A stretch of DNA of 64,000 nucleotides from Odoribacter sp. Lineage in GTDB: Bacteria; Bacteroidota; Bacteroidia; Bacteroidales; Prolixibacteraceae. A program made the translations under genes and the position numbers. Each line of letters starts with the position of its first letter. The stretch's first letter is position 1. The DNA lies in NCBI GenBank assembly GCA_013824715.1, contig PNOH01000004.1:62001-126000 (forward strand), read 5' to 3'. This document shows, in pieces, positions 1 through 64,000 of the stretch. Under the pieces are notes generated by a model. The model saw only the letters and a program-made list of their open reading frames with translations, searched no databases and was not told where the DNA came from.

Positions 1-139
1 CGAAAACCGGTTGTCCGTTAACTTCAAGTTCAAATTCCGGAGCAGCCTCAGCATCTTGAGGGGCCGGATAGGTAATCAGGTTGGTTGCATGGCTGCAAAT
101 TGCCATGAGAATAATTAAAATTGGCAGCAGATTTTTCAT
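1..139 (-). CDS. N-terminal fragment of an exported protein, cut by the window edge
   Basis: An open frame runs leftward from an ATG at 139 to the window edge, giving 46 residues with no stop. It begins MKNLLPILIILMAICSHA, a clear cleavable signal peptide, followed by a mature start NLITYPAPQDAEAAPEFELE. The product is therefore exported or surface attached. The next gene upstream (341-2017, same strand) is a predicted glycosidase, so a polysaccharide-related role is possible, but the visible part carries no catalytic motif and I do not assign a family. Start and signal peptide are fairly sure; function is unknown. Confidence 0.6.
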   Translation of the reverse strand, partial: MKNLLPILIILMAICSHATNLITYPAPQDAEAAPEFELEVNGQPVF

Positions 140-238
140 TTTGGTTAAGTCGCGGTTTTAAGAGTTTTACTTAATTTGATTTAAAGAAATAGGAATTGAA
201 ACCATAAAAACTAGTTGTTCAAGTTCATTTAAAAGAGC

Positions 239-315
239 GTCATTGCGGGGCACGAAGCAATCTCATACTATTGGTAACCTGTGCGTTATGATTGCTTCAC
301 TTCGTTTGCAATGAC
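239..315. repeat. 77-bp imperfect inverted repeat (MITE/REP-like)
   Basis: The ends read GTCATTGC...GAAGCAATC and GATTGCTTC...GCAATGAC and can fold into one long interrupted hairpin with a loop around 262-290. The layout matches the short non-autonomous repeats with 'GTCATTGCGAGG..CGAAGCAATC' ends seen in many bacterial intergenic regions. It lies between two minus-strand genes and has no T-run, so it is not a simple terminator. The rest of 140-340 shows nothing else. Confidence 0.65.
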
Positions 316-340
316 TAAAGCCGCTTTTTGAAGGGCCTCA

Positions 341-2017
341 TTATTTAAATTTCATATCTATTGAATTCACACTGCCATTGCCTTTTACCTCGGCATATCG
401 TGATTGGTTAACCAGATCAATTACTACCGGAACTTTCCTCCCGTTAATGGTAGCTATTGCACTTTTCAATTTCTCCGGAATCGGTACCCGCAGCGAGAAC
501 CGGTTAAATTTCCCTTCGGTAGTTATCCTTACCTGATTGCTTTTTGGGCTGAATGTGTAATCATACCTGACTTGGTTTCCGTCGCTACCATATCCCACAT
601 TTACGCTTGTTTGGTTTACTCCTGCAAAATACCAGCGTGGCGAAATCTCCACTTCCTGAAACAAAATGCTTTTATCGACCACACCTGCCAGGCCTTCTAC
701 CAAAGCGCTCACAAAAGCTGCCTGTCCCCATTCACTGGGAATGGCTTCTTTTTGCGCGGTGCCATCGGCATTGACGCATCCGGGCAGCTTTCCATCGTTT
801 TTATTCATTATCTGCTGAAGAACTTTGAGTTGCTCAACAGCATACTTTTCGTATCCGTTCTGAAAAGCAGCTTTGGTAAGTTCTCCGCCCACCAATGGCA
901 AAACAGCTCCATTCATATATTCGCCTACTGCATAATTCCCGAAATGTGGCGCGATAAATGGATAAATCCCAAACCACGGTGCGACCGATTCATTTTTGGT
1001 TTTTTCGCCTATCTCCTGATAGGTTTTAATGATGGATGCGGCCATTTCAGGAGTTGTTACACCACGATTCATGGAGTAGGTATTCGACAATCCGATGGAA
1101 TTAATTGGATCAGTTTTAATTTGTGCAGGGACGGGTTCTTCAGGAATGAAGTGGGAATAATACTTTCCGTTCCAGCAAACCGTATTCAGTCGCAATAGAA
1201 ACAAATCTCCCTGTAAACTCCATTCCTTGGCTGTTTCAGTTTGGCCGACAGCTTCAAATAATCGGGATAATTGTTTGCTAGCCTGAAACATTCCGCTGTT
1301 GTCGCCGTGCATAATTCCTTTGGGAGTTTCCAGCGTATTCCCGATGTGGTAAAGCAGCCGGTCGACACTTTTCAGCGAATCGGGTTGAGAGGTAAAATCC
1401 CAGGTGTCAATGGAGTAGGGGCGTTTAACCAATAAATTCTTTGAAGACCAACGTAATGGATCGGTCATTTCGTATTTCATTCCCTTGACCAGAGTTGGCA
1501 ACCATTGCTTCAGAAAAGCCTGATCGCCTGTAGTTTGCCAGTTGGTATAAACGCCTTCGATCAACAAATATTCGAGGTCGGCCTCAATGGGCATCCGGAA
1601 AAAGAAAACTTGATTGTTGACATCTACAAAATAGAATTCGTTATCGAAACAATTGGTAAAGAACAACTGACCTACATTTTTATCTTTATACGAATCCCAA
1701 TAATCGAAATACATGCCTTTTTCGGTTTGCCTGCCCATGAAAAAATCGAGGTAGCTGGCCATGTCCTTTTCCCAGTATTTGTATGCTTTCATGGTGTGGA
1801 TGTGATCCCGGATCCACGGAACGAACATCAGCCGCTCCTTTCCATCAAGGGTCACTTTTTTGACCCATTCACCTTTATACAAGTCACTTTTAAGATCGTT
1901 CAACAAGGTCGCGTAAACTTCTGAACCTTCTCCAAAAGTGGCCTGGGCTTTTATTCCGGAGAAAAAAGGAAAAAGGAAAATGGAAAGGAAAGAAATGGAG
2001 AGAAAGAGTTTTTTCAT
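341..2017 (-). CDS. Secreted (alpha/alpha)6-barrel (six-hairpin) glycosidase-like protein
   Basis: A 558-residue exported protein. I start it at the ATG at 2017 (MKKLFLSISFLSIFLF, cleavage near GIKAQA) and not at 2074, because the upstream 19 residues would bury the signal peptide. The body resembles (alpha/alpha)6-barrel glycosidases of the GH63/GH78-like superfamily: repeated helical hairpins rich in aromatics and acids (FVPWIRDHIHT near 67-77, MYFDYWDSY, SIDTWDF, GDNSGMF, PSEWGQAAF near 430), followed by a beta-sandwich-like C-terminal tail (RWYFAGVNQTSVNVGYG). The general acid is probably one of these Asp/Glu residues, but I cannot say which. Substrate and exact family are unknown. It follows a gene for another exported protein (1-139) on the same strand. 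Confidence 0.6.
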   Translation of the reverse strand: MKKLFLSISFLSIFLFPFFSGIKAQATFGEGSEVYATLLNDLKSDLYKGEWVKKVTLDGKERLMFVPWIRDHIHTMKAYKYWEKDMASYLDFFMGRQTEKGMYFDYWDSYKDKNVGQLFFTNCFDNEFYFVDVNNQVFFFRMPIEADLEYLLIEGVYTNWQTTGDQAFLKQWLPTLVKGMKYEMTDPLRWSSKNLLVKRPYSIDTWDFTSQPDSLKSVDRLLYHIGNTLETPKGIMHGDNSGMFQASKQLSRLFEAVGQTETAKEWSLQGDLFLLRLNTVCWNGKYYSHFIPEEPVPAQIKTDPINSIGLSNTYSMNRGVTTPEMAASIIKTYQEIGEKTKNESVAPWFGIYPFIAPHFGNYAVGEYMNGAVLPLVGGELTKAAFQNGYEKYAVEQLKVLQQIMNKNDGKLPGCVNADGTAQKEAIPSEWGQAAFVSALVEGLAGVVDKSILFQEVEISPRWYFAGVNQTSVNVGYGSDGNQVRYDYTFSPKSNQVRITTEGKFNRFSLRVPIPEKLKSAIATINGRKVPVVIDLVNQSRYAEVKGNGSVNSIDMKFK

Positions 2018-2122
2018 ATTGGTTGGTTTAGGATTTAAATTTAGCAAAAAGCGATGGCAGTCAACTGCTGCCACCGCTTTTTTTATACAAATGAAAGGTT
2101 TGTGTTATAGATCGATTTATTT

Positions 2123-2521
2123 TTATTGGTAGGGCAAATTACTTTTCTTTGTTCCGTATTCTGCTTTCAGAACTTCAATAACCACATAGTTGCTATTGCC
2201 ACGCCAGGGAAGGGTGTGCAGGTATTCTTTGTATTTGAGTTCAACATTCTTTCCGCTGTTTCGTTCCAGAATTGAAGCAATGCTGTCGCTGGTAACGCTG
2301 AACTCAAATTCGTTGCTTTGCAATGCGCCCGGGGTTGCAGACTTAAAGCCATCCTGAATCAATCGTCCTTCGTAAGTTTTAAAAACATATCCCTTTTTTA
2401 CAAAGAAATTGAGGCTCCCGGCTTTGACGCCTTCGCCAAAAACAAAATAGTACCGCCACCAGAATGACAGGGCCAGAATAAGAATAACTGATAATATAAC
2501 GATCCGTAAAATCTTTTTCAT
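2123..2521 (-). CDS. Small conserved Bacteroidetes membrane-anchored protein
   Basis: A 132-residue protein with one N-terminal membrane segment (about residues 5-25, ILRIVILSVILILALSFWW) and a soluble part outside the membrane. The conserved stretches KKGYVFKTYEGRLIQ and LPWRGNSNYVV recur in a family found widely in Bacteroidetes, sometimes mislabelled '6-phosphogluconate dehydrogenase'. No catalytic motif is visible and length is usual for the family. It is a single gene; its function is not known to me. The 221 bases between it and the next gene upstream (2522-2742) hold only a terminator-like hairpin. Confidence 0.7.
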   Translation of the reverse strand: MKKILRIVILSVILILALSFWWRYYFVFGEGVKAGSLNFFVKKGYVFKTYEGRLIQDGFKSATPGALQSNEFEFSVTSDSIASILERNSGKNVELKYKEYLHTLPWRGNSNYVVIEVLKAEYGTKKSNLPYQ

Positions 2522-2686
2522 TTTTTGAAAATTATGATTTTGAAAATATTTATAAATCCAGAACGCAAGGTAATTTCTTCAATTATAAAGGTACAAATTC
2601 TATTGTTTTATGAATCGAATAGCACGATCGAAGGAAAAGATTTCTTTGCAAGTTTCGAATGTTTTTCCTATCAGATAAAACTAATA

Positions 2687-2716
2687 ACTTGCTTCCGGCG
2701 AACCGAAAGAAGTTTT
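2687..2716 (-). terminator. Degenerate copy of the UUCG-loop terminator hairpin
   Basis: It lies downstream of the SEC-C gene ending at 2743. The core (CTTCCGGCGAACCGAAAGAAG on the plus strand, arms split by the loop) matches the hairpins at 4373-4410 and 5231-5267, but the outer stem is shortened and the T-run on the transcript strand is poor. It is probably a weak or decayed terminator. Confidence 0.45.
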
Positions 2717-2742
2717 AAAAATACTAAGAAAATGCTGTTGAT

Positions 2743-4302
2743 TTATCTCATACAACATTTCTTGTATTTTTTTCCGCTTCCGCAAGGACAATCATCGTTT
2801 CGGCCAATTTTTTCGGAAATGACAGGTACTGAAGTTTTTGGTGGTTGGTATGAATAATTATCATTGTCTTTTTTATAGCCAGACCAGGTATTTAAAATAT
2901 CATCATACAATTCAAAAATAGTGTGAATCTTTCTTTTGTGACTGTACTTCGGCAGCGTGTTTAAATAGTTCTCAACAGCATCAAAATCACCATTAATTCC
3001 AAGAGCCACGTACCCTTTTTCGTAGAGGGTTTCAATTATTGGCAACAATTCGGGTAATTGGCAATCAATTACATCTCCAATGGCTAAACCCAAAAATTCA
3101 GAATCTATTAAATTGTCATCAATTGATGCTTGTGAGAAAACCGTAAAAACCTCAGCAAATACAGTAATTACCTCATCCCTTTTTTCGGGACAATGCAGCA
3201 CTATTTGACAAAGTGCATCTGTGGCAGCAGATTTGCTAAATGTGTCAATCCCTGGAGTGAGTACAAATTGCTTAAGGATGTTGGGATTGTTCTTCCCCAA
3301 TCCGTACAAACATTGCCAAATAGTAGCTGTAATGTGATCTCCTAACCAGAAATTTAAAATATCTCTGTCAAATGAAAGAAATGAAAGAATGATTGGCAAA
3401 CATTCTTCTGCTTTAATTTCATTCAGTAATAAGATGGCATGCAACAGTAAATTATGCGTTTCTTCGGAATATTTCAGTTCATGAAAATAACTGTACCTGA
3501 TAACACTGTCGTTGATTACCTTTTCGAGATCTTCAATAAGCGTGGCTCGTGGCAGATCAATAATTTCGCGAAGCAGGTGGCGGGGAATTTTTAATCCATA
3601 GTGGTAAAGGTTCTCAATTTCAGTATGGTTGAATTTTGGAGCTGTATTTTCACTTGTTCCAGGTAATTCCTTTTGTACTATTGGCGTAATGCGCTGCCTG
3701 GATTCTTCTTCCCAACGATTTCCGGCATTTTTCAACCGAAGAGGAAACAGGAATCTTTCGGCTTGAATGGTAATGTCAGAGTCTGGATCAATTTGCTTTA
3801 GTATCTTCAGTCTGTTTTCAGCCAATTCCTGATTTTCGATGCCTGCAAAATATCGGATCACTACTTTGTAATAATTGGTCACCTCTGACAGATGAAATAA
3901 ATCCCTTTCGGGATATAATAGTTTGATTTCCATCGCTTCACCTAATACCTCAGGCACTTTCCCAAAATCGCCATTGTCGATCAATATATTTGCCTGGTTG
4001 ATCTTTGCAAACAAATAGTCAGGATGTTCAGAAACTAACCAATCATTTACCTCAATAGCTTTTTTATAATTTCCCAGTGTGTTATAAGCAACAACCAAAT
4101 AATTCTTGAGTATTGGGACGGTTGGGTGTTGAATGATGAGATGGGTAAGCTTATCAACGATTTTTTTATTTTTTTTGTCCTGACATTCATAGCCCAAAGT
4201 TTCCAATTGTTGATGCAATTCAGGAGTAATACCCATTCGTTTGTTTTGAAATTGAGAATCTGTTGTGATCTTATACCCTAATTTTATCAAATGATCTTTC
4301 AT
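2743..4302 (-). CDS. TPR / DUF1186 / SEC-C motif protein
   Basis: A 519-residue cytoplasmic protein. Residues about 40-200 are TPR-like helical pairs ([35 protein letters not shown] is typical, here cited only in part as positions 72-107). Residues about 230-460 match the helical DUF1186 family ([28 protein letters not shown]). The C-terminus ([18 protein letters not shown]) is a complete SEC-C zinc-binding motif like the SecA tail. DUF1186/SEC-C proteins have no settled function; SEC-C usually mediates metal-dependent protein contacts. It has a UUCG-type terminator on either side and is probably monocistronic. Domain calls are firm for SEC-C, fair for DUF1186. Confidence 0.75.
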
Positions 4303-4372
4303 GGTTTTTGCTTTAAATCTGATGCAACAATATTAGTAGTTTCTGTGGAATTTGTGCCGATATTCAAGCAAC

Positions 4373-4410
4373 AAAAAACCCCCTTCCGGCGAACCGAAAG
4401 AGGGTTTTTT
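4373..4410 (-). terminator. Intrinsic terminator of the PIN toxin-antitoxin operon
   Basis: On the minus strand the RNA reads CCCUCUUUCGG, loop UUCG, CCGGAAGGGGG, then a run of U. The two C.A mismatches seen on the plus strand become G.U pairs on the minus strand, so the hairpin is built for minus-strand transcripts. It lies 68 bp past the PIN gene stop. Confidence 0.8.
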
Positions 4411-4477
4411 GATCAATTATAATACAACCAAGTTGCATTGTACTCCAGTTATTTCATATTAACTCCAGACAAAGTAT

Positions 4478-4927
4478 TTATTTCTTCCTCTTCATTTCTC
4501 TCATTTCAAAAAGCTCCTCCGTTGTTATAACATTATGGAATCCCTTTTGAATTAATCCGTTTCTCAGCACTTTGTCTCCTGACCAGATTTTACATTTAAA
4601 GAACATGGAAAATGCAAGGTAAGGTGTGTCTTTTGAATCAATATCAGAAACCAATTGTTCTGCGTTGAGCCATTTGGATTGAGGAATATGAATGCCTGAC
4701 AAAAAGGATATAGGTTTAGTTACCTTATTTTCAACACTTACGACTTCAGTTAAAGTCATTTTAGAAATTGAGGAAATCTTCTTGTGGTATTTTATAGTTT
4801 CGGTCAGCAAGAAATCAGGAGCAAGAAATTCAAAAATGCCTTTTGAGTTGAGCAACAAATCTGCAATCTTACTATTCGTATTTAAAATAGCACTGAAGAC
4901 AATATTTGCATCAACGATTACCTTCAT
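4478..4927 (-). CDS. PIN-domain toxin (predicted RNase)
   Basis: A 149-residue PIN-domain protein, the length usual for stand-alone PIN toxins. The acidic positions that bind metal are visible: D6 in VDANIVF near the start, the DIDSKDTPYLAF block around residues 94-106, and WSGDK near 115. Such proteins cleave RNA when the partner antitoxin is lost. The start overlaps the stop of the upstream 67-aa gene by 4 bp (ATGA), the usual coupling of antitoxin-toxin pairs. It belongs to the branch often annotated as 'PIN domain nuclease of a TA system' rather than classical VapC. RNA target unknown. Confidence 0.75.
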   Translation of the reverse strand: MKVIVDANIVFSAILNTNSKIADLLLNSKGIFEFLAPDFLLTETIKYHKKISSISKMTLTEVVSVENKVTKPISFLSGIHIPQSKWLNAEQLVSDIDSKDTPYLAFSMFFKCKIWSGDKVLRNGLIQKGFHNVITTEELFEMREMKRKK

Positions 4928-5127
4928 TTAATGAATTTGTTCCGGTTCTTTGCCCACCAGTTTTCATTAAGTTCATCTGCCAGGTTGTCTGCATCTTCTT
5001 GCGTTGCCTTGCTTTTTGAGGTTATTTCAAGGTAATCAAGGTAGTCCATAATCCGTTGAAATCCTAAAGAGTCAATCTTTGGAGAAACCTTAATAACAAT
5101 TTGATTACTTGTTCTTTCAACTATCAT
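4924..5127 (-). CDS. Antitoxin partner of the PIN toxin
   Basis: A 67-residue protein encoded directly upstream of, and overlapping by 4 bp, the PIN toxin gene. Residues 1-40 look like a small beta-beta-helix unit (MIVERTSNQIVIKVSPKI) and the tail is acidic then basic (EDADNLADELNENWW...NRNKFIK), fitting a DNA-binding head with a flexible toxin-neutralising C-terminus. Assignment rests mainly on position, size and overlap; I do not recognise a named antitoxin family. Confidence 0.65.
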   Translation of the reverse strand: MIVERTSNQIVIKVSPKIDSLGFQRIMDYLDYLEITSKSKATQEDADNLADELNENWWAKNRNKFIK

Positions 5128-5143
5128 ATCAAAGATTTTTATT

Positions 5144-5175
5144 CAAAAGTACGCCAAAATGATTAAATTTACAAA
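5144..5175 (-). promoter_or_regulatory. Promoter of the PIN toxin-antitoxin operon
   Basis: On the minus strand TTTG (5175-5172), 20 bp spacer, TACTTTTG (5151-5144): a full match to the Bacteroidetes -33/-7 consensus. It lies 17 bp upstream of the antitoxin ATG, so the leader is only about 10 nt. Confidence 0.7.
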
Positions 5176-5230
5176 TAGGAAGATTTGTGTTCCTGATATT
5201 ACCATGCTGAAACCAATATCTTGCTAACGC

Positions 5231-5267
5231 AAAAAACCCCCTTCCGGCGAACTGAAAGAGGGTTTTT
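5231..5267 (-). terminator. Intrinsic terminator of groESL
   Basis: Nearly identical to the hairpin at 4373-4410 (one base change in the loop side, CGAACT for CGAACC). On the minus strand a G/C-rich stem with G.U pairs is followed by UUUUUU. It lies 34 bp past the groEL stop. Confidence 0.8.
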
Positions 5268-5300
5268 AAAATTTATGTATTGAAGGGTATGTGCAGTAGA

Positions 5301-6953
<1,653 letters not shown>

Positions 6954-6972
6954 TTAAAATGTTATTAATCAG

Positions 6973-7254
6973 TTATTCAGCAATAAATAAAACATCAGTT
7001 TGCGACATCAACAGGTAATCGGTTCCGTCAATGTTTAATTCAGTTCCGGAATATTTACCGTAGAATACTGAATCACCAACCTTGATTTCCATTGGTTCGT
7101 CTTTTTTAGGTGAACCAACCAAAACTACTTTACCAACTTGTGGTTTTTCTTTTGCCGAATCAGGAATAATGATTCCGCTAGCTGTTTTCTTTTCTGCTTC
7201 CTTAGGCTGTACCAATACTTTGCCAGCAAGGATTTTTCCTTTTAAATCTGCCAT
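6973..7254 (-). CDS. groES: Co-chaperonin GroES (10 kDa)
   Basis: A 93-residue GroES, the lid of the GroEL chamber. It has the mobile loop (EKKTASGIIIPDSAKEKP, residues about 20-37), the conserved VGDSVFYGKYSGTE and the C-terminal DYLLMSQTDVLF. It is the first gene of the groES-groEL operon, with a 31-bp gap to groEL. The start at 7254 is the only sensible one. Confidence 0.98.
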   Translation of the reverse strand: MADLKGKILAGKVLVQPKEAEKKTASGIIIPDSAKEKPQVGKVVLVGSPKKDEPMEIKVGDSVFYGKYSGTELNIDGTDYLLMSQTDVLFIAE

Positions 7255-7310
7255 TTCAAATTATTTTTAGATGTTAAACTTATATTTTAAAAATTTTCGT
7301 CTTCCTGTTT

Positions 7311-7330
7311 TAGCAGATACTATGCCAAAG
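7311..7330 (-). promoter_or_regulatory. Sigma54-type (-24/-12) promoter upstream of groESL
   Basis: The minus strand reads TTTGGCATAGTATCTGCTA: GG (7326-7325) and GC (7314-7313) separated by exactly 10 bp, close to the consensus TGGCAC-N5-TTGC. Transcription would start near 7301, about 47 nt before the groES ATG. No TAnnTTTG box is obvious here. A sigma54 activator gene lies nearby at 10585-11817, though nothing shows it acts on this site. Confidence 0.5.
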
Positions 7331-7475
7331 AAGATATTGCCAAAAGTGATGGAAGAATTTGGACATTTTTGCATTCTGAAATGGCACGAAACCTGCAACT
7401 GTATCGTAATGCTCTGAATTAATAGACTTTGTGCTGCTTTGGGCGGCCTGTCATTTTGCGTGTCAGACTGTCAGA

Positions 7476-8933
7476 TTAATAAACTTCCACATTTGAAATA
7501 ACCGGACAAGCTTTTGAATCAGCAATTAAAATCCGTACTTTTTGTGCCTCAACCGGATTGATACGCAAAATGCGTTTGTACCCGATGGTTGTTCCCTGTG
7601 CCACTTCCTGCCAGTTACCATCTTTTTCAATTTCAACTGTGAAGTTTTTTACACGTTGCCCAAGTTTGATGTACTCCTGAACAAGTACATAACTGATCAA
7701 TTTCCTTTCACCAAAATCAATTTCCAGATTGCCTGTTTTGATCTGATCGTTGGTTGCCCAGTAAGTTTCTTTATTTCCGTCGGTCGCCATATTTGCTTCA
7801 TAAAGCGGGGAATTTTCCCGAACAGAAGAAGCTTTGGCGGGTTTGTTTAGTGCCAGATTGGCGCTGAAACGTTCGTCAATCAGTTTTTTCCAACCCTGCA
7901 GTGAGGCTACATCAATTTCGTTAATTAATCCACGACGATCGGGAGGAATGTTCAGTATCAGATTGGCGCCACGGCCAACCGAACTGAGATAAATATCGAA
8001 CAGTTGTTCGGGTGTTTTAACCAGCGAATCTTCTTTGGCATGATAAAACCAGCCCGGACGGATAGACACATCCACTTCGGCAGGTATCCAGCTTGTGCCA
8101 TTTTCTGTTCCGGTGTTTAAAAGCTTTTCGATGCCGCTTTTGCCTGCATACAGACTGTCCGCAGTTATCGTATTCCAGTTTGTTTCGCCAATAAATCCAC
8201 TTTCGTTTCCACACCAGCGGATATCCGGCCCGGCATCGCTGAAGAAAATGACATTGGGTTCCATGCCACGAACCAATTTCAAGGTCGTTGGCCAATCGTA
8301 ATATGTTTTGCCATCTATTTTTCTTCTTTCATTGGCGCCGCCGTAATAACCGTCCCCACCGTTTGCACCATCGAACCACATTTCGAAAACGGGCGAGTGT
8401 GCTGCAAATAGTTCTTTTAACTGGTTACGGTAATATTCGACATACGAAGGCGTGCCGTAGTCGGCCCGGTTACGGTCCCAGGGTGATAGGTAAACGCCAA
8501 ATTTCAGACCTTCAGCGCGACAAGCTTTTTCAACTTCATCAACCACATTTCCTTTCCCGTTTTTATAAGGACTGTTTTTTACCGAATGTTCGGTAAATTG
8601 GCTGGGCCACAAACAAAACCCATCGTGATGCTTGCAGGTCAAAACCAGGCCTTTTAATCCGGCTGCTTTAATAGTTTTTGTCCATTGGTTTACATCCATT
8701 GAAGTTGGGTTAAAAACCGATTCACTTTCGTCTCCAAATCCCCATTCCTTATCGGTGAACGTGTTGGTAGTGAAATGAACAAAAGCATATTGTTCCATTT
8801 CGTGCCAGGCCAGTTGACGGTCGGTTGGAACCGGCAAAACAGGAGCGGGTGGTGTAACTGAATTCCGGCAGGAAGTAATAAGGAATATAAAACATAGCAA
8901 GATGATGCCTGGAAAAGATATTGTTCGATTCAT
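7476..8933 (-). CDS. GH29 alpha-L-fucosidase, lipoprotein
   Basis: A 485-residue exported lipoprotein (signal ending in the lipobox LITSC, residues about 18-22) of glycoside hydrolase family 29, which removes terminal alpha-L-fucose with retention. Seen: WHEMEQYAFVHFTTNTFTD at the barrel start, KHHDGFCLWPSQFTEHSV (the GH29 signature), FGVYLSPWDRN, and FEMWFDGANGG whose Asp is the family nucleophile. The C-terminal third (ALNKPAKASS...ATDGNKETYWA) is an F5/8 type C (discoidin-like, CBM32-type) carbohydrate-binding domain. It stands alone, downstream of the secG terminator. A second GH29 gene lies at 49891-51291. Confidence 0.92.
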   Translation of the reverse strand: MNRTISFPGIILLCFIFLITSCRNSVTPPAPVLPVPTDRQLAWHEMEQYAFVHFTTNTFTDKEWGFGDESESVFNPTSMDVNQWTKTIKAAGLKGLVLTCKHHDGFCLWPSQFTEHSVKNSPYKNGKGNVVDEVEKACRAEGLKFGVYLSPWDRNRADYGTPSYVEYYRNQLKELFAAHSPVFEMWFDGANGGDGYYGGANERRKIDGKTYYDWPTTLKLVRGMEPNVIFFSDAGPDIRWCGNESGFIGETNWNTITADSLYAGKSGIEKLLNTGTENGTSWIPAEVDVSIRPGWFYHAKEDSLVKTPEQLFDIYLSSVGRGANLILNIPPDRRGLINEIDVASLQGWKKLIDERFSANLALNKPAKASSVRENSPLYEANMATDGNKETYWATNDQIKTGNLEIDFGERKLISYVLVQEYIKLGQRVKNFTVEIEKDGNWQEVAQGTTIGYKRILRINPVEAQKVRILIADSKACPVISNVEVY

Positions 8934-8972
8934 GTTGATCTGGTTTTAGATTGGTTGGTCTGGTAAAATTAA

Positions 8973-9010
8973 CAAAAAAAAAGTCTTCAATGGGTTACAT
9001 TGAAGACTTT
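8973..9010 (-). terminator. Strong intrinsic terminator of the secG operon
   Basis: A perfect 13-bp stem (AAAGTCTTCAATG / CATTGAAGACTTT, 5-base loop) followed on the minus strand by nine T. It lies 40 bp past the secG stop and separates that operon from the fucosidase gene. Confidence 0.9.
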
Positions 9011-9050
9011 CATATCTGGCATGTTCAGATATTACCCTGATGCGATTTCT

Positions 9051-9380
9051 TTATTTTGTAGTGTCAACAGGAGCAGGAAAAGTTGGCACCTGATTGGGAT
9101 CAATCGCGTTTTCGATCTTATCTTTAATAGCAGACTCGCCACCTGCCTGTTTATTTTCACCTGCAATAATTGCACTGCCTGTAATGGAAAAGAGTAACAA
9201 TGCACCAGCTAAAACCCAGGTTGCTTTTTCGAGGAAGTCGGCAGTTTTGCGGACACCCATTATCTGATTGGAAGCCTGAAAATTACTTGCTAAACCTCCG
9301 CCCTTTGAGTTCTGAACCAATACGATCAAAATGAGTAAGATACAAGTAATGAATAATAAAACGATAATCAGTGTGTACAT
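9051..9380 (-). CDS. secG: Preprotein translocase subunit SecG
   Basis: A 109-residue inner-membrane protein of the SecYEG channel. It has the two family membrane helices (residues about 2-20, LIIVLLFITCILLILIVLVQ, and about 51-70, WVLAGALLLFSITGSAII) joined by the conserved cytoplasmic stretch QNSKGGGLASNF. The hydrophilic C-terminal tail is somewhat long, as in other Bacteroidetes. It is the last gene of the operon sigma54 activator-lptE-TPR protein-secG, 11 bp after the preceding gene, and is followed by a strong terminator. Confidence 0.95.
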   Translation of the reverse strand: MYTLIIVLLFITCILLILIVLVQNSKGGGLASNFQASNQIMGVRKTADFLEKATWVLAGALLLFSITGSAIIAGENKQAGGESAIKDKIENAIDPNQVPTFPAPVDTTK

Positions 9381-9391
9381 GTTAATATGAA

Positions 9392-10060
9392 TTAATTGGT
9401 CATTAAATTTTTGATTTTTTCAATCTGACCGGCAAAGTAAGTACTTTTTTCCGGATATTTCAAACTTAATTTTTCAAATATCAGTATGGCTTTTTTATAG
9501 TAACCCTGCTGAGAATAGATTAAAGCCAGCGTTTCGGTCACCAAATCATCAGTTTCTTCTTCATGTTGCGGTTGGCTATCCATCGGTGAACCTGATCCGG
9601 CATCTTTCATCGGAGGCATCTTTGGCTGTGCCTCCAGAAATTTTTCAATCAAACTTATCTTTTTCCCTGATTTTTCGTGAACCGACTGTGCCGCTTCACC
9701 TATCGTTTCTTCTTTGTTTGCTTGTGTTTCCAGTTGATATCCGGGTGGAAATATCATACTATAGATATCAGGCTCTTTGCTCACGGAGGTTTCAGAGGTG
9801 CCATCCTGGTTCAAATCAGTTTCGCTGAATTTTTCGTTCAGTAACAGGTATAATTTCCGGCGGTCCTGAATCCGGAGGGCTGCATGAATCAATTCCTGCC
9901 CGAAGGACGGATCGTTCAGATTTTTCAGATTTTTCAGATAAAGAATCCATCCAGCCTCGAATGCAGGATGGTGCTCGTTCATCTCTTTCAGGAGAGGAAG
10001 TGTTTCCTCATTCAACTTTTCAGGAGCTTGTATGTAATGAATGATCTGCTCGGCTGTCAT
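9392..10060 (-). CDS. TPR-like protein of the lptE-secG operon, function unknown
   Basis: A 222-residue soluble protein without signal peptide. The N-terminal part (EEHP-type helical pairs around residues 20-75) and the C-terminal part (LALIYSQQGYYKKAILIFEKLSLKYPEKS, cited as residues 177-205) look like tetratricopeptide units; the middle (about 100-165) is polar and probably disordered. It sits between lptE and secG with gaps of 3 and 11 bp, an order common in Bacteroidetes, so it may support envelope assembly or secretion. That role is inferred from position only. Confidence 0.6.
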   Translation of the reverse strand: MTAEQIIHYIQAPEKLNEETLPLLKEMNEHHPAFEAGWILYLKNLKNLNDPSFGQELIHAALRIQDRRKLYLLLNEKFSETDLNQDGTSETSVSKEPDIYSMIFPPGYQLETQANKEETIGEAAQSVHEKSGKKISLIEKFLEAQPKMPPMKDAGSGSPMDSQPQHEEETDDLVTETLALIYSQQGYYKKAILIFEKLSLKYPEKSTYFAGQIEKIKNLMTN

Positions 10061-10063
10061 GGG

Positions 10064-10582
10064 TTACCAGTTGGCTATTGATGCATTAAAAATGTCGTCA
10101 GTCAGTTTTTTTATGATTTCAGTAACAAGGGTTTCTTCAGCATCGCTGAGCGATCGGTTACTGTCAAAATCTTCGAAAGCTGTAAACGTTTTTTCCCAGT
10201 CTTGATCGTGTTCTTTATTGTTGGTATATTTTACTTTAATTGACACAGTTAATCTGTTTTGTGCGGCAAGGTCGCCCTCCTGAATATTCATTGGCCTGAC
10301 TTCATAATCGGTTATCTGTCCGGTGAACTCAAGGTCGCCATTTTCTGAAATCTGGCTGTAAGATGTTTGCCTGATCAGTTTGTCCTGTAATCCATCTGTT
10401 AATTGCTGGCTAAGGTTAGGATTTACCAGTCGGGCACGGTTGGGGAAATAGTCCACTGAGAAAGTTTTCACACCAACCATCGGCACTGCACCGGTAAAGG
10501 AATAACTGATTTTACATGCCGTAAATACGACCGCAAACAGGAAGATTGAAAACAAGATAAATATGGCGCTCCGTTTTGTCAT
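10064..10582 (-). CDS. lptE: LptE-family LPS-assembly lipoprotein
   Basis: A 172-residue lipoprotein (signal plus lipobox FTAC, residues about 19-22). The core matches the Bacteroidetes LptE family: TFSVDYFPNRARLVNPNLSQ, a helix with QQLTDGLQDKLIRQT, then beta strands GDLEFTGQITDYEVRP and a closing amphipathic helix. LptE plugs the LptD barrel in the outer membrane for lipopolysaccharide export. It lies 2 bp after the sigma54 activator gene. Length fits the family. The next-door gene kdsB also serves LPS synthesis. Confidence 0.85.
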   Translation of the reverse strand: MTKRSAIFILFSIFLFAVVFTACKISYSFTGAVPMVGVKTFSVDYFPNRARLVNPNLSQQLTDGLQDKLIRQTSYSQISENGDLEFTGQITDYEVRPMNIQEGDLAAQNRLTVSIKVKYTNNKEHDQDWEKTFTAFEDFDSNRSLSDAEETLVTEIIKKLTDDIFNASIANW

Positions 10583-10584
10583 AG

Positions 10585-11817
10585 TTAGTCAATGTTGTAT
10601 TCTTTGATTTTCCGGTATAAGGTTCGTTCCGATATGCCCAGTTCGCGGGCAGCATATTTACGTTTGCCTTTGTGTTTTTCGAGCGATTTCCGAATCATTT
10701 CCACTTCCTTGTCTTCAAGCGACAACGATTCTTCAACGAATTCTTCGGTGTCATAAATATTTTCATGAACTGCAGGTTTTATTGTACCCCGATTGGGTGC
10801 AGGTTGGTCAGGAATATAATTCCCGTTTTCGGTTTGATAAAGTTTGCGGATCAATTGGGCATTATCGTCATGAACATTAGCCCCCGCTTTTTCATTCTGA
10901 AGAATATCATGGACCAGTTTTTTCAGGTCGTTCATATCTTTTTTCATGTCGAACAGAATCTGGTAAAGGATTTCGCGTTCCGATGAAAAGGTTTTCTCAT
11001 CAACACCGTGATACAATGCCGGTAGTTTGCTTTCGTTGTGTACCGGAATATAATGCTGCAGGGTTTTGGCGTCAATCAGTCTTTCCTTTTCAATAATGGA
11101 GATCTGCTCCGTGATGTTTTTTAATTGACGGACATTTCCGGGCCAGTGATAATCGAGTAAAACTGAAATAGCCTCATTATCGAGCCTGATTGCCGGCATG
11201 CGGTATTTGTCGGCAAAATCGGAGGCGAATTTGCGGAAAAGCAGGTGAACATCTTCGGTACGGTCGCGTAGTGGCAATACCCTGATTGGCACCGTATTTA
11301 AACGATAGTATAAATCTTCGCGAAATTTTCCTTTTTCGATGGCCTCCGGAATGTTTAAATTGGTAGCAGCAACCACACGCACATTGGTTTTGAGTACTTT
11401 CGACGAACCAACTTTCATGAATTCACCGGCTTCGAGAACACGGAGCAGGCGAACCTGGGTTGAAAGCGGCAGTTCTCCAATTTCATCGAGGAAAATGGTT
11501 CCTCCGTCGGATTCTTCAAAATAACCTTTCCGATCGGCCAAGGCACCGGTAAACGATCCTTTTTCGTGTCCGAAAAGTTCCGAATCAATGGTCCCTTCAG
11601 GAATAGCGCCGCAGTTTACGGCAATGTATTTTCCATGTTTACGTGCCGAAAACTGGTGGATAATCTGAGGAAAAGATTCTTTTCCTGTTCCGCTTTCGCC
11701 GGTTATCAAAACCGAAAGATCGGTGGGCGCCACCTGAACTGCGATTTCTATCACATGAAGCAATGCGGGCGAACTGCCAATAATTCCAAAGCGTTGTTTT
11801 ATTTCCTGAATATCCAT
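10585..11817 (-). CDS. Sigma54-dependent transcriptional activator without receiver domain
   Basis: A 410-residue AAA+ enhancer-binding protein. Residues about 10-240 form the sigma54-interaction domain: Walker [10 protein letters not shown], the sigma54-contact loop GSFTGA (family form GAFTGA), Walker [13 protein letters not shown], and the arginine-finger region [16 protein letters not shown]. The C-terminus carries a Fis-type helix-turn-helix ([23 protein letters not shown]). There is no N-terminal receiver or GAF domain, so activity must be set by expression, by the linker (about 270-350) or by a partner. It is the first gene of the lptE-secG operon, as in many Bacteroidetes. Confidence 0.93.
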
Positions 11818-11834
11818 TGTAAGGACAATATGTT

Positions 11835-11850
11835 TAACTTTGCAAAATTA
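11835..11850. promoter_or_regulatory. Face-to-face -7 boxes for kdsB and the sigma54-activator operon
   Basis: TAACTTTG (11835-11842, plus strand, for kdsB) directly abuts the reverse complement of TAATTTTG (11850-11843, minus strand, for the 11817 operon). Both match TAnnTTTG. Each transcript would begin inside the other promoter, so the two genes probably compete for polymerase. Confidence 0.55.
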
Positions 11851-11880
11851 CAATTTTAACCTTTAAGTACTGTTTAAACG

Positions 11881-12621
11881 ATGAACTTTATTGGAATTAT
11901 CCCGGCTCGTTTTCAATCAACCCGTTTTCCGGGAAAACCACTGGCTCATTTGGGAGAAAAACCCATCATTCAGTGGGTTTACGAAAATGCCAAAAAAGCA
12001 CTTGACGAAGTTTATGTAGCTACCGACGATGAACGGATTTATCAGGCTGTTGAGGCTTTTGGAGGAAAGGCTGTTTATACTTCGGCCAATCATCAAAGTG
12101 GAACTGACCGATGTGCTGAAGCTGCCCAAAAACTATCTGGACATTTGAAGTTTGAGGTGGTCGTCAATATTCAGGGCGACGAACCGTTTATCAAGGCTGA
12201 ACAGATTGAAGGACTGAAGGACTGTTTTCTTTCTCCTGAAACCGAAATTGCCACGCTCATCAAACCGATTACAAATGCTGCTGAAATTACCAATATCAAT
12301 CGCCCGAAAGTGGTGATCAATAAGAATCAGGAAGCCATATATTTCAGCCGTTCGCCCATTCCATTTGTTCGTGACTTTAAACCTGAAGAATGGATCAGCA
12401 GGAATACCTTTTACAGCCACATTGGCATGTATGCCTACCGGTTCGATATTTTGCTGGAACTGACCAAATTGCCTATCAGTATTTTAGAAAAAGCTGAATC
12501 GCTCGAACAACTTCGCTGGCTCGAAAATGGTTACCGGATTAAAACAGCACAAACACTTTATGAAAATATTGGGATTGATACGCCTGAAGATTTGGAGGAA
12601 GCCAGAAAGTTTTTGAAGTAA
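11881..12621 (+). CDS. kdsB: 3-deoxy-manno-octulosonate cytidylyltransferase (CMP-Kdo synthetase)
   Basis: A 246-residue cytosolic enzyme that joins Kdo to CMP for lipopolysaccharide inner-core synthesis. Family marks: IIPARFQSTRFPGKPL at residues 5-20 (nucleotide-binding loop), VYVATDDERI, SGTDRCAEA, VVNIQGDEPF and YFSRSPIPF, with the usual length of about 250. It is divergent from the lptE operon, which acts later in the same pathway. Start at 11881 fits a short leader after the -7 box. Confidence 0.97.
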   Translation: MNFIGIIPARFQSTRFPGKPLAHLGEKPIIQWVYENAKKALDEVYVATDDERIYQAVEAFGGKAVYTSANHQSGTDRCAEAAQKLSGHLKFEVVVNIQGDEPFIKAEQIEGLKDCFLSPETEIATLIKPITNAAEITNINRPKVVINKNQEAIYFSRSPIPFVRDFKPEEWISRNTFYSHIGMYAYRFDILLELTKLPISILEKAESLEQLRWLENGYRIKTAQTLYENIGIDTPEDLEEARKFLK

Positions 12622-12720
12622 AACCAACAAATTAAACAGTTATGTTTCAGTGTTTTATTGATGGAAGAGAAACGATCAAACCGGATGCGTGTTTGCAATG
12701 TTACTTGTGGTGTTCAATAT

Positions 12721-12990
12721 TTATGGGAATACCCGATAAATATCTTTTCTATGAGCAAAAATTATCAATCTAATTGTTATTGATGTGATTAGCTCAAATC
12801 CTAATCTATAATCACCAATCCTGGTTCTGTAATAATTTTTGTATCCAATTAACTTCTTTGTATTCTTAATTTTATTTACAGTAGGAGAATTTTCAATTTC
12901 AATTATCAGATTTTCAATTTTAGAGTTAAGCTCCGAATCTCTAATTTTGACAATACTTTTCAAGAACGATTTGTCATATTCAATAATCAT
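12721..12990 (-). CDS. RelE/ParE-family toxin
   Basis: An 89-residue protein with the RelE/ParE fold pattern: MIIEYDKSFLKSIVKI at the start, a two-helix segment, then IGYKNYYRTRIGDYRLGFEL and the closing strand LIIFAHRKDIYRVFP. YRxRxGDYR and the terminal HRKDIY are typical of mRNA-cleaving RelE toxins. The gene overlaps the upstream 65-aa gene by 4 bp (ATGA). The 99 bases between it and kdsB contain only a short unsupported reading frame. Confidence 0.85.
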   Translation of the reverse strand: MIIEYDKSFLKSIVKIRDSELNSKIENLIIEIENSPTVNKIKNTKKLIGYKNYYRTRIGDYRLGFELITSITIRLIIFAHRKDIYRVFP

Positions 12991-13184
12991 TTTCTCCTAA
13001 GCTTTTTCATGATAATATCACGACTGACAGTTTCATTTGTTTTTACTTTGTCCATTAACGAACCTAATGCAAAATCCTCATATTGTTCATCTTTCAACGA
13101 CAACACATTTCCACCTAATCTTTTGGCTAAATCTGAAAGTATTTTATTACTTTTTTTATCTGCCTGTATTACAATTGCACCCAT
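12987..13184 (-). CDS. Antitoxin partner of the RelE-type toxin
   Basis: A 65-residue protein directly upstream of, and overlapping by 4 bp, the RelE-like gene. It begins MGAIVIQADKKSNKILSDLA and ends in a charged tail (MDKVKTNETVSRDIIMKKLRRK, residues about 43-65); the pattern 'LAKRLGGNVLSLKDEQYEDFALGSLM' (part) recurs in small Bacteroidetes antitoxins paired with RelE. It probably represses its own operon. Assignment is by context. Confidence 0.7.
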   Translation of the reverse strand: MGAIVIQADKKSNKILSDLAKRLGGNVLSLKDEQYEDFALGSLMDKVKTNETVSRDIIMKKLRRK

Positions 13185-13388
13185 AAAAAATTACTTTTCC
13201 CAAAGATAAACTTTTTTTAATTTCGATGGCTTAATCATTCCATATTACTTCAGTTCTGAACAAGTTCCCCGGAATATTTGTGACGGTTGAACTATGGAGC
13301 AACGAACTTCAAATTGAATGGTCCGAAGATCGAATGGTTTTCAAGACTGGTCTGACAGAGGAATGCTTTTCAGGAATAATTGCAGATA

Positions 13389-15041
13389 CTAAATCACCTC
13401 AATACCTTTTTCAGCAAGCAAATGCAGGCTCATTTCCCTAAGTTTATATTTCTGGATTTTACCACTGGCAGTCAGCGGAAATTCATTGACAAAGAAAATA
13501 TATTGCGGAATTTTATTGCGGGCAATTTTACCGCGGCAGAATTCCTGAACAGCCTCTTCAGTCAATTCAGTGCCTGATTTTAGCTTGACAAAAGCCCCAA
13601 CCTGCTCTCCATATTTTTTACTTGGCACACCAACAACTTCTATAACTTCAACTTCGGGAATGTTATAAATGAAATTTTCGATTTCTCGCGGATAAATATG
13701 TTCTCCGCCACGGATAATCATGTCTTTGATACGGCCTGTGATCCGGTAAAACCCATCGGGAGTTTTCACTGCCAGGTCGCCCGAATGAAGCCATCCATCC
13801 TTATCGATTGTTTTAGAAGTTGCTTCCGGATTGTTGTAATAGCCTTTCATCAGGTTGTAGCCCCGGCAGCAAATTTCGCCCTGTTCCCCAAGCGGGCAAT
13901 CTTCGCCGGTATCAGGATTCATAATTTTTACTTCTACATTTGGAAATTCAAACCCAACGGTGGTTGCGCGTACTTCAGGTGAATTATGGGTGCGGGTCGC
14001 AGTCATTCCCGGTGAAGTTTCTGTCAGGCCATAAACAATAATGATATCTTTCATGTGCATTTTTTGCATCACCTGATTCATGGTTTCGATGGGGCAGAGG
14101 TCGCCGGCCATGATTCCGGTACGCAGCGAACTCAAATCAAACAGATTAAACATCGGATGGTTCAGCTCGGCAATAAACATAGTCGGAACGCTGAACAGGG
14201 CCGTACACTTTTCTTTTTCGACAGAAGCCAAAACCATCAACGGATCAAAATCTTCGACCATTACCATGGTACATCCGTGAGTAATTACTGTACATAAAGC
14301 TAACCCGCTGCCAAAACAATGGAAAAGCGGAACACAAACCAATAAGCGTTCATGGTGGGTAAATCTCATACACTCGCCTGCCGCGAAACCGTTATTCAGA
14401 ATATTGTGATGTGTAAGCATCACTCCTTTGGGAAAGCCTGTTGTTCCTGAAGTATATTGCATATTCACTACGTCGTGGCAACTGATGTTTTCTTTGATTA
14501 GTTCTAGTTCCATATCGTCAATATGGCTTCCCAGTAAAATGAGTTCGGAAGTGTTGTACATTCCGCGGTGCTTTTGCGGACCAATGAAAATGACATTCTG
14601 AAGCTTCGGAAATATTTCGCTCTTAAGATTCCCGCGCTGACTGTTTTTCAGTTCAGGAACCAAATCAAAAATCATGTTTATGTAATCGCTATCCCGGAAT
14701 CCATCAACCAGACAAAGAGTGTGGATGTCGGCATTCTTAAGAAGGTATTCCAATTCAACCGATTTATAATTGGTATTGATGGTCACCAGAACAGCCCCTA
14801 TTTTGGCCGTAGCAAACATAAAAGTGAGCCAGTCGGGAACATTGTTTGCCAAAATACCAACTTTATCATCTGTGCCTACCCCGATGTATAACAGGCCTTT
14901 GGCCAGTTGATCGACCCGCTCGTTAAATTGTGAATACGTGAAACGTAAATTCCGGTCGGCATATACCATAAACTCCCGGTCAGGTGTTTCGGTAGCATAC
15001 TTTTCAAGTAATTCGCCCAGAGTATATTCGATTAATTGCAT
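13389..15041 (-). CDS. Acyl-CoA synthetase (AMP-dependent ligase)
   Basis: A 550-residue member of the adenylate-forming superfamily that activates a fatty or other carboxylic acid to its CoA thioester through an acyl-AMP. Seen: P-loop [18 protein letters not shown] near 200, YGLTETSP near 335, [21 protein letters not shown], the hinge-adjacent [21 protein letters not shown], and the catalytic lysine of the C-terminal domain in [12 protein letters not shown] near 530. Length and domain order are normal. It lies 30 bp after the XRE-cupin regulator gene, a pairing seen in many bacteria. Chain-length preference cannot be read from sequence. Confidence 0.9.
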
Positions 15042-15071
15042 GAAGTCTGATTTTCAGAATGGAATAAAAAA

Positions 15072-15647
15072 CTAGAAAGGTGCATATACAACTGCCAGAA
15101 TCCGGGCCGAAAGGTTATTCCCGGCATGAACATTATGCAGCACAATGGAATCCAGGTAAATGCTGTCTCCTTTGTCCAGCTTGTATATTTCCTTTCCATA
15201 ATTGATTTCAACAGCGCCTTCGAGGACATAAATAAACTCTTCCCCTTCGTGCGAAGAAAGCATGTAATCTGATTTGAGCCCTGGTTCAATGTCAACAATA
15301 AATGGCTCCATATTACGGCCGGCTTTATCAAAGGCAAGCGAGTAAAAGTTCAGGTGTTCGCGTGTCTCGCCCGATTGGGAAGTAAACCGAACTCCTTTAT
15401 GATGTTCGCCCGAACGGACCAATACCGGGCCATAAGAATCACTGTCGTCGAGAAAAGTACCTAAACGAACCCCCAGGGCACGGGCAATTTTAATAAGCGG
15501 AGCCAGTGAAGGAACATTTTTTCCCTTTTCAATTTTCTCAATCATTGCGATATCCATTCCACTTCGTTCGGCCAGTTCCTCGAGGCTGACCTTTTTCATT
15601 TCCCGAATTTGTTTAATTTTTTCACCTACATATTTCTCGGCTGCCAT
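15072..15647 (-). CDS. XRE-cupin transcriptional regulator
   Basis: A 191-residue regulator. Residues about 5-65 form an XRE/Cro-type helix-turn-helix (IKQIREMKKVSLEELAERSG, then IEKIEKGKNVPSLAPLIKIA) and residues about 115-190 a cupin ligand-binding barrel (SHEGEEFIYVLEGAVEINYG). I use the ATG at 15647 because a good promoter at 15677-15707 would place the alternative ATG (15704) upstream of the transcription start. It is followed by the acyl-CoA synthetase, so it probably senses an acid or acyl-CoA and controls that gene and itself. Confidence 0.85.
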   Translation of the reverse strand: MAAEKYVGEKIKQIREMKKVSLEELAERSGMDIAMIEKIEKGKNVPSLAPLIKIARALGVRLGTFLDDSDSYGPVLVRSGEHHKGVRFTSQSGETREHLNFYSLAFDKAGRNMEPFIVDIEPGLKSDYMLSSHEGEEFIYVLEGAVEINYGKEIYKLDKGDSIYLDSIVLHNVHAGNNLSARILAVVYAPF

Positions 15648-15676
15648 AATCAGGGGGATTTTTAGAGAGTGATTCA

Positions 15677-15707
15677 CAAAATTAGATTTATTTTGTTCTA
15701 ACACAAA
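15677..15707 (-). promoter_or_regulatory. Promoter of the XRE-cupin/acyl-CoA synthetase unit
   Basis: On the minus strand TTTG (15707-15704), 19 bp, TAATTTTG (15684-15677): a full consensus match. It overlaps the last codons of the upstream membrane-protein gene, so this unit can be expressed on its own, and it decides the start of the regulator at 15647. Confidence 0.7.
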
Positions 15708-16305
15708 CCGTTTTTTGTTTTAGGTACTCAACCCGCAACATAAGCATAAGCAATATCAGGATGCAAACTATTGCCCGCACAGAATAAATTGTTGCCAGAA
15801 TTCCTTTGCTCGATAATAGCGACAGCACAGGTGCAAGTAACATGCCTATCCAGATAAAAAACGATTCGCCATTTTCGCGGGTCTTCCATAACCGGCTGAT
15901 CACCGGGAAATAGGCAATTACCAGAATGCCCTGAGTTAAAGCGTGGGTTACAAAATGATTTTTGGTGATGAACCAGAATAGCACAATCACCAGAACAGCC
16001 ATCAGGCATCCTTTGTCGAAACGGCTAAAACGGGTCGTGTGGTCGCCAAACAGGTATATGGCTATTGAAACTATGGCTGTCAGGGCCAGATCGGTTGTAT
16101 TCAGAATATTATCCAGCAAGCTGAAATGATCCGATTTCAGGTAGGCGGTCAAACTGATCCCAACAGCGATTGTGAAGAAAATCCACATGGCCAGCGCCGG
16201 TTTGATCTTCTGCTTGTAAGTGAGCCGGCAATACCAAAAAGTAATGGCAAGGTTTAGAAGTGAAACACTTCCGATAGAAATTTGCCTGATCAGGTTTTCG
16301 TTCAT
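15688..16305 (-). CDS. Multi-pass membrane protein, function unknown
   Basis: A 205-residue inner-membrane protein with about six to seven hydrophobic helices (residues about 8-22, 38-54, 70-85, 100-112, 120-135, 147-165, 175-195). I start it at MNENLIRQIS (16305); an ATG eight codons earlier is possible. No family motif is recognised. It is divergent from hydG and sits upstream of the XRE-cupin gene on the same strand, but the latter has its own promoter, so a shared function is not implied. Confidence 0.6.
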   Translation of the reverse strand: MNENLIRQISIGSVSLLNLAITFWYCRLTYKQKIKPALAMWIFFTIAVGISLTAYLKSDHFSLLDNILNTTDLALTAIVSIAIYLFGDHTTRFSRFDKGCLMAVLVIVLFWFITKNHFVTHALTQGILVIAYFPVISRLWKTRENGESFFIWIGMLLAPVLSLLSSKGILATIYSVRAIVCILILLMLMLRVEYLKQKTVCVRTK

Positions 16306-16391
16306 ATTAATGAATCTTGAAGTTTGCAATCAGAATGCAATTATATCATATTATTCGAATTTTTTATCATTCATTTTTGATGATTGAATCG

Positions 16392-16399
16392 TACCTTTG
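16392..16399 (+). promoter_or_regulatory. -7 box for hydG
   Basis: TACCTTTG, a full TAnnTTTG match, 24 bp before the hydG ATG. No convincing -33 TTTG is seen at the normal spacing. Confidence 0.5.
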
Positions 16400-16422
16400 T
16401 TCTGTAATAACACACCTCTATC

Positions 16423-17808
16423 ATGTCATCATTCATTAATGAAACCGAAATAGCGCGGATACTTGAACAGAATCAAAAACCAGATCCGGCAAGAGTAAGG
16501 GCGGCGCTCAACAAGGCAAAAGAAATGAAAGGCCTTGATATGGAAGATGTGGCTGTGCTATCGAATATCAGCGACCCCATGCAGCTTTTTGAACTTTTTG
16601 AGGAGGCCAACCACATCAAGGAAAAAATATACGGTAAACGATTAGTTATTTTTGCCCCATTATACATCTCCAATCTCTGCGACAACGAATGCAGCTACTG
16701 TGCATTCAGGGCAAAGAACAAAGCTATTGTGCGACGTTCACTTACACAGGACGAGATCAAGCACGAAACAGGAATATTGGTCAACCAGGGTCATAAACGC
16801 GTATTGCTGGTTGCAGGTGAATCGTATCCCAAGGAAGGATTTCAGTATGTGATAGACTCGGTAGCTTCAGTTTATGAAGTCAAGATTGGGAATGGTGAGA
16901 TTCGCCGTGTAAACGTGAATGTTGCCCCTCTTGAAGTTGCTGAATTTAAATTACTGAAAGATGCCAATATCGGGACTTACCAGCTTTTTCAGGAAACCTA
17001 TCACCACGAAACATATAAAAAAGTTCACACAGGAGGAAAAAAAAAGGATTACAAATTCAGGGTAACTGCTCTTCACCGGGCGATGGAAGCAGGAATCGAC
17101 GATGTGGGGATCGGCGTCCTTTTCGGATTGTACAATTTCCAGTTCGAACTGCTTGCCCTGATGCAACATATCCGCGAACTTGAACAGGTTTTCGGGATTG
17201 GGCCGCACACTATAAGTGTTCCCCGGCTCGAACCTGCAACCGGATCCGATATTGCTTCACATCCGCCTTTCGCCGTTGCCGATCTCGATTTCCGCAAAAT
17301 TGTAGCCATTCTTCGCTTAGCTGTTCCTTATACTGGCATTATCATGTCAACCCGGGAAACAGCCCACATGCGTCGTGAGACGTTTGCACTGGGCGTTTCC
17401 CAGATTTCAGCCGGAAGCCGCACCAACCCGGGAGGCTACACCGATTCACTGCACGAGGCAGATGGGAGCCAATTCTCATTGGGCGACCATCGTCCGCTCG
17501 ATTTGGTAATCCGCGATGTAGCCGAAATGGGTTATATTCCTTCTTTCTGTACAGGCTGTTACCGGTTGGGACGAACCGGTCAGGATTTTATGGACCGGGC
17601 CAAACCGGGCGACATCAAGAATCACTGCGGTCCGAATGCCATTTCTACTTTTATGGAATACCTGATGGACTATGCATCATACGAAACCCGCCTGATTGGT
17701 GAAGACCTGATTGACGATGTAATCAATTCGATGGATGGGATCGCCCGCGAACGCGCCGTCATGTTACTTGAAAAGGTAAAAAAGGGCAATCATGATATGT
17801 ATTGTTGA
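16423..17808 (+). CDS. hydG: [FeFe]-hydrogenase maturase HydG (radical SAM tyrosine lyase)
   Basis: A 461-residue radical SAM enzyme that splits tyrosine to make the CO and CN- ligands of the hydrogenase H-cluster. The radical SAM site is CDNECSYC (CX3CX2C) near residue 86. The C-terminal CTGC followed after exactly 22 residues by Cys (CX2CX22C, near 378-404) binds the second, dangler-iron cluster and separates HydG from the thiamine enzyme ThiH. Length is normal. It is a single gene: neither hydE, hydF nor a hydrogenase gene lies within this window, so its partners must be encoded elsewhere. Confidence 0.95.
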   Translation: MSSFINETEIARILEQNQKPDPARVRAALNKAKEMKGLDMEDVAVLSNISDPMQLFELFEEANHIKEKIYGKRLVIFAPLYISNLCDNECSYCAFRAKNKAIVRRSLTQDEIKHETGILVNQGHKRVLLVAGESYPKEGFQYVIDSVASVYEVKIGNGEIRRVNVNVAPLEVAEFKLLKDANIGTYQLFQETYHHETYKKVHTGGKKKDYKFRVTALHRAMEAGIDDVGIGVLFGLYNFQFELLALMQHIRELEQVFGIGPHTISVPRLEPATGSDIASHPPFAVADLDFRKIVAILRLAVPYTGIIMSTRETAHMRRETFALGVSQISAGSRTNPGGYTDSLHEADGSQFSLGDHRPLDLVIRDVAEMGYIPSFCTGCYRLGRTGQDFMDRAKPGDIKNHCGPNAISTFMEYLMDYASYETRLIGEDLIDDVINSMDGIARERAVMLLEKVKKGNHDMYC

Positions 17809-18128
17809 AAACTCCGAGCGTTCGGTCGTAGTAGCCAGTAGGCTATGAAGATGTGTTGAAGTTTTCGGGTTGTCAGGGTTGTCAATGTTGTCCGATTCCG
17901 TTGTCAGAAAATTTTACCACAAAGCAAAACCGTCTAACCATTCTGACATTTAACCATTCAACAATTTGAAAAACAAATGCAGAAGAATGTTCTTAATCTT
18001 GGATTTAGGTAATTTTTGGATTTGCTATTTAAAATAATTCTAAATAATTGTTAACGGGTTTTGTTTTTTGGATAAATCTTCTTAGTTTGGCCAAAGAAAT
18101 TAATAATAACTACTTAAAAATGTACATC
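17809..18128. other. 320-bp intergenic region with GTTGTC repeats and a promoter
   Basis: Between hydG and the small exported protein. Around 17868-17915 the motif GTTGTC recurs four times at irregular spacing, and a short hairpin TAGCC-AGTA-GGCTA lies just before it, without a T-run. No convincing reading frame or RNA gene is seen. The right end carries the promoter of the next gene. Confidence 0.4.
18060..18089 (+). promoter_or_regulatory. Probable promoter of the small exported protein
   Basis: TTTG (18060-18063), 18 bp, TTAGTTTG (18082-18089), one mismatch to TAnnTTTG. The leader to the ATG at 18129 would be about 33 nt. This position argues against the upstream ATG at 18048. Confidence 0.45.
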
Positions 18129-18323
18129 ATGAAAAGATTAGCAATGGTTTTAGCAGTAGCTTTTACAATGGGATTAGCTGCATCTTCAGTATCCGCATCA
18201 ACAAAAGACGAAAAGAAAACTGAAAAGAAAGAATGCTGTGCTAAGGCAAAAGAATGTTCGAAAGAGGCCAAAGCTGAATGCGCCAAGGAGAAAAAAGCTG
18301 AAACTTCAACTGAAAAGAAATAA
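18129..18323 (+). CDS. Small exported Lys/Glu/Cys-rich protein
   Basis: A 64-residue protein: signal peptide MKRLAMVLAVAFTMGLAASS with cleavage near SVSA, then about 40 residues made almost only of K, E, A, C, T and S, with four cysteines (KKECCAKAKECSKEAKAEC). The tail resembles low-complexity repeats K-E-C/A. No known domain. The cysteines could bind metal or be lipid or disulfide linked, but nothing decides this. The gene has its own promoter and a good terminator, which supports it being real and well expressed. The start is ATG 18129; an ATG at 18120 is possible. Confidence 0.65.
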   Translation: MKRLAMVLAVAFTMGLAASSVSASTKDEKKTEKKECCAKAKECSKEAKAECAKEKKAETSTEKK

Positions 18324-18347
18324 TTTCTTTAAAGAGTTTAGTAGAAG

Positions 18348-18379
18348 AAAAATGACCGGAATCCCCGGTCATTTTCGTT
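18348..18379 (+). terminator. Intrinsic terminator after the small exported protein
   Basis: A perfect 11-bp stem AAAATGACCGG / CCGGTCATTTT with a 5-base loop, 25 bp past the stop. The A/T ends make it usable in both directions, but on the minus strand it lies 43 bp past the aldo/keto reductase stop, so it may serve both genes. Confidence 0.8.
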
Positions 18380-18421
18380 TTAGATGGATTTATTCCTTGC
18401 CTTCATCCAATATTTTCAGGC

Positions 18422-19420
18422 TTACTTACTCTTGAAATATTCAACCTTTCCGGCAAGGGCAATATGCTTTACTTTTTCAATCAATACTGTCTTTTGTTCT
18501 TCGGTTAATTTTATGAACGAGCGGGCAAGGGCGATTTTTTCGCGCATAAAAGTGGCATTCTCATTTCCCGAAATCAGAACTGAAACCGGCAGTGACCACA
18601 CAAAATACATGGCTTCTTTTATACTCAAATAGTTTGGGATCAGCGGATCATCAGTGCTCCAGCCAGCTTGTTCATTTTTTTCAAAAAACCTGCCATCGGC
18701 CAGTGATTTGATCGCAAGAATTCCCATGTTCCGATCTAAAGCTTTTTGCATGATGTTTTGGGTAAAACTGTAATAAGTCTGATCAAGCACATTTACGGGC
18801 ATTAAAACCGTGTCGAAAATATTGCTTTTTTTGGTCCGTTCCATCATTCGGGCATGTGCAAACGGATTCTGATGGCCGGTAAATCCAAGGTATTTAATTT
18901 TTCCTTCTTCTTTGGCTTTAAGCAAAACATCAAGCACACCAAGCTGAATCCTGCTGTCAACATCTTCGGGCGTTGAAATAGCATGAACCTGATACAAATC
19001 GAGGTGATCGGTTTTAAGTCTCCGAAGTGTTCCTTCCAAATGTTCTTTTACGGTTTTGGCATCTTTCCCGGTTGATTTGCTCATCAGAAAAATCAGGTCG
19101 CGGTATTTTGGGGTCAGGTATTTGCCGTAGCGCGTTTCACTGGTTCCGGCAGCATAACTTTCCGCAGTGTCGAAAAAACGGACGCCGCCTTCGAGCGATG
19201 CTTCAATAACTTCCTGTGCATCCCGTTCGGTGGTCCAGCCAACATGGTATCCTCCGGTACCTAACATGGTTACATATTCATTCGTCCTGCCCAGTTTCCG
19301 TTTGGGAAGTACTTCGCCCAGGCGATCGGCTTCCGGGTTACCTGCCTGTACTGCACCCGAAAGTGATAATCCGGCGGTAGCTCCTGCAAGCGATTTGAGA
19401 AATGTTCTTCGGTCGGTCAT
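18422..19420 (-). CDS. Exported aldo/keto reductase family oxidoreductase
   Basis: A 332-residue protein with a Tat-like signal (MTDRRTFLKSLAGATAGLSL, twin arginine at residues 4-5, cleavage near VQAG). The mature part is a complete (beta/alpha)8 aldo/keto reductase: the catalytic set appears as FFDTAESYAAG (Asp, Tyr), LMSKSTGK (Lys) and LYQVHAIS (His), with NADPH-binding residues expected near LAIKSLADG. Tat export fits a cofactor-bearing enzyme. Substrate unknown; related Bacteroidetes proteins act on sugars or carbonyls in the periplasm. Confidence 0.85.
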   Translation of the reverse strand: MTDRRTFLKSLAGATAGLSLSGAVQAGNPEADRLGEVLPKRKLGRTNEYVTMLGTGGYHVGWTTERDAQEVIEASLEGGVRFFDTAESYAAGTSETRYGKYLTPKYRDLIFLMSKSTGKDAKTVKEHLEGTLRRLKTDHLDLYQVHAISTPEDVDSRIQLGVLDVLLKAKEEGKIKYLGFTGHQNPFAHARMMERTKKSNIFDTVLMPVNVLDQTYYSFTQNIMQKALDRNMGILAIKSLADGRFFEKNEQAGWSTDDPLIPNYLSIKEAMYFVWSLPVSVLISGNENATFMREKIALARSFIKLTEEQKTVLIEKVKHIALAGKVEYFKSK

Positions 19421-19516
19421 AACGATTTTGCTTTTATAAATTTGCTATGGTTATGAAACGAGAATGCAGAAAAAAAGTTCTATTCCGGAATATCTAAATT
19501 ATCAGAAATAGTTCTA

Positions 19517-20242
19517 TCACTTCTTTATCACAGTCTTGACCACTCTATTCTTTTTCCTGAAATCCCATGGAATATTGTAGTAAACTGAATAAGTGAAATC
19601 CAATGTAAATCCTTTCTCAGCCTTTCCGTATCCGGGAATAAAGTAAACAGGTGGTAATTCCATCTCTGTATGGTTCATTTTTACTTTTCCACGAATAGTC
19701 CAGCCCATGTAAAAATTGTGAAATATTTCGCCTTTAATTCCTACGAGAAATTCGCCCCAGTGTGCAAAATAATTCTGGTTCCCGAAATGTCCGTTTACAG
19801 GCCCCCAATACGAATCAACTAAATATCGGTCAACTTTTTGACGGGCAATTGAAAATCCATACCGAAGTCCAAAAAACAAAACATCTTTGTCATTTTTATG
19901 CTCGGCCTGAAGAAAGTTGTAATCTATCCCGATGCGTGAATAACTACCCTGTCCGTTATATTCAATGTAGTTGGTATTTAATTTTATCACTTCGTATCCC
20001 GATTCGAATACAGGAAACCAATTGGGCCAAAGTTCCATATCAACTGAAAATTCTGACCCATAGCGATTTCCTTTAGTCCACAAATACTGAAAAGGCCTGG
20101 TTGCATCCATTCCCACGCGGATGCCTCTCATCCGGATATAATTATCTGTTCTTTTAGGTTTAATTTTCCTTTCCGGCTCAGCCTGTCCGTAGCTAATTGT
20201 TGCCAGAAGGCAAAGGATGAAGGTATAGTTTAATATTCTCAT
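19517..20242 (-). CDS. DUF6048-family exported protein
   Basis: A 241-residue exported protein (signal ending near SYGQAE) predicted to be rich in beta strands with many aromatic residues (RGIRVGMDATRPFQYLW, FFGLRYGFSIARQKVDRY, the closing YNIPWDFRKKNRV), consistent with an outer-membrane beta-barrel. The sequence resembles the DUF6048 family of Bacteroidetes. Its start overlaps the end of the DUF6452-like lipoprotein gene by 50 bp, and the two are commonly neighbours, which suggests a joint envelope function. Confidence 0.65.
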   Translation of the reverse strand: MRILNYTFILCLLATISYGQAEPERKIKPKRTDNYIRMRGIRVGMDATRPFQYLWTKGNRYGSEFSVDMELWPNWFPVFESGYEVIKLNTNYIEYNGQGSYSRIGIDYNFLQAEHKNDKDVLFFGLRYGFSIARQKVDRYLVDSYWGPVNGHFGNQNYFAHWGEFLVGIKGEIFHNFYMGWTIRGKVKMNHTEMELPPVYFIPGYGKAEKGFTLDFTYSVYYNIPWDFRKKNRVVKTVIKK

Positions 20243-20651
20243 TCCATTTTTTGGTTACCAGACTGTCTGTAATCAGGATAGAATCAATCCGGTTGTTCGT
20301 AAAATCTATTGACTGCAATTTGTATTCAAAATAAAATCCGGATTCCATCGAAGCGTATTTCTGAATGGTTTCGTGAATGAAGGTGATGGTATCGTTTTTT
20401 GCATCAAATGAAATCAGATAGCTGGTGGTGTCGTTTACCGATAAAGGCAGCAATATTTCCTTAAGTACCGAATCTTTTACCCACATCTTCTCCAGACCAA
20501 CTCCCAAAACTGAGACCTTCGGCGAAATAGTTGCTTTTGTAGATGAATTCAGGAACGAAACCTTAAGAAAACTCTGTGGAGGAGCTTCAAACACTTCCTT
20601 ACAGGCGCTTACAGCAATCATGATACAGATCAGATACAAAAATCGCTTCAT
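20193..20651 (-). CDS. DUF6452-family lipoprotein
   Basis: A 152-residue lipoprotein (signal plus lipobox VSAC, residues about 13-16). The mature part has beta-rich segments (FLKVSFLNSSTKATISPKVS, residues about 28-47, and YFEYKLQSIDF). It resembles DUF6452. It is the first gene of a two-gene unit with the DUF6048-like gene and shares 50 bp with it. Function unknown. Confidence 0.65.
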   Translation of the reverse strand: MKRFLYLICIMIAVSACKEVFEAPPQSFLKVSFLNSSTKATISPKVSVLGVGLEKMWVKDSVLKEILLPLSVNDTTSYLISFDAKNDTITFIHETIQKYASMESGFYFEYKLQSIDFTNNRIDSILITDSLVTKKWNENIKLYLHPLPSGNN

Positions 20652-20731
20652 TCCTTTTTTTTTGTCTGGGTAAAGTTAGAACTATTCAGCTTGAATCGGA
20701 AAGTATGGGCGTATTTTTACTTGCGGGTTTA

Positions 20732-20766
20732 TACTCAGGGTCTGACTCGAAGTCAGGCTCTGAGTA
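20732..20766. repeat. 35-bp imperfect palindrome in the lepA upstream region
   Basis: A 16-bp stem (TACTCAGGGTCTGACT / AGTCAGGCTCTGAGTA) with a 3-base loop; the two non-Watson-Crick positions become G.U pairs on the plus strand. It lies between divergent genes, so it terminates neither. It resembles short extragenic palindromes; its CTGAC/GTCAG core is shared with the palindromes at 34-36 kb. Confidence 0.55.
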
Positions 20767-20777
20767 ATCACAAAGGG

Positions 20778-20806
20778 TTGTCGTTCCCAAAAATTGAATA
20801 TCTTTG
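20778..20806 (+). promoter_or_regulatory. Promoter of lepA
   Basis: TTG (20778-20780), 18 bp, TATCTTTG (20799-20806), a full -7 match. The leader to the lepA ATG is about 46 nt. Confidence 0.6.
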
Positions 20807-20858
20807 CGCAAAATCCGGCAGGAGTATTTGATTAATAAGGTTTTTAGATTTTTAAAGG

Positions 20859-22646
20859 ATGAAGAACATACGTAATTTCTGCATTATTGCACATATCGAT
20901 CACGGAAAAAGCACACTGGCCGACAGGCTGCTCGAATATACCAAAACCGTTGATGGCCGGGCCATGAAAGCTCAGGTTCTCGACAGTATGGATCTCGAGC
21001 AGGAGCGTGGAATTACAATTAAAAGCCACGCCATTCAGATGCAATACAATCTAAACGGACAGGAATATACCCTGAACCTGATTGATACTCCCGGTCATGT
21101 TGACTTCTCGTACGAAGTTTCGCGTTCAATCGCTGCCTGCGAAGGCGCTTTGCTCATCATTGATTCAACACAGGGAATTCAGGCGCAAACTATTTCAAAT
21201 TTGTATCTGGCCATTGATCATGATCTGGAAATTATTCCAATCCTGAATAAAATGGATTTGGACAATGCCATGCCCGAAGTGGTGGAAGATCAGATCATCG
21301 GGCTGATTGGCTGTAAGCGCACCGATATCATTCGCGCAAGTGGCAAAACCGGACTGGGAATTGAAGAAATTCTTGAACGTATCGTAAATGTAATTCCTGA
21401 GCCTCAAGGCTCGGTAGATGCACCGCTTCAGGCACTGATTTTCGACTCAGTTTTTAATCAATTCAGGGGGGTAATTGCCTATTTCAAAGTGGTGAACGGT
21501 GTGATCCGCAAAGGCGATATGGTGAAGTTTGTGAATGCGTCGAAAGAATATCTGGCCGATGAAGTTGGCGTGCTCAAACTCGGAATGTTTGAACGCCCCG
21601 AGATGAAAGCTGGCGACGTGGGATACATTATTTGCGGGATAAAAACAGCCAAAGAAGTAAAAGTCGGGGATACAATTACTCATGCCAAAGCGCCTTGCGA
21701 TAAAGCAATTGCAGGTTTTGAGGAAGTGAAACCGATGGTTTTTGCCGGTGTTTACCCGATTGATTCCGAAGATTACGAAGACCTTCGTAATTCGATGGAA
21801 AAACTGCAATTGAACGATGCCTCGCTCACATATGAGCCCGAATCGTCGGCAGCGCTGGGTTTCGGTTTCCGTTGCGGATTCCTTGGGTTGCTGCACATGG
21901 AAATCATTCAGGAGCGACTCGACCGCGAATACGATATGAACGTAATCACGACTGTTCCAAACGTATTGTACCATGTGCATACCACCAAAGGCGAAACCAT
22001 CAACGTCTATAATCCATCGGGGCTGCCGGCTGCCACCACCATTGACGATATTGATGAGCCATTTATCCGCGCCAACATCATAACTGCTGTTGATTATATC
22101 GGGTCAATCATGACATTGTGCCTCGAAAAACGGGGAACCCTCATCAAGCAGGAATACCTGACAACCGACCGGGTTGAACTGATGTTTGACCTTCCGCTCG
22201 GCGAAATCGTTTTCGATTTCTACGATAAACTGAAAAGTATTTCGAAGGGATATGCTTCGTTCGATTACCACGTTATTGATTTCCGTCCGGCCAAACTGGT
22301 ACGTCTTGATATTTTGCTGAACGGCGAAATGGTTGATGCCTTATCAACGCTGATCCATTTCAACAATGCCTATAATTTTGGGCGCCGTATGTGCGAAAAA
22401 CTGAAAGAACTGATTCCCCGCCAGCAGTTCGATATCGCCATTCAGGCGGCAATCGGTGCAAAGATTATTGCCCGCGAAACCGTGAAAGCAGTACGGAAAG
22501 ATGTGACTGCCAAATGTTATGGTGGCGACATTACCCGCAAACGCAAACTGCTCGAAAAACAGAAGAAGGGTAAAAAGCGGATGAAACAAATCGGCAATGT
22601 CGAAGTTCCGCAGAATGCGTTTCTGGCGGTATTGAAACTGGATTGA
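20859..22646 (+). CDS. lepA: Elongation factor 4 (LepA), ribosome back-translocase GTPase
   Basis: A 595-residue translational GTPase. G-motifs are intact: AHIDHGKST (residues 10-18), [18 protein letters not shown] and NKMD. The C-terminal EF4-specific domain is present ([20 protein letters not shown], and [20 protein letters not shown] near 545). Length is standard. It acts on stalled or mistranslocated ribosomes. It runs toward the response-regulator gene, with only 7 bp between the two stops. Confidence 0.98.
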
Positions 22647-22653
22647 TTTCAGA

Positions 22654-23343
22654 TCACATGATCAGCTTATACCCTTTCCCATGCACGTTAATAATCTCCA
22701 CCTTCGGATCATCTTTCAGGTGTTTCCGGAGTTTGGTAATGTAAACATCCATACTTCGGGCATTAAAGTAGTTGTCGTCAATCCAGATGGTTTTCAGGGC
22801 AAAGTTTCGTTCAAGCACTTTGTTGGCATTGTTGCAAAGCAAGCTTAGCAACTCGGCTTCCTTAGTGGTTAGCTTCACTTCTTCTTCGCCACCCGACAGG
22901 ATCTGCTTGCGCGAGTCGAAAGTATAAATACCAAGTTTATAAACGGCATCTTCATGCGAATTGGAATCCTGCATCACACGTCGCATGATGGCTTCAATAC
23001 GGAAAATCAGTTCTTCCATGCTGAAAGGTTTGGTAATGTAATCGTCGGCCCCGATTTTGAAACCTTCCAGAACATCTTCCTTCATATTTTTTGCGGTCAG
23101 GAAAATAATCGGAATATCCATGTTAATCAACCGGATATCTTTCGCCAGTGAAATGCCATCTTTCCGGGGCATCATAATATCCAGGATACAAAGGTTGTAG
23201 GAATGGTTCCTGAACCCTTTATAGGCAACTTCTCCGTCGGGATACAAATCGGTATCATATCCTTTGGCAATCAGGTATTCTTTAAGCAACAAACCGAGAT
23301 TTTCGTCATCCTCGGCCAAGAGCAATTTTACTTTTTTTTCCAT
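22654..23343 (-). CDS. OmpR-family response regulator (RprY-like)
   Basis: A 229-residue regulator. Residues about 6-120 are the receiver domain with acidic pocket LLAEDDE, phospho-acceptor Asp in CILDIMMPRKDG, Thr in IFLTAKN and Lys in DYITKPF. Residues about 135-229 are the winged-helix DNA-binding domain (LTTKEAELLSLLCNNANKVL, SMDVYITKLRKHL). The ATG at 23343 gives the normal N-terminus. It overlaps the histidine-kinase gene by 38 bp. The pair resembles Bacteroides RprX/RprY. Confidence 0.93.
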   Translation of the reverse strand: MEKKVKLLLAEDDENLGLLLKEYLIAKGYDTDLYPDGEVAYKGFRNHSYNLCILDIMMPRKDGISLAKDIRLINMDIPIIFLTAKNMKEDVLEGFKIGADDYITKPFSMEELIFRIEAIMRRVMQDSNSHEDAVYKLGIYTFDSRKQILSGGEEEVKLTTKEAELLSLLCNNANKVLERNFALKTIWIDDNYFNARSMDVYITKLRKHLKDDPKVEIINVHGKGYKLIM

Positions 23344-24925
23344 GGTTATCTGCATTTATCGGAAAATATATCATGAATTTAGTTCCTTTATTTGGGGCGC
23401 TTTCAACTTTGATCTGACCATGGTGAGCTTCCGTAATAATTTTAACGTAGCTCAATCCCAGTCCGAATCCTTTTACATCGTGTATATTGCCTGTCGGAAC
23501 GCGGTAAAAGCGCTCAAAAATCTGGCCAACATGTTCTTTTTGTATCCCAATTCCCTGGTCTTTCACTGAAACTACCAGAAAATGATCTTTCAGCTCGGTC
23601 GTAATGATAATTTTAGGTTCGTTCTTACTGTATTTCACAGCATTATCGAGCAAGTTAAACAAAACATTGGTAATATGCACTTCATCCCCTTTGATTATCG
23701 CCGGATCTGCTTTTAGCTCGGAAGTCAATGCGCCATTTTTCGACCTTACCCGGAGTTCGAAGTTTAGTACCACCGAATTAATCAAGTTATTCATGTTGAC
23801 CTCCTTGAATTTTAATTTCAGTTTTCCTTCGTTAAATACGGCCATCTGCAGCACTTTTTCAACCTGAGTGGTCAACCGTTTGCTTTCCTGAAAAATAATT
23901 CCTGAGATGTGTTCAATGGTTTTCGGAGTGTTGGTTACCGTATTGTCGCGCAACATCTGACTGGCAAGTGAAATGGTTGAAATAGGCGTTTTCAGCTCGT
24001 GTGTCATATTGTTGATGAAATCGTTTTTAATGTTAGATAATTTTTTCTGTCTTAAGATGATCAGGATGGTAAAAACAAATATTCCGATCAGCATGGCTGT
24101 AAGCACAAAGGTAGGAATGACAAGAAAACCTGTTTCTTTCATTAGGAAAGTGTTCCGTTTCGGAAAATATACAAAGAGCCAGTTTGGTTTTAAATCGTCA
24201 TCATGTGGGAAAAGCAAAGCCTGATATTCAGTTTGTTGTTTCGAATTATAGCTTTTATCTCCAAAAATAAATCTTTCTTCTCCGGCGGGAAAAGATTTTA
24301 AAGCACATTTGAAATCCAGGTTAATGCCCTGCCTTTTTAATTCTGATTTAATTAAACGTCCAAGAGTATTGACATCAATGCGGTCTTCAATTGGTAGTTG
24401 AGACAGTATCGCAGCTCTGGATTGCATCACATACATACGGGCCCGCATGTCTTGCCGTTCTTCGTATTGCTGACTTGCAAAACCATCTGATTCGTGAAAA
24501 ATATCAAATGCATTCGGATAATCACCTGGTCTTCCCCGTTCGTTCTGAAGTTTATTGGGGTCATTTTCTCCATAATCAACTGTTAGTTCTTCACTTTGAA
24601 TAACGCCAATGGATTGTTGAGAATACTGAAACGATAGTTTGGTGCTTTTCAGATTTAATGTGCCGGAAATTGATTGTTGGTTGTTGCCGGGGAATATGCC
24701 GTTGCCTTTTGGCGTGGAAATATCTTTAGCAAATTCGTTCAGTGCAGAAGCTTCCTCCAATTCGAGCTGATAGGCAACCAGACTCAAAGCGCCTTTTACT
24801 GCAGCGTCAAATTGTTCTTCTTTTATTTCCAGGGCCTGCATAATAGAACTCGTCTGAACCAGAATTAAACTGGTCATCACCAGGATCATCAAAACGATCA
24901 ATGTAATTATCACCCTTCTGTTCAT
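23306..24925 (-). CDS. Sensor histidine kinase (RprX-like)
   Basis: A 539-residue membrane kinase. One helix at about 7-28, a periplasmic sensor of about 230 residues, a second helix at about 270-293 (VIPTFVLTAMLIGIFVFTIL), then the dimerisation/phosphotransfer domain with NNMTHELKTPIS and the ATPase domain with N box FNLLDNAVKYS, G1 VKDQGIGI and G2 GFGLGLSYV. It phosphorylates the downstream OmpR-type regulator. What it senses is not evident. A -7 box lies only 4 bp before the ATG, implying a leaderless or nearly leaderless mRNA if used. Confidence 0.93.
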   Translation of the reverse strand: MNRRVIITLIVLMILVMTSLILVQTSSIMQALEIKEEQFDAAVKGALSLVAYQLELEEASALNEFAKDISTPKGNGIFPGNNQQSISGTLNLKSTKLSFQYSQQSIGVIQSEELTVDYGENDPNKLQNERGRPGDYPNAFDIFHESDGFASQQYEERQDMRARMYVMQSRAAILSQLPIEDRIDVNTLGRLIKSELKRQGINLDFKCALKSFPAGEERFIFGDKSYNSKQQTEYQALLFPHDDDLKPNWLFVYFPKRNTFLMKETGFLVIPTFVLTAMLIGIFVFTILIILRQKKLSNIKNDFINNMTHELKTPISTISLASQMLRDNTVTNTPKTIEHISGIIFQESKRLTTQVEKVLQMAVFNEGKLKLKFKEVNMNNLINSVVLNFELRVRSKNGALTSELKADPAIIKGDEVHITNVLFNLLDNAVKYSKNEPKIIITTELKDHFLVVSVKDQGIGIQKEHVGQIFERFYRVPTGNIHDVKGFGLGLSYVKIITEAHHGQIKVESAPNKGTKFMIYFPINADNHGKKSKIALGRG

Positions 24926-24929
24926 GACA

Positions 24930-24937
24930 CAAAGATA
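24930..24937 (-). promoter_or_regulatory. -7 box directly before the histidine-kinase ATG
   Basis: On the minus strand TATCTTTG ends 4 bp before the ATG at 24925. With the usual distance to the transcription start the mRNA would begin at or next to the ATG. No clear -33 box is present. Confidence 0.4.
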
Positions 24938-25088
24938 ACCTTTAAAAATACTGATTATAAATACTTAACAATATTTAACACTGGATTCCTTATGGTTTTG
25001 GATGTGTTGCAAATGAGCAAAAAAAATGAAATATTATCATGCAAGTTGGTAGTTACTTCAGATGTAAAGCGAATAAAAAATTGGGAAG

Positions 25089-25844
25089 TTATTCAGGAGA
25101 ACTCTCTGAATCCAGATTTATCCTGATTTTGTCGAGGGCTACTTTAGAGGCATTTTGCTGCGCTTCTTTTTTGGATGTTCCGGTTCCTTTACCGAAAAGT
25201 TCGGTGTCAACTTCGATGGTTGCGATAAACCACGGTTGTTTACCATCATTTTTACTTTCATCAACAGTATCGAACGAAACTGCTTTTTTGTTCTTCTGCG
25301 ACCATTCAATCAACTGGCTTTTATAATTAGTATTGGAGTTTTGTACTTCAACCAGGTTAACGTAGTTGTTCAGCAGTTTTCGGGTAATGAATTTTTTTGC
25401 TTCCGCATAACCTTTGTCCAGATAGATGGCACCAATTAGAGCTTCAAGCGTGTCGCCGTAAATATGGCTCGATTCGACGGTTGAAGTGGTGTTCGACTGA
25501 ATGTAGTGGTTCAGACCGATCTGATAAGTGAGCTGGGTCAGAAAGCTACGGTTTACCAGTTTGGAGCGCATTTGTGTAAGGTAACCTTCGTCCTGATTAG
25601 GAAACCGGTTATATAGAAAATCGGCAATGGCAGCGCCTAAAATGGCGTCGCCTAAATATTCAAGCCGCTCGTTATTCACATAATTCCCCTGAGAGTTTAT
25701 TTTGGAAGCCGACTTGTGAATAATAGCAATATCATAAAGCCTTAAATTTACGGGATAAAATCCCAGAAGTGATTTTAAAAACAAATAAAACTCTTTTCTT
25801 GGTGAAGAAAAGAGTTTTATTCTTTGAACGATAGTTCGTATCAC
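25089..25844 (-). CDS. rnc: Ribonuclease III
   Basis: A 251-residue double-strand-specific RNase that processes rRNA precursors and structured mRNAs. The signature NERLEYLGDAILGAAIADFL is near residue 60, the second acidic site DTLEALIGAIYLD near 130, and a dsRNA-binding domain fills about 165-245 (PWFIATIEVD, GTSKKEAQQNASKVAL). It is the last gene of acpP-fabF-rnc, 5 bp after fabF. Length is slightly longer than in proteobacteria, as usual for the phylum. Confidence 0.97.
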   Translation of the reverse strand: MIRTIVQRIKLFSSPRKEFYLFLKSLLGFYPVNLRLYDIAIIHKSASKINSQGNYVNNERLEYLGDAILGAAIADFLYNRFPNQDEGYLTQMRSKLVNRSFLTQLTYQIGLNHYIQSNTTSTVESSHIYGDTLEALIGAIYLDKGYAEAKKFITRKLLNNYVNLVEVQNSNTNYKSQLIEWSQKNKKAVSFDTVDESKNDGKQPWFIATIEVDTELFGKGTGTSKKEAQQNASKVALDKIRINLDSESSPE

Positions 25845-25849
25845 TTGTA

Positions 25850-27091
25850 TTAAATTTTCTTGAAAATAACAGAAGCGTTGTGACCACCAAAACCAAAAGT
25901 GTTGCTTAAAGCAGTTTTGATTTTGCGTTCTTTGGCGACATTGAAAGTGAAATCAAGTTTTGGGTCAATTTCAGGATCGTCGGTAAAATGATTAATTGTT
26001 GGCGGAATGATTCCATTCTGAATTGCCATGATGCATGCGATTGCTTCAACAGCTCCTGCTGCTCCCAACAAGTGACCGGTCATTGATTTGGTTGCACTGA
26101 TGCTCAGGTTATAAGCATGATGCCCAAAACATTTCTGGATAGCTTTTGGTTCAGCAATATCTCCAAGAGGCGTTGAGGTTCCGTGTACATTAATATAATC
26201 AATGTCTTCCGTATTTAAACCAGCATCTTCCAAAGCCAGTTTCATGACTAGGGTTGCGCCTCCGGCTTCAGGGTCTGGGGCAGTCATGTGGTAAGCATCG
26301 GCAGACATTCCACCACCAACCATTTCTGCATAAATTTTTGCACCACGTTTAACGGCGTGTTCATATTCCTCAAGAATGAGTGCACCAGAGCCTTCTCCCA
26401 TAACAAATCCATCCCGATCAAGGTCAAACGGACGCGAAGCTGTTAAGGGATCGTCGTTTCGGGTAGAAAGGGCACGCATGGAATTGAACCCGGCCAATCC
26501 GGCGTGGTTAACAGCAGCTTCTGATCCCCCGGAAATAAAAAGATCAGCTTTACCCAAGCGGATGTAGTTCATTGCCTCAATTAAAGCATGACTTGCCGAG
26601 GCACAAGCAGTAACCGTAGTAAAGTTTGGCCCCCGGAATCCATAACGGATTGATAGTAATCCGCTGGCAATATTGGCAATCATCTTAGGAATGAAGAATG
26701 GTGAAAATCTTGGTACTTCAGGATTGTAATTGGTAACTTCTTCATAGAAAGTTTGCAGACCGCCAATGCCAGCTCCCCATATAATACCAGCTCTGTCTTT
26801 ATTGATGGTTTCGAGGTTTATGCCAGAATCCTCCATGGCCTGTGCAGCAGTTGCATAGGCAAACAAGGTAAAAGGATCGTGTTTACGCACCTCTTTTTGC
26901 TCAACATATTTCGCTGGATTAAAATTCTTCAACTCGCACGCAAAAGTTGTTTTTTGATGCGTGACATCGAAATGGGTAATAGGGCCGGCTCCACTTTTAC
27001 CATTTTTCAGGCCTTCCCAATATTCCTCGATAGAATTACCAAGCGGGTTTACAGTTCCAAGGCCGGTAACAACTACCCGTTTAAACTCCAT
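25850..27091 (-). CDS. fabF: 3-oxoacyl-[ACP] synthase II
   Basis: A 413-residue condensing enzyme of type II fatty acid synthesis. The catalytic triad is visible: Cys in TVTACASASHALIEA near 165, His in NVHGTSTPLGD near 305 and His in SMTGHLLGAAGAVEA near 340. It elongates malonyl-ACP with acyl-ACP in the cytosol. It lies 19 bp downstream of acpP and 5 bp upstream of rnc; the order acpP-fabF-rnc is widely conserved. Confidence 0.98.
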   Translation of the reverse strand: MEFKRVVVTGLGTVNPLGNSIEEYWEGLKNGKSGAGPITHFDVTHQKTTFACELKNFNPAKYVEQKEVRKHDPFTLFAYATAAQAMEDSGINLETINKDRAGIIWGAGIGGLQTFYEEVTNYNPEVPRFSPFFIPKMIANIASGLLSIRYGFRGPNFTTVTACASASHALIEAMNYIRLGKADLFISGGSEAAVNHAGLAGFNSMRALSTRNDDPLTASRPFDLDRDGFVMGEGSGALILEEYEHAVKRGAKIYAEMVGGGMSADAYHMTAPDPEAGGATLVMKLALEDAGLNTEDIDYINVHGTSTPLGDIAEPKAIQKCFGHHAYNLSISATKSMTGHLLGAAGAVEAIACIMAIQNGIIPPTINHFTDDPEIDPKLDFTFNVAKERKIKTALSNTFGFGGHNASVIFKKI

Positions 27092-27110
27092 AAAATTTGT
27101 TTTGGTATGA

Positions 27111-27347
27111 TTACTTCAAATTTGCTTCGATGTGCTTGATAGCTTCACCTACTGTTGAGATTTTTTCAGCCTGATCATCTGGAATGGCAAGATCAAATTC
27201 TTTTTCGAATTCCATGATCAATTCAACAGTGTCAAGTGAATCAGCACCAAGATCGTTGGTGAAAGAAGCTTCCATGGTTACTTCACTTTCATCAACTCCT
27301 AATTTGTCAACAATAATTGCTTTTACTTTAGATGCAACGTCAGACAT
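27111..27347 (-). CDS. acpP: Acyl carrier protein
   Basis: A 78-residue acidic helical protein; Ser in [15 protein letters not shown] (near residue 36) carries the phosphopantetheine arm. It shuttles growing acyl chains for fatty acid and lipid A synthesis. It is the first gene of acpP-fabF-rnc and has a full promoter upstream (27396-27427). Confidence 0.99.
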
Positions 27348-27395
27348 AACTCTAATTTTTGGTTAATATTAATATTTGTTTCAAAAAATTCGATG

Positions 27396-27427
27396 CAAAG
27401 TAATAAATTTACGCCTGATATTTCAAA
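27396..27427 (-). promoter_or_regulatory. Promoter of acpP-fabF-rnc
   Basis: On the minus strand TTTG (27427-27424), 20 bp, TTACTTTG (27403-27396), one mismatch to the -7 consensus. The leader is about 42 nt. Confidence 0.65.
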
Positions 27428-27457
27428 CAAAAACTGAATTAAATGGATGAATAAGGC

Positions 27458-27488
27458 TTGATTGAATTCTGTCGAAGGTTTATATTTG
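27458..27488 (+). promoter_or_regulatory. Promoter of purN
   Basis: TTG (27458-27460), 20 bp, TATATTTG (27481-27488), a full -7 match. It is divergent from, but does not overlap, the acpP promoter. Confidence 0.6.
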
Positions 27489-27540
27489 AACTCTTTATTC
27501 TAAAATTCCATTAAGCATAAAACTTAAAACTGAAGATTAA

Positions 27541-28113
27541 ATGAAACGAATTGCCATTTTTGCCTCTGGTTCCGGAACCAATGCCCAAAAGATAATTGAG
27601 TATTTTTCAGCCAGTAAGGAAATATTTGTTGACTCACTTTGGTCAAATAATGAAAATGCTTATGCCTTGATCAGAGCAGAAAAACTCGGAATTGAAACTT
27701 TTACTTTTGATCGTGATGAGTTTTACCGGAGCAATGAAATTCTTGACAAGTTGTACGATCATCGGATTGATATGATTGTTCTGGCCGGTTTCCTTTGGCT
27801 GGTTCCCAAAAATCTGACTGAATTATTCATGGTAATTAATATACATCCGGCCCTTTTACCTAAATATGGTGGCAATGGAATGTATGGTATGAACGTACAC
27901 AAAGCTGTTCTGGCTTCCAAAGACAAGGAATCGGGCATAACTATTCATCAGGTGAATCAGGATTATGACAAAGGCAAGATCATTTTTCAGGCAACCTGCC
28001 CAATTAAACCGGGCGATACTCCTGAAACACTTGCTAACCGGATTCATGAATTGGAACACCAACATTATCCAAAAGTAATCGAAGAATTATTATTGACTGA
28101 TGATGAAGGTTGA
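27541..28113 (+). CDS. purN: Phosphoribosylglycinamide formyltransferase
   Basis: A 190-residue enzyme of purine synthesis that formylates GAR using 10-formyl-THF. Seen: FASGSGTNAQKI at residues 7-18, the catalytic Asn and His in INIHPALLPKYGG near 98-110, and the catalytic Asp within NQDYDKGKIIFQ near 145. The loop GNGMYGMNVHKAVL is the typical Bacteroidetes form. It is a single gene; purM lies 8 kb away at 35929. Confidence 0.96.
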   Translation: MKRIAIFASGSGTNAQKIIEYFSASKEIFVDSLWSNNENAYALIRAEKLGIETFTFDRDEFYRSNEILDKLYDHRIDMIVLAGFLWLVPKNLTELFMVINIHPALLPKYGGNGMYGMNVHKAVLASKDKESGITIHQVNQDYDKGKIIFQATCPIKPGDTPETLANRIHELEHQHYPKVIEELLLTDDEG

Positions 28114-28191
28114 TATGTTGCAAGGTTCGTGAATATTAATGCCCTTCGGATTTTAATGTGTTCCTTTACACTGATTTAATTGTATTAAGGA

Positions 28192-29424
28192 ATGAAATTT
28201 GAAGACTATCGCGTATCCCGCGAAATTAAAGAGAACCTGAAAACTTTAGGATTCCGACGGCCAACTGATATTCAGTTTAAAGCGATCCCTCCTATTTTAA
28301 AGGGCGATGATGTTCTGGCCATTGCTCAAACCGGTACCGGAAAAACCGCAGCCTTTGCAATTCCGGTGATTGATATCATCCATCAGCAAAAGAACAGCAA
28401 CCGAAGCGAATTCATTTGCTGCCTGGTAATGGTTCCAACACGTGAATTGGCTCTGCAAATCACTGAAGTTTTTCAAACCATCGGCCAGCATACCCGTGTA
28501 AAAACTGCCTGCGTTTTTGGCGGAGTGGATCAGGACCCACAGATTTCGAAACTTAAAAGTGGTGTTGATATTTTGGTCGCAACACCGGGCCGGATGTTTG
28601 ATTTGGTCAGTCAGGGACATCTGCTTCTCGATAAAATTCAAATCCTGATACTTGACGAAGCCGACCACATGCTGGCCCTCGGGTTTATTAAAGATATCCG
28701 TCAATTGATTCATCATTTGCCACGAAACAGGCAAACTCTTTTCTTCTCAGCAACCATTAATCCTGAAATAAAGGAACTTGCCTACTCGTTGGTGGTTAAT
28801 CCAATCCGGATCGAAATATCTCCAAAAAATCCAGTAGCGAAAAATGTGACACATTCGGTAGTCTTTATTCCGATGGACGATAAAAGGTTTTTTCTTGAAC
28901 GGATCATCAAAGAAAATCCAGATTCGAAGATTTTGGTTTTTGTTCGTACCAAAGTTCGGGCAGAGCGGGTTTTTAAAGCAATGGAACGAATTGATATCAA
29001 AACAATAACCATCCACGGAGATAAAGAACAGAAAGACCGCTTAGATGTAATGGCCCAATTCCGGAAGGGTGAAGTGAAGATTTTAATTGCCACCGATGTG
29101 AGCGCCCGTGGAATTGACATTCAGGATGTTGACTATGTTATTAATTACGATTTGCCCGATGTGGCCGAGAACTACGTTCACCGGGTTGGGCGTACCGGAC
29201 GGGGTGATAAAAAAGGCCTGGCCGTTTCATTTTGTAGTCCTGAAGAGAAACCAGTTTTAGATGAGATTGAGACCTTCCTCGATCAAAAAATAAATGTGAT
29301 AACTATTAATAAGGAAGATTATTCGGCAACTATCGATTTTTCGGATGATAATCCGCACGATTGGCGTTCCTTATTAAAGGAGGAAATTCAAAATGAGAAA
29401 TTGTATAAGAAGAAAAAAAGGTAA
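28192..29424 (+). CDS. DEAD-box ATP-dependent RNA helicase
   Basis: A 410-residue helicase with the whole motif series: Q-motif region RPTDIQFKAIPPIL, I AQTGTGKT, Ia PTRELALQ, Ib TPGR, II DEAD, III SAT, IV VFVRTK, V DVSARGID and VI HRVGRTGR. The C-terminal tail is short, ending KKKKR, so it resembles the RhlE group more than CsdA/DeaD. It probably acts in ribosome assembly or RNA turnover. No partner gene is adjacent. Confidence 0.93.
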   Translation: MKFEDYRVSREIKENLKTLGFRRPTDIQFKAIPPILKGDDVLAIAQTGTGKTAAFAIPVIDIIHQQKNSNRSEFICCLVMVPTRELALQITEVFQTIGQHTRVKTACVFGGVDQDPQISKLKSGVDILVATPGRMFDLVSQGHLLLDKIQILILDEADHMLALGFIKDIRQLIHHLPRNRQTLFFSATINPEIKELAYSLVVNPIRIEISPKNPVAKNVTHSVVFIPMDDKRFFLERIIKENPDSKILVFVRTKVRAERVFKAMERIDIKTITIHGDKEQKDRLDVMAQFRKGEVKILIATDVSARGIDIQDVDYVINYDLPDVAENYVHRVGRTGRGDKKGLAVSFCSPEEKPVLDEIETFLDQKINVITINKEDYSATIDFSDDNPHDWRSLLKEEIQNEKLYKKKKR

Positions 29425-29568
29425 AAACATTTTTTTCATTTTAAAGCTTTTGGCAATATAATAGTCTATTTTGTGTGTAAACTATGTTTTTTTTAATGCT
29501 ATTCCTGAATTAATTGTAAAATTTTATAATACAACCCACTTTTTTATGCCTTAATTTTATTATTTGTA

Positions 29569-29576
29569 TATTTTTG
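29569..29576 (+). promoter_or_regulatory. -7 box for glnA
   Basis: TATTTTTG, a full TAnnTTTG match, in an A/T-rich 217-bp region upstream of glnA. The leader would be about 60 nt. No clear -33 box. Confidence 0.4.
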
Positions 29577-29641
29577 TTGTGTGCATGTTTCATCGCAAAA
29601 AGACAATAAACAAAAATATAAACGATTAAAATTTTAAAATT

Positions 29642-31831
29642 ATGGCACAATTTAGATTTAGGGCATTGGAGGAAGTTCTGACCAGAAAACCGGTTGAAGT
29701 TAAACGTGAAGAAAACCTGGTTTCCGATTTCTATGGAATGAATGTTTTCGATCGTCCGAAAATGAAAAAGTACCTTTCGAAGGAAGCATTCAAGGCAGTA
29801 ATTGATGCGATTGATCATGGCACCCCAATCGATCGCAAAATGGCCGATCAGGTTGCTCAGGGTATGAAATCATGGGCACTGGAAAATGGCGCTACCCACC
29901 TTACCCACTGGTTCCATCCGTTAACTGATGGGACAGCCGAAAAACATGATGCTTTTATTATTCATGGCGAAAACGGATCGGTTGTTGAATCGTTGTCCGG
30001 ATCGATGTTAGCTCAGCAGGAACCTGATGCTTCTTCTTTTCCAAGCGGCGGTATCCGGCAAACATTCGAGGCCCGTGGTTATACTGCATGGGACCCTTCT
30101 TCACCTGCATTCATTGTGGACAACACATTAACTATTCCAACTATATTTATATCGTACACCGGTGAAGCGCTCGACTATAAAACACCATTGTTAAGGGCAA
30201 TTGCAGCGGTTGATAAAGCTGCTACCGATGTTTGCCAGATGTTTGATAAAAATGTTACTAAAGTAAATGCCAATTTGGGATGGGAACAGGAATACTTCCT
30301 CGTTGACGAAGCTTTGTTCATGGCCCGCCCCGACCTGATGCTAACCGGTCGTACGCTGATGGGCCACTCTGCATCAAAAGATCAGCAGTTGGAAGACCAC
30401 TATTTCAGTTCAATTCCAACCCGCGTTTTTCGTTTCATGGAAGATTTAGAAAACGAAGCATATAAATTAGGTATTCCGGTAAAAACGCGTCACAACGAAG
30501 TTGCGCCAAACCAGTTTGAACTTGCCCCGATTTATGAAGAATTAAACCTGGCCAATGATCACAACCAGATGATTATGGACCTGATGAAAAAAATTGCACG
30601 TCGTCATAATTTCGCAGTACTTTTTCATGAGAAACCTTTCGCCGGAATCAACGGATCAGGAAAACATAACAACTGGTCGCTTTCAACCGATACAGGAGTT
30701 AATTTATATTCTCCGGGGAAAAATCCAAAATCGAATTTACAATTCCTGACTTTCGTTATCAATACTTTAAAAGCGTTGCACGTTAATCAGGATATGTTGC
30801 GTGCCAGTATCCTTACTGCACCAAATACACACCGTTTAGGCGCCAATGAAGCTCCTCCTGCTATCATTTCTGCGTTCCTTGGCACTGAGGTCAGCAAAAT
30901 GTTAGACATGATGGAAGAAGCTGTGGTTGACCGCAAAATGACTCCTGACGAAAAGACAGCATTAAAACTGAATATTGGCCGTATTCCTGAAATAATTCTG
31001 GACAACACCGACCGTAACCGTACATCGCCTTTTGCCTTTACCGGAAACCGTTTTGAGTTCCGTGCAGTAGGTTCATCGGCAAACTGCGCTTCAGCAATGA
31101 TCGCATTAAACACAGTTGTTGCCGATCAGCTTGTTAAATTTAAGATTGAAGTTGACGCACTGGTTGAATCGGGTGTGAAAAAAGATGAAGCCATTTTTCA
31201 GGTATTGAAAAAACTGATTATCGAATCAAAAGCAATTCGTTTTGACGGTAATGGTTATAGCGCCGAATGGAAAGAAGAGGCAGCTCGTCGTGGTTTGACA
31301 AACATCACCAGTGTCCCAACTGCTTTGGAAGCGCTGCACGACAAACGTGTGGTTGAGTTATACAGAAAAGCTGGCGTTTTAAGTGAAAGGGAAATTGAAG
31401 GCCGTATTGAAGTAGAGCTCGAAAAATACACCAAGAAAATACAGATCGAATCCCGCGTTTTAGGCGACCTGGCAAGCAATCATATTGTTCCTGTAGCGAT
31501 AGAATATCAAACCATGTTGCTTGAAAATGTAAAGAATCTGAAACTTGTATTTAGCGACGCTGAGTATCAGTCGTTGGCTGAAGGCCGCCTTGTATTGATC
31601 AAAGAAATTGGAGGGCACATTTCTTCAATCAAAACCAAAGTGAAAGAAATGGTTGAAACACGTAAAGTGGCCAATACCATCGAATCAGAAAAGGAAAAAG
31701 CTTATGCTTACGAAGCAACTGTTAGACCTTATCTGGACGATATTCGTAACCATATAGATAAGCTGGAATTGATTGTTGACAATGAACTGTGGCCACTGCC
31801 AAAGTACCGTGAATTACTATTTGTGAGATAG
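29642..31831 (+). CDS. glnA: Glutamine synthetase type III
   Basis: A 729-residue type III (GlnN) glutamine synthetase, much longer than the 470-residue type I enzyme. It makes glutamine from glutamate, ammonia and ATP in a large double-ring oligomer. Seen: the N-terminal GSIII domain (THLTHWFHPLTDGTAEKHDA near 80-100), WEQEYFLVDEALF, KTRHNEVAPNQFELAP, AGINGSGKHNNWS and NRTSPFAFTGNRFEFR, all active-site regions. A terminator follows at 31854-31885. With gdhA (48238) it forms the ammonia-assimilation pair of the window. Confidence 0.98.
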   Translation: MAQFRFRALEEVLTRKPVEVKREENLVSDFYGMNVFDRPKMKKYLSKEAFKAVIDAIDHGTPIDRKMADQVAQGMKSWALENGATHLTHWFHPLTDGTAEKHDAFIIHGENGSVVESLSGSMLAQQEPDASSFPSGGIRQTFEARGYTAWDPSSPAFIVDNTLTIPTIFISYTGEALDYKTPLLRAIAAVDKAATDVCQMFDKNVTKVNANLGWEQEYFLVDEALFMARPDLMLTGRTLMGHSASKDQQLEDHYFSSIPTRVFRFMEDLENEAYKLGIPVKTRHNEVAPNQFELAPIYEELNLANDHNQMIMDLMKKIARRHNFAVLFHEKPFAGINGSGKHNNWSLSTDTGVNLYSPGKNPKSNLQFLTFVINTLKALHVNQDMLRASILTAPNTHRLGANEAPPAIISAFLGTEVSKMLDMMEEAVVDRKMTPDEKTALKLNIGRIPEIILDNTDRNRTSPFAFTGNRFEFRAVGSSANCASAMIALNTVVADQLVKFKIEVDALVESGVKKDEAIFQVLKKLIIESKAIRFDGNGYSAEWKEEAARRGLTNITSVPTALEALHDKRVVELYRKAGVLSEREIEGRIEVELEKYTKKIQIESRVLGDLASNHIVPVAIEYQTMLLENVKNLKLVFSDAEYQSLAEGRLVLIKEIGGHISSIKTKVKEMVETRKVANTIESEKEKAYAYEATVRPYLDDIRNHIDKLELIVDNELWPLPKYRELLFVR

Positions 31832-31853
31832 TTATTGGCGCTTATTATAAATT

Positions 31854-31885
31854 AAAGCTTCCGGTGTAACCCGGGAGCTTTTTTA
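31854..31885 (+). terminator. Intrinsic terminator of glnA
   Basis: Stem AAAGCTTCCGG / CCGGGAGCTTT with one U.G pair and a 6-base loop, then TTTT. It begins 23 bp past the glnA stop. Confidence 0.85.
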
Positions 31886-31998
31886 TTTCCATTTAAATCG
31901 CAGGTTTCTTTAGTGTAAGCATACTTTAAATAAACCTTTTTCGTTTTTTTAAGAATGGTTTTAAATGGTTACTTTTACCGACAAACGTTTAATTTCAA

Positions 31999-33978
31999 AT
32001 GAAGCATCCGGCTATCCCTCCTATATTCATCTTTTTACTGATCGTTTTGCTTAATTCGTGTTCAGCACGCAAATACATGGAAACAGGCAGGAAATCATTC
32101 GAAATCGGAGAATATTATCAATCCATTGAAAAGTACAGAAAAGCGTACCGAAGCCAAAAGCTTGGCGATGAAAAAGCTGGAATGGCTTTCCAGATCGCTG
32201 AAGCATACTACAAACTGAGCGATTTTGCCAAAGCAGCAGTCTGGTACAAAAATGCCATCAAACGAAATTATTCCGAACCTTTGTGCATGTTGCATTATGC
32301 TGATTGTTTGCGGGCTACCCAAAAATATGAAGAAGCGATTACCTGGTATCAAACTTATCTGGGAGTGAAACCAAATGATGAGCATGCAAAAATCGGACTG
32401 GAAGCCAGTAAAGTGGTAAACGATTGGCTCGATCATCCTAATCGCTACATCGTTAATATAGTCAAAGAACTCAATTCAAAGGACAACGATTATTGTCCGG
32501 TTTTTGTTGGAGGACGGGATAATGAAGTTATTCTCACTTCAACCCGCGAAATTGTTACAGGCAAACGCAAAAGCAATATTACCGGTACCCGCTTTGCTGA
32601 TTTATTTACCAGTAAATTTGAAGTTCAGAAACAAAAATGGGAAATACCCAAACTGCTCGAAGAAAATGAATTAATCAACACTTCAAGCGACGAAGGGGCT
32701 GCAACATTATCTGACCGGGGCGACCAAATGATTTTTACACGTTGCCGTTACGATAAAACGAAGGATTTGGGAGCTGAATTATTTTCGGCCAATCAGTCAA
32801 GGGGCGAATGGTCTGAACCAACTTTGCTCGAATTGGTTGGCGACAGCCTGATTGCTGCACACCCTTCTCTGAGTGCCGACGGAACCATGCTGTACTTTGT
32901 ATCCGATCGCCCGGGAGGATTTGGTGGGAAAGACATCTGGATGGCTAAAGATAAAGGCGGTGGCTTCTTCGATAAACCAGTAAATCCTGGATCAGAAATA
33001 AATACTCCCGGCGACGAAATGTTCCCATATATCCACCAGAATGGTGACTTGTATTTCTCGTCCGATTATCGTCTTGGAATTGGCGGATTGGATATTTTCA
33101 AGGCGGTGAAAGACGAAAAGGGCAAATGGAAAGTCGAAAACATGAAAGCGCCGATCAACTCACCGGGCGATGATTTTGGTATTACTTTCATAAAAGGTGA
33201 AGTAGAAAAAGGATTGTTTTCATCGAACCGAAAAGGATCAAGAAGCGATGATATCTACTCTTTTCTCCTTCCTCCCAAAGTGTTTAATGCAACCGGAGAG
33301 GTTTTCAACAAAGAGAACGATCAGAAAATTGACGGGTCAATGATACGTATCATCGGGACTGACGGTACCAACATGAAAATGCGTGCCGATGGCGGACGTT
33401 TCCAGATCAAATTGAAACCGGAAACCGAATATGTGTTTGCTGCTTTTAAAGATGGTTACCTGAACGACAAAGTAAGGACCTCGACCATTGGGCTGGAAGA
33501 CAGCAAAGATTTCCGTTTCGTATTTAAGCTCTCTCCAACCAATGAACCAATTAAAGTAAACAACATCAATTATGCCTTTGGTAGTTACGAAATTACTGAA
33601 GAATCAAAGGTTGCACTCGATTCGGTTGTTCAGTTGCTCGGACTCAATCCTACCATCACCATCGAACTGATGGCCCATACCGACCATATTGGCAGCGACC
33701 AGTTTAACTCTGCACTTTCTCAAAAACGCGCGCAATCGGTGGTTGACTACCTGATTACGAAAGGGGTAAATTCGGCCCGTCTGGTTGCCAAAGGTTATGG
33801 CGAAACCTGGCCCAAAAAAGTTACCCGCCAATTGGCCAAACAATACGATTTCCTGAAACGAAACGATGAACTCACCGAAGAATTTATCCTGAAACTCACG
33901 CCCGAACAGCAGGAAATAGCCATGGGACTAAACCGGCGAACAGAATTCAGGGTGCTGAGCAACGATTTCCACGAATAG
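31999..33978 (+). CDS. TPR / beta-propeller / OmpA-like lipoprotein, PorE-like
   Basis: A 659-residue outer-membrane lipoprotein (lipobox LNSC, residues about 18-21). Order of domains: TPR units at about 25-135, a PD40/WD40-like propeller at about 150-420 with SLSADGTMLYFVSDRPGGFGG-type blades (HPSLSADGTMLYF, LYFSSDYRLGIGGLDIF), a carboxypeptidase-regulatory-like domain at about 425-510, and a peptidoglycan-binding OmpA C-terminal domain at about 525-655 (MAHTDHIGS, LVAKGYGE). This is the architecture of PorE from the type IX secretion system of Porphyromonas gingivalis. Many Bacteroidetes carry several such proteins, so a T9SS role is possible but not proven. Confidence 0.75.
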   Translation: MKHPAIPPIFIFLLIVLLNSCSARKYMETGRKSFEIGEYYQSIEKYRKAYRSQKLGDEKAGMAFQIAEAYYKLSDFAKAAVWYKNAIKRNYSEPLCMLHYADCLRATQKYEEAITWYQTYLGVKPNDEHAKIGLEASKVVNDWLDHPNRYIVNIVKELNSKDNDYCPVFVGGRDNEVILTSTREIVTGKRKSNITGTRFADLFTSKFEVQKQKWEIPKLLEENELINTSSDEGAATLSDRGDQMIFTRCRYDKTKDLGAELFSANQSRGEWSEPTLLELVGDSLIAAHPSLSADGTMLYFVSDRPGGFGGKDIWMAKDKGGGFFDKPVNPGSEINTPGDEMFPYIHQNGDLYFSSDYRLGIGGLDIFKAVKDEKGKWKVENMKAPINSPGDDFGITFIKGEVEKGLFSSNRKGSRSDDIYSFLLPPKVFNATGEVFNKENDQKIDGSMIRIIGTDGTNMKMRADGGRFQIKLKPETEYVFAAFKDGYLNDKVRTSTIGLEDSKDFRFVFKLSPTNEPIKVNNINYAFGSYEITEESKVALDSVVQLLGLNPTITIELMAHTDHIGSDQFNSALSQKRAQSVVDYLITKGVNSARLVAKGYGETWPKKVTRQLAKQYDFLKRNDELTEEFILKLTPEQQEIAMGLNRRTEFRVLSNDFHE

Positions 33979-34008
33979 GAAATATTATCACGAGCTGCGA
34001 ATTTTTAG

Positions 34009-34042
34009 TCCTGACAGATCCTAACATAGAACCTGTCAAGGA
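34009..34042. repeat. Degenerate CCTGACAG...CTGTCAGG palindrome (copy 1 of 4)
   Basis: TCCTGACAG and ACCTGTCAAGGA arms with a diverged centre. It matches the palindromes at 34566, 34988 and 35820 but has lost several pairs. It lies 14 bp before the 40-bp element at 34057, the same order as at 34988/35024. Confidence 0.55.
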
Positions 34043-34056
34043 TGGTTCAATTGAAC

Positions 34057-34104
34057 AACTTTAGATTAATTTTCCTGAAAATTCGGTGTATATTAGCATT
34101 TTGG
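34057..34104 (+). repeat. 40-bp element, copy A, upstream of an accessory gene
   Basis: Positions 34057-34096 start AACTTTAGATTAATTTTCCT and end TATATTAG. They match 35024-35063 at 37 of 40 positions and the reverse complement of 62936-62975 at 37 of 40. The match weakens but continues about 20 bp further (ATTTT..AATCTGTGG). The end TATATTAG is one base off the Bacteroidetes -7 box. The next gene starts 68 bp downstream of the 40-bp core on the same strand. Confidence 0.7.
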
Positions 34105-34164
34105 AATCTGTGGAGGAATATTGAACAGCCAAATCTGTAATCACAATATTTAATCTATTCGAAT

Positions 34165-34560
34165 ATGAACTCAAAATTAATCTTTCAACTTTCACTTTTC
34201 GGTTTGGCAATGGCATTTGCGACCGTTTATTTTATTCCGTCGAACATCGAACCACTTTTTTGGTTGGCAATTTTTGTTCTGTGCGCTTATTTGATCGCAA
34301 AGAATTGCACGGAAAAATACTTCCTGCACGGTTTAAGCGTGAGTTTGGTAAACGCCGTTTGGATTACCACTGTCCACATTATTTTGTTTGACACCTACAT
34401 AGCCAATCACCCCCAGGAAGCTGCCATGATGGCTAAAATGCCATTGCCCGATTCACCCCGGATAATGATGTTAGGAACCGGGCCATTGGTTGGCCTCATT
34501 TCCGGATTGGTGCTAGGTTTGTTTGCTATTATTGCTTCAAAAATTGTGAAGAAAAAGTGA
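34165..34560 (+). CDS. Small four-helix membrane protein, function unknown
   Basis: A 131-residue inner-membrane protein with hydrophobic helices at about 5-22, 28-45, 57-75 and 103-125, and a Met/Pro-rich loop (MMAKMPLPDSPRIMML) between the last two. It ends in KIVKKK. I do not recognise a family. The 40-bp element lies directly upstream and a REP-like palindrome starts 5 bp after the stop, so the gene sits in an acquired, repeat-bounded segment. Confidence 0.55.
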   Translation: MNSKLIFQLSLFGLAMAFATVYFIPSNIEPLFWLAIFVLCAYLIAKNCTEKYFLHGLSVSLVNAVWITTVHIILFDTYIANHPQEAAMMAKMPLPDSPRIMMLGTGPLVGLISGLVLGLFAIIASKIVKKK

Positions 34561-34565
34561 GTTTT

Positions 34566-34600
34566 TATCCCTGACAGGGTTTCAAACCCTGTCAGGGATA
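34566..34600. repeat. Perfect CCCTGACAGGG palindrome (copy 2 of 4)
   Basis: Arms TATCCCTGACAGGGTTT-type and its mirror, with an almost perfect 33-bp dyad (ATCCCTGACAGGGTTT / AAACCCTGTCAGGGAT around a central C). It abuts the truncated transposase reading frame at 34618 and could also end transcription of the 131-aa gene. Confidence 0.8.
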
Positions 34601-34617
34601 ATGAAAATTGTAAAATT

Positions 34618-34971
34618 GGCACACCATCACAACAATTCTCAAAACTTTTTAATTCATATGCGCAAGCCTTCAACAAGCGGACTGAACGGCATGGCAACCT
34701 TTTTGAACGGCCATTTAAGCGGAAGCTAATCGGTAATGAATGGTATTTGAAACAGGTGATCCTCTATATACATAACAATCCTGTACATCATGGTTTTTGC
34801 AGTCATCCGTTGGAGTATCCCTGGAGCAGCTATCTAACTTGTATTTCTTTGAAACCGACCAAACTTCATCGCGATGCAGTGATTGGCTGGTTCGATGATA
34901 GAGCAAATTTCAAATCTATGCACGACCAAAAAGTAGAAACTAATCAAATTGAAAAATGGCTTGATTTGTAG
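34618..34971 (+). pseudogene. Truncated REP-associated tyrosine transposase (RAYT)
   Basis: The open frame encodes the C-terminal part of a Y1/IS200-like RAYT transposase: SKLFNSYAQAFNKRTERHG with the likely catalytic Tyr, GNLFERPFKR, YLKQVILYIHNNPVHHGF, YPWSSY and a normal C-terminus WLDL. The N-terminal half with the HUH metal site is missing, and the frame runs back into the palindrome at 34566-34600, which marks the break. RAYTs mobilise REP palindromes; here the remnant lies between two palindromes of one family (34566, 34988). It cannot be active. Confidence 0.85.
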
Positions 34972-34987
34972 CGATTTCAATTCTTAG

Positions 34988-35016
34988 CCCTGACAGGGTT
35001 CCAAACCCTGTCAGGG
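34988..35016. repeat. CCCTGACAGGG palindrome (copy 3 of 4)
   Basis: Arms CCCTGACAGGGTT and AACCCTGTCAGGG-like with one central mismatch. It lies 17 bp after the RAYT remnant stop and 8 bp before element copy B (35024). Confidence 0.8.
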
Positions 35017-35023
35017 ATGGCGT

Positions 35024-35063
35024 AACTTTGGATTAATTATCCTGAAAATTCGGTGTATATTGG
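35024..35063 (+). repeat. 40-bp element, copy B, upstream of the AbiU2-like gene
   Basis: It starts AACTTTGGATTAATTATCCT and ends TATATTGG, 37 of 40 identical to copy A. The AbiU2-like gene starts 51 bp downstream on the same strand. Confidence 0.7.
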
Positions 35064-35113
35064 TGGATTAAAATCAGTGACAAGGACAGACTTGTTTAAG
35101 GCAATATGGCAAT

Positions 35114-35722
35114 ATGACTAAAAAGGATGAAATTGAAAATGAAATTGAAAGAATTTGGGCTATCCTGATCCTTGCAAAAGAATGCTTTCATTATTCATCG
35201 TATTTATTTAACCCTGAAACAAAAAAAGAACTTGATTATATTGAGAAATCAGCAGATCTTTGTTTTCTAAGACATATTATTTGGAGAACAACTGTCATAG
35301 AACTTTCAAAGCTTTTTAGTGAATCACAAACGAGAGATAGATATAACATCTGTCATTTCATTAATAAGTTTAAAAAAGGTGGACATTTTGGAGACACAGG
35401 AATAAGTGATAATCTAATCCAACACTGGAAATCTGAAATCAATGAAAACAAAACAACAATTGACACTGTACTAAAGTACCGTGACAAAGTCTATGCGCAC
35501 GATGACCCCAATCAGGATGTGTTATATACTAAAGAAGTAACTTTTGAACAGGCCGAACGACTGATGAAGATTGTTGAAAGTTTAATCACAGAAATTTATG
35601 AGACAATTTTAGACTCAACACCAGTTATAGAGACAGTAATTTTTGACCGACTTAGATTTGATATTATCAAAATACTCGCAGAAGCTAAAGAATGTGAAAA
35701 CAATTTTAGTAACCGAAAATAA
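35114..35722 (+). CDS. HEPN/AbiU2-like domain protein
   Basis: A 202-residue, mostly helical, soluble protein. Residues about 120-140 hold KYRDKVYAHDDPN, the R-x-K-x-x-A-H pattern of the AbiU2-type HEPN fold; such domains can be RNases in abortive-infection or toxin systems. The N-terminal half (FLRHIIWRTTVIELSKLF) matches the same group. No cognate partner is adjacent: it is flanked by the 40-bp element upstream and a palindrome downstream. Codon use is more A/T-rich than neighbouring purM, which supports recent acquisition. The defence role is inferred from the fold only. Confidence 0.65.
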   Translation: MTKKDEIENEIERIWAILILAKECFHYSSYLFNPETKKELDYIEKSADLCFLRHIIWRTTVIELSKLFSESQTRDRYNICHFINKFKKGGHFGDTGISDNLIQHWKSEINENKTTIDTVLKYRDKVYAHDDPNQDVLYTKEVTFEQAERLMKIVESLITEIYETILDSTPVIETVIFDRLRFDIIKILAEAKECENNFSNRK

Positions 35723-35819
35723 TGAAGCCCGCTCTGCCCTTCGTTTGAGTGATAGCGGTAACGAGGGGTTGTTGGTTCTGCGTCTGCGGCGCACCATAAA
35801 ATGTATCTTTTCTTGCCTA

Positions 35820-35852
35820 AGCCCTGACAGGGTTTCAAACCCTGTCAGGGCT
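35820..35852. repeat. Perfect CCCTGACAGGG palindrome (copy 4 of 4)
   Basis: A 33-bp dyad (AGCCCTGACAGGGTTT / AAACCCTGTCAGGGCT around a central C). It lies 36 bp upstream of the purM -7 box. The bases 35725-35800 before it (rich in GCGG and GAGGGG) are not in a supported gene. Confidence 0.8.
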
Positions 35853-35887
35853 AAAAATTCCACCTCCAAATATTTCCTCAAAAACAT

Positions 35888-35895
35888 TAACTTTG
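35888..35895 (+). promoter_or_regulatory. -7 box for purM-prfA
   Basis: TAACTTTG, a full match, 34 bp before the purM ATG. No good -33 box; the palindrome at 35820-35852 sits just upstream of that position. Confidence 0.5.
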
Positions 35896-35928
35896 CCGCA
35901 CTTAAACTGATAAGGTAATTCAGATTGT

Positions 35929-37098
35929 ATGTCAGCAGATAACCGATATATGGCGCGTGGTGTTTCGGCTTCGAAAGAAGACGTACACAATGCTATTCAA
36001 AACATTGACAAGGGGCTTTATCCCAAAGCTTTTTGCAAGGTTATTCCTGATATTTTGGGGGGCGATCCGGCCTGGTGCAACATCATGCATGCCGATGGCG
36101 CCGGAACCAAATCGTCGCTGGCTTACCTGTACTGGAAAGAAACCGGTGATATTTCGGTCTGGAAAGGCATTGCCCAGGATGCCATTATCATGAATCTCGA
36201 CGACCTGCTTTGTGTGGGCGCAACTGGTAACATTTTGTTATCGTCAACCATTGGCCGGAACAAAAACCGGATTCCTGGCGAAGTCATTACTGCCATTATC
36301 AACGGAACTGAAGAATTGTGCGCCGAATTGCGCGAAATGGGAATCAGCATTTATCCAACCGGAGGCGAAACTGCCGATGTGGGCGATGTGGTTCGCACCA
36401 TCATTGTCGATTCAACCGTGACCTGCCGAATGAAACGCGAAGATGTAATTTCGGCTGACAACATTCAGGCTGGCGATGTGATTGTCGGGTTGGCCTCATT
36501 CGGACAAGCCATCTACGAGAAAGAATACAACGGCGGCATGGGCAGCAATGGCCTCACCTCGGCCCGTCACGATGTATTTGCCAATTACCTGGCTCAAAAA
36601 TATCCTGAAAGTTTTGATCCGGAAGTTCCGGTAGAACTCATTTATTCAGGAACAAAGAAATTAACTGAACTCATTGATAGTGTTGGTCTGGATGCCGGGA
36701 AACTGGTTCTATCACCGACCAGAACTTATGCTCCGGTTGTGAAAGAATTGCTCGAATCGCTCCGGAAAAACATACACGGAATGATTCATTGTTCGGGTGG
36801 CGCCCAAACCAAAGTGCTGCATTTTGTTGATAATGTGCATGTAATCAAAGATAATCTGTTCGATGTTCCACCACTCTTTAGAATGATTCAGGAAGAATCG
36901 GGAACAAATTGGCAGGAAATGTACAAGGTTTTCAATATGGGTCACCGTTTCGAAATTTACCTTGCACCTCAATTTGCCGCAGAAGCGATCGCTATTTCAG
37001 GAAAATATAACATTGAAGCCCGCATTGTTGGGCGCGTTGAAGCCGCCGAAGGCAAAAAACTTACCATCAAGTCTCAATTCGGAGAATTTGAATATTAG
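35929..37098 (+). CDS. purM: Phosphoribosylformylglycinamidine cyclo-ligase (AIR synthetase)
   Basis: A 389-residue PurM-type enzyme that closes the imidazole ring of AIR with ATP, in the longer form usual in Bacteroidetes. Seen: RGVSASKEDVH at the start, HADGAGTKSSLAY (ATP/metal loop), IAQDAIIMNLDDLLCVGA, YPTGGETADVGD near 145, and the C-terminal domain MIHCSGGAQTKVLHF and FNMGHRFEIY. It is the first gene of the purM-prfA-pyrF unit, with 63 bp to prfA. Confidence 0.93.
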   Translation: MSADNRYMARGVSASKEDVHNAIQNIDKGLYPKAFCKVIPDILGGDPAWCNIMHADGAGTKSSLAYLYWKETGDISVWKGIAQDAIIMNLDDLLCVGATGNILLSSTIGRNKNRIPGEVITAIINGTEELCAELREMGISIYPTGGETADVGDVVRTIIVDSTVTCRMKREDVISADNIQAGDVIVGLASFGQAIYEKEYNGGMGSNGLTSARHDVFANYLAQKYPESFDPEVPVELIYSGTKKLTELIDSVGLDAGKLVLSPTRTYAPVVKELLESLRKNIHGMIHCSGGAQTKVLHFVDNVHVIKDNLFDVPPLFRMIQEESGTNWQEMYKVFNMGHRFEIYLAPQFAAEAIAISGKYNIEARIVGRVEAAEGKKLTIKSQFGEFEY

Positions 37099-37161
37099 CT
37101 ACGCTTTTCAGTTTTTTTCGTCTTCATTCTTCATTCATCATTCAAAATTCAACATTCATAT

Positions 37162-38247
37162 ATGGCAGACTATTCATTAATGGAAAAATACGAATCGATC
37201 AGATATCGGTTCGAAGAAGTTGGCTCACAAATTACCGACCCGTCGGTGATGAGCGACATGAAGCGTTACGTCAAACTCAATCAGGAATACAAACGCCTGG
37301 AGTTGCTGACCAACGCTTTCAAAGAATTTAAAGCAACAATTGATAACATCGAATCAGGCAAGCAAATTCTGGCGGAAGAAACCGACGAAGATTTGCGTGA
37401 AATGGCCCGTGAAGAAATCGAAGCTTCCGAAGCAATCATTCCTGAAAAAGAACAAAATATCAAATTGCTGCTGATTCCGGCTGATCCGGAAGACGGTAAA
37501 AATGCCATTCTTGAAATCCGTGCAGGAACCGGTGGCGACGAAGCCAGCATTTTTGCAGGCGACTTGTTCCGCATGTACTCCAAGTTCTGTGAACGCCGCG
37601 GCTGGAGGTTGGAAGTGACCAATACGAGCGAAGGTACTTCGGGTGGGTTTAAGGAAATCGTTGCTACTATTTCAGGAGAGGGGGTTTATGGAATCATGAA
37701 ATATGAATCGGGAGTACATCGCGTACAGCGCGTGCCACAAACCGAAACTCAAGGTCGTGTTCATACTTCGGCAGCTACGGTGGCTGTTTTGCCCGAAGCA
37801 GAAGAATTCGACATCGACCTGCGCGACAGCGATATCCGGAAAGATACTTACTGTTCTTCAGGACCAGGCGGACAGTCTGTCAACACGACCTATTCAGCCA
37901 TCCGTTTGACTCACATTCCGACCGGAATCGTTTGTACTTGTCAGGATCAAAAATCGCAGATTAAGAATTTGGCAAAAGCGATGATCGAATTGCGTTCGCG
38001 AATTTATAACCAGGAACATCAGAAATATCTTGACGCCATTGCCTCTAAACGTAAAACCATGGTTTCAACCGGCGACCGGTCTGCAAAAATACGGACTTAC
38101 AATTGGCCACAGGGACGAATTACAGACCACCGTATCAACCTGACTATTTATAACCTTCAGGCTGTAGTTGGCGGCGATCTGGACGAAATTATCGACAAGC
38201 TTCAGGTTGAAGAAAATGCAGAACGGCTGAAAGAAGCGGAGATTTAA
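37162..38247 (+). CDS. prfA: Peptide chain release factor 1
   Basis: A 361-residue release factor. The catalytic GGQ is in SSGPGGQSVNTT near 235; the coiled N-terminal domain and stop-codon recognition domain are complete (GVHRVQRVPQTETQGRVHTSAATVAV, cited as residues about 178-203). The terminal KEAEI is normal. It reads UAA and UAG. It is followed by a 160-bp region with a large inverted repeat and then the MNT-HEPN pair instead of directly by pyrF. Confidence 0.98.
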   Translation: MADYSLMEKYESIRYRFEEVGSQITDPSVMSDMKRYVKLNQEYKRLELLTNAFKEFKATIDNIESGKQILAEETDEDLREMAREEIEASEAIIPEKEQNIKLLLIPADPEDGKNAILEIRAGTGGDEASIFAGDLFRMYSKFCERRGWRLEVTNTSEGTSGGFKEIVATISGEGVYGIMKYESGVHRVQRVPQTETQGRVHTSAATVAVLPEAEEFDIDLRDSDIRKDTYCSSGPGGQSVNTTYSAIRLTHIPTGIVCTCQDQKSQIKNLAKAMIELRSRIYNQEHQKYLDAIASKRKTMVSTGDRSAKIRTYNWPQGRITDHRINLTIYNLQAVVGGDLDEIIDKLQVEENAERLKEAEI

Positions 38248-38260
38248 TGAAAAAATGTTA

Positions 38261-38311
38261 CGCGTTTCGGGTTACAAGTTGCGGGTTTTTGAACTCGTAA
38301 CCCGAAACGCG
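38261..38311. repeat. Long inverted repeat between prfA and the MNT-HEPN pair
   Basis: Perfect 15-bp arms CGCGTTTCGGGTTAC (38261-38275) and GTAACCCGAAACGCG (38297-38311) with a 21-base loop. It resembles the 'GGGTTACGGGTT / AACCCGAAACGCG' extragenic repeats of Bacteroidetes and could also act as a rho-independent-like stop for prfA, though it lacks a T-run. Confidence 0.75.
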
Positions 38312-38378
38312 CAACACGGAACATGAAACGTGATAAGTTTGTAGTATCGAGGTAGGCAAATACACACATTATTTTATT

Positions 38379-38386
38379 TATCTTTG
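38379..38386 (+). promoter_or_regulatory. -7 box of the MNT-HEPN-pyrF unit
   Basis: TATCTTTG, a full match. Transcription would begin near 38393, after the ATG at 38384, so the true MNT start is the ATG at 38408. No -33 box at normal spacing. Confidence 0.5.
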
Positions 38387-38407
38387 GATACACACAACAT
38401 TGATGTA

Positions 38408-38728
38408 ATGCAAAATTCCATTCAGTCGATAGAATTAGCCATCGTGGAGAAATTGAAACCAATTAATCCTCTTAAAATCATTCTTTTTGGCAGCTATGCT
38501 TACGGAACGCCTAATGCCGATAGCGATTTAGATATTTGTGTGGTTAAAAAAGAAGTAAAATCAAAATCGAAAGAAAAAAAAGAAATCAGGGAAAGATTGA
38601 AAGAATTGCTGATCGCCAAGGATATACTTGTTTCCAGCTTCGAAGAATACGAATTCTACAAAACGCAGTTTGGCTCTGTTTTTATGGATATTGAAAAAAA
38701 AGGGAAACTCTTATGGCCAGTTTCTTAA
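38408..38728 (+). CDS. MNT-type nucleotidyltransferase (MntA-like antitoxin)
   Basis: A 106-residue minimal nucleotidyltransferase. The active-site motif FGSYAYGTPNADSDLDICVV lies at residues about 28-47, with Gly-Ser and the Asp-x-Asp pair intact. Such proteins inactivate their HEPN partner, in studied cases by adenylylating it. The start at 38408 is set by the -7 box. The gene overlaps the HEPN gene by 16 bp. It is larger than nothing else around it and shows no frame damage. Confidence 0.85.
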   Translation: MQNSIQSIELAIVEKLKPINPLKIILFGSYAYGTPNADSDLDICVVKKEVKSKSKEKKEIRERLKELLIAKDILVSSFEEYEFYKTQFGSVFMDIEKKGKLLWPVS

Positions 38729-39117
38729 ATCAATATGAAATACTCTTCAACAAAGCAAAAGCTGACTTATCGGCTTCCAATGTTTTGTATGACAGATTAA
38801 TGGAAGGCAATTCAGGACTTGACCTTGAAGTTATTTGCTTTCACCTTCAGCAGAGCGCCGAAAAATTGATGAAAGCGGTTCTTTCAAAAAATCAAATCAG
38901 TTATCCCAAAATACACGACCTTGAAACCCTCCTGACCCTCATAACCGATAATGGCATTGCTATAGATACCAATAGAGAGTTACTGATAGAATTAAATGAT
39001 TATGCCGTTGAAGGAAGATATGCAATTATGAACGAAGAGCTTGATAGCATAAAAGAAATTTTCACTCTGGTAACCGATATGGCAAATGAGGCTGATAAAA
39101 TAATTAATAAAGAATGA
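38713..39117 (+). CDS. HEPN-domain protein (HepT-like toxin)
   Basis: A 134-residue helical HEPN protein of the family that pairs with MNT enzymes: [20 protein letters not shown] near 38-57 and KIHDLETLL near 63-71, then a Tyr/Arg-rich helix [11 protein letters not shown] near 97-107. Members act as RNases or as partners that hold the nucleotidyltransferase substrate. It overlaps the MNT gene upstream by 16 bp and the pyrF start downstream by 4 bp (ATGA), so pyrF translation is coupled to it. Confidence 0.85.
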
Positions 39118-39947
39118 ACCGAGAACAACTTTTTGATCAGATTAAACTGAAACGCAGCTTTTTGTGTATCGGACTAGATACTGATATTCTGAAAATCCCA
39201 CGTTTCCTGAATGAAACCAGTGACCCAATATTCGCTTTCAACAAGGAAATAATTGACTCCACACACGATTTGTGTGTTGCCTACAAACCAAACCTCGCCT
39301 TTTACGAAAGTCAGGGTGTTGCTGGCTGGATCAGCCTGGAAAAAACGGTGCGATACATCCGCGAAAAATATTCGGAACAATTCATTATCGCTGATGCCAA
39401 ACGTGGCGATATTGGCAACACATCGAACCTGTATGCACGCGCGTTTTTCGACCACATGGATTTTGATGCCGTGACTGTTGCACCATACATGGGCGAAGAT
39501 TCCATTAAGCCATTCATGACCTATCTCGACCGCTGGGTAATCGTTCTGGCGCTAACTTCGAACAAAGGAGCAGCCGATTTTCAATACCTGAAAAATGCCG
39601 AAACCGGCGAACAGTTGTTCGAATCGGTGCTGAAAACCTCGCAAACCTGGGGAACCACCGATAACATGATGTATGTGGTTGGAGCTACCAAAGCTGAAAA
39701 ACTGGAAGAAATCCGCGAACTGGTTCCCGATCATTTTCTGCTGGTTCCTGGCGTTGGCGCACAGGGCGGAAGCCTTCAGGAAGTTGCGAAATACGGAATG
39801 AACGAAGTGTGCGGACTATTGGTAAATTCTTCCCGCCAGATTATTTATGCTTCGGATGGTGAAGACTTTGCCGAAAAAGCACGCAATGAGGCTTTAAATG
39901 TTCAGGTTGAAATGGAAGAACTTTTACTTGAAGCCGGATTATTGTAA
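39114..39947 (+). CDS. pyrF: Orotidine 5'-phosphate decarboxylase
   Basis: A 277-residue enzyme of the longer (type 2, PyrF2) form that makes UMP from OMP. The catalytic set is in [15 protein letters not shown] near 93-107 (Lys and two Asp). Other conserved parts: CIGLDTDI near 18 and [11 protein letters not shown] near 205-215. Its ATG lies inside the end of the HEPN gene, whereas in relatives pyrF usually follows prfA directly. A bidirectional terminator follows. Confidence 0.96.
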
Positions 39948-40004
39948 AAATAAATCATAGAATTTGTATTGCATTCTGAATTTCAGGATAAGACAAAACT
40001 ATGC

Positions 40005-40040
40005 AACAAAAAAGGCTATCAGATGATAGCCTTTTTTGTT
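40005..40040. terminator. Bidirectional terminator between pyrF and tonB
   Basis: A perfect 16-bp stem AACAAAAAAGGCTATC / GATAGCCTTTTTTGTT with loop AGAT. A-run and T-run flank the G/C core on both strands, so it can stop both convergent units. Confidence 0.9.
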
Positions 40041-40068
40041 GTATAGTAACAGAGATATGCGTAGTTAA

Positions 40069-40851
40069 TTATTGTAAAACGAATGAGATAGGAATAGTAA
40101 ACTGTTGTTTTACTTTCATCCCGCCCTGTTTTCCAGGTTCCCATTTTGGTGAAGACTGAATAACCCTAACCGCTTCTTTATCAAGGGAAGGATCGACACC
40201 GCGTACCACTTTAACATCAACAACTTCTCCTTTAGAGTTTACTGCATACTGCACATAAACTTTCCCAGTTATGCCATTTTCGGCAGCAAGCACCGGGTAT
40301 TTTATGTTTTCTGTAACCCAATCCCGAAATGTGTTAACATCACCACCTAAGAAAGATGCTTGTTCCTCAACAATAATAAAAACTTTTTCTTCTTCAACAA
40401 TTGCAGTTTCTTCAACATTTACAACTTCGATTTTATCCGGAACTGGTTCATTGGTAACAGTTTCAGTAACTTCACTAACAGTAGCAAATTCAACTTCAAC
40501 GGTTACGCTATCAACAACAACCGGAGCAACATACTTTACCTGTGCTTCCGCTGCTGGTGGTGGTGGTGGTGGTGGTGGTGGTGGTGGTGGTATATCATCC
40601 TCGGCTTTTATGTTTTCCATACTTACCACCGTATTTTTCACTAGAGTAATATTCTTACCTCTGTTATTGTATGCCTGAATGAAAGGTACCATTACTGCGC
40701 CACCTAAACTGAATATTGATATCAAAAAGGCTATAAGTAAGAATTTTCTGAACTTTTTGCGCAATACATAAGCCCCATATTCCTTATTCCTCTTTTCGAA
40801 TACAATTTCTTCAAGGGTTATGGCTTCGTTTTTAAGCAATTCATTATCCAT
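40069..40851 (-). CDS. tonB: TonB energy transducer
   Basis: A 260-residue TonB. The cytoplasmic N-terminus EEIVFEKRNKEYGAYVLRKKF is the usual Bacteroidetes form, one membrane helix lies at about 36-58, then a periplasmic linker with 12 prolines in a row (residues about 88-99) and a Val/Glu-rich stretch, and the C-terminal domain at about 165-260 (NGITGKVYVQYAVNSKGEV, SSPKWEPGKQGG). It passes energy from ExbB/ExbD to outer-membrane receptors. It ends the exbB-exbD-exbD-tonB cluster. Confidence 0.93.
   Translation of the reverse strand: MDNELLKNEAITLEEIVFEKRNKEYGAYVLRKKFRKFLLIAFLISIFSLGGAVMVPFIQAYNNRGKNITLVKNTVVSMENIKAEDDIPPPPPPPPPPPPAAEAQVKYVAPVVVDSVTVEVEFATVSEVTETVTNEPVPDKIEVVNVEETAIVEEEKVFIIVEEQASFLGGDVNTFRDWVTENIKYPVLAAENGITGKVYVQYAVNSKGEVVDVKVVRGVDPSLDKEAVRVIQSSPKWEPGKQGGMKVKQQFTIPISFVLQ
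40555..40590. repeat. (TGG)12 trinucleotide run encoding the TonB polyproline
   Basis: Twelve uninterrupted TGG units on the plus strand (CCA codons on the coding strand). Slippage would change linker length by whole residues without a frameshift. Confidence 0.9.
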
Positions 40852-40874
40852 GATTCAAATCCATTTATTATGGT

Positions 40875-41534
40875 TTATTTTATGGCAGTAACTGACGATC
40901 CGGGATTAATACGAGACTGAACCATCGTTTTTTCCACTGGGTTAATATCGACAAGTGTGTACCGGGCAATATTGGTAATAGCCATTTCATCGATAATGTC
41001 AACTATATTTCGATATTTAACACCATCGGCCGCCTTGATTAGCACAATTGGCCCTAATTTATCCTCTTTATAGAAGCGCTTGATTCTGCCTTCTACCGAG
41101 TCTCTCGGAATTTTAAGTTTACCTTCTGTCACATCTTTCTTCATGTTGGCAACTCGGGCAAACAATTCTTTGTTTCGCTGTAAAAGTACCTTGCGGATTC
41201 CATCTTTCGAATAATCAACTTCAGCCAAAACCGGAAGTGGTTTATTTGGGTCGGCCAATCCTACATACCAGAGTATTTTGTCGTTTTCGACAAGTATAAT
41301 ATTTAGGGCCCTGCTTTTATCAAGCTCAGGTGGCTTTTCATTTTCCTTCGGCTTTTCTGGCAGAATGATCTCCATAACCTTGGGTTTATTGAATGCCGTA
41401 GTAAGCATGAAAAAAGTTAGCAACAAACAAGCAAGGTCAACCATTGGAGTCATATCAATATGAGTTCCGTGTTTCTTGACCTTCTTCTTGCCTTTACCTT
41501 TTTGGTGACCCTCTTCTTGAACTATTTCAGCCAT
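40875..41534 (-). CDS. ExbD/TolR-family protein, second copy
   Basis: A 219-residue proton-channel partner of ExbB. A basic N-terminus (KGKGKKKVKKHG) leads into THIDMTPMVDLACLLLTFFML, the single membrane helix with the conserved Asp (near residue 32) that carries protons. The periplasmic domain is about 165 residues and longer than in enteric ExbD. It lies between exbD copy 1 and tonB on the same strand. Confidence 0.9.
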   Translation of the reverse strand: MAEIVQEEGHQKGKGKKKVKKHGTHIDMTPMVDLACLLLTFFMLTTAFNKPKVMEIILPEKPKENEKPPELDKSRALNIILVENDKILWYVGLADPNKPLPVLAEVDYSKDGIRKVLLQRNKELFARVANMKKDVTEGKLKIPRDSVEGRIKRFYKEDKLGPIVLIKAADGVKYRNIVDIIDEMAITNIARYTLVDINPVEKTMVQSRINPGSSVTAIK

Positions 41535-41554
41535 TTTGGATTGTCTTTATAAAA

Positions 41555-42190
41555 TTACTTAATAATAAACTCTTCTGGTAACTCAACCGCTTTGAGGTCG
41601 GTGGTTAAATTGAACTTGTGTACATTATTGTCCTGCAAAACAGCGATCACTTTTTTAACTATAGGGTAATTTGCTGCGCCGTCACCTTTTATGGTAAACT
41701 GCAAGTCGTTATTGTAAGTACGTGCGAACCTGATCCACATCATCAGTTGATTATCGGTCGAGTCAATAGGAATACCTACCTGCATCGCTTCACGTGTTTT
41801 CGTATCAGGAGCTGCAAGAAAGGCTTGAAGCTTGTCTGCCGGTAAACCAAAAGATGCTAATCCTTCAAATTTTTTAATTTCCTTGGGAGTAAACTTAATC
41901 TTATATTGACTACCTATGGCCTGTAACACTTTTGCGCGAATATGCTCGGTTGAATCGGTTCCATTATCAACATTAAAAAAGACCTTATCATCCTTTGAAA
42001 TCTCAATGGTTACCAGATGGCTGTCCGGGATTGGTACTGAGGAAGTTGATTTTGGAGTAGAAATTGATGCAGCTTCCTCCGGACGAAATGTAGCCGTCAA
42101 AATAAAAAAGACGAGTAGAAGGAAAAACAAGTCCACCATCGGCGTCATGTCGATTCGTGGTGTTTTTGCAGCTAATTTAATTTTTCCCAT
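41555..42190 (-). CDS. ExbD/TolR-family protein, first copy
   Basis: A 211-residue ExbD homologue with PRIDMTPMVDLFFLLLVFFIL at residues about 10-30; the Asp in MVDL is the conserved channel residue. The periplasmic part (FTIKGDGAANYPIVKKVIAVLQ near 168-190) is typical. The two exbD genes in tandem probably form a mixed complex with the upstream ExbB. Confidence 0.9.
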   Translation of the reverse strand: MGKIKLAAKTPRIDMTPMVDLFFLLLVFFILTATFRPEEAASISTPKSTSSVPIPDSHLVTIEISKDDKVFFNVDNGTDSTEHIRAKVLQAIGSQYKIKFTPKEIKKFEGLASFGLPADKLQAFLAAPDTKTREAMQVGIPIDSTDNQLMMWIRFARTYNNDLQFTIKGDGAANYPIVKKVIAVLQDNNVHKFNLTTDLKAVELPEEFIIK

Positions 42191-42242
42191 TATTTTACAA
42201 TTTGTTTTTTCATCAATATCAGTTGAAGAAAAATTAAAAAAA

Positions 42243-43055
42243 TTACTTCAAAGTTGAAGCAAATGTTTGAGTGACACTAAAACTGGCTTCATCCATTTTA
42301 TAGGTGGTTGCGTCAATCTGGGCTGAAAAATAGTTATAAGCTATGATGGCAAATGTTGACCCTGTTATACCAAAAGCAGTATTAACAAGAGCCTCAGAAA
42401 TACCATTGGCTAAGGCTAATGAATCAGGAGCGCCTGCAGTTGCTAAAGCGCCGAAGGCACGGATCATTCCAAGCACTGTTCCAATAAGTCCAACAAGAAC
42501 CGAAATAGAAGCAATGGTAGATAGTATAATCAAGTTTTGAGAAAGAACTGGTAATTCAAGGGCAGTAGCCTCTTCAAGGTCTTTCTGAAGTGCGAGTACT
42601 TTTTGGTCGTTCATCAGAGTTTTGTCATTTTGTAAAACTCTGTAACGATGCAGGCCTGCTTTCATAACATTGGCAATTGATCCTCTTTGTTTGTCGCACA
42701 ATTGAGAAGCTTCCTCTATTTTATTATCGTTAAGGAAAGTTTGCAATGCACGAACAAATACGTTAAGGTTGCCTTTTCCAGCTGCAACCGAAAGCATAAT
42801 CATACGCTCAACAATAAAAGTAAAAAGTACCAGGTTGATAGCAATTAGAATAGGCACGATGAAGCCACCTTTGTAAATAATCCCTAAATAGTTACCGGGA
42901 AGTGGATGGCCTTTGGGATTCATACCTTCAAAGTTAACAGGATTACCCATAATTAGTGAATAAATGAGGTAACCACCTAATGAGCACAGCAAGATAACCG
43001 CCAGAACGAATGTCGATTTTAATGCTTCTTTTAATGTTTGTCCTTTCATTTTCAA
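42243..43055 (-). CDS. exbB: MotA/TolQ/ExbB-family proton channel protein
   Basis: A 270-residue inner-membrane protein. Helices lie at about 13-35, 65-85, 175-200 (LIILSTIASISVLVGLIGTVLG) and 220-245 (NTAFGITGSTFAIIAYNYF). LIGTVLGMIRAF and GISEALVNTAFG are the conserved TolQ/ExbB segments. It forms the ExbB pentamer that drives TonB with the two ExbD proteins. It is first in the exbB-exbD-exbD-tonB cluster; a TPR gene and a PstS-like gene lie upstream on the same strand. Confidence 0.92.
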   Translation of the reverse strand: MKMKGQTLKEALKSTFVLAVILLCSLGGYLIYSLIMGNPVNFEGMNPKGHPLPGNYLGIIYKGGFIVPILIAINLVLFTFIVERMIMLSVAAGKGNLNVFVRALQTFLNDNKIEEASQLCDKQRGSIANVMKAGLHRYRVLQNDKTLMNDQKVLALQKDLEEATALELPVLSQNLIILSTIASISVLVGLIGTVLGMIRAFGALATAGAPDSLALANGISEALVNTAFGITGSTFAIIAYNYFSAQIDATTYKMDEASFSVTQTFASTLK

Positions 43056-43189
43056 TTTTTATTTAAAGTAAATATAAAAACAATAGTTTTAATTTTATCG
43101 GGTTCAAAGAAAGCAATATTTTTTTAAACTGAAATCCCTAACCGGAAAATATTCGAAATAAATTCGTGATTTTGAAAAAAAATCTATTT

Positions 43190-45022
43190 CTATTTTTTTA
43201 TGATTTTTTTGGCGGCATCTATTGCCTTCGTTAAATCCTGAATTGCTTTCGCAGCTTCAAGATCGGCAGGGTCAAGCTTTTTAACTTCGTTGTAAAAATC
43301 TCTGGATTCGACGTAATTTTTTTCATAATAAGCGATCAAAGCCTGTGATTTAAGTGATTGTATCTGCCATTGTTTGTTTGCCGGATCGAGTTCAAATAAT
43401 TTTTTATACCAAGTTTTAGAAGTTGGGTATTCTTTTTTCTGCAGGAAATAAAATCCCAGATAGGTATATGCTTCCTGTAATTCCTTGGCATATTTTATGG
43501 TGTCGCTTCCGACTTTTTCAACGAGAGATTCAAATTTTGGATGTGCCAATCCAAGTTCGCTAGTCGGATCCATGCTTGAAGCAGTTCTTGCCAGATATAC
43601 ATATGCCTGCATATTATCAGGTTGATTTATAATGATTTTGCTGAAAATACTATCTGCATTTGTAAATTCCCTGAGTTGGTAATATGATTTACCAATTAAC
43701 ATCACATCATCAATATCCGATTTACCTTTCCTGTTTTTAAGATTTAACCAGGTGATAGCTTTTTTGTAAATACGTGAATAATAATAATTGAAAGCTATTT
43801 CTGATACCAGGCTCACATTGTTTGTATCCATTGCGTATGCTTTTTCAAATGCATCAAAGGCTTTTGATAACGTCAAAGAATCGTTTTTAGCAACTTTAAA
43901 AAGTATCCGACTATAATATAGGTAGTCTCTTGGAATAATACTTGCGGAATTGGCATTTTCAAAAAACTTCTCCATATACAATCTGCCTTTTTCAAGTTCG
44001 GGTGGCCTTTTGTCATAGCAGGAGTATGCTGCCAGCCGGTAAAGATAATTTCGCGATTTATCAACAGCCAAAACTTCTTCAAGTGTTGCCAATGTATTCG
44101 TATAATCTTTTGCTCTGAAGAGCGCTTTTGCGTACTGAATTTTAGCAGGGATATTATCGCCTGATAAATCGAGGAATTTGCGAAAGTTGGTTTTCGCAAG
44201 ATTGAATTGGCCTGCTATAGTATATAACTCCCCAAGTTCACGATAAACAGGAGCATAGGTAGAATCAATATCCCTGGCTTCATCAAAGTATGGACGGGCG
44301 GCATTTAAATTGGTGGCACGTACATAAATATTGCCAATTTTAATTTTTGGTATAGGCGATTTGGCATCAAGACTAAGTGCTTTATTGTAATTTGCAAGAG
44401 CATTTTTTCCGTCGTTTTTCTGCATATATACATCGCCCAATGCAAGGTATATTGATGCATTGTTGGGGTCTATATCTCTTGCTCTTGTAAGATATATTAG
44501 CGCCTTATTATACCTTACGACTTTACCTAAGAGTTGAGAGGATCCTAATTTCGAAAGTATAAGGGCATGTTTAGGCATTAAAAGTTTTATTTTAATTGGT
44601 ATTGTAGCTTCAGCTTTTCTAAAATTCTTATCTGCTGCAATGGTGTCACCCGAAAGAAGTAGAGAAACAGCACCTAATCCTATGCTATTAAGTACATTCG
44701 ATGTATCTTTCTGAATGCCTTTTCGAAATAAATCTTCGGCTTTAGAAGCCATATCTTTCAATGAATTCGATAAGGTATCAGAAAGGTAATCTTTAATGAT
44801 GGTTTCGCCGTAGTAATAATAAACATTCCCATTACCTGGCTCTGTCTTTAGCAATTCTTCGAAAGCTTGTCCGGCTTCTTCATATTGCTCACTTGCGGCA
44901 AGCTTTAATGCGGCATTTAACTTTAATTCAAATGCTGACGGAGGAGGTGCAGTTTTAGATTTTTTCTGGCTAAATGCTGTAGCAGTAAGCAACGAGAACA
45001 GTATTACAATTATCAGTTTCAT
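43190..45022 (-). CDS. Exported TPR-repeat protein of the TonB cluster
   Basis: A 610-residue exported protein (signal MKLIIVILFSLLTATAFSQ, residues 1-19). The rest is TPR units, for example NALANYNKALSLDAKSPIP and AYVYLARTASSMDP; at least ten helical pairs are recognisable. No enzyme motif. It lies between the PstS-like gene (30 bp away) and exbB on the same strand; such TPR proteins accompany this exb/ton cluster in other Bacteroidetes. It may act as a periplasmic scaffold for the energising complex. Confidence 0.75.
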   Translation of the reverse strand: MKLIIVILFSLLTATAFSQKKSKTAPPPSAFELKLNAALKLAASEQYEEAGQAFEELLKTEPGNGNVYYYYGETIIKDYLSDTLSNSLKDMASKAEDLFRKGIQKDTSNVLNSIGLGAVSLLLSGDTIAADKNFRKAEATIPIKIKLLMPKHALILSKLGSSQLLGKVVRYNKALIYLTRARDIDPNNASIYLALGDVYMQKNDGKNALANYNKALSLDAKSPIPKIKIGNIYVRATNLNAARPYFDEARDIDSTYAPVYRELGELYTIAGQFNLAKTNFRKFLDLSGDNIPAKIQYAKALFRAKDYTNTLATLEEVLAVDKSRNYLYRLAAYSCYDKRPPELEKGRLYMEKFFENANSASIIPRDYLYYSRILFKVAKNDSLTLSKAFDAFEKAYAMDTNNVSLVSEIAFNYYYSRIYKKAITWLNLKNRKGKSDIDDVMLIGKSYYQLREFTNADSIFSKIIINQPDNMQAYVYLARTASSMDPTSELGLAHPKFESLVEKVGSDTIKYAKELQEAYTYLGFYFLQKKEYPTSKTWYKKLFELDPANKQWQIQSLKSQALIAYYEKNYVESRDFYNEVKKLDPADLEAAKAIQDLTKAIDAAKKIIKK

Positions 45023-45051
45023 TTTGAATAGATATATAATTACAAAAAAAA

Positions 45052-46002
45052 TTAATTTTTCTTAACTTCTACTAGTCTTATTGGCATTGTAGCCGGCAAC
45101 ATTCCCATTTTTAAGATAATTCGCTGGCCTGCATCTCCGGCCACAAATGAGGTGAAACCTGTTCCCAATCCTGCGAAAGATTCCCGGTTAATGGTATAAA
45201 CTTCCCTGATAAACGGATAACTTTGATTGGCAATATAGGCCGGATGTGGTGAATAGAATTCACTGCCATCCGAATCATATTCCGAAGTTACTGAAACTAC
45301 ATTGATTTTGCTTAAAAAAGAATGACTAATTGAATCACGTGGATCACTTATCCAGTTAACACTGATGATGCCTATGGCTTCAGGGTGGCTCTCAACAAAA
45401 TTTATAACTTCAGAATTTTTAGTGGCGGAAAAACAATAGTTGGGCAATGAGCCGGTTATTCCAAATTTATTCATGATTGTCTTAACATTGTTTGACCCCT
45501 GGTTGTCAAAAACAACTTTGATATCATTTAATTTCGATTGGGGATTAATCTGTTCCCATTTCGAAGTTTTGCCTGTGAAAATATCTTTTAGCGTATTGTA
45601 CCGGATTAATGAATCGGCATTCGATTTATTAACGATGAAAGCCAGAGCGTCGTAAGCAATTTTGGTTGTTCTGGGAATGATTGATTTACCTCTGAGGTAG
45701 GCTACTTCGTTATCGGTTAGCTTGCTACTTGTAATAATAACTCTTACTGAATCATCCAGGAATAATTTCAATATGCTGTCTCCGGACAAATAAACAGGGG
45801 CAACTTTTGCATCTTTATAGAGAGAATGGAAGGTGAAAAGCTCAGTATCAGCAAGCAATTGATATGATTCGTCAACAGCGATTTTTATATTTCCCCGTGT
45901 AGGTGTTTCGTCAGTAAATTTTTTTGGGGTCATTTTGCATGAAAAAAATAAGGCAATCACCCCAAATAAAGAAATGCTGATTATTAATTTTAAATGGTTC
46001 AT
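45052..46002 (-). CDS. PstS-like periplasmic phosphate-binding protein, lipoprotein
   Basis: A 316-residue lipoprotein (lipobox FFSC, residues about 19-22) of the PstS-type substrate-binding family: GNIKIAVDESYQLLADTE at the start, LAFIVNKSNADSL, and the ligand loop region with DNQGSNNVKTIMNKFG near 170. No transporter permease or ATPase gene is next to it, so it need not serve phosphate import; the same family member is found next to exb/ton genes in Bacteroidetes. Ligand not proven. Confidence 0.75.
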   Translation of the reverse strand: MNHLKLIISISLFGVIALFFSCKMTPKKFTDETPTRGNIKIAVDESYQLLADTELFTFHSLYKDAKVAPVYLSGDSILKLFLDDSVRVIITSSKLTDNEVAYLRGKSIIPRTTKIAYDALAFIVNKSNADSLIRYNTLKDIFTGKTSKWEQINPQSKLNDIKVVFDNQGSNNVKTIMNKFGITGSLPNYCFSATKNSEVINFVESHPEAIGIISVNWISDPRDSISHSFLSKINVVSVTSEYDSDGSEFYSPHPAYIANQSYPFIREVYTINRESFAGLGTGFTSFVAGDAGQRIILKMGMLPATMPIRLVEVKKN

Positions 46003-46185
46003 TGTTTATCCTCCTTATTTTTGTATCGATGGAATATATTCACCGATCAATAAAATTTGTATGCAAACAGTATCACTGCAAAAATCATGCGAAAATATTT
46101 TGGCCAATTTGAGGCGTAAAACTATTAAATTAATTTTAACAAAAGTCAGAATTATTGAAAATGTTTCGTACCGTAATCGATAGAG

Positions 46186-46273
46186 CGGAGAGAGAGGGAT
46201 TCGAACCCTCGGTACCCTTTTGAGGTACACACGCTTTCCAGGCGTGCCAGTTAAGCCACTCCTGCATCTCTCC
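46186..46273 (-). tRNA. tRNA-Ser, anticodon GGA
   Basis: 88 nt on the minus strand without encoded CCA. Acceptor GGAGAGA (from 46273) pairs with TCTCTCC; the anticodon stem CACGC / GCGTG encloses CTGGAAA with anticodon GGA (46239-46237), reading UCC and UCU. The long variable arm (TACCTCAAAAGGGTA) is typical of class II tRNA-Ser. The T-arm is GAGGG-TTCGAAT-CCCTC. The reading frames that cross it are not genes. Confidence 0.97.
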
Positions 46274-46331
46274 AGATGTTTTTTGGCCTTTATTTTTCGG
46301 GCTGCAAGCTACGAAAAATACCACCCAAAAG

Positions 46332-47369
46332 TTACTCACTTATTTCGCCAATCAAACTTTTATTCAGGTGCAGCTTGATTTCTTCCTGTTCCAAACCCTG
46401 ACCCAGCAGAAACATCAGTTTAGTTATGGCAGCTTCGGTGGTCATATCTTTTCCGCTTACTACTCCGGCATTCAACAGTTCAGCGCTGGTTTCGTATTGA
46501 CCCATATTTACTGCCCCGCCCTGGCATTGAGTAACATTCAGAAATATTATTTTGCGTTTGATGGCAATTTTTATCTGACTGATCATCCATCGTGTGGTAG
46601 GAATATTTCCTGATCCGAATGATTCAAGTACAACGCCTTTTAAACCAGGTATATTCAAAATATTCTCGAAGACCATACGTCCGATACCTGGAAAAATCTT
46701 CAGAATGACCACATTTTCATCAAAGTGAGTCCTGACTTTAAGTATCCCCTTGTTTGCCGACCGGTGAATATTCTCCTGAAAATATTTGATTTCAACGCCG
46801 GCATTGGCTAATTCCGGATAATTTGGTGATGAAAATGCTCTGAAATCATCGGCATGTCTTTTTGAAATGCGGTTTCCCCTGAAAAGTTTAGAGTTGAAGT
46901 AAACACAAACTTCCGGAACAACAGCCTGTCCATTATTCCTGGCAGCAGCAATTTGTATGGAGGTGATCAGGTTTTCCTTTCCATCGGTCCGAAGTATCCC
47001 AATCGGAAGTTGTGATCCGGTTAAAACTATTGGTTTGTCCAGATTTTCAAACATGTAACTAAGAGCTGAAGCGGTGTAGGCCATGGTATCAGTACCATGT
47101 AAAATAACAAATCCATCGTATTTGCTGTAATTGCGTTCGATGGTATTGGCTATTTTCACCCAGATGGCAGGTGTCATATTTGATGAATCAATCGGCGGGG
47201 TGAAAGTAACTACCTGAAGGTTATATTCCAACCGATCGAGTTCTGGGACTTCTTCCTGTATCTGATCAAATTTTACGGGAACCAGGATACCGTTGGCTGA
47301 TTTTTGAACCATCCCGATGGTGCCACCTGTATAAATGATAAGGATAGAGGGCTTATTTTCCACTTTCAT
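46332..47369 (-). CDS. ansA: L-asparaginase type I
   Basis: A 345-residue cytoplasmic asparaginase that turns asparagine into aspartate and ammonia. The first catalytic Thr is in IYTGGTIGM (residue near 14) and the second in LHGTDTMAYTASAL near 90; Lys in the middle of the sequence is expected near 165. No signal peptide, as for type I. It lies 21 bp downstream of tatD on the same strand, and the two are probably co-transcribed. Confidence 0.92.
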   Translation of the reverse strand: MKVENKPSILIIYTGGTIGMVQKSANGILVPVKFDQIQEEVPELDRLEYNLQVVTFTPPIDSSNMTPAIWVKIANTIERNYSKYDGFVILHGTDTMAYTASALSYMFENLDKPIVLTGSQLPIGILRTDGKENLITSIQIAAARNNGQAVVPEVCVYFNSKLFRGNRISKRHADDFRAFSSPNYPELANAGVEIKYFQENIHRSANKGILKVRTHFDENVVILKIFPGIGRMVFENILNIPGLKGVVLESFGSGNIPTTRWMISQIKIAIKRKIIFLNVTQCQGGAVNMGQYETSAELLNAGVVSGKDMTTEAAITKLMFLLGQGLEQEEIKLHLNKSLIGEISE

Positions 47370-47390
47370 TTCACTTTTTCTGATGATTAC

Positions 47391-48155
47391 TTATATTTCG
47401 AAGAGATTCCGGGCATTCTCGGTGGTGATCCTGGCAATTTCACCAACTGTCATTTGGTGAAGATCGGCAATTTTTTGCGCAATATAAACAAGGTATGAAC
47501 TTTCGTTTCGTTTTCCGCGAAACGGGGAAGGAGTAAGATAGGGCGAATCGGTTTCTATGATCAGGTTCGATGGATCTATTTGTTTGATTACTTCGTCTAA
47601 TCCACTCTTTTTGAAGGTAATTATTCCATTAACTCCAATTTTAAATCCTAAATTAATAACCATACCGGCCTGTTCGGCAGTACCTGAAAAACTGTGAAAT
47701 ACCCCCCTCAGGTTATCGTCTATTATTTCACTTAGAACATGATATACTTCGTCGAACGAATCGCGGACATGAATGACAACTGGTAACTGATATTGCCGGG
47801 CCAGTTCAAGCTGAAATCGAAAAGCATGAGTTTGCTCGTCTAAAAATGATTTATCCCAATATAAATCGATGCCAATTTCACCAATTCCGTAAAACTTGCG
47901 TTTTTTCAACCAGTATTCAACAACCTGCAATTCATCCTGATAATCGTGGTTGACCGAAGTTGGGTGTAGGCCCATAAGCGGAAAACAGATGTGGGGGTAC
48001 GTATCAACCAGATTCAGCAGATTTTTTACTGAAGAACTATCTATATTAGGTAGGATAATCTTCCTGACGTCGTTTGAATACGCGCGTTGAATAACCTCAT
48101 CAAGATCGTGAATGAAGTCGGTAGAATAAATATGAGAATGAGTATCAATCAGCAT
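47391..48155 (-). CDS. tatD: TatD-family metal-dependent hydrolase (DNase)
   Basis: A 254-residue TIM-barrel metallohydrolase with DTHSHIYS near 3-10, the metal Glu/Asp in GEIGIDLYW near 93-101, HVRDSFDE near 128 and the terminal ETDSPYLTP near 200. Members act as 3'-5' exonucleases on DNA or as D-aminoacyl hydrolases. The 82 bases before it hold no gene. It is first in the tatD-ansA unit. Confidence 0.93.
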   Translation of the reverse strand: MLIDTHSHIYSTDFIHDLDEVIQRAYSNDVRKIILPNIDSSSVKNLLNLVDTYPHICFPLMGLHPTSVNHDYQDELQVVEYWLKKRKFYGIGEIGIDLYWDKSFLDEQTHAFRFQLELARQYQLPVVIHVRDSFDEVYHVLSEIIDDNLRGVFHSFSGTAEQAGMVINLGFKIGVNGIITFKKSGLDEVIKQIDPSNLIIETDSPYLTPSPFRGKRNESSYLVYIAQKIADLHQMTVGEIARITTENARNLFEI

Positions 48156-48237
48156 TTACCGCAAAATTTGGCCAAAATAAGGAAAAATAAAGCAGCCAAA
48201 TATGAAGCGAATATTATTTTATTGGGAATTCAACGAT

Positions 48238-49572
48238 TTATACGATTCCCTGGGCCAGCATGGCATCGGCTACTTTCACGAAGCCACCCACATTGGCGCC
48301 AATCACATAATTGACTTTATCCCCTTTTCGACCGTATTTCACGCATGTTTCATGAATGTCTTTCATAATGCGGTGCAGGTATTTGTCCACTTCTTCTTTT
48401 GGCCAGTTCATACGGATAGAGTTTTGCGACATTTCCAGTCCCGAAACTGCAACTCCTCCAGCATTTACGGCTTTCCCCGGTGCATAAGTAATAGCTTCGG
48501 TCAGATATTCAACAGCTTCGGCAGTACAACCCATATTGGAAGTTTCGGCAACAAGGAAGCACCCGTTTTTAACCAGCGTTTGTGCATCTTCAAGGTTTAC
48601 TTCATTTTCGCAGGCGCATGGCATGGCTATATCAACTGCGCATTCCCAAGGTTTTTTCGCCGGAATAAATTTGGCGCCAAACTCAGCGGCATAAGGTTCA
48701 ACCACATCATTGTTCGTCGCTCTCAGTTCGAGCAAATAATCAACCTTATCTCCGGTAATTCCTTCGGCATCATAGATATAGCCATCAGGTCCGGAAATAG
48801 TGACCACTTTGCCCCCTAATTCGTTAATTTTGACAATTGCCCCCCAGGCTACATTGCCAAACCCCGAGACTGCAAAAGTTTTACCTTCGATTTCTTTACC
48901 CAGGATGCTGAGCATGTGCTGAACAAAGTAAACAGCACCAAATCCGGTTGCTTCAGGACGAATTAAACTGCCGCCCCAACCAATACCTTTGCCGGTTAAA
49001 ACTCCGGTAAATTCATTGCGGATGCGTTTGTACTGGCCAAAAAGAAACCCGATTTCGCGGCCTCCAACACCAATGTCTCCTGCCGGAACGTCGGTATTTG
49101 GACCAATGTGCCGGTAAAGTTCGCTCATAAACGACTGGCAGAAACGCATGATTTCATTATCTGACTTACCTTTTGGGCTAAAATCTGATCCGCCTTTTCC
49201 TCCACCCATAGGCAATGTAGTCAAGCTGTTTTTGAATGTCTGCTCAAATCCTAAAAATTTGAGGACGCTCAAAGTAACTGTCGGGTGAAAACGCAGTCCA
49301 CCCTTGTAGGGGCCAATGGCCGAGTTAAATTCGACCCGGTAACCGCGGTTTACCTGCACGTCGCCACGATCATCAATCCAGGGTACCCTGAAAATAATGG
49401 TGCGTTCGGGTTCAACTATGCGTTCCAGAATTTTGGCTTTCTGGTATCTGGGATTTTTCTGATAGACGTCCCATATTGATTCTATAACTTCCTGAACTGC
49501 CTGATGAAATTCACGTTCACCCGGAGTGCGGGTTTTTAGTGCTTCCAAAAATTCGTTAATGTCTGCTTTCAT
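48238..49572 (-). CDS. gdhA: NADP-specific glutamate dehydrogenase
   Basis: A 444-residue hexameric enzyme that fixes ammonia into 2-oxoglutarate. Seen: YKGGLRFHPTVTLSVLKFLG (residues about 88-107), catalytic Lys in LPMGGGKGGSDFSPKG near 121-135, DVPAGDIGVGGREIGFLFG, and the dinucleotide loop in VSGFGNVAWGA near 235. Length fits the NADP type. It has its own -7 box (49599) and is not linked to glnA. Confidence 0.97.
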   Translation of the reverse strand: MKADINEFLEALKTRTPGEREFHQAVQEVIESIWDVYQKNPRYQKAKILERIVEPERTIIFRVPWIDDRGDVQVNRGYRVEFNSAIGPYKGGLRFHPTVTLSVLKFLGFEQTFKNSLTTLPMGGGKGGSDFSPKGKSDNEIMRFCQSFMSELYRHIGPNTDVPAGDIGVGGREIGFLFGQYKRIRNEFTGVLTGKGIGWGGSLIRPEATGFGAVYFVQHMLSILGKEIEGKTFAVSGFGNVAWGAIVKINELGGKVVTISGPDGYIYDAEGITGDKVDYLLELRATNNDVVEPYAAEFGAKFIPAKKPWECAVDIAMPCACENEVNLEDAQTLVKNGCFLVAETSNMGCTAEAVEYLTEAITYAPGKAVNAGGVAVSGLEMSQNSIRMNWPKEEVDKYLHRIMKDIHETCVKYGRKGDKVNYVIGANVGGFVKVADAMLAQGIV

Positions 49573-49890
49573 CTAGTTTTTAATTTTTTAATAATAGTCA
49601 AAGTTAGGACATTCGGGAATTGTTTATTCTAATTCAGTAAAAACGAATATTAACGTATGTTGCAGATATCCAGTGGTGTAATTAGGCCGAGATGAATGTT
49701 TAATAACACTGATTGACTTTCGTCAGTTTTTTGGACGTCGAATAATGATACATATTTAAAAAATGGTCTTTTGTGCTGAAAATCAGTGCATATTTTAACA
49801 GTTTGAAGAATAAAAAGGATGTGTTCAGATAAAATCCATGTTAAGAAGCTTCAAAAATTGCAGTTTCAAATTAAAGTGAGCTTTTCAGTA
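49573..49890. other. 318-bp intergenic region upstream of gdhA
   Basis: It is A/T-rich and lies between the fucosidase stop and the gdhA start, both on the minus strand. It holds a -7 box for gdhA at 49599-49606. A short dyad (GTGCTGAAAATCAGTGCA-like at about 49773-49791) is too weak to call. No other structure is seen. Confidence 0.4.
49599..49606 (-). promoter_or_regulatory. -7 box for gdhA
   Basis: On the minus strand TAACTTTG, a full match, 27 bp before the ATG at 49572. No clear -33 TTTG. Confidence 0.5.
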
Positions 49891-51291
49891 TTATTTCGTC
49901 AGTTCAATGTTTGTTTCCTGTTTCGGATTTTTTGCAATTTCTTCGAGCGGGCAATCGAACTCAAGTTTGGCGATCAAAACCGTATTTGCCAACTCACCGG
50001 TAGGTAAATTCCGTAACCGGAGATAAGGCTGCTGGCTGGCATGATCGCTCGGACACAAATTCACCGCACAATCAATCGGGTTGTCGTTATTTAATAAGGT
50101 CGCTTTAGCTGGAAGTACATTAACTGGCTTCAGTTTAATGCCATTGCCAACCGGAACTTTATTCAGGTGGACATACAAAATCTGTTCTCTTTTGGTCGCC
50201 AATACTCCCGGAGCATTTAGCAAACCTGAATCAGCCTGAACATTTTGAAAGGATTCGTCAACTGATTTTTTCCATTTACCAATTCGTTTTAAAATATCGG
50301 CTGCTTGTTTCGGAATAATACCCTCGCCGGTTGGGCCGACATTCAATAAGTAATTGGCATCGCGGGCAAGGTAACGGTCTATACTGCTGATCAGGTGGCG
50401 GTCGGTATAATAGTCTTCGTCTTTTTTATATCCCCAGCTCTCCATTCCCACCGACTGGCAAGCTTCTGTTAGCCGGTCGAAGCTTTTGGCTTCGGAAGCC
50501 GCATTGTCGTAGTCACGTTCGGGTGTGCCAAAATCGCCTTCATCAAAACCCCGGTTGTTGATAACCGCTTTAGGTTGAAGTTTTCGAATCATGGCATTTA
50601 CAGAAGGATCTTTGTAAACCGGTACATTCATATCCCACCAGAATCCGTGGATTTCGCCATAGTTGGTGCAGAGTTCGCGAACCTGTTCTTTCAGAAATTC
50701 CATGTATTTAACCCAATCAGGTGAATCCTGTGGCTGAGGCGGTAATTCATGATGCCGGCCTTGGTTGGGGTAATTGGGATGGTTCCAGTCGGCGATGGAA
50801 TAATACAGACAGAGAGGTATGCTCCGTTTGTGACAGGCATCCGACAGCATTCCGATGATATCCTTATTAAAAGGTGTATTAATCGTATTAAATGTAGTTT
50901 GTTTCGAGTCCCACAAACAAAATCCGTCGTGATGTTTTGTTGTCAGGGTGATGTATTTCATCCCGGCTTCTTCCATCAGATCGAGCCAATGTTCCGGATT
51001 AAACTTTATTGGATTCCACTGTTGCGCCAGCTTCACATATTCACTTCGGCTAACTCGTCCCCGCCACTGGAGCTGTTCGTGCCAGCCGGGTATCGAATAC
51101 AATCCCCAGTGAACAAACATTCCATAGCGGTTTTCGAAAAACCAGTCACGCCCATCACCAAAACGTTTAATGCCTTCTGAATTATTAGGCAGATTTGTTT
51201 TCTCAGGTAAATGAATTGCTCCTGCCCAAGTCGAAAACAATGGAATGGCTGCAAGGGCAGCGGCAGTTTTTAAAAGATCTCTGCGTTTCAT
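49891..51291 (-). CDS. GH29 alpha-L-fucosidase, Tat-exported
   Basis: A 466-residue fucosidase. The signal MKRRDLLKTAAALAAIPLF has a twin arginine. The GH29 core is clear: RYGMFVHWGLYSIPGWHEQ near 55, KHHDGFCLWDSKQT near 117 and HGFWWDMNVPVY near 218, where the Asp aligns with the family nucleophile (WFDG in the copy at 7476). No F5/8 C domain is present, unlike that copy. It is the third gene of the fucP-mutarotase-fucosidase set, 102 bp after the mutarotase gene with a hairpin in between. Confidence 0.92.
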   Translation of the reverse strand: MKRRDLLKTAAALAAIPLFSTWAGAIHLPEKTNLPNNSEGIKRFGDGRDWFFENRYGMFVHWGLYSIPGWHEQLQWRGRVSRSEYVKLAQQWNPIKFNPEHWLDLMEEAGMKYITLTTKHHDGFCLWDSKQTTFNTINTPFNKDIIGMLSDACHKRSIPLCLYYSIADWNHPNYPNQGRHHELPPQPQDSPDWVKYMEFLKEQVRELCTNYGEIHGFWWDMNVPVYKDPSVNAMIRKLQPKAVINNRGFDEGDFGTPERDYDNAASEAKSFDRLTEACQSVGMESWGYKKDEDYYTDRHLISSIDRYLARDANYLLNVGPTGEGIIPKQAADILKRIGKWKKSVDESFQNVQADSGLLNAPGVLATKREQILYVHLNKVPVGNGIKLKPVNVLPAKATLLNNDNPIDCAVNLCPSDHASQQPYLRLRNLPTGELANTVLIAKLEFDCPLEEIAKNPKQETNIELTK

Positions 51292-51326
51292 CGGATTAGG
51301 ATTTAGGTATGTTTATTTTGGAGAAA

Positions 51327-51360
51327 ATAAATCCCGGATTAGTTATAACCCGGGATTATA
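51327..51360 (-). terminator. Hairpin between the mutarotase and fucosidase genes
   Basis: Arms AATCCCGG and CCGGGATT with a 12-base loop and T-rich sequence after it on the minus strand. It may stop or reduce read-through from fucP-mutarotase into the fucosidase gene. Confidence 0.6.
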
Positions 51361-51392
51361 AAGTTTTCCGGATGAACAATTTTGATGCTGAG

Positions 51393-51767
51393 TTAGTTGT
51401 CCAATTTATAAATTCGTTCCATCAGTTGCCATTTTTCGTCGGCAGTTGCTTCAGTTGATGTTTGCTGAAACCTCGAAACATAAGCTTCCCATTCTGATTG
51501 ACGTGGTTTACCAGCAAGTTCGGACATAGCCTTATCATGATCGAAATTGGCAACTGTATCCATAATCATAAACAAGCGGTTTCCCAGAATGTATATTTCC
51601 ATATCAATGATACCCACATCTTTCATCCCTTGGGTAATTTCGGGCCAGGCCGCTTCAGGGGCATGTACCTTTTTGTAATCTTCAATTAATTGCACATCGT
51701 CTTTCAGTAATAAGGTTTTACAATATCTCTTGAAAGCAGAGATTTTAGTAGTTTCAGTGTATTCCAT
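51393..51767 (-). CDS. L-rhamnose/L-fucose mutarotase (RhaM family)
   Basis: A 124-residue protein of the L-rhamnose mutarotase family (Pfam PF05336): FKRYCKTLLLKDDVQLIEDYKKVH (positions 12-35, cited in part), ITQGMKDVGIIDMEIYILGNRLFMIM, and the DHDKAMSELA segment. It interconverts the anomers of a deoxy sugar. Between a fucose permease and a fucosidase the substrate is most likely L-fucose, as for related fucose mutarotases; that is inferred from context. Confidence 0.8.
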   Translation of the reverse strand: MEYTETTKISAFKRYCKTLLLKDDVQLIEDYKKVHAPEAAWPEITQGMKDVGIIDMEIYILGNRLFMIMDTVANFDHDKAMSELAGKPRQSEWEAYVSRFQQTSTEATADEKWQLMERIYKLDN

Positions 51768-51841
51768 TTCAAATCAGATTAAGAACAATTACATCAAAAT
51801 ATTAATTACAAAAGTTAAGAATGATCCAAATGCTCATCTAA

Positions 51842-53467
51842 TCAATGACCTGTTCCAATCTTTACGCTGTTTAATCCTTCCGAACCACTGAGTTTAGTCC
51901 AGAAGAATCCATAAAGTGCAATTGCCATAAAGCAAACAGCCGGAACAACATATCCCGCCGACATGCCTTCTTTGTCGCCTATTGCCCCCATCACCTTAGG
52001 CAATACGGCGCCACCCATAATGGCCATGACAATGAACGAAGATGCCAACTTTGATTTTTCTCCCAACCCAAAAATTCCAAGCGAGAAAATAGTGGGGAAC
52101 ATAATAGACATGAAGAAAAAGCTTAGGAATAAGGCGGCTACTGATAGCCAACCTAATTTAGCCACTACTACAAACATTAACATCACATTAATAGCGGAAT
52201 ATAGTCCAAGCATGTTATGGGCTTTAGTAACCCTTAAAATAAACGAACCGGTAAAACGGCCAACGAGGAATAATGGGAATGCGATCCATGACATGAGAGA
52301 TGTTGCCCCTTTTTCAGTAAGGAAATAAGCTCCATTCCTTAAAACCGAGCCTTCTTCGCCACCAATAAACCAGATTGATTTTAGGTTTTCGCCTATTGAC
52401 GGGACTTCTTCAACAGCATAATTGATAAAGAAACTGAATATGCCTGCTTGTGCTGCTACATAAAGGAATTGTGCAATAGTTGCACCGGTAAAGTGCGGAG
52501 CTGACCATATACTGTTTTTATGAATCAGTTTTCCCCTTTTACGCATGATAAAAATAATTGAAGCAACACCGACAATACAGGTTACAATATTAAATATCCA
52601 GGTTAAAGTGTGGTTTAAAACGACCATAGCCTCAGGATTGGCAAGCGTCTCCCTGTCCATATAAAACAATTGAACAAAGAAGCGGACAATCATACCCAAT
52701 GCAAAACTGAAAATAATGGCGCAAACATATAAGAGGATTGTTGACAACAGGCTTTGTTGACCAAATACATCAACTTTGGCTGTCTCATCATTGGTTTTAT
52801 TATTATGGTCTTCTTCTTTAACATCGGGCATTTTGCTTTTAACGAATGCTATAATAAGAACCATAATGATAACAGCGAGAGCTACATAAGGTATCCACAT
52901 TGTTTTATGGGATATTTCAGCATTTTGTTGCGCACTTTGTGTGGCGTCGGAATGATAAAAATATAAGCCGCCAATATAAGGAGCTATTGGCCAGCCAATG
53001 GCGTTGAAAGACTGCGCCAGATTAATGCGTGAAGCTGCATATTTTGGATTACCTAAAACAGTGGTATAAGGATTGGCAACGGTTTCCAGAAACGAAAAAC
53101 CCATGGCTACCAGGCAAACGCCCAACAGGACCGCCCAGAATCCATCAATTTTGGTAGCAGGATAAAACCACAGACAGCCCAGAGCCGCTAAACTCAGACC
53201 TAAAACAATTCCCCATTTGTAACCCAATTTATGAATAAACCATCCGGCAGGTAATGCCATAAAAAAATACCCCAGATAATGCGAAAACTGAACATTGGCC
53301 GAGTCGGCTTTTGTCAGGTGGTAGTAATCCTGAAAATGCTTGTCCATGGTATCTATCAGGCTGTTACCAACTGCCCACAAAGTGAAAAGAAGAGCAACCA
53401 GAAAGAAAATAAATGTATGATTTCTTCCGTCTTCAGTAGTAAAGAGACCTTTTTTTGTACTTTTCAT
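51842..53467 (-). CDS. fucP: MFS sugar permease, FucP-like
   Basis: A 541-residue inner-membrane carrier with about 12-13 helices, somewhat longer than E. coli FucP because of an extra loop (residues about 210-235, DVKEEDHNNKTNDETAKVD) and an extra segment near 300-350. LGYFFMALPAGWFIHKLGYKWG, FLETVANPYTTVLG and NLAQSFNAIGWPIAP are the FucP/NagP-type signatures. It imports a sugar with protons, most likely L-fucose given the genes downstream. First gene of the cassette. Confidence 0.85.
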   Translation of the reverse strand: MKSTKKGLFTTEDGRNHTFIFFLVALLFTLWAVGNSLIDTMDKHFQDYYHLTKADSANVQFSHYLGYFFMALPAGWFIHKLGYKWGIVLGLSLAALGCLWFYPATKIDGFWAVLLGVCLVAMGFSFLETVANPYTTVLGNPKYAASRINLAQSFNAIGWPIAPYIGGLYFYHSDATQSAQQNAEISHKTMWIPYVALAVIIMVLIIAFVKSKMPDVKEEDHNNKTNDETAKVDVFGQQSLLSTILLYVCAIIFSFALGMIVRFFVQLFYMDRETLANPEAMVVLNHTLTWIFNIVTCIVGVASIIFIMRKRGKLIHKNSIWSAPHFTGATIAQFLYVAAQAGIFSFFINYAVEEVPSIGENLKSIWFIGGEEGSVLRNGAYFLTEKGATSLMSWIAFPLFLVGRFTGSFILRVTKAHNMLGLYSAINVMLMFVVVAKLGWLSVAALFLSFFFMSIMFPTIFSLGIFGLGEKSKLASSFIVMAIMGGAVLPKVMGAIGDKEGMSAGYVVPAVCFMAIALYGFFWTKLSGSEGLNSVKIGTGH

Positions 53468-53488
53468 GTTTGTTTAATAATTGTATGT

Positions 53489-53520
53489 CAAAAATCATTA
53501 AACAAATCTGAATTGCCAAA
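53489..53520 (-). promoter_or_regulatory. Probable promoter of the fucose cassette
   Basis: On the minus strand TTTG (53520-53517), 20 bp, GATTTTTG (53496-53489), one mismatch to the -7 box. The leader to the fucP ATG is about 17 nt. Confidence 0.45.
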
Positions 53521-53547
53521 CCAATTTTTGATTCATTTCAAAATTCG

Positions 53548-53555
53548 TACTTTTG
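53548..53555 (+). promoter_or_regulatory. -7 box for the cyclophilin gene
   Basis: TACTTTTG, a full match, 26 bp before the ATG at 53581; a TTTG lies 17 bp upstream (53527-53530), slightly closer than usual. Confidence 0.5.
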
Positions 53556-53580
53556 CGACCAATCATTTAAAACTTATACA

Positions 53581-54018
53581 ATGAGCAAAGCAGAAATTTA
53601 TACCAGTAAAGGTGTTATGAAAGTGAATTTTTACGATGACGATGCACCGGGAACGGTCGAAAACTTCACCAAACTTTCGAAAAGTGGTTTCTATGATGGC
53701 CTCACTTTCCATCGTGTGATTCCCGATTTTGTCATTCAGGGTGGCTGCCCCAACGGAACAGGCGCAGGTGGCCCTGGCTATAAAATCCCTTGCGAGCTGG
53801 ATGGCGAAAACCAGTTCCACGATCGTGGAGTTTTGTCAATGGCACATGCCGGGCGCAACACCGGAGGTTCACAGTTTTTCGTTTGCCACAGCCGCCGCAA
53901 TACTTCGCACCTCGACCGCAAACATACCTGCTTCGGCAAAGTTTACGAAGGACTTGATGTGATTGATGCCATCCGGCAGGGCGATTTAATCGAAAAGATC
54001 GTAATTGTTGAAGAATAG
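53581..54018 (+). CDS. Cyclophilin-type peptidyl-prolyl cis-trans isomerase
   Basis: A 145-residue cytoplasmic cyclophilin, no signal peptide. The active-site stretch FHRVIPDFVIQGGCPNGTG lies near 43-61, followed by AHAGRNTGGSQFFVC near 90-104; the catalytic Arg and the Phe/Trp pocket are present except that some loop residues are short, as in small bacterial enzymes. It speeds proline isomerisation in folding proteins. Single gene. Confidence 0.93.
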   Translation: MSKAEIYTSKGVMKVNFYDDDAPGTVENFTKLSKSGFYDGLTFHRVIPDFVIQGGCPNGTGAGGPGYKIPCELDGENQFHDRGVLSMAHAGRNTGGSQFFVCHSRRNTSHLDRKHTCFGKVYEGLDVIDAIRQGDLIEKIVIVEE

Positions 54019-54144
54019 ATCTTCACAACCGTCACCAAGTGTGGGGGTTTGATTTTTCTTTTATAAAAGGTTCAAATTTATTCTGAAAGTAATATTGTTT
54101 TTTTTGCTTGAGTACTTATCAGTTAATGTTCAGGATAATATCGG

Positions 54145-54152
54145 TAGTTTTG
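54145..54152 (+). promoter_or_regulatory. -7 box for the EamA-hexosaminidase unit
   Basis: TAGTTTTG, a full match, 24 bp before the ATG at 54176. No clear -33 box. Confidence 0.45.
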
Positions 54153-54175
54153 TGCTTCTACACTAAATCAATTGC

Positions 54176-55063
54176 ATGTCGGATAATTCAAAAGGGGTAC
54201 TTTTAACATTGGGATCGGTGGTGTTTTTTGCGCTGATGGCCGTTTTGGTGAAGGCTATTCCCAATGTGTCGAGCTTCCAGACAACCTTTTTCCGTTTTGC
54301 AATCGGGTTGGGAATTATTGGCATTTTAGCGCTTTTCGGGGTTATTCACCTTAAATTCAACGACCGGAAAAATCTCTTTTGGCGCGGCTTAGTTGGCGGG
54401 GCGGCGGTTTACCTTTTCTATCTGGCTATTCTGAAATTGGGAGTAGGCAAGGGGTCGGTGTATATTTATTCGTATCCGATTTTTGCCACACTGTTTAGCA
54501 TGTTAATCCTGAAGGAAAAGGTTGAACCAATCAAATTTGTGGTTATTTTTATTTCGTTTGCAGGCCTTGTGTTGCTCTCGGTTGGAGGTGGTAAAGGATC
54601 GTTGGACGGAATGGGTTTTTATGAACTGATTGCCATTGCGGGATCGGTCATTACCGGATTAGCTGTGGTTTTTGTGAAAAAACTGCACGACAGCGATAAT
54701 TCGTATGCCATTTTTTTCTCGCAATGCATAGTCGGGTTTTGGATGTTTTTGGTGCCATCAGGGGCAACCCAGGCCGATGGAAACATGACCGAATTACTTT
54801 TATTGGTTTTGGTGGGCGTTGTAGCTACCATTGGTCAGTTGTTCATGACCGAAGGGTATAAATATGTCAATGTGGCTACCGGTTCATTGCTCCAATCTAT
54901 GGTTCCGGTTTTTAACCTGCTAGCGGGCTGGCTGATTTTTAATGAGCAGTTCAGCATCATCGAAATACTTGGAGCTTTTGTAATTGTCGGTTCTTGTTTT
55001 GCGCTGGTTATTATTAATTTCAGCGTTGGAAAAAAGACCCGGATTTTAAAATTGGTTGAATAA
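54176..55063 (+). CDS. EamA-family (DMT) transporter
   Basis: A 295-residue inner-membrane protein with ten helices in two EamA repeats (residues about 5-135 and 150-285). Characteristic parts: TTFFRFAIGLG, YIYSYPIFATLFSMLILKEKVEP (residues about 97-119) and the mirror ATGSLLQSMVPVFNLLAGWLIF. The family moves small metabolites or acts as an exporter; substrate unknown. It lies 28 bp upstream of the GH20 gene and is probably in the same transcript. Confidence 0.88.
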   Translation: MSDNSKGVLLTLGSVVFFALMAVLVKAIPNVSSFQTTFFRFAIGLGIIGILALFGVIHLKFNDRKNLFWRGLVGGAAVYLFYLAILKLGVGKGSVYIYSYPIFATLFSMLILKEKVEPIKFVVIFISFAGLVLLSVGGGKGSLDGMGFYELIAIAGSVITGLAVVFVKKLHDSDNSYAIFFSQCIVGFWMFLVPSGATQADGNMTELLLLVLVGVVATIGQLFMTEGYKYVNVATGSLLQSMVPVFNLLAGWLIFNEQFSIIEILGAFVIVGSCFALVIINFSVGKKTRILKLVE

Positions 55064-55090
55064 AAACTAAACCCACATAAATTTCTAATT

Positions 55091-56668
55091 ATGAAAAAAA
55101 CTAAATTGAAACAGCTTGCTTTCGGAGGACTTGTTATGACTGTGATTCTGGTACAAACCGCCTGTAAACCTTCCGACCTTTCAAAAGAAAACCTGATACC
55201 AAGGCCAGTTTCGGTATCAGCAACCGGAAGTTCATTTGACCTGACCGACCAGACAACTATTTTCGTTCAGGGTGAGTCAGTTGAATTGAAACAGATTGGC
55301 CAGTATCTGGCCGATAAGCTGAATCCTTCAACCGCACTGGGCATCGAAGTAAAAACAACCGCTGATTCTCCTGCTCCCGGGAACATATTTTTGTCACTTT
55401 CAGGCAGCGATGCCGAACTGGGCGATGAAGGTTACGAACTAACTATCACCGGCAAATCAGTTAATTTGGTGGCCAACAAACCTGCAGGACTTTTCCGTGG
55501 TATTCAAACCATTCGTCAGCTTTTACCCGCAAAAGTTGAAATGGGTGACAAACAGAAAGGTCCATGGAAGCTGGCAACTGGAGTAATTCGGGATTATCCG
55601 GCATACGGATACCGGGGTTCGATGCTCGATGTGGCCCGTCATTTCTTTACGGTTGAAGAGGTTAAAAGGCTGATCGATCAAATGGCATTCTATAAAATGA
55701 ATGTATTGCATTTGCATTTGTCCGACGACCAGGGCTGGCGCATCGAGATCAAATCGTGGCCAAACCTGACTGCACATGGCGGTAAAACTGAAGTGGGAGG
55801 AGGCGAAGGCGGTTTTTATACTCAGGAACAATATTCAGATATCGTAAAATATGCACAAGACCGTTTCATCACCATTGTTCCTGAAATTGATATGCCCGGG
55901 CACACCAATGCTGCTCTGGCTTCGTATGCCGAATTAAACATGGATGGTAAGGCCACTGAACTGTACACCGGTATCAAAGTCGGGTTCAGCACCCTGGACA
56001 CGAAAAAGGAGATTACCTACCGGTTTATTGATGATGTAATTCGTGAATTGGCTGTATTAACTCCCGGAGAGTATTTGCATATTGGAGGAGATGAGTCTCA
56101 TGCCACCAAAATTGAAGATTACATTCCTTTTATGAACCGTGTTCAGGATATGGTAATTGCCCATGGGAAAAAGGTATTGGCATGGGACGAAATCGCTTTG
56201 GCAACTCTAAAACCGAATACCGTTGTACAATATTGGGATAAAGCCGAAAATGCGATCAAAGGTGTGGCGCAGGGTGCAAAAGTATTAATGTCGCCGGCTA
56301 AAAATGCATACCTCGATATGCAGTACGATTCAACCAGCGTCTTCGGTTTGCATTGGGCCGCCTACATCGAAGTGGATAAAGGCTACAACTGGGATCCTGC
56401 CAATTTGGTTCCTGAAATTAAAAAGGAAAACATTATGGGAATTGAAGCCCCGCTTTGGTCCGAAACTGTTTCAAACCTGAAAGAAGCTGAATACCTGATT
56501 TTTCCGCGTCTGCCTGGATATGCCGAAATTGGCTGGACACCGGTTGAATTGCGGAATTGGGATAATTATAAAATCCGTTTGGCTAATCACGGCGAACGGA
56601 TGAAAGCCATGAACATCAACTTTTTCCCATCGAAACTGGTTCCGTGGGATGCAAAGGATAAGAAATAA
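55091..56668 (+). CDS. GH20 beta-N-acetylhexosaminidase, lipoprotein
   Basis: A 525-residue lipoprotein (lipobox VQTAC, residues about 21-25). After an N-terminal GH20b domain (about 35-155) the catalytic (beta/alpha)8 barrel shows YRGSMLDVARHFF near 172, HLHLSDDQGWRIEI near 205, and the catalytic pair Asp-Glu in HIGGDESHATK near 333-343; the Trp residues VQYWDKAE and WSETVSNL line the GlcNAc site. It removes terminal GlcNAc or GalNAc from glycans by substrate-assisted catalysis. A terminator follows at 56694-56724. Confidence 0.93.
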   Translation: MKKTKLKQLAFGGLVMTVILVQTACKPSDLSKENLIPRPVSVSATGSSFDLTDQTTIFVQGESVELKQIGQYLADKLNPSTALGIEVKTTADSPAPGNIFLSLSGSDAELGDEGYELTITGKSVNLVANKPAGLFRGIQTIRQLLPAKVEMGDKQKGPWKLATGVIRDYPAYGYRGSMLDVARHFFTVEEVKRLIDQMAFYKMNVLHLHLSDDQGWRIEIKSWPNLTAHGGKTEVGGGEGGFYTQEQYSDIVKYAQDRFITIVPEIDMPGHTNAALASYAELNMDGKATELYTGIKVGFSTLDTKKEITYRFIDDVIRELAVLTPGEYLHIGGDESHATKIEDYIPFMNRVQDMVIAHGKKVLAWDEIALATLKPNTVVQYWDKAENAIKGVAQGAKVLMSPAKNAYLDMQYDSTSVFGLHWAAYIEVDKGYNWDPANLVPEIKKENIMGIEAPLWSETVSNLKEAEYLIFPRLPGYAEIGWTPVELRNWDNYKIRLANHGERMKAMNINFFPSKLVPWDAKDKK

Positions 56669-56693
56669 CAACCAATCATATAAATAATAAATC

Positions 56694-56724
56694 AAACGCT
56701 CCTGGCCCGGGGCGTTTGTTGTTT
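56694..56724 (+). terminator. Intrinsic terminator after the GH20 gene
   Basis: Stem AAACGCTCC / GGGGCGTTT with one U.G pair and a 6-base loop, then GTTGTTT. It starts 26 bp past the stop. Confidence 0.8.
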
Positions 56725-56775
56725 ATATTCAATATCTTTAAGGTAGCCATTTTGCTTTGCTAATTGCCATTCCCA

Positions 56776-59190
56776 ATGAAGAATCTATTTGCTCTCTTTC
56801 TGGTCAATTTATTCCTGATAGGCAACCTTTCTGCACAGAATATTGAGAAATGGATTGACTCCAAAAAACCGCTTCTATTCGAAAAACTTTATCTTCATGT
56901 TGACCGGGAGTTTTATTCGCCCGGCGATAAGATATGGATAAAAGTTTACCAGGTAAACGGAATCACACATAAACTGAATTCGAATTTCAGGAATGTATTC
57001 GTTCAACTGGTTTCGGAAACGGGAAAGGTCATTACTGAGCATGTTTTGTTTTCGGTCAATGGACAGGCCCATGGTGAAATCGTTACCGAAAATCTGGAAA
57101 GCGGAATGTACACCATCAGGGCATATACCAGTTACCTCAAAAACTTTGGCGAAGAGGCTTGTTTTCACAAAAGAATTTGGATTTCCAGGACTATGAATCC
57201 GGCGAATCTGTTTGATAACAATCAGGCCGATTATTCGAAAATTGATGTCTCCTTCTTCCCCGAAAGCGGAAATCTGGTGCTGAATGCCGTTAATACTGTT
57301 GCATTTAAGGCTATTGATGCAAAAGGAAAAGGAATTTATGTGAGCGGTAAAATCCTGAATGATCGGGGCGATACTATTTCTTCGTTCAGTACAAGCTTTT
57401 TGGGAATGGGGAAATTAATCATGATGCCCATGGAAGGTGATAACTATCTGGCCACCATTGATCAGGTTCCGGGAATGAAAGTCCGGTTTGAACCTGCAAA
57501 TCCAAACGGTATTTGCCTGAATTTTAAGGAGAGCAGGGAGTCTCTCTTGTTTGGAGTTTCAGCAAATATGAAACTGGAAAATAAGCCTGCCTTTTATTTT
57601 GTGGCCTCCCACAAAGGATTTGTTTTGTTTTATGAAAAGATTGAAATGAATGATTTTGCGGAGTCATTTAAGCTGAGTAAAAGCAGATTCCCCAAAGGAA
57701 TATCGAAAATATCATTACTCGATACTCTGCTCAATCCATTGGCAGAACGCCTGATTTTCGTGGATGACGGGAAAGATGATATGCTCAAATTGCAGCTAAA
57801 CAAAAGGGAATTCAAACCCCGCGAAGAAGTTACGATCAATATTGAAGCGCTACTGGCATCAGCCGATTCCATTAAATCTACACTTTCAATGGCGGTTGTG
57901 AACAGGAATTATTTGGGTACTTCAGGAAATAGTCAAAACATAAAAAGTTATTTGCTGCTCGACTCCGATTTGAAGGGCGCCATCGAATCGGCAGCTTCCT
58001 GTTTCGTAAACGACGGGCATATTTCGTCGGCCGAAAAACTTGATTTACTGATGATGGTACAGGGATGGAGGTCCTATTTCTGGGACGATATCGAACAAAC
58101 TGAAACTCCTCCAATCGTTGAATGGAACGATGCCGGGATTAATATTAAAGGAGTGGTGAAAAAGCTGTTCTGGGAAGCACCCGTTCCTGAAGCTAAAGTT
58201 GTTCTGGGCCCTGCCGGTGGAAATTTTCTTATGATAGAAACTACTTCTGACGAAAATGGACGATTTGAATTTAAGCAGATCTATCTGCGCGATTCGACCC
58301 AGGTGATGATTAATGCCAAAACGAAAAACGGTGGACGAAATACCAGGATTATACTCGATCCGGCATTTCAAAAAGATTCGGTCATTCAGGTTGATTCAAT
58401 CAATCAAACAACTTTTAATATCGAACCCCACCGGAAGTTTGCCATGGATAATTATTACCGAAGAATGAAGGAAATGGGTTATAATCCGGAGAAAGGGAGT
58501 ATTCTTTTGACAGGAATTGATGTGATTGAACAGCGGATCCCGAAAGAAGCCACCCAATTCAGGATTTACCAGAATGCGGATAAATCACTCAAAATTACAC
58601 CAAACGATTATCAGTACAACAATATTTTTGATTATCTGGACGGCAAAGTAGCCGGATTAATTGTCACCGGTGAACAGATTTCGATCAGGGGTGGAGGAAT
58701 GCCACTCTTTCTGATAGATGGCATCGAAATATCCGATTTTCCACCGGGATCAGGAAATGTCCTGAAAGAAATCAGGGCCCTGCGAATGAAGGAAATTGAT
58801 AAAATTGATATTCTGAAAAGCGGCGGAAATCTCGCTTCGTTCGGATCGAAGGGCGCTGATGGGGTTATTGCCATTTATCGTACAACCGGCGATTATACCT
58901 TAAACAAGGAGCATTATGTCTGGGGGCGAATTACGGAACGAATTAATGGTTACCAGCGAATCGGGAAATTCTATTCGCCCAAATACACAATTGAAAATAT
59001 TAACTTGCCTCAGCCCGATTTCAGGCCTACCTTATACTGGAATCCGGATGTGAGTTTACTAAATGGTAAGGCAAATCTTGGGTTTTTTACTTCTGACGAG
59101 ACCTCCAATTATGATGTTTTTATCGAAGGAATCAGCAAGAGTGGCAAAATCTGCTACGGAACAACAAGTTTTAGGGTCAATAAGAAGTGA
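56776..59190 (+). CDS. Exported MG2-like/TonB-plug domain protein without beta-barrel
   Basis: An 804-residue exported protein. I start at ATG 56776 (MKNLFALFLVNLFLIGNLSA, a signal peptide); an in-frame TTG at 56764 is unlikely. Residues about 25-130 resemble macroglobulin MG2 domains (LYLHVDREFYSPGDKIW, GEIVTENLESGMYTIRAYTSYL, in part). Residues about 470-520 look like a carboxypeptidase-regulatory beta-sandwich, and about 620-690 like a TonB-receptor plug (ISIRGGGMPLFLIDG, GADGVIAIYRTTG). No outer-membrane barrel follows. Such proteins are common in Bacteroidetes, function unproven. Confidence 0.75.
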   Translation: MKNLFALFLVNLFLIGNLSAQNIEKWIDSKKPLLFEKLYLHVDREFYSPGDKIWIKVYQVNGITHKLNSNFRNVFVQLVSETGKVITEHVLFSVNGQAHGEIVTENLESGMYTIRAYTSYLKNFGEEACFHKRIWISRTMNPANLFDNNQADYSKIDVSFFPESGNLVLNAVNTVAFKAIDAKGKGIYVSGKILNDRGDTISSFSTSFLGMGKLIMMPMEGDNYLATIDQVPGMKVRFEPANPNGICLNFKESRESLLFGVSANMKLENKPAFYFVASHKGFVLFYEKIEMNDFAESFKLSKSRFPKGISKISLLDTLLNPLAERLIFVDDGKDDMLKLQLNKREFKPREEVTINIEALLASADSIKSTLSMAVVNRNYLGTSGNSQNIKSYLLLDSDLKGAIESAASCFVNDGHISSAEKLDLLMMVQGWRSYFWDDIEQTETPPIVEWNDAGINIKGVVKKLFWEAPVPEAKVVLGPAGGNFLMIETTSDENGRFEFKQIYLRDSTQVMINAKTKNGGRNTRIILDPAFQKDSVIQVDSINQTTFNIEPHRKFAMDNYYRRMKEMGYNPEKGSILLTGIDVIEQRIPKEATQFRIYQNADKSLKITPNDYQYNNIFDYLDGKVAGLIVTGEQISIRGGGMPLFLIDGIEISDFPPGSGNVLKEIRALRMKEIDKIDILKSGGNLASFGSKGADGVIAIYRTTGDYTLNKEHYVWGRITERINGYQRIGKFYSPKYTIENINLPQPDFRPTLYWNPDVSLLNGKANLGFFTSDETSNYDVFIEGISKSGKICYGTTSFRVNKK

Positions 59191-59308
59191 TGATAACTAT
59201 TTCGAAACACCTTTAAAACTCAGTCATTCGATTATCTGTATTCAAGATGTGAATGATTGAGGATATGCAAACCCCGCCACAAAGAATTTGTTTTCTCCAT
59301 CCATCACT

Positions 59309-60181
59309 TTACTTGTCCAACAACTGAATGGCGCTCGGGATTGCCCACTCCCTGGTTATAATTTTTGGTGATGGCGAGGTATCTTTCAAATCGATATATT
59401 CCATTTTTGCGTTAATGGGCGTTTTAATAAGATAGGGTTTGCATTTGGGGATAGCTGCAATGGCCCTTTTAGATCCCTCATAAAGCGCTTTTCGTGTTTC
59501 TGCGAAAGGATACAAAACCGCTGCCTCACGCGATAAACCCTGCTTTGTTGCAACAGTAACAATATTATTCCCAAAAAACTTTACGGCTTCACGGCAGGTA
59601 GCTACATCACCGGTAACCAATATGGGAGGAACGCCAAAATATCCGGCAATGGTTGCTGTTTGAGCCAACTCGCCCGATTCCACACCGTTGTACCAATATT
59701 TATTCTCCGTTTTCGACGACTGTGTGTGATTCAAAACTCCATCGGGAGTACCATTCATGGCATGAAATCCAAACATAACCACTCCGGAATAGGTGCTGTC
59801 CAGACCCCAGTGATTACTTTCTGGACGCGGTTTGCCGGTGACATACCTGGCTCCGGGTTCCATCAAATGGGGGATAATGGCCTGCGTTCCGTGACCATCG
59901 ATTATAAGTATTTCGGTAGCGCCGCCATCGCGGAGGCCACGAACGACAGCTGCCAAATCGCCCATAAAATACTCACATGCCTGCAGATTAGCCGGGGTAT
60001 CTTTTTCTCTCGTCTGTGCAAACCGATATACTCCGCTAACTCCTTCAAGATCGGTTTCAATAAATATCCTGATTTGGGCGCTGGCCGGTGAAAAACTGGT
60101 AAACAGGAGCGGAAGGAAAAACAGAATCCGATGGCCGTAGGAAGTATGCCATAAAGATTTCTTTTTTTTGGTTTCATCCAT
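59309..60181 (-). CDS. M55-family D-aminopeptidase, exported
   Basis: A 290-residue protein with an N-terminal hydrophobic segment (residues about 17-36, RILFFLPLLFTSFSPASAQ), so probably exported, and an M55 (DppA-type) zinc peptidase core: IETDLEGVSG (metal Asp and Glu) near 42, IDGHGTQA near 94, FGFHAMNG near 136 and the Glu in GVESGELAQ near 168. The family cuts peptides with N-terminal D-amino acids, as found in peptidoglycan. It stands alone. Confidence 0.88.
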   Translation of the reverse strand: MDETKKKKSLWHTSYGHRILFFLPLLFTSFSPASAQIRIFIETDLEGVSGVYRFAQTREKDTPANLQACEYFMGDLAAVVRGLRDGGATEILIIDGHGTQAIIPHLMEPGARYVTGKPRPESNHWGLDSTYSGVVMFGFHAMNGTPDGVLNHTQSSKTENKYWYNGVESGELAQTATIAGYFGVPPILVTGDVATCREAVKFFGNNIVTVATKQGLSREAAVLYPFAETRKALYEGSKRAIAAIPKCKPYLIKTPINAKMEYIDLKDTSPSPKIITREWAIPSAIQLLDK

Positions 60182-60318
60182 CTTATTAAGTTTTATAACA
60201 TTCTGATAATAAATATTTTTGTTTTTGCTAATTCCATTTAAACCTATTTTCTGTGTATATAAGTTATTAATGAGTATCGGGTATTTTACCTAAAGACCAA
60301 AATATTGAGCAATTATCC

Positions 60319-60443
60319 TTTGCCGTTGACTTCAGTCAACGGGTAAAAGATTGATGAAAGACCTGGGCTTTAGCCCAATAACCTGTGGCTAAAGCCATTA
60401 GATATGTCTGTCAATCTATCCGTCAGATGAAGCTGACGGCAAA
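60319..60443. repeat. 125-bp composite palindromic repeat (MITE-like)
   Basis: Its two ends are related inverted copies, TTTGCCGTTGACTTCA... and, on the other strand, TTTGCCGTCAGCTTCA..., and each is itself a 20-bp dyad (60323-60342 and 60420-60439). In the middle are two smaller dyads, TGGGCTTTAGCCCA (60364-60377) and TGGCTAAAGCCA (60386-60397), the second related to the first. It contains no gene. This layout is that of a non-autonomous mobile repeat. The rest of 60182-60478 shows nothing. Confidence 0.75.
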
Positions 60444-60478
60444 ATATAACTTAGGTACAGAACCAGATACTCATAAAG

Positions 60479-61723
60479 TTATTTAATCAAATGTAATTCA
60501 GGTAACGGATACCAAAATGCTTTATTAATTATTTCATTATTTTTTTCAGTTCCTAAATTCATAAAATCAATAATTTTATCTTCGGCAGGGAAATAACCAT
60601 GACAATATCGAGGAGTAACAGTTTCAGGTACAATGCCAATATAATCAACTCCGCTTGCCATTCTGTATATTTCCTCCGCTTTCCCAAGAATAAATGGAAT
60701 GTAATGTTTGTAAAAAGCAATAGCGATTTTTATTGTTTCTATAACTCTTGCTCTGCTATTACCTTCTAATCTAAAGTACCAACCATTTTCATCATGACAA
60801 ACGAAAAGCGAAATATGTGTAGAATTTCCACCTCTGCAAATCTCCCATGGATGACCGCCACAATTCTTTTCAGTTTCGTACCATTTATGAAAGTCTTGAT
60901 ATGATTTTTCATTAAGCATTGTGAGTCCGCAATCCCGACCATCAGCCATTGCAATATATTTTTCTTTTGCTGTTAAAATCTTATTAGATTTATCAAAATA
61001 CTTGTTTGCATCGTATCCAATCTCGCAAAACCGAAAAAAATCTCCTGAATTAATTGCTGATAAATATCTGAATGTCTTCGATTCTGACTGAACTTTGACT
61101 TTTTTAAGGATTTTTAGTATTTCAGGCGAAATTGTATTTTTAAAATCCTGCATATGTTCTGGGAAAATAGACCAGTAATCGCTTCTCAAGATGCGACCTG
61201 TACGTTTTTTATGAGGCAAATTTGCATCAATAAAATCATTGAAATCTTTAACATTGTTCTGAATTAAAATAGTAGTATGCTCTGTAAGCTTTAATAACCA
61301 TTCTATTAATTCTGTATGAAAATCATATACTTGCTCACTACTACTGTCATCTGCATTAAATTGAAGAGTTAGCTTTGAATCTATATAAAAATAAAACACA
61401 TCTGCATATTTAGTTATTGCGAAATTGTACCATTTAATTTTATTAGGATAATAATATTGCCATAAATCTTCAAAGTCTTTCTTATTGCTAGCCTCGCCAT
61501 CTTTTAAATATTCATTGAAATCACCAAAATCTTCTATTTTACCACGTCCCGCAGAAATCCAGATATTTCGAAATTCATCGTCGCCTTGTTTTTCTAAACA
61601 GCACATCATATCAAAAATAGAAATCAAATATTTTATGCTAGATACATTTTTAACTTCAGGATAACTCCGACAAGAATTTATTAATCTGTCTATATAAGGT
61701 GCAGGTACGTTTTTAATTTCCAT
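60479..61723 (-). CDS. Unrecognised 414-residue cytoplasmic protein
   Basis: I do not recognise this protein. It is soluble, has no signal peptide or membrane helix, and is A/T-rich compared with its neighbours (Lys, Asn, Ile, Tyr and Phe are frequent), which suggests horizontal transfer. Noticeable parts: a helical N-terminal half, the stretch GGHPWEICRGGNSTHISLFV near 288-307, NGWYFRLEGNSRARVIETIK near 314-333 and TPRYCHGYFPAEDK near 377-390. The Cys and His residues there could bind metal, but spacing fits no motif I know. It is bounded by a MITE-like repeat downstream and a 250-bp gene-free region upstream. Confidence 0.55.
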   Translation of the reverse strand: MEIKNVPAPYIDRLINSCRSYPEVKNVSSIKYLISIFDMMCCLEKQGDDEFRNIWISAGRGKIEDFGDFNEYLKDGEASNKKDFEDLWQYYYPNKIKWYNFAITKYADVFYFYIDSKLTLQFNADDSSSEQVYDFHTELIEWLLKLTEHTTILIQNNVKDFNDFIDANLPHKKRTGRILRSDYWSIFPEHMQDFKNTISPEILKILKKVKVQSESKTFRYLSAINSGDFFRFCEIGYDANKYFDKSNKILTAKEKYIAMADGRDCGLTMLNEKSYQDFHKWYETEKNCGGHPWEICRGGNSTHISLFVCHDENGWYFRLEGNSRARVIETIKIAIAFYKHYIPFILGKAEEIYRMASGVDYIGIVPETVTPRYCHGYFPAEDKIIDFMNLGTEKNNEIINKAFWYPLPELHLIK

Positions 61724-61974
61724 ATTTTTTTTATTACCATTAGTCCAATGTCATTTCACCGTGCCGTTGTCTTTTCTCCGCTAATGCATATCACTGACAA
61801 CATCCGCAGTCTATGCCCCTTTTTCTTCTGGGGCTCATTATATTGCGAATGTTGTGTGTTATGCGCATACTCTACTCTGCATACGAAGCGGTTCTGTTCG
61901 TGTCCGCACACACTTTGTTCAAAGCGATTTCCTTTAGAAACGGTGTCGTTATGATAGTTCACAATGTTCAGATT
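61724..61974. other. 251-bp gene-free region between the 414-aa and hydrolase genes
   Basis: Both strands are open for about 68 codons here, but neither frame has a plausible protein or start context, so no gene is called. The only structure is a weak dyad GCCCC...GGGGC at about 61816-61836 without a T-run. It carries the promoter of the 414-aa gene if that gene is transcribed separately. Confidence 0.4.
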
Positions 61975-62826
61975 TTATTTATCCAAAAAAGTAAGCACCA
62001 TTTTCATAAGTGCAACTCTCTTATTTGTGAAAGGATGGTCTGTCTGCCAAACCTCATAATCAAAGTAGGATTTGTTTGAACTTTTTATTGCATCGGCTAT
62101 TTCTTTATTGCGAGTATTTTCATCAAGCATTATTATTTTTTTACTCGCTAATGCGTTGCTGTCATTTGCCAAATTATAATAGGCAGGATTTTTAATCACG
62201 GGTTTATAAATATTTTTTGCGGATGTATTTAATACAAAAGATTCATCTGCTAAATTTTCTATCTCCATTGTATCTTTAATGTTTTTGTAGTCCCCATATA
62301 TGTTCCATGTTGAAAGAGCAAATCCCTTTTTTACGCTTGGAAGTTCCTGCAATGCTTTAAGACAAACCCAAGCTCCCATGCTATGTCCAAAGAGAACAAT
62401 ATTTGAGGTGTCAACTTGTAAAGAGTCCTGATATTTTTTACAAAACCCAACCACATTCACGACATCTTCTACACAATTTTTAAAACTAAATTGTCCTTGG
62501 CTACCCCACGAACCACGATAGTTAAAATAAATAACATTCCATCCATGTGCCCTTACAACTTGTGCTAAGTCAAGATTCCGTTCGTTACCCGGATAGCCAT
62601 GCAGCAGTATTAATGTTGGATGCTTTTGTCCTCCGTTAGCTTTATAAATAAAACCTTGCATAAGACTGTTGCCAGATGGAATTGCTAATTCTATAAAACC
62701 AGCAGGTGAGATCTTGTCCCAAGTAATATCTCTCAATACAATAGTGTCAGCAGTGGATTGAGCAAAACTACAAGTAGATGCTAAAGTGATTGTGATTGTT
62801 AGAAATGAAAATAATTGTTTTCGCAT
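61975..62826 (-). CDS. Exported alpha/beta-hydrolase (dienelactone-hydrolase/BAAT-like)
   Basis: A 283-residue hydrolase. I start at ATG 62826, which gives a clean signal peptide (MRKQLFSFLTITITLASTC, cleavage near SFAQ); an ATG at 62859 adds 11 residues before it. The alpha/beta-hydrolase core has oxyanion region LILLHGYPGNERNLD near 70, nucleophile elbow FGHSMGAWV near 150, an acidic loop near 240 (MLDENTRN), and the His in QTDHPFTNKR near 265. Substrate unknown. It is A/T-rich, and the 40-bp repeated element lies upstream in the same orientation, so it is likely an acquired gene. Confidence 0.8.
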   Translation of the reverse strand: MRKQLFSFLTITITLASTCSFAQSTADTIVLRDITWDKISPAGFIELAIPSGNSLMQGFIYKANGGQKHPTLILLHGYPGNERNLDLAQVVRAHGWNVIYFNYRGSWGSQGQFSFKNCVEDVVNVVGFCKKYQDSLQVDTSNIVLFGHSMGAWVCLKALQELPSVKKGFALSTWNIYGDYKNIKDTMEIENLADESFVLNTSAKNIYKPVIKNPAYYNLANDSNALASKKIIMLDENTRNKEIADAIKSSNKSYFDYEVWQTDHPFTNKRVALMKMVLTFLDK

Positions 62827-62935
62827 TGTCATTATATAGTTTAAAAATGTTTGTTTCATGCAGTCAGTTTGATGTTAGCAGTGTCGCCAAAGAGTTGCCC
62901 ATAACGGTTGGCTACCCGCCACGAATTTTAAAATA

Positions 62936-62975
62936 CTAATATACAATGTATTTTCAGGAAAATTAATCTAAAGTT
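62936..62975 (-). repeat. 40-bp element, copy C, upstream of the alpha/beta-hydrolase
   Basis: On the minus strand it reads AACTTTAGATTAATTTTCCT to TATATTAG and matches copy A at 37 of 40 positions. It lies 109 bp before the ATG at 62826, in the orientation of that gene. No CCTGACAG palindrome accompanies this copy. Confidence 0.7.
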
Positions 62976-63093
62976 GTATATACGCCAATAATTAAATTTG
63001 TGCGATTGGAACCAGCCCGGAGAGGATATCAAACACCACGGTGTTTTGAAGTTTCATAATTCTTCAACTTCTTTATTCTTGCAACTTTCTTTC

Positions 63094-63101
63094 TATCTTT
63101 G
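63094..63101 (+). promoter_or_regulatory. -7 box for leuS
   Basis: TATCTTTG, a full match, 38 bp before the leuS ATG. No -33 TTTG at normal spacing. Confidence 0.5.
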
Positions 63102-63138
63102 CCGCTCACGTTCAGAAACCTTTATCACACGCATAAAA

Positions 63139-64000
63139 ATGGAATATAATTTCTCCGAAATAGAGCCGAAATGGCAGCAATACTGGGAAGAACACCAGAC
63201 ATTCAAAACTGAAAACGATTTCTCGAAACCAAAATATTACGTGCTCGATATGTTCCCGTATCCTTCCGGAGCTGGTTTACACGTGGGACATCCCGAAGGT
63301 TATACGGCCACCGACATTGTCTGCAGATATAAAAGAATGAAGGGTTTCAACGTACTGCACCCGATGGGTTGGGACGCATTCGGGTTGCCAGCCGAGCAAT
63401 ATGCCATTCAAACCGGTACACATCCGGCTGATACGACCAATAAAAATTGCGACAATTTCCGCCGTCAGATCAAATCACTGGGTTTGAGCTACGACTGGGA
63501 CCGTGAAATCAATACTACCGACCCCAAATATTTCCGCTGGACGCAATGGATTTTCACCAAATTATTCAACTGCTGGTTCGATCCTGAAGCCGGGAAAGGC
63601 CGCCCAATCAGCGAACTGCCCATCCCTGACGATATTCAGGCTCAGGGACAAATTGCCATCAACAAATACATGGGCGAAAAACGTCTGGCTTATTACGACA
63701 ACGCGCAGGTATGGTGGTGCCAGTCGTGCAAAACAGTTTGTGCCAACGAAGAGGTTTTAACTGATGGTTCTCACGAAAAATGCGGACACCAGGTGACCCG
63801 CAAAAACCTGAAACAATGGTTACTCCGGATCCCTCATTATGCTGAACGTTTGCTCGAAGGTCTTGACAATCTTGATTGGCCGGAAGGAGTGAAAGACATG
63901 CAGAAAAACTGGATTGGTAAATCGACCGGCGCCGAAGTTGACTTTGCCATCGAAGGAATGGAAGAAAAACTTCGTGTTTACACCACCCGCCCTGATACCT
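63139..64000 (+). CDS. leuS: Leucyl-tRNA synthetase, N-terminal part cut by the window edge
   Basis: 287 codons of a gene that continues beyond the window. It begins [16 protein letters not shown], and the class I HIGH-type signature is [12 protein letters not shown] near 47-58, with [12 protein letters not shown] ahead of it. A zinc-binding insert (WCQSCKTVC...KCGHQVTRK, residues about 193-220) and the start of the editing domain ([15 protein letters not shown] near 255) follow. It attaches leucine to tRNA-Leu in the cytosol. About two thirds of the protein lies outside. Confidence 0.97.

Follow-up and report, generated by a model that had tools for sequence, protein, structure and literature searches.

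Three copies of a 40-bp intergenic repeat, each located upstream of a different accessory gene and oriented into it, occur in a 64,000-nt stretch of Odoribacter sp. (assembly GCA_013824715.1, contig PNOH01000004.1, positions 62,001-126,000 of the forward strand; hereafter, the window). With a confidence that we regard as evenly balanced, they would form a small repeat family, specific to this genome among all the data searched, of past or present predicted 5′ control regions that were reused through local copying. The best reading of the sequence is that the repeat is a genome-private promoter- or operator-like element, partly spread by REP-associated local duplication, which would resemble a low-copy mobile promoter, and the sequence evidence at hand does not seem to indicate any new capture machinery. 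If the copies are promoters, they would offer a small, clear case of newly arrived genes gaining expression, with a control region copied locally, perhaps together with a REP, ahead of unrelated genes. The features of the locus are collected in Table 1.

Table 1. Repeat copies, REP-related features and downstream genes in the window.
Feature	Position	Strand	Observation
Copy A, 40-bp core	34057..34096	+	similarity reaches ~34116
Copy B, 40-bp core	35024..35063	+	similarity reaches ~35084
Copy C, 40-bp core	62936..62975	-	similarity reaches ~62916
Degenerate REP palindrome, 12 bp 5′ of copy A	34007..34044	+	aligns with the REP before copy B
REP palindrome, 5 bp 5′ of copy B	34981..35018	.	DNA fold z -6.2
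REP palindrome, immediately 3′ of the 131-aa gene's stop codon	34562..34599	.	
REP palindrome, between AbiU2-like and AIR-synthase-like genes	35815..35852	.	
Stretch with truncated REP-associated tyrosine transposase (RAYT)	34600..34971	+	profile positions 81-146 of 146 only
131-aa predicted protein, behind copy A	34165..34560	+	no Pfam family
AbiU2-like HEPN protein, behind copy B	35114..35722	+	PF18734, E=1.3e-8
Alpha/beta-hydrolase, behind copy C	61975..62859	-	PF12146, PF00561

The copies were re-found exactly at the coordinates and on the strands given in a preliminary description of this DNA, and pairwise alignment of their cores confirmed the agreement with copy A claimed there for both B and C (37/40 each), the B/C pair sharing 34/40 positions. 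The weaker similarity described for about 20 bp past the core was also recovered, with 9/20 (A/B), 14/20 (A/C) and 12/20 (B/C) identical positions. This contrast between core and tail gives Fisher p values of 1e-4 (A/B), 0.049 (A/C) and 0.051 (B/C), tests that are not independent and that flatter the contrast, since the core edge was placed where similarity falls. A 29-letter pattern derived from the copies matches the window three times; 100 dinucleotide shuffles gave no match. The gap between core and start codon measures 68 bp in A, 50 bp in B and 76 bp in C (109 bp with a later hydrolase ATG at 62826), in line with the 50-110 bp proposed earlier. Copy C lies between two divergently oriented genes, the hydrolase gene and one identified by eye as leuS.

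In the whole 4.6-Mb genome only these three copies were found, all within 29 kb, scoring 67-70 bits with the sequence model R1, as compared to 16.5 bits at most for the rest (150 of the 619 first-look candidates were scored). Among 148 other relatives there were eight matches only, each with 3 mismatches, and no convincing copy emerged from these relatives, from 394 class genomes or from 394 phylum genomes, the last two being overlapping samples searched with filters stricter than those of the own-genome search. The best R1 scores there were 20.4 bits (class) and 23.5 bits (phylum). The repeat was likewise absent from 41 purM-region and leuS-region loci of the genus. Both places, the omp-purM gap and the region upstream of leuS, vary among genus members, some of which share content.

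The three downstream proteins are mutually unrelated (best BLASTP E 0.5). The Pfam matches bear out the AbiU2-like and alpha/beta-hydrolase identities proposed before, while the 'membrane protein' used for the 131-aa product is a term of that earlier description. For this 131-aa protein no match was obtained in the other 118 genomes searched or in plasmids. The AbiU2-like protein has a match in 1 of 394 other class genomes (E<=1e-8; 28% identity) and a best plasmid match of 31% identity, and the hydrolase has matches in 43 of the other 118 genomes (E<=0.001; the best-scoring at 29% identity) and a best plasmid match of 33%. All three genes had been called A/T-rich, which is true of the AbiU2-like and hydrolase genes, at the 3rd and 7th GC percentiles of 382 ORFs, but not of the 131-aa gene (GC 41.7%, 51st percentile).

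To the left of A and B, the two flanks align with a score of 41 (best of 2000 shuffles, 30). The flank of A against the REP consensus alone scores 23, a value equalled by 1/2000 shuffles. As the A/B homology runs into the REP, copying is indicated rather than convergence. The RAYT remnant located between the two copies matches NF047646 with E=1.4e-10 and 41.2 bits, under the curated cut-off of 80, and three of the nine genomic REP sites of this type fall in this 1.3 kb; beside six other REP loci in the genome the repeat is missing. A local duplication, either REP/RAYT-associated or illegitimate, would have placed the same REP and leader before two genes at a variable spot, after which the leader alone may have been copied again, as C, to a second variable spot at a distance of 28 kb. 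The copies would then have been retained for supplying expression or regulation to accessory genes, a pathway of promoter reuse through local copying rather than one driven by a dedicated gene-capture machine.

With regard to promoter signals, the Bacteroidetes sigma-A promoter carries TAnnTTTG at -7 and TTTG near -33, according to two sources (PMC7366714, PMC9723704). All three cores end in TATATTRG, which keeps five of the six fixed letters of TAnnTTTG and is plausibly spaced from the start codon: 76, 58 and 84 bp to the ATG, as computed from coordinates, within the 21-186 bp spanned by 65 native TAnnTTTG boxes. Unlike the consensus, the -7 element reads TATATTAG or TATATTGG, the third T of TTTG being A or G, and TTTG was not found at the usual -33 spacing in any copy; a TTTG occurs in copy B only, starting 29 bp before TATATT. 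TAnnTTTG itself is enriched upstream of genes in this genome, and its reverse-complement control (54/235) lies above the reversed one (26), as divergent promoters would give. For the variants TAnnTTAG and TAnnTTGG there is no such upstream enrichment (17 vs 19 and 15 vs 20 in the reversed control), which makes the -7 assignment weak. The closeness to the -7 box proposed earlier is a closeness to variants that this genome does not favour ahead of its genes. As for the transcript, the leader RNA folds no better than shuffles (z 0.64, -0.40 and 0.06), and a structured leader RNA was rejected on these values near 0; an Rfam scan of the window returned tRNA and no other family. An antisense coding relic was also rejected, the reading frames, judged by eye, being inconsistent between copies.

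The conserved core could instead be the shared operator of one regulator, or the promoter of an alternative sigma factor, defining a tiny three-gene regulon whose putative site would be the palindrome AATTTTCCTGAAAATT between flanking conserved blocks. We consider this unlikely, although the dyad (AATTTTC and GAAAATT around CT) lies within the conserved core of all three copies, perfect over 7+7 in A and with one mismatch each in B and C, and although a core conserved above its tail, subject to the caveat on edge choice, and a -7-like box deviating from the sigma-A consensus would both fit it. On the other hand, an identity of 37/40 exceeds the needs of an operator, the A/B homology reaches into the REP, and the genome offers no further sites. 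Near matches of the dyad (<=2 mismatches in 464 kb, our three copies included) number 65 vs 9 for the reversed sequence, a count that says little, dominated as it is by coding matches; only 9/65 are non-coding, the rest lying mostly inside genes. It also seems doubtful that the copies are a neutral relic, either of a short mobile element (a MITE or the end of an IS) or of repeats dispersed between genes, lying upstream by chance. A non-coding 40-mer in random orientation has a probability of 0.305 of pointing into a gene within 150 bp. The observation that the repeat always lies upstream and in gene orientation, which holds for all three copies, is a weak rule, with a chance probability of ~0.03-0.06 for non-coding 40-mers. 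Moreover, 20/34 non-coding repeat pairs in the 464-kb sample are local (6 from this locus and 14 outside), which indicates that short intergenic DNA is commonly copied locally in this genome, and the RAYT remnant between A and B would suit such a relic as well. Against it, neither terminal inverted repeats nor target duplications were seen by eye in the copies and their flanks (the repeat search had a minimum of 25 bp), and conservation is uneven between core and tail, with the same caveat.

A gene-capture system that has the repeat as its recombination or attachment site and inserts cassettes of site plus gene was the other interpretation raised in the preliminary description, and it appears improbable. 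It would account for unrelated genes without close relatives in the samples searched, for spots that are variable among genus members, for A and B as direct repeats around one gene, and for the strong palindromes found 3′ of all three genes, REPs in the case of the 131-aa and AbiU2-like genes and an unrelated attC-shaped one behind the hydrolase gene (61786-61864; DNA fold z -5.3). However, these palindromes are of two unrelated kinds, without an attC consensus visible by eye, and the one after the AbiU2-like gene seems native to the purM-like gene, since genus member G006 has, by eye, a related palindrome at that place. Only the 131-aa gene has copies on both sides, together with the REP/RAYT remnant, no copy lying 3′ of the AbiU2-like or hydrolase genes; the leader does not fold under RNA parameters, and no further copies were found in this genome, at the genus loci or, convincingly, in the other genomes searched. 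Another version, in which leader and gene are captured together, possibly by REP/RAYT single-strand chemistry acting on the 3′ palindromes, so that accessory genes are put behind a copied promoter or operator at variable spots, is highly improbable in our judgement; were it true, incoming genes would be expressed at once, under one regulator. Of the mobile leader or promoter first proposed, a repeated promoter-like leader ahead of unrelated accessory genes, with a core conserved above its tail, finds support; its being carried with cargo does not.

Mobile promoters are reportedly sets of at least two near-identical intergenic copies located upstream of non-homologous genes, a definition that the three copies recall by their identity and by the genes behind them, while differing in being three only, within 29 kb, and in having no convincing counterpart in the other genomes searched; both promoter activity and movement are putative properties of this repeat. 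The locus resembles REP/REPIN systems with RAYT in the REP just 5′ of A and B and in the remnant between them, but the repeat itself shows no hairpin, it is limited to three copies, and upstream of C the REP similarity is not significant (score 18, reached by 62/2000 shuffles). Integron cassettes with attC share with it the unrelated, partly A/T-rich accessory genes and the attC-shaped palindrome after the hydrolase gene, and differ in that the repeat here lies 5′ of the genes, without a fold, and the 3′ palindromes are not of one kind.

A last point concerns the isolated matches in foreign DNA. The class and phylum searches together gave 41 foreign matches, all of them treated as chance; 19 of the 24 checked lie inside ORFs >=100 aa and five outside (L065, L074, L075, L156, L160). 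Three exact patterns had 0, 1 and 0 matches in viral contigs, the single one looking coding by eye, and copy A as a 90-bp query retrieved from plasmids only matches covering 24-40% at E 3-9. An exact-core scan of genome contigs, which demanded TTTTCC and could therefore not find B-type copies, gave 8 stretches of 12.0-25.1 bits. The best of these (L016, 25.1 bits), with the highest score of all foreign matches, is from a Lokiarchaeia contig and lies inside an ORF, as do 6/7 of the stretches checked, a check that leaves aside L020 (14.2 bits). The remaining stretch, L017 (20.8 bits), comes from a Spirochaetia contig and has an intergenic position just 5′ of an ORF.

The three copies of the element, a 40-bp core ending in TATATTRG, stand as the preliminary description gave them in coordinates, strands and agreement with copy A (37/40 for both A/B and A/C, and 34/40 for B/C). 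The profile search of the own genome (4.6 Mb, 85 contigs) that it proposed returned copies A, B and C only, whether with the core pattern at up to 3 mismatches or with a sequence model (67-70 bits, everything else reaching at most 16.5 bits). All three fall inside 29 kb, and the pattern was absent from 100 shuffles of the window. Over the 20 positions of the tail that follows the core, identity drops to 9 (A/B), 14 (A/C) and 12 (B/C), and ungapped similarity beyond it is low (0-4/10 per block, bar one B/C block at 7/10). The higher conservation of the core (Fisher p 1e-4, 0.049 and 0.051 for A/B, A/C and B/C) would argue only mildly for a constrained site, because the comparisons are mutually dependent and the core edge was placed where similarity falls.

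Copies of the element and neighbouring features (positions in the window)
Feature	Positions	Strand	Description
Copy A	34057-34096	+	40-bp core
Copy B	35024-35063	+	40-bp core
Copy C	62936-62975	-	40-bp core
Gene pair	38384-39117	+	nucleotidyltransferase-HEPN, MNT/HEPN type (PF01909 + PF05168)
Long palindrome	60260-60485		REP-like, after 414-aa ORF
414-aa ORF	60479-61723	-	A/T-rich, adjoins hydrolase gene
Strong palindrome	61786-61864	-	imperfect, 79 bp, after hydrolase gene

In related genomes the same search yielded weak matches only. The pattern at up to 3 mismatches matched in 8 of 148 other genomes, always at exactly 3 mismatches, seven of these matches scoring 8.7-17.3 bits under the model and the eighth (stretch L012) being unlisted at E 10; the genome_contigs scan used the exact core pattern only. 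Model searches of 394 other genomes of the class and 394 of the phylum, two overlapping samples, likewise gave weak matches (19 of the 24 checked, among 41 listed, inside ORFs), and the 41 genus loci examined (193 kb in all, 19 of them from around purM and 22 from around leuS) gave none at E up to 1. On the data searched, the family would thus be confined to this genome, since no convincing copy appeared in other genomes or at these loci.

Copy A precedes a 131-aa gene (no Pfam match, and none among 118 other genomes), copy B an AbiU2-like HEPN gene (Pfam; a match at E <= 1e-8 in 1/394 other genomes of the class) and copy C an alpha/beta-hydrolase gene (Pfam; matches at E <= 0.001 in 43/118 other genomes, with 29% identity for the one that scores best), and the three proteins are mutually unrelated. 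They had been described as A/T-rich accessory genes, which holds for two only, because their GC percentiles among 382 ORFs are the 51st, 3rd and 7th. Within the genus, content varies both in the omp-purM gap and upstream of leuS (a gene named by eye), as read by eye, and some members have DNA in common there (e.g. G003 and G006 in the gap). That the element always takes the gene's orientation is true of the three copies; as a rule it is suggestive only, because a randomly oriented 40-mer drawn from non-coding DNA has a 0.305 probability of pointing into a gene no more than 150 bp away, giving 0.028 for three of three, and 0.057 when the orientation may be either of the two. Local repetition was also counted in 464 kb of the genome (non-coding pairs of 35-150 bp at >=80% identity, the tandem array at the start of contig C1 removed first): 20 of 34 pairs are local, including three formed by the element and three formed by REPs (repeated palindromes) at this locus, and seven show consistent upstream orientation, three being the element's own.

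One such REP is common to A and B, 12 bp and 5 bp upstream respectively (alignment score 41, shuffle maximum 30, n=2000), and there are two more of the same type, one behind the 131-aa gene and one ahead of the purM-like gene. Three of the nine such sites in the genome, at up to 3 mismatches, lie in a 1.3-kb stretch at this locus, and between A and B a REP-associated tyrosine transposase is represented by its C-terminal part. Copy C has no significant REP beside it, nor do the remaining six REP loci carry the element. We favour a putative promoter or operator leader, A and B having perhaps been copied together with a REP and the leader having been copied locally. The core holds an operator-like dyad, AATTTTC-CT-GAAAATT; no fold of the leader as RNA was found. 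The -7 box consensus TAnnTTTG occurs in 82/235 upstream regions of this genome, versus 26 read backwards and 54 in reverse complement. The box-like TATATTRG is indeed present, but its variants TAnnTTAG and TAnnTTGG are not enriched upstream (17 sites against 19 read backwards, and 15 against 20), and no copy has a -33 TTTG at the usual distance. Bacteroidetes promoters are treated in PMC7366714 and PMC9723704, mobile promoters and promoter capture in PMC8049555 and PMC11111574. A mobile leader, as earlier proposed for these unrelated downstream genes, is possible; a recombination site of a gene-capture system is unlikely. On the whole, this reuse of a promoter-like repeat is ordinary, or at most mildly interesting.

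The strong palindrome after the hydrolase gene is unrelated to the REPs, folds strongly as single-stranded DNA (z -5.3) and has no repeat in the 464-kb sample; it is attC-like in shape, with no attC consensus seen by eye. The adjoining 414-aa ORF (3rd GC percentile) has no Pfam or PADLOC match and a weak NCBIfam one (E 0.034, below cut-off). Within the long palindrome that follows it, a 132-column alignment (60313-60443) recurs on contig C6 at 86% identity. The nucleotidyltransferase-HEPN pair sits between peptide-chain-release-factor-like and pyrF-like genes, both named by eye. Elsewhere in the genome, local intergenic repeats, short (41-141 bp) and 74-98% alike, are densely clustered at about 14800-20000 of stretch L186 (about 74.8-80 kb of contig C5).
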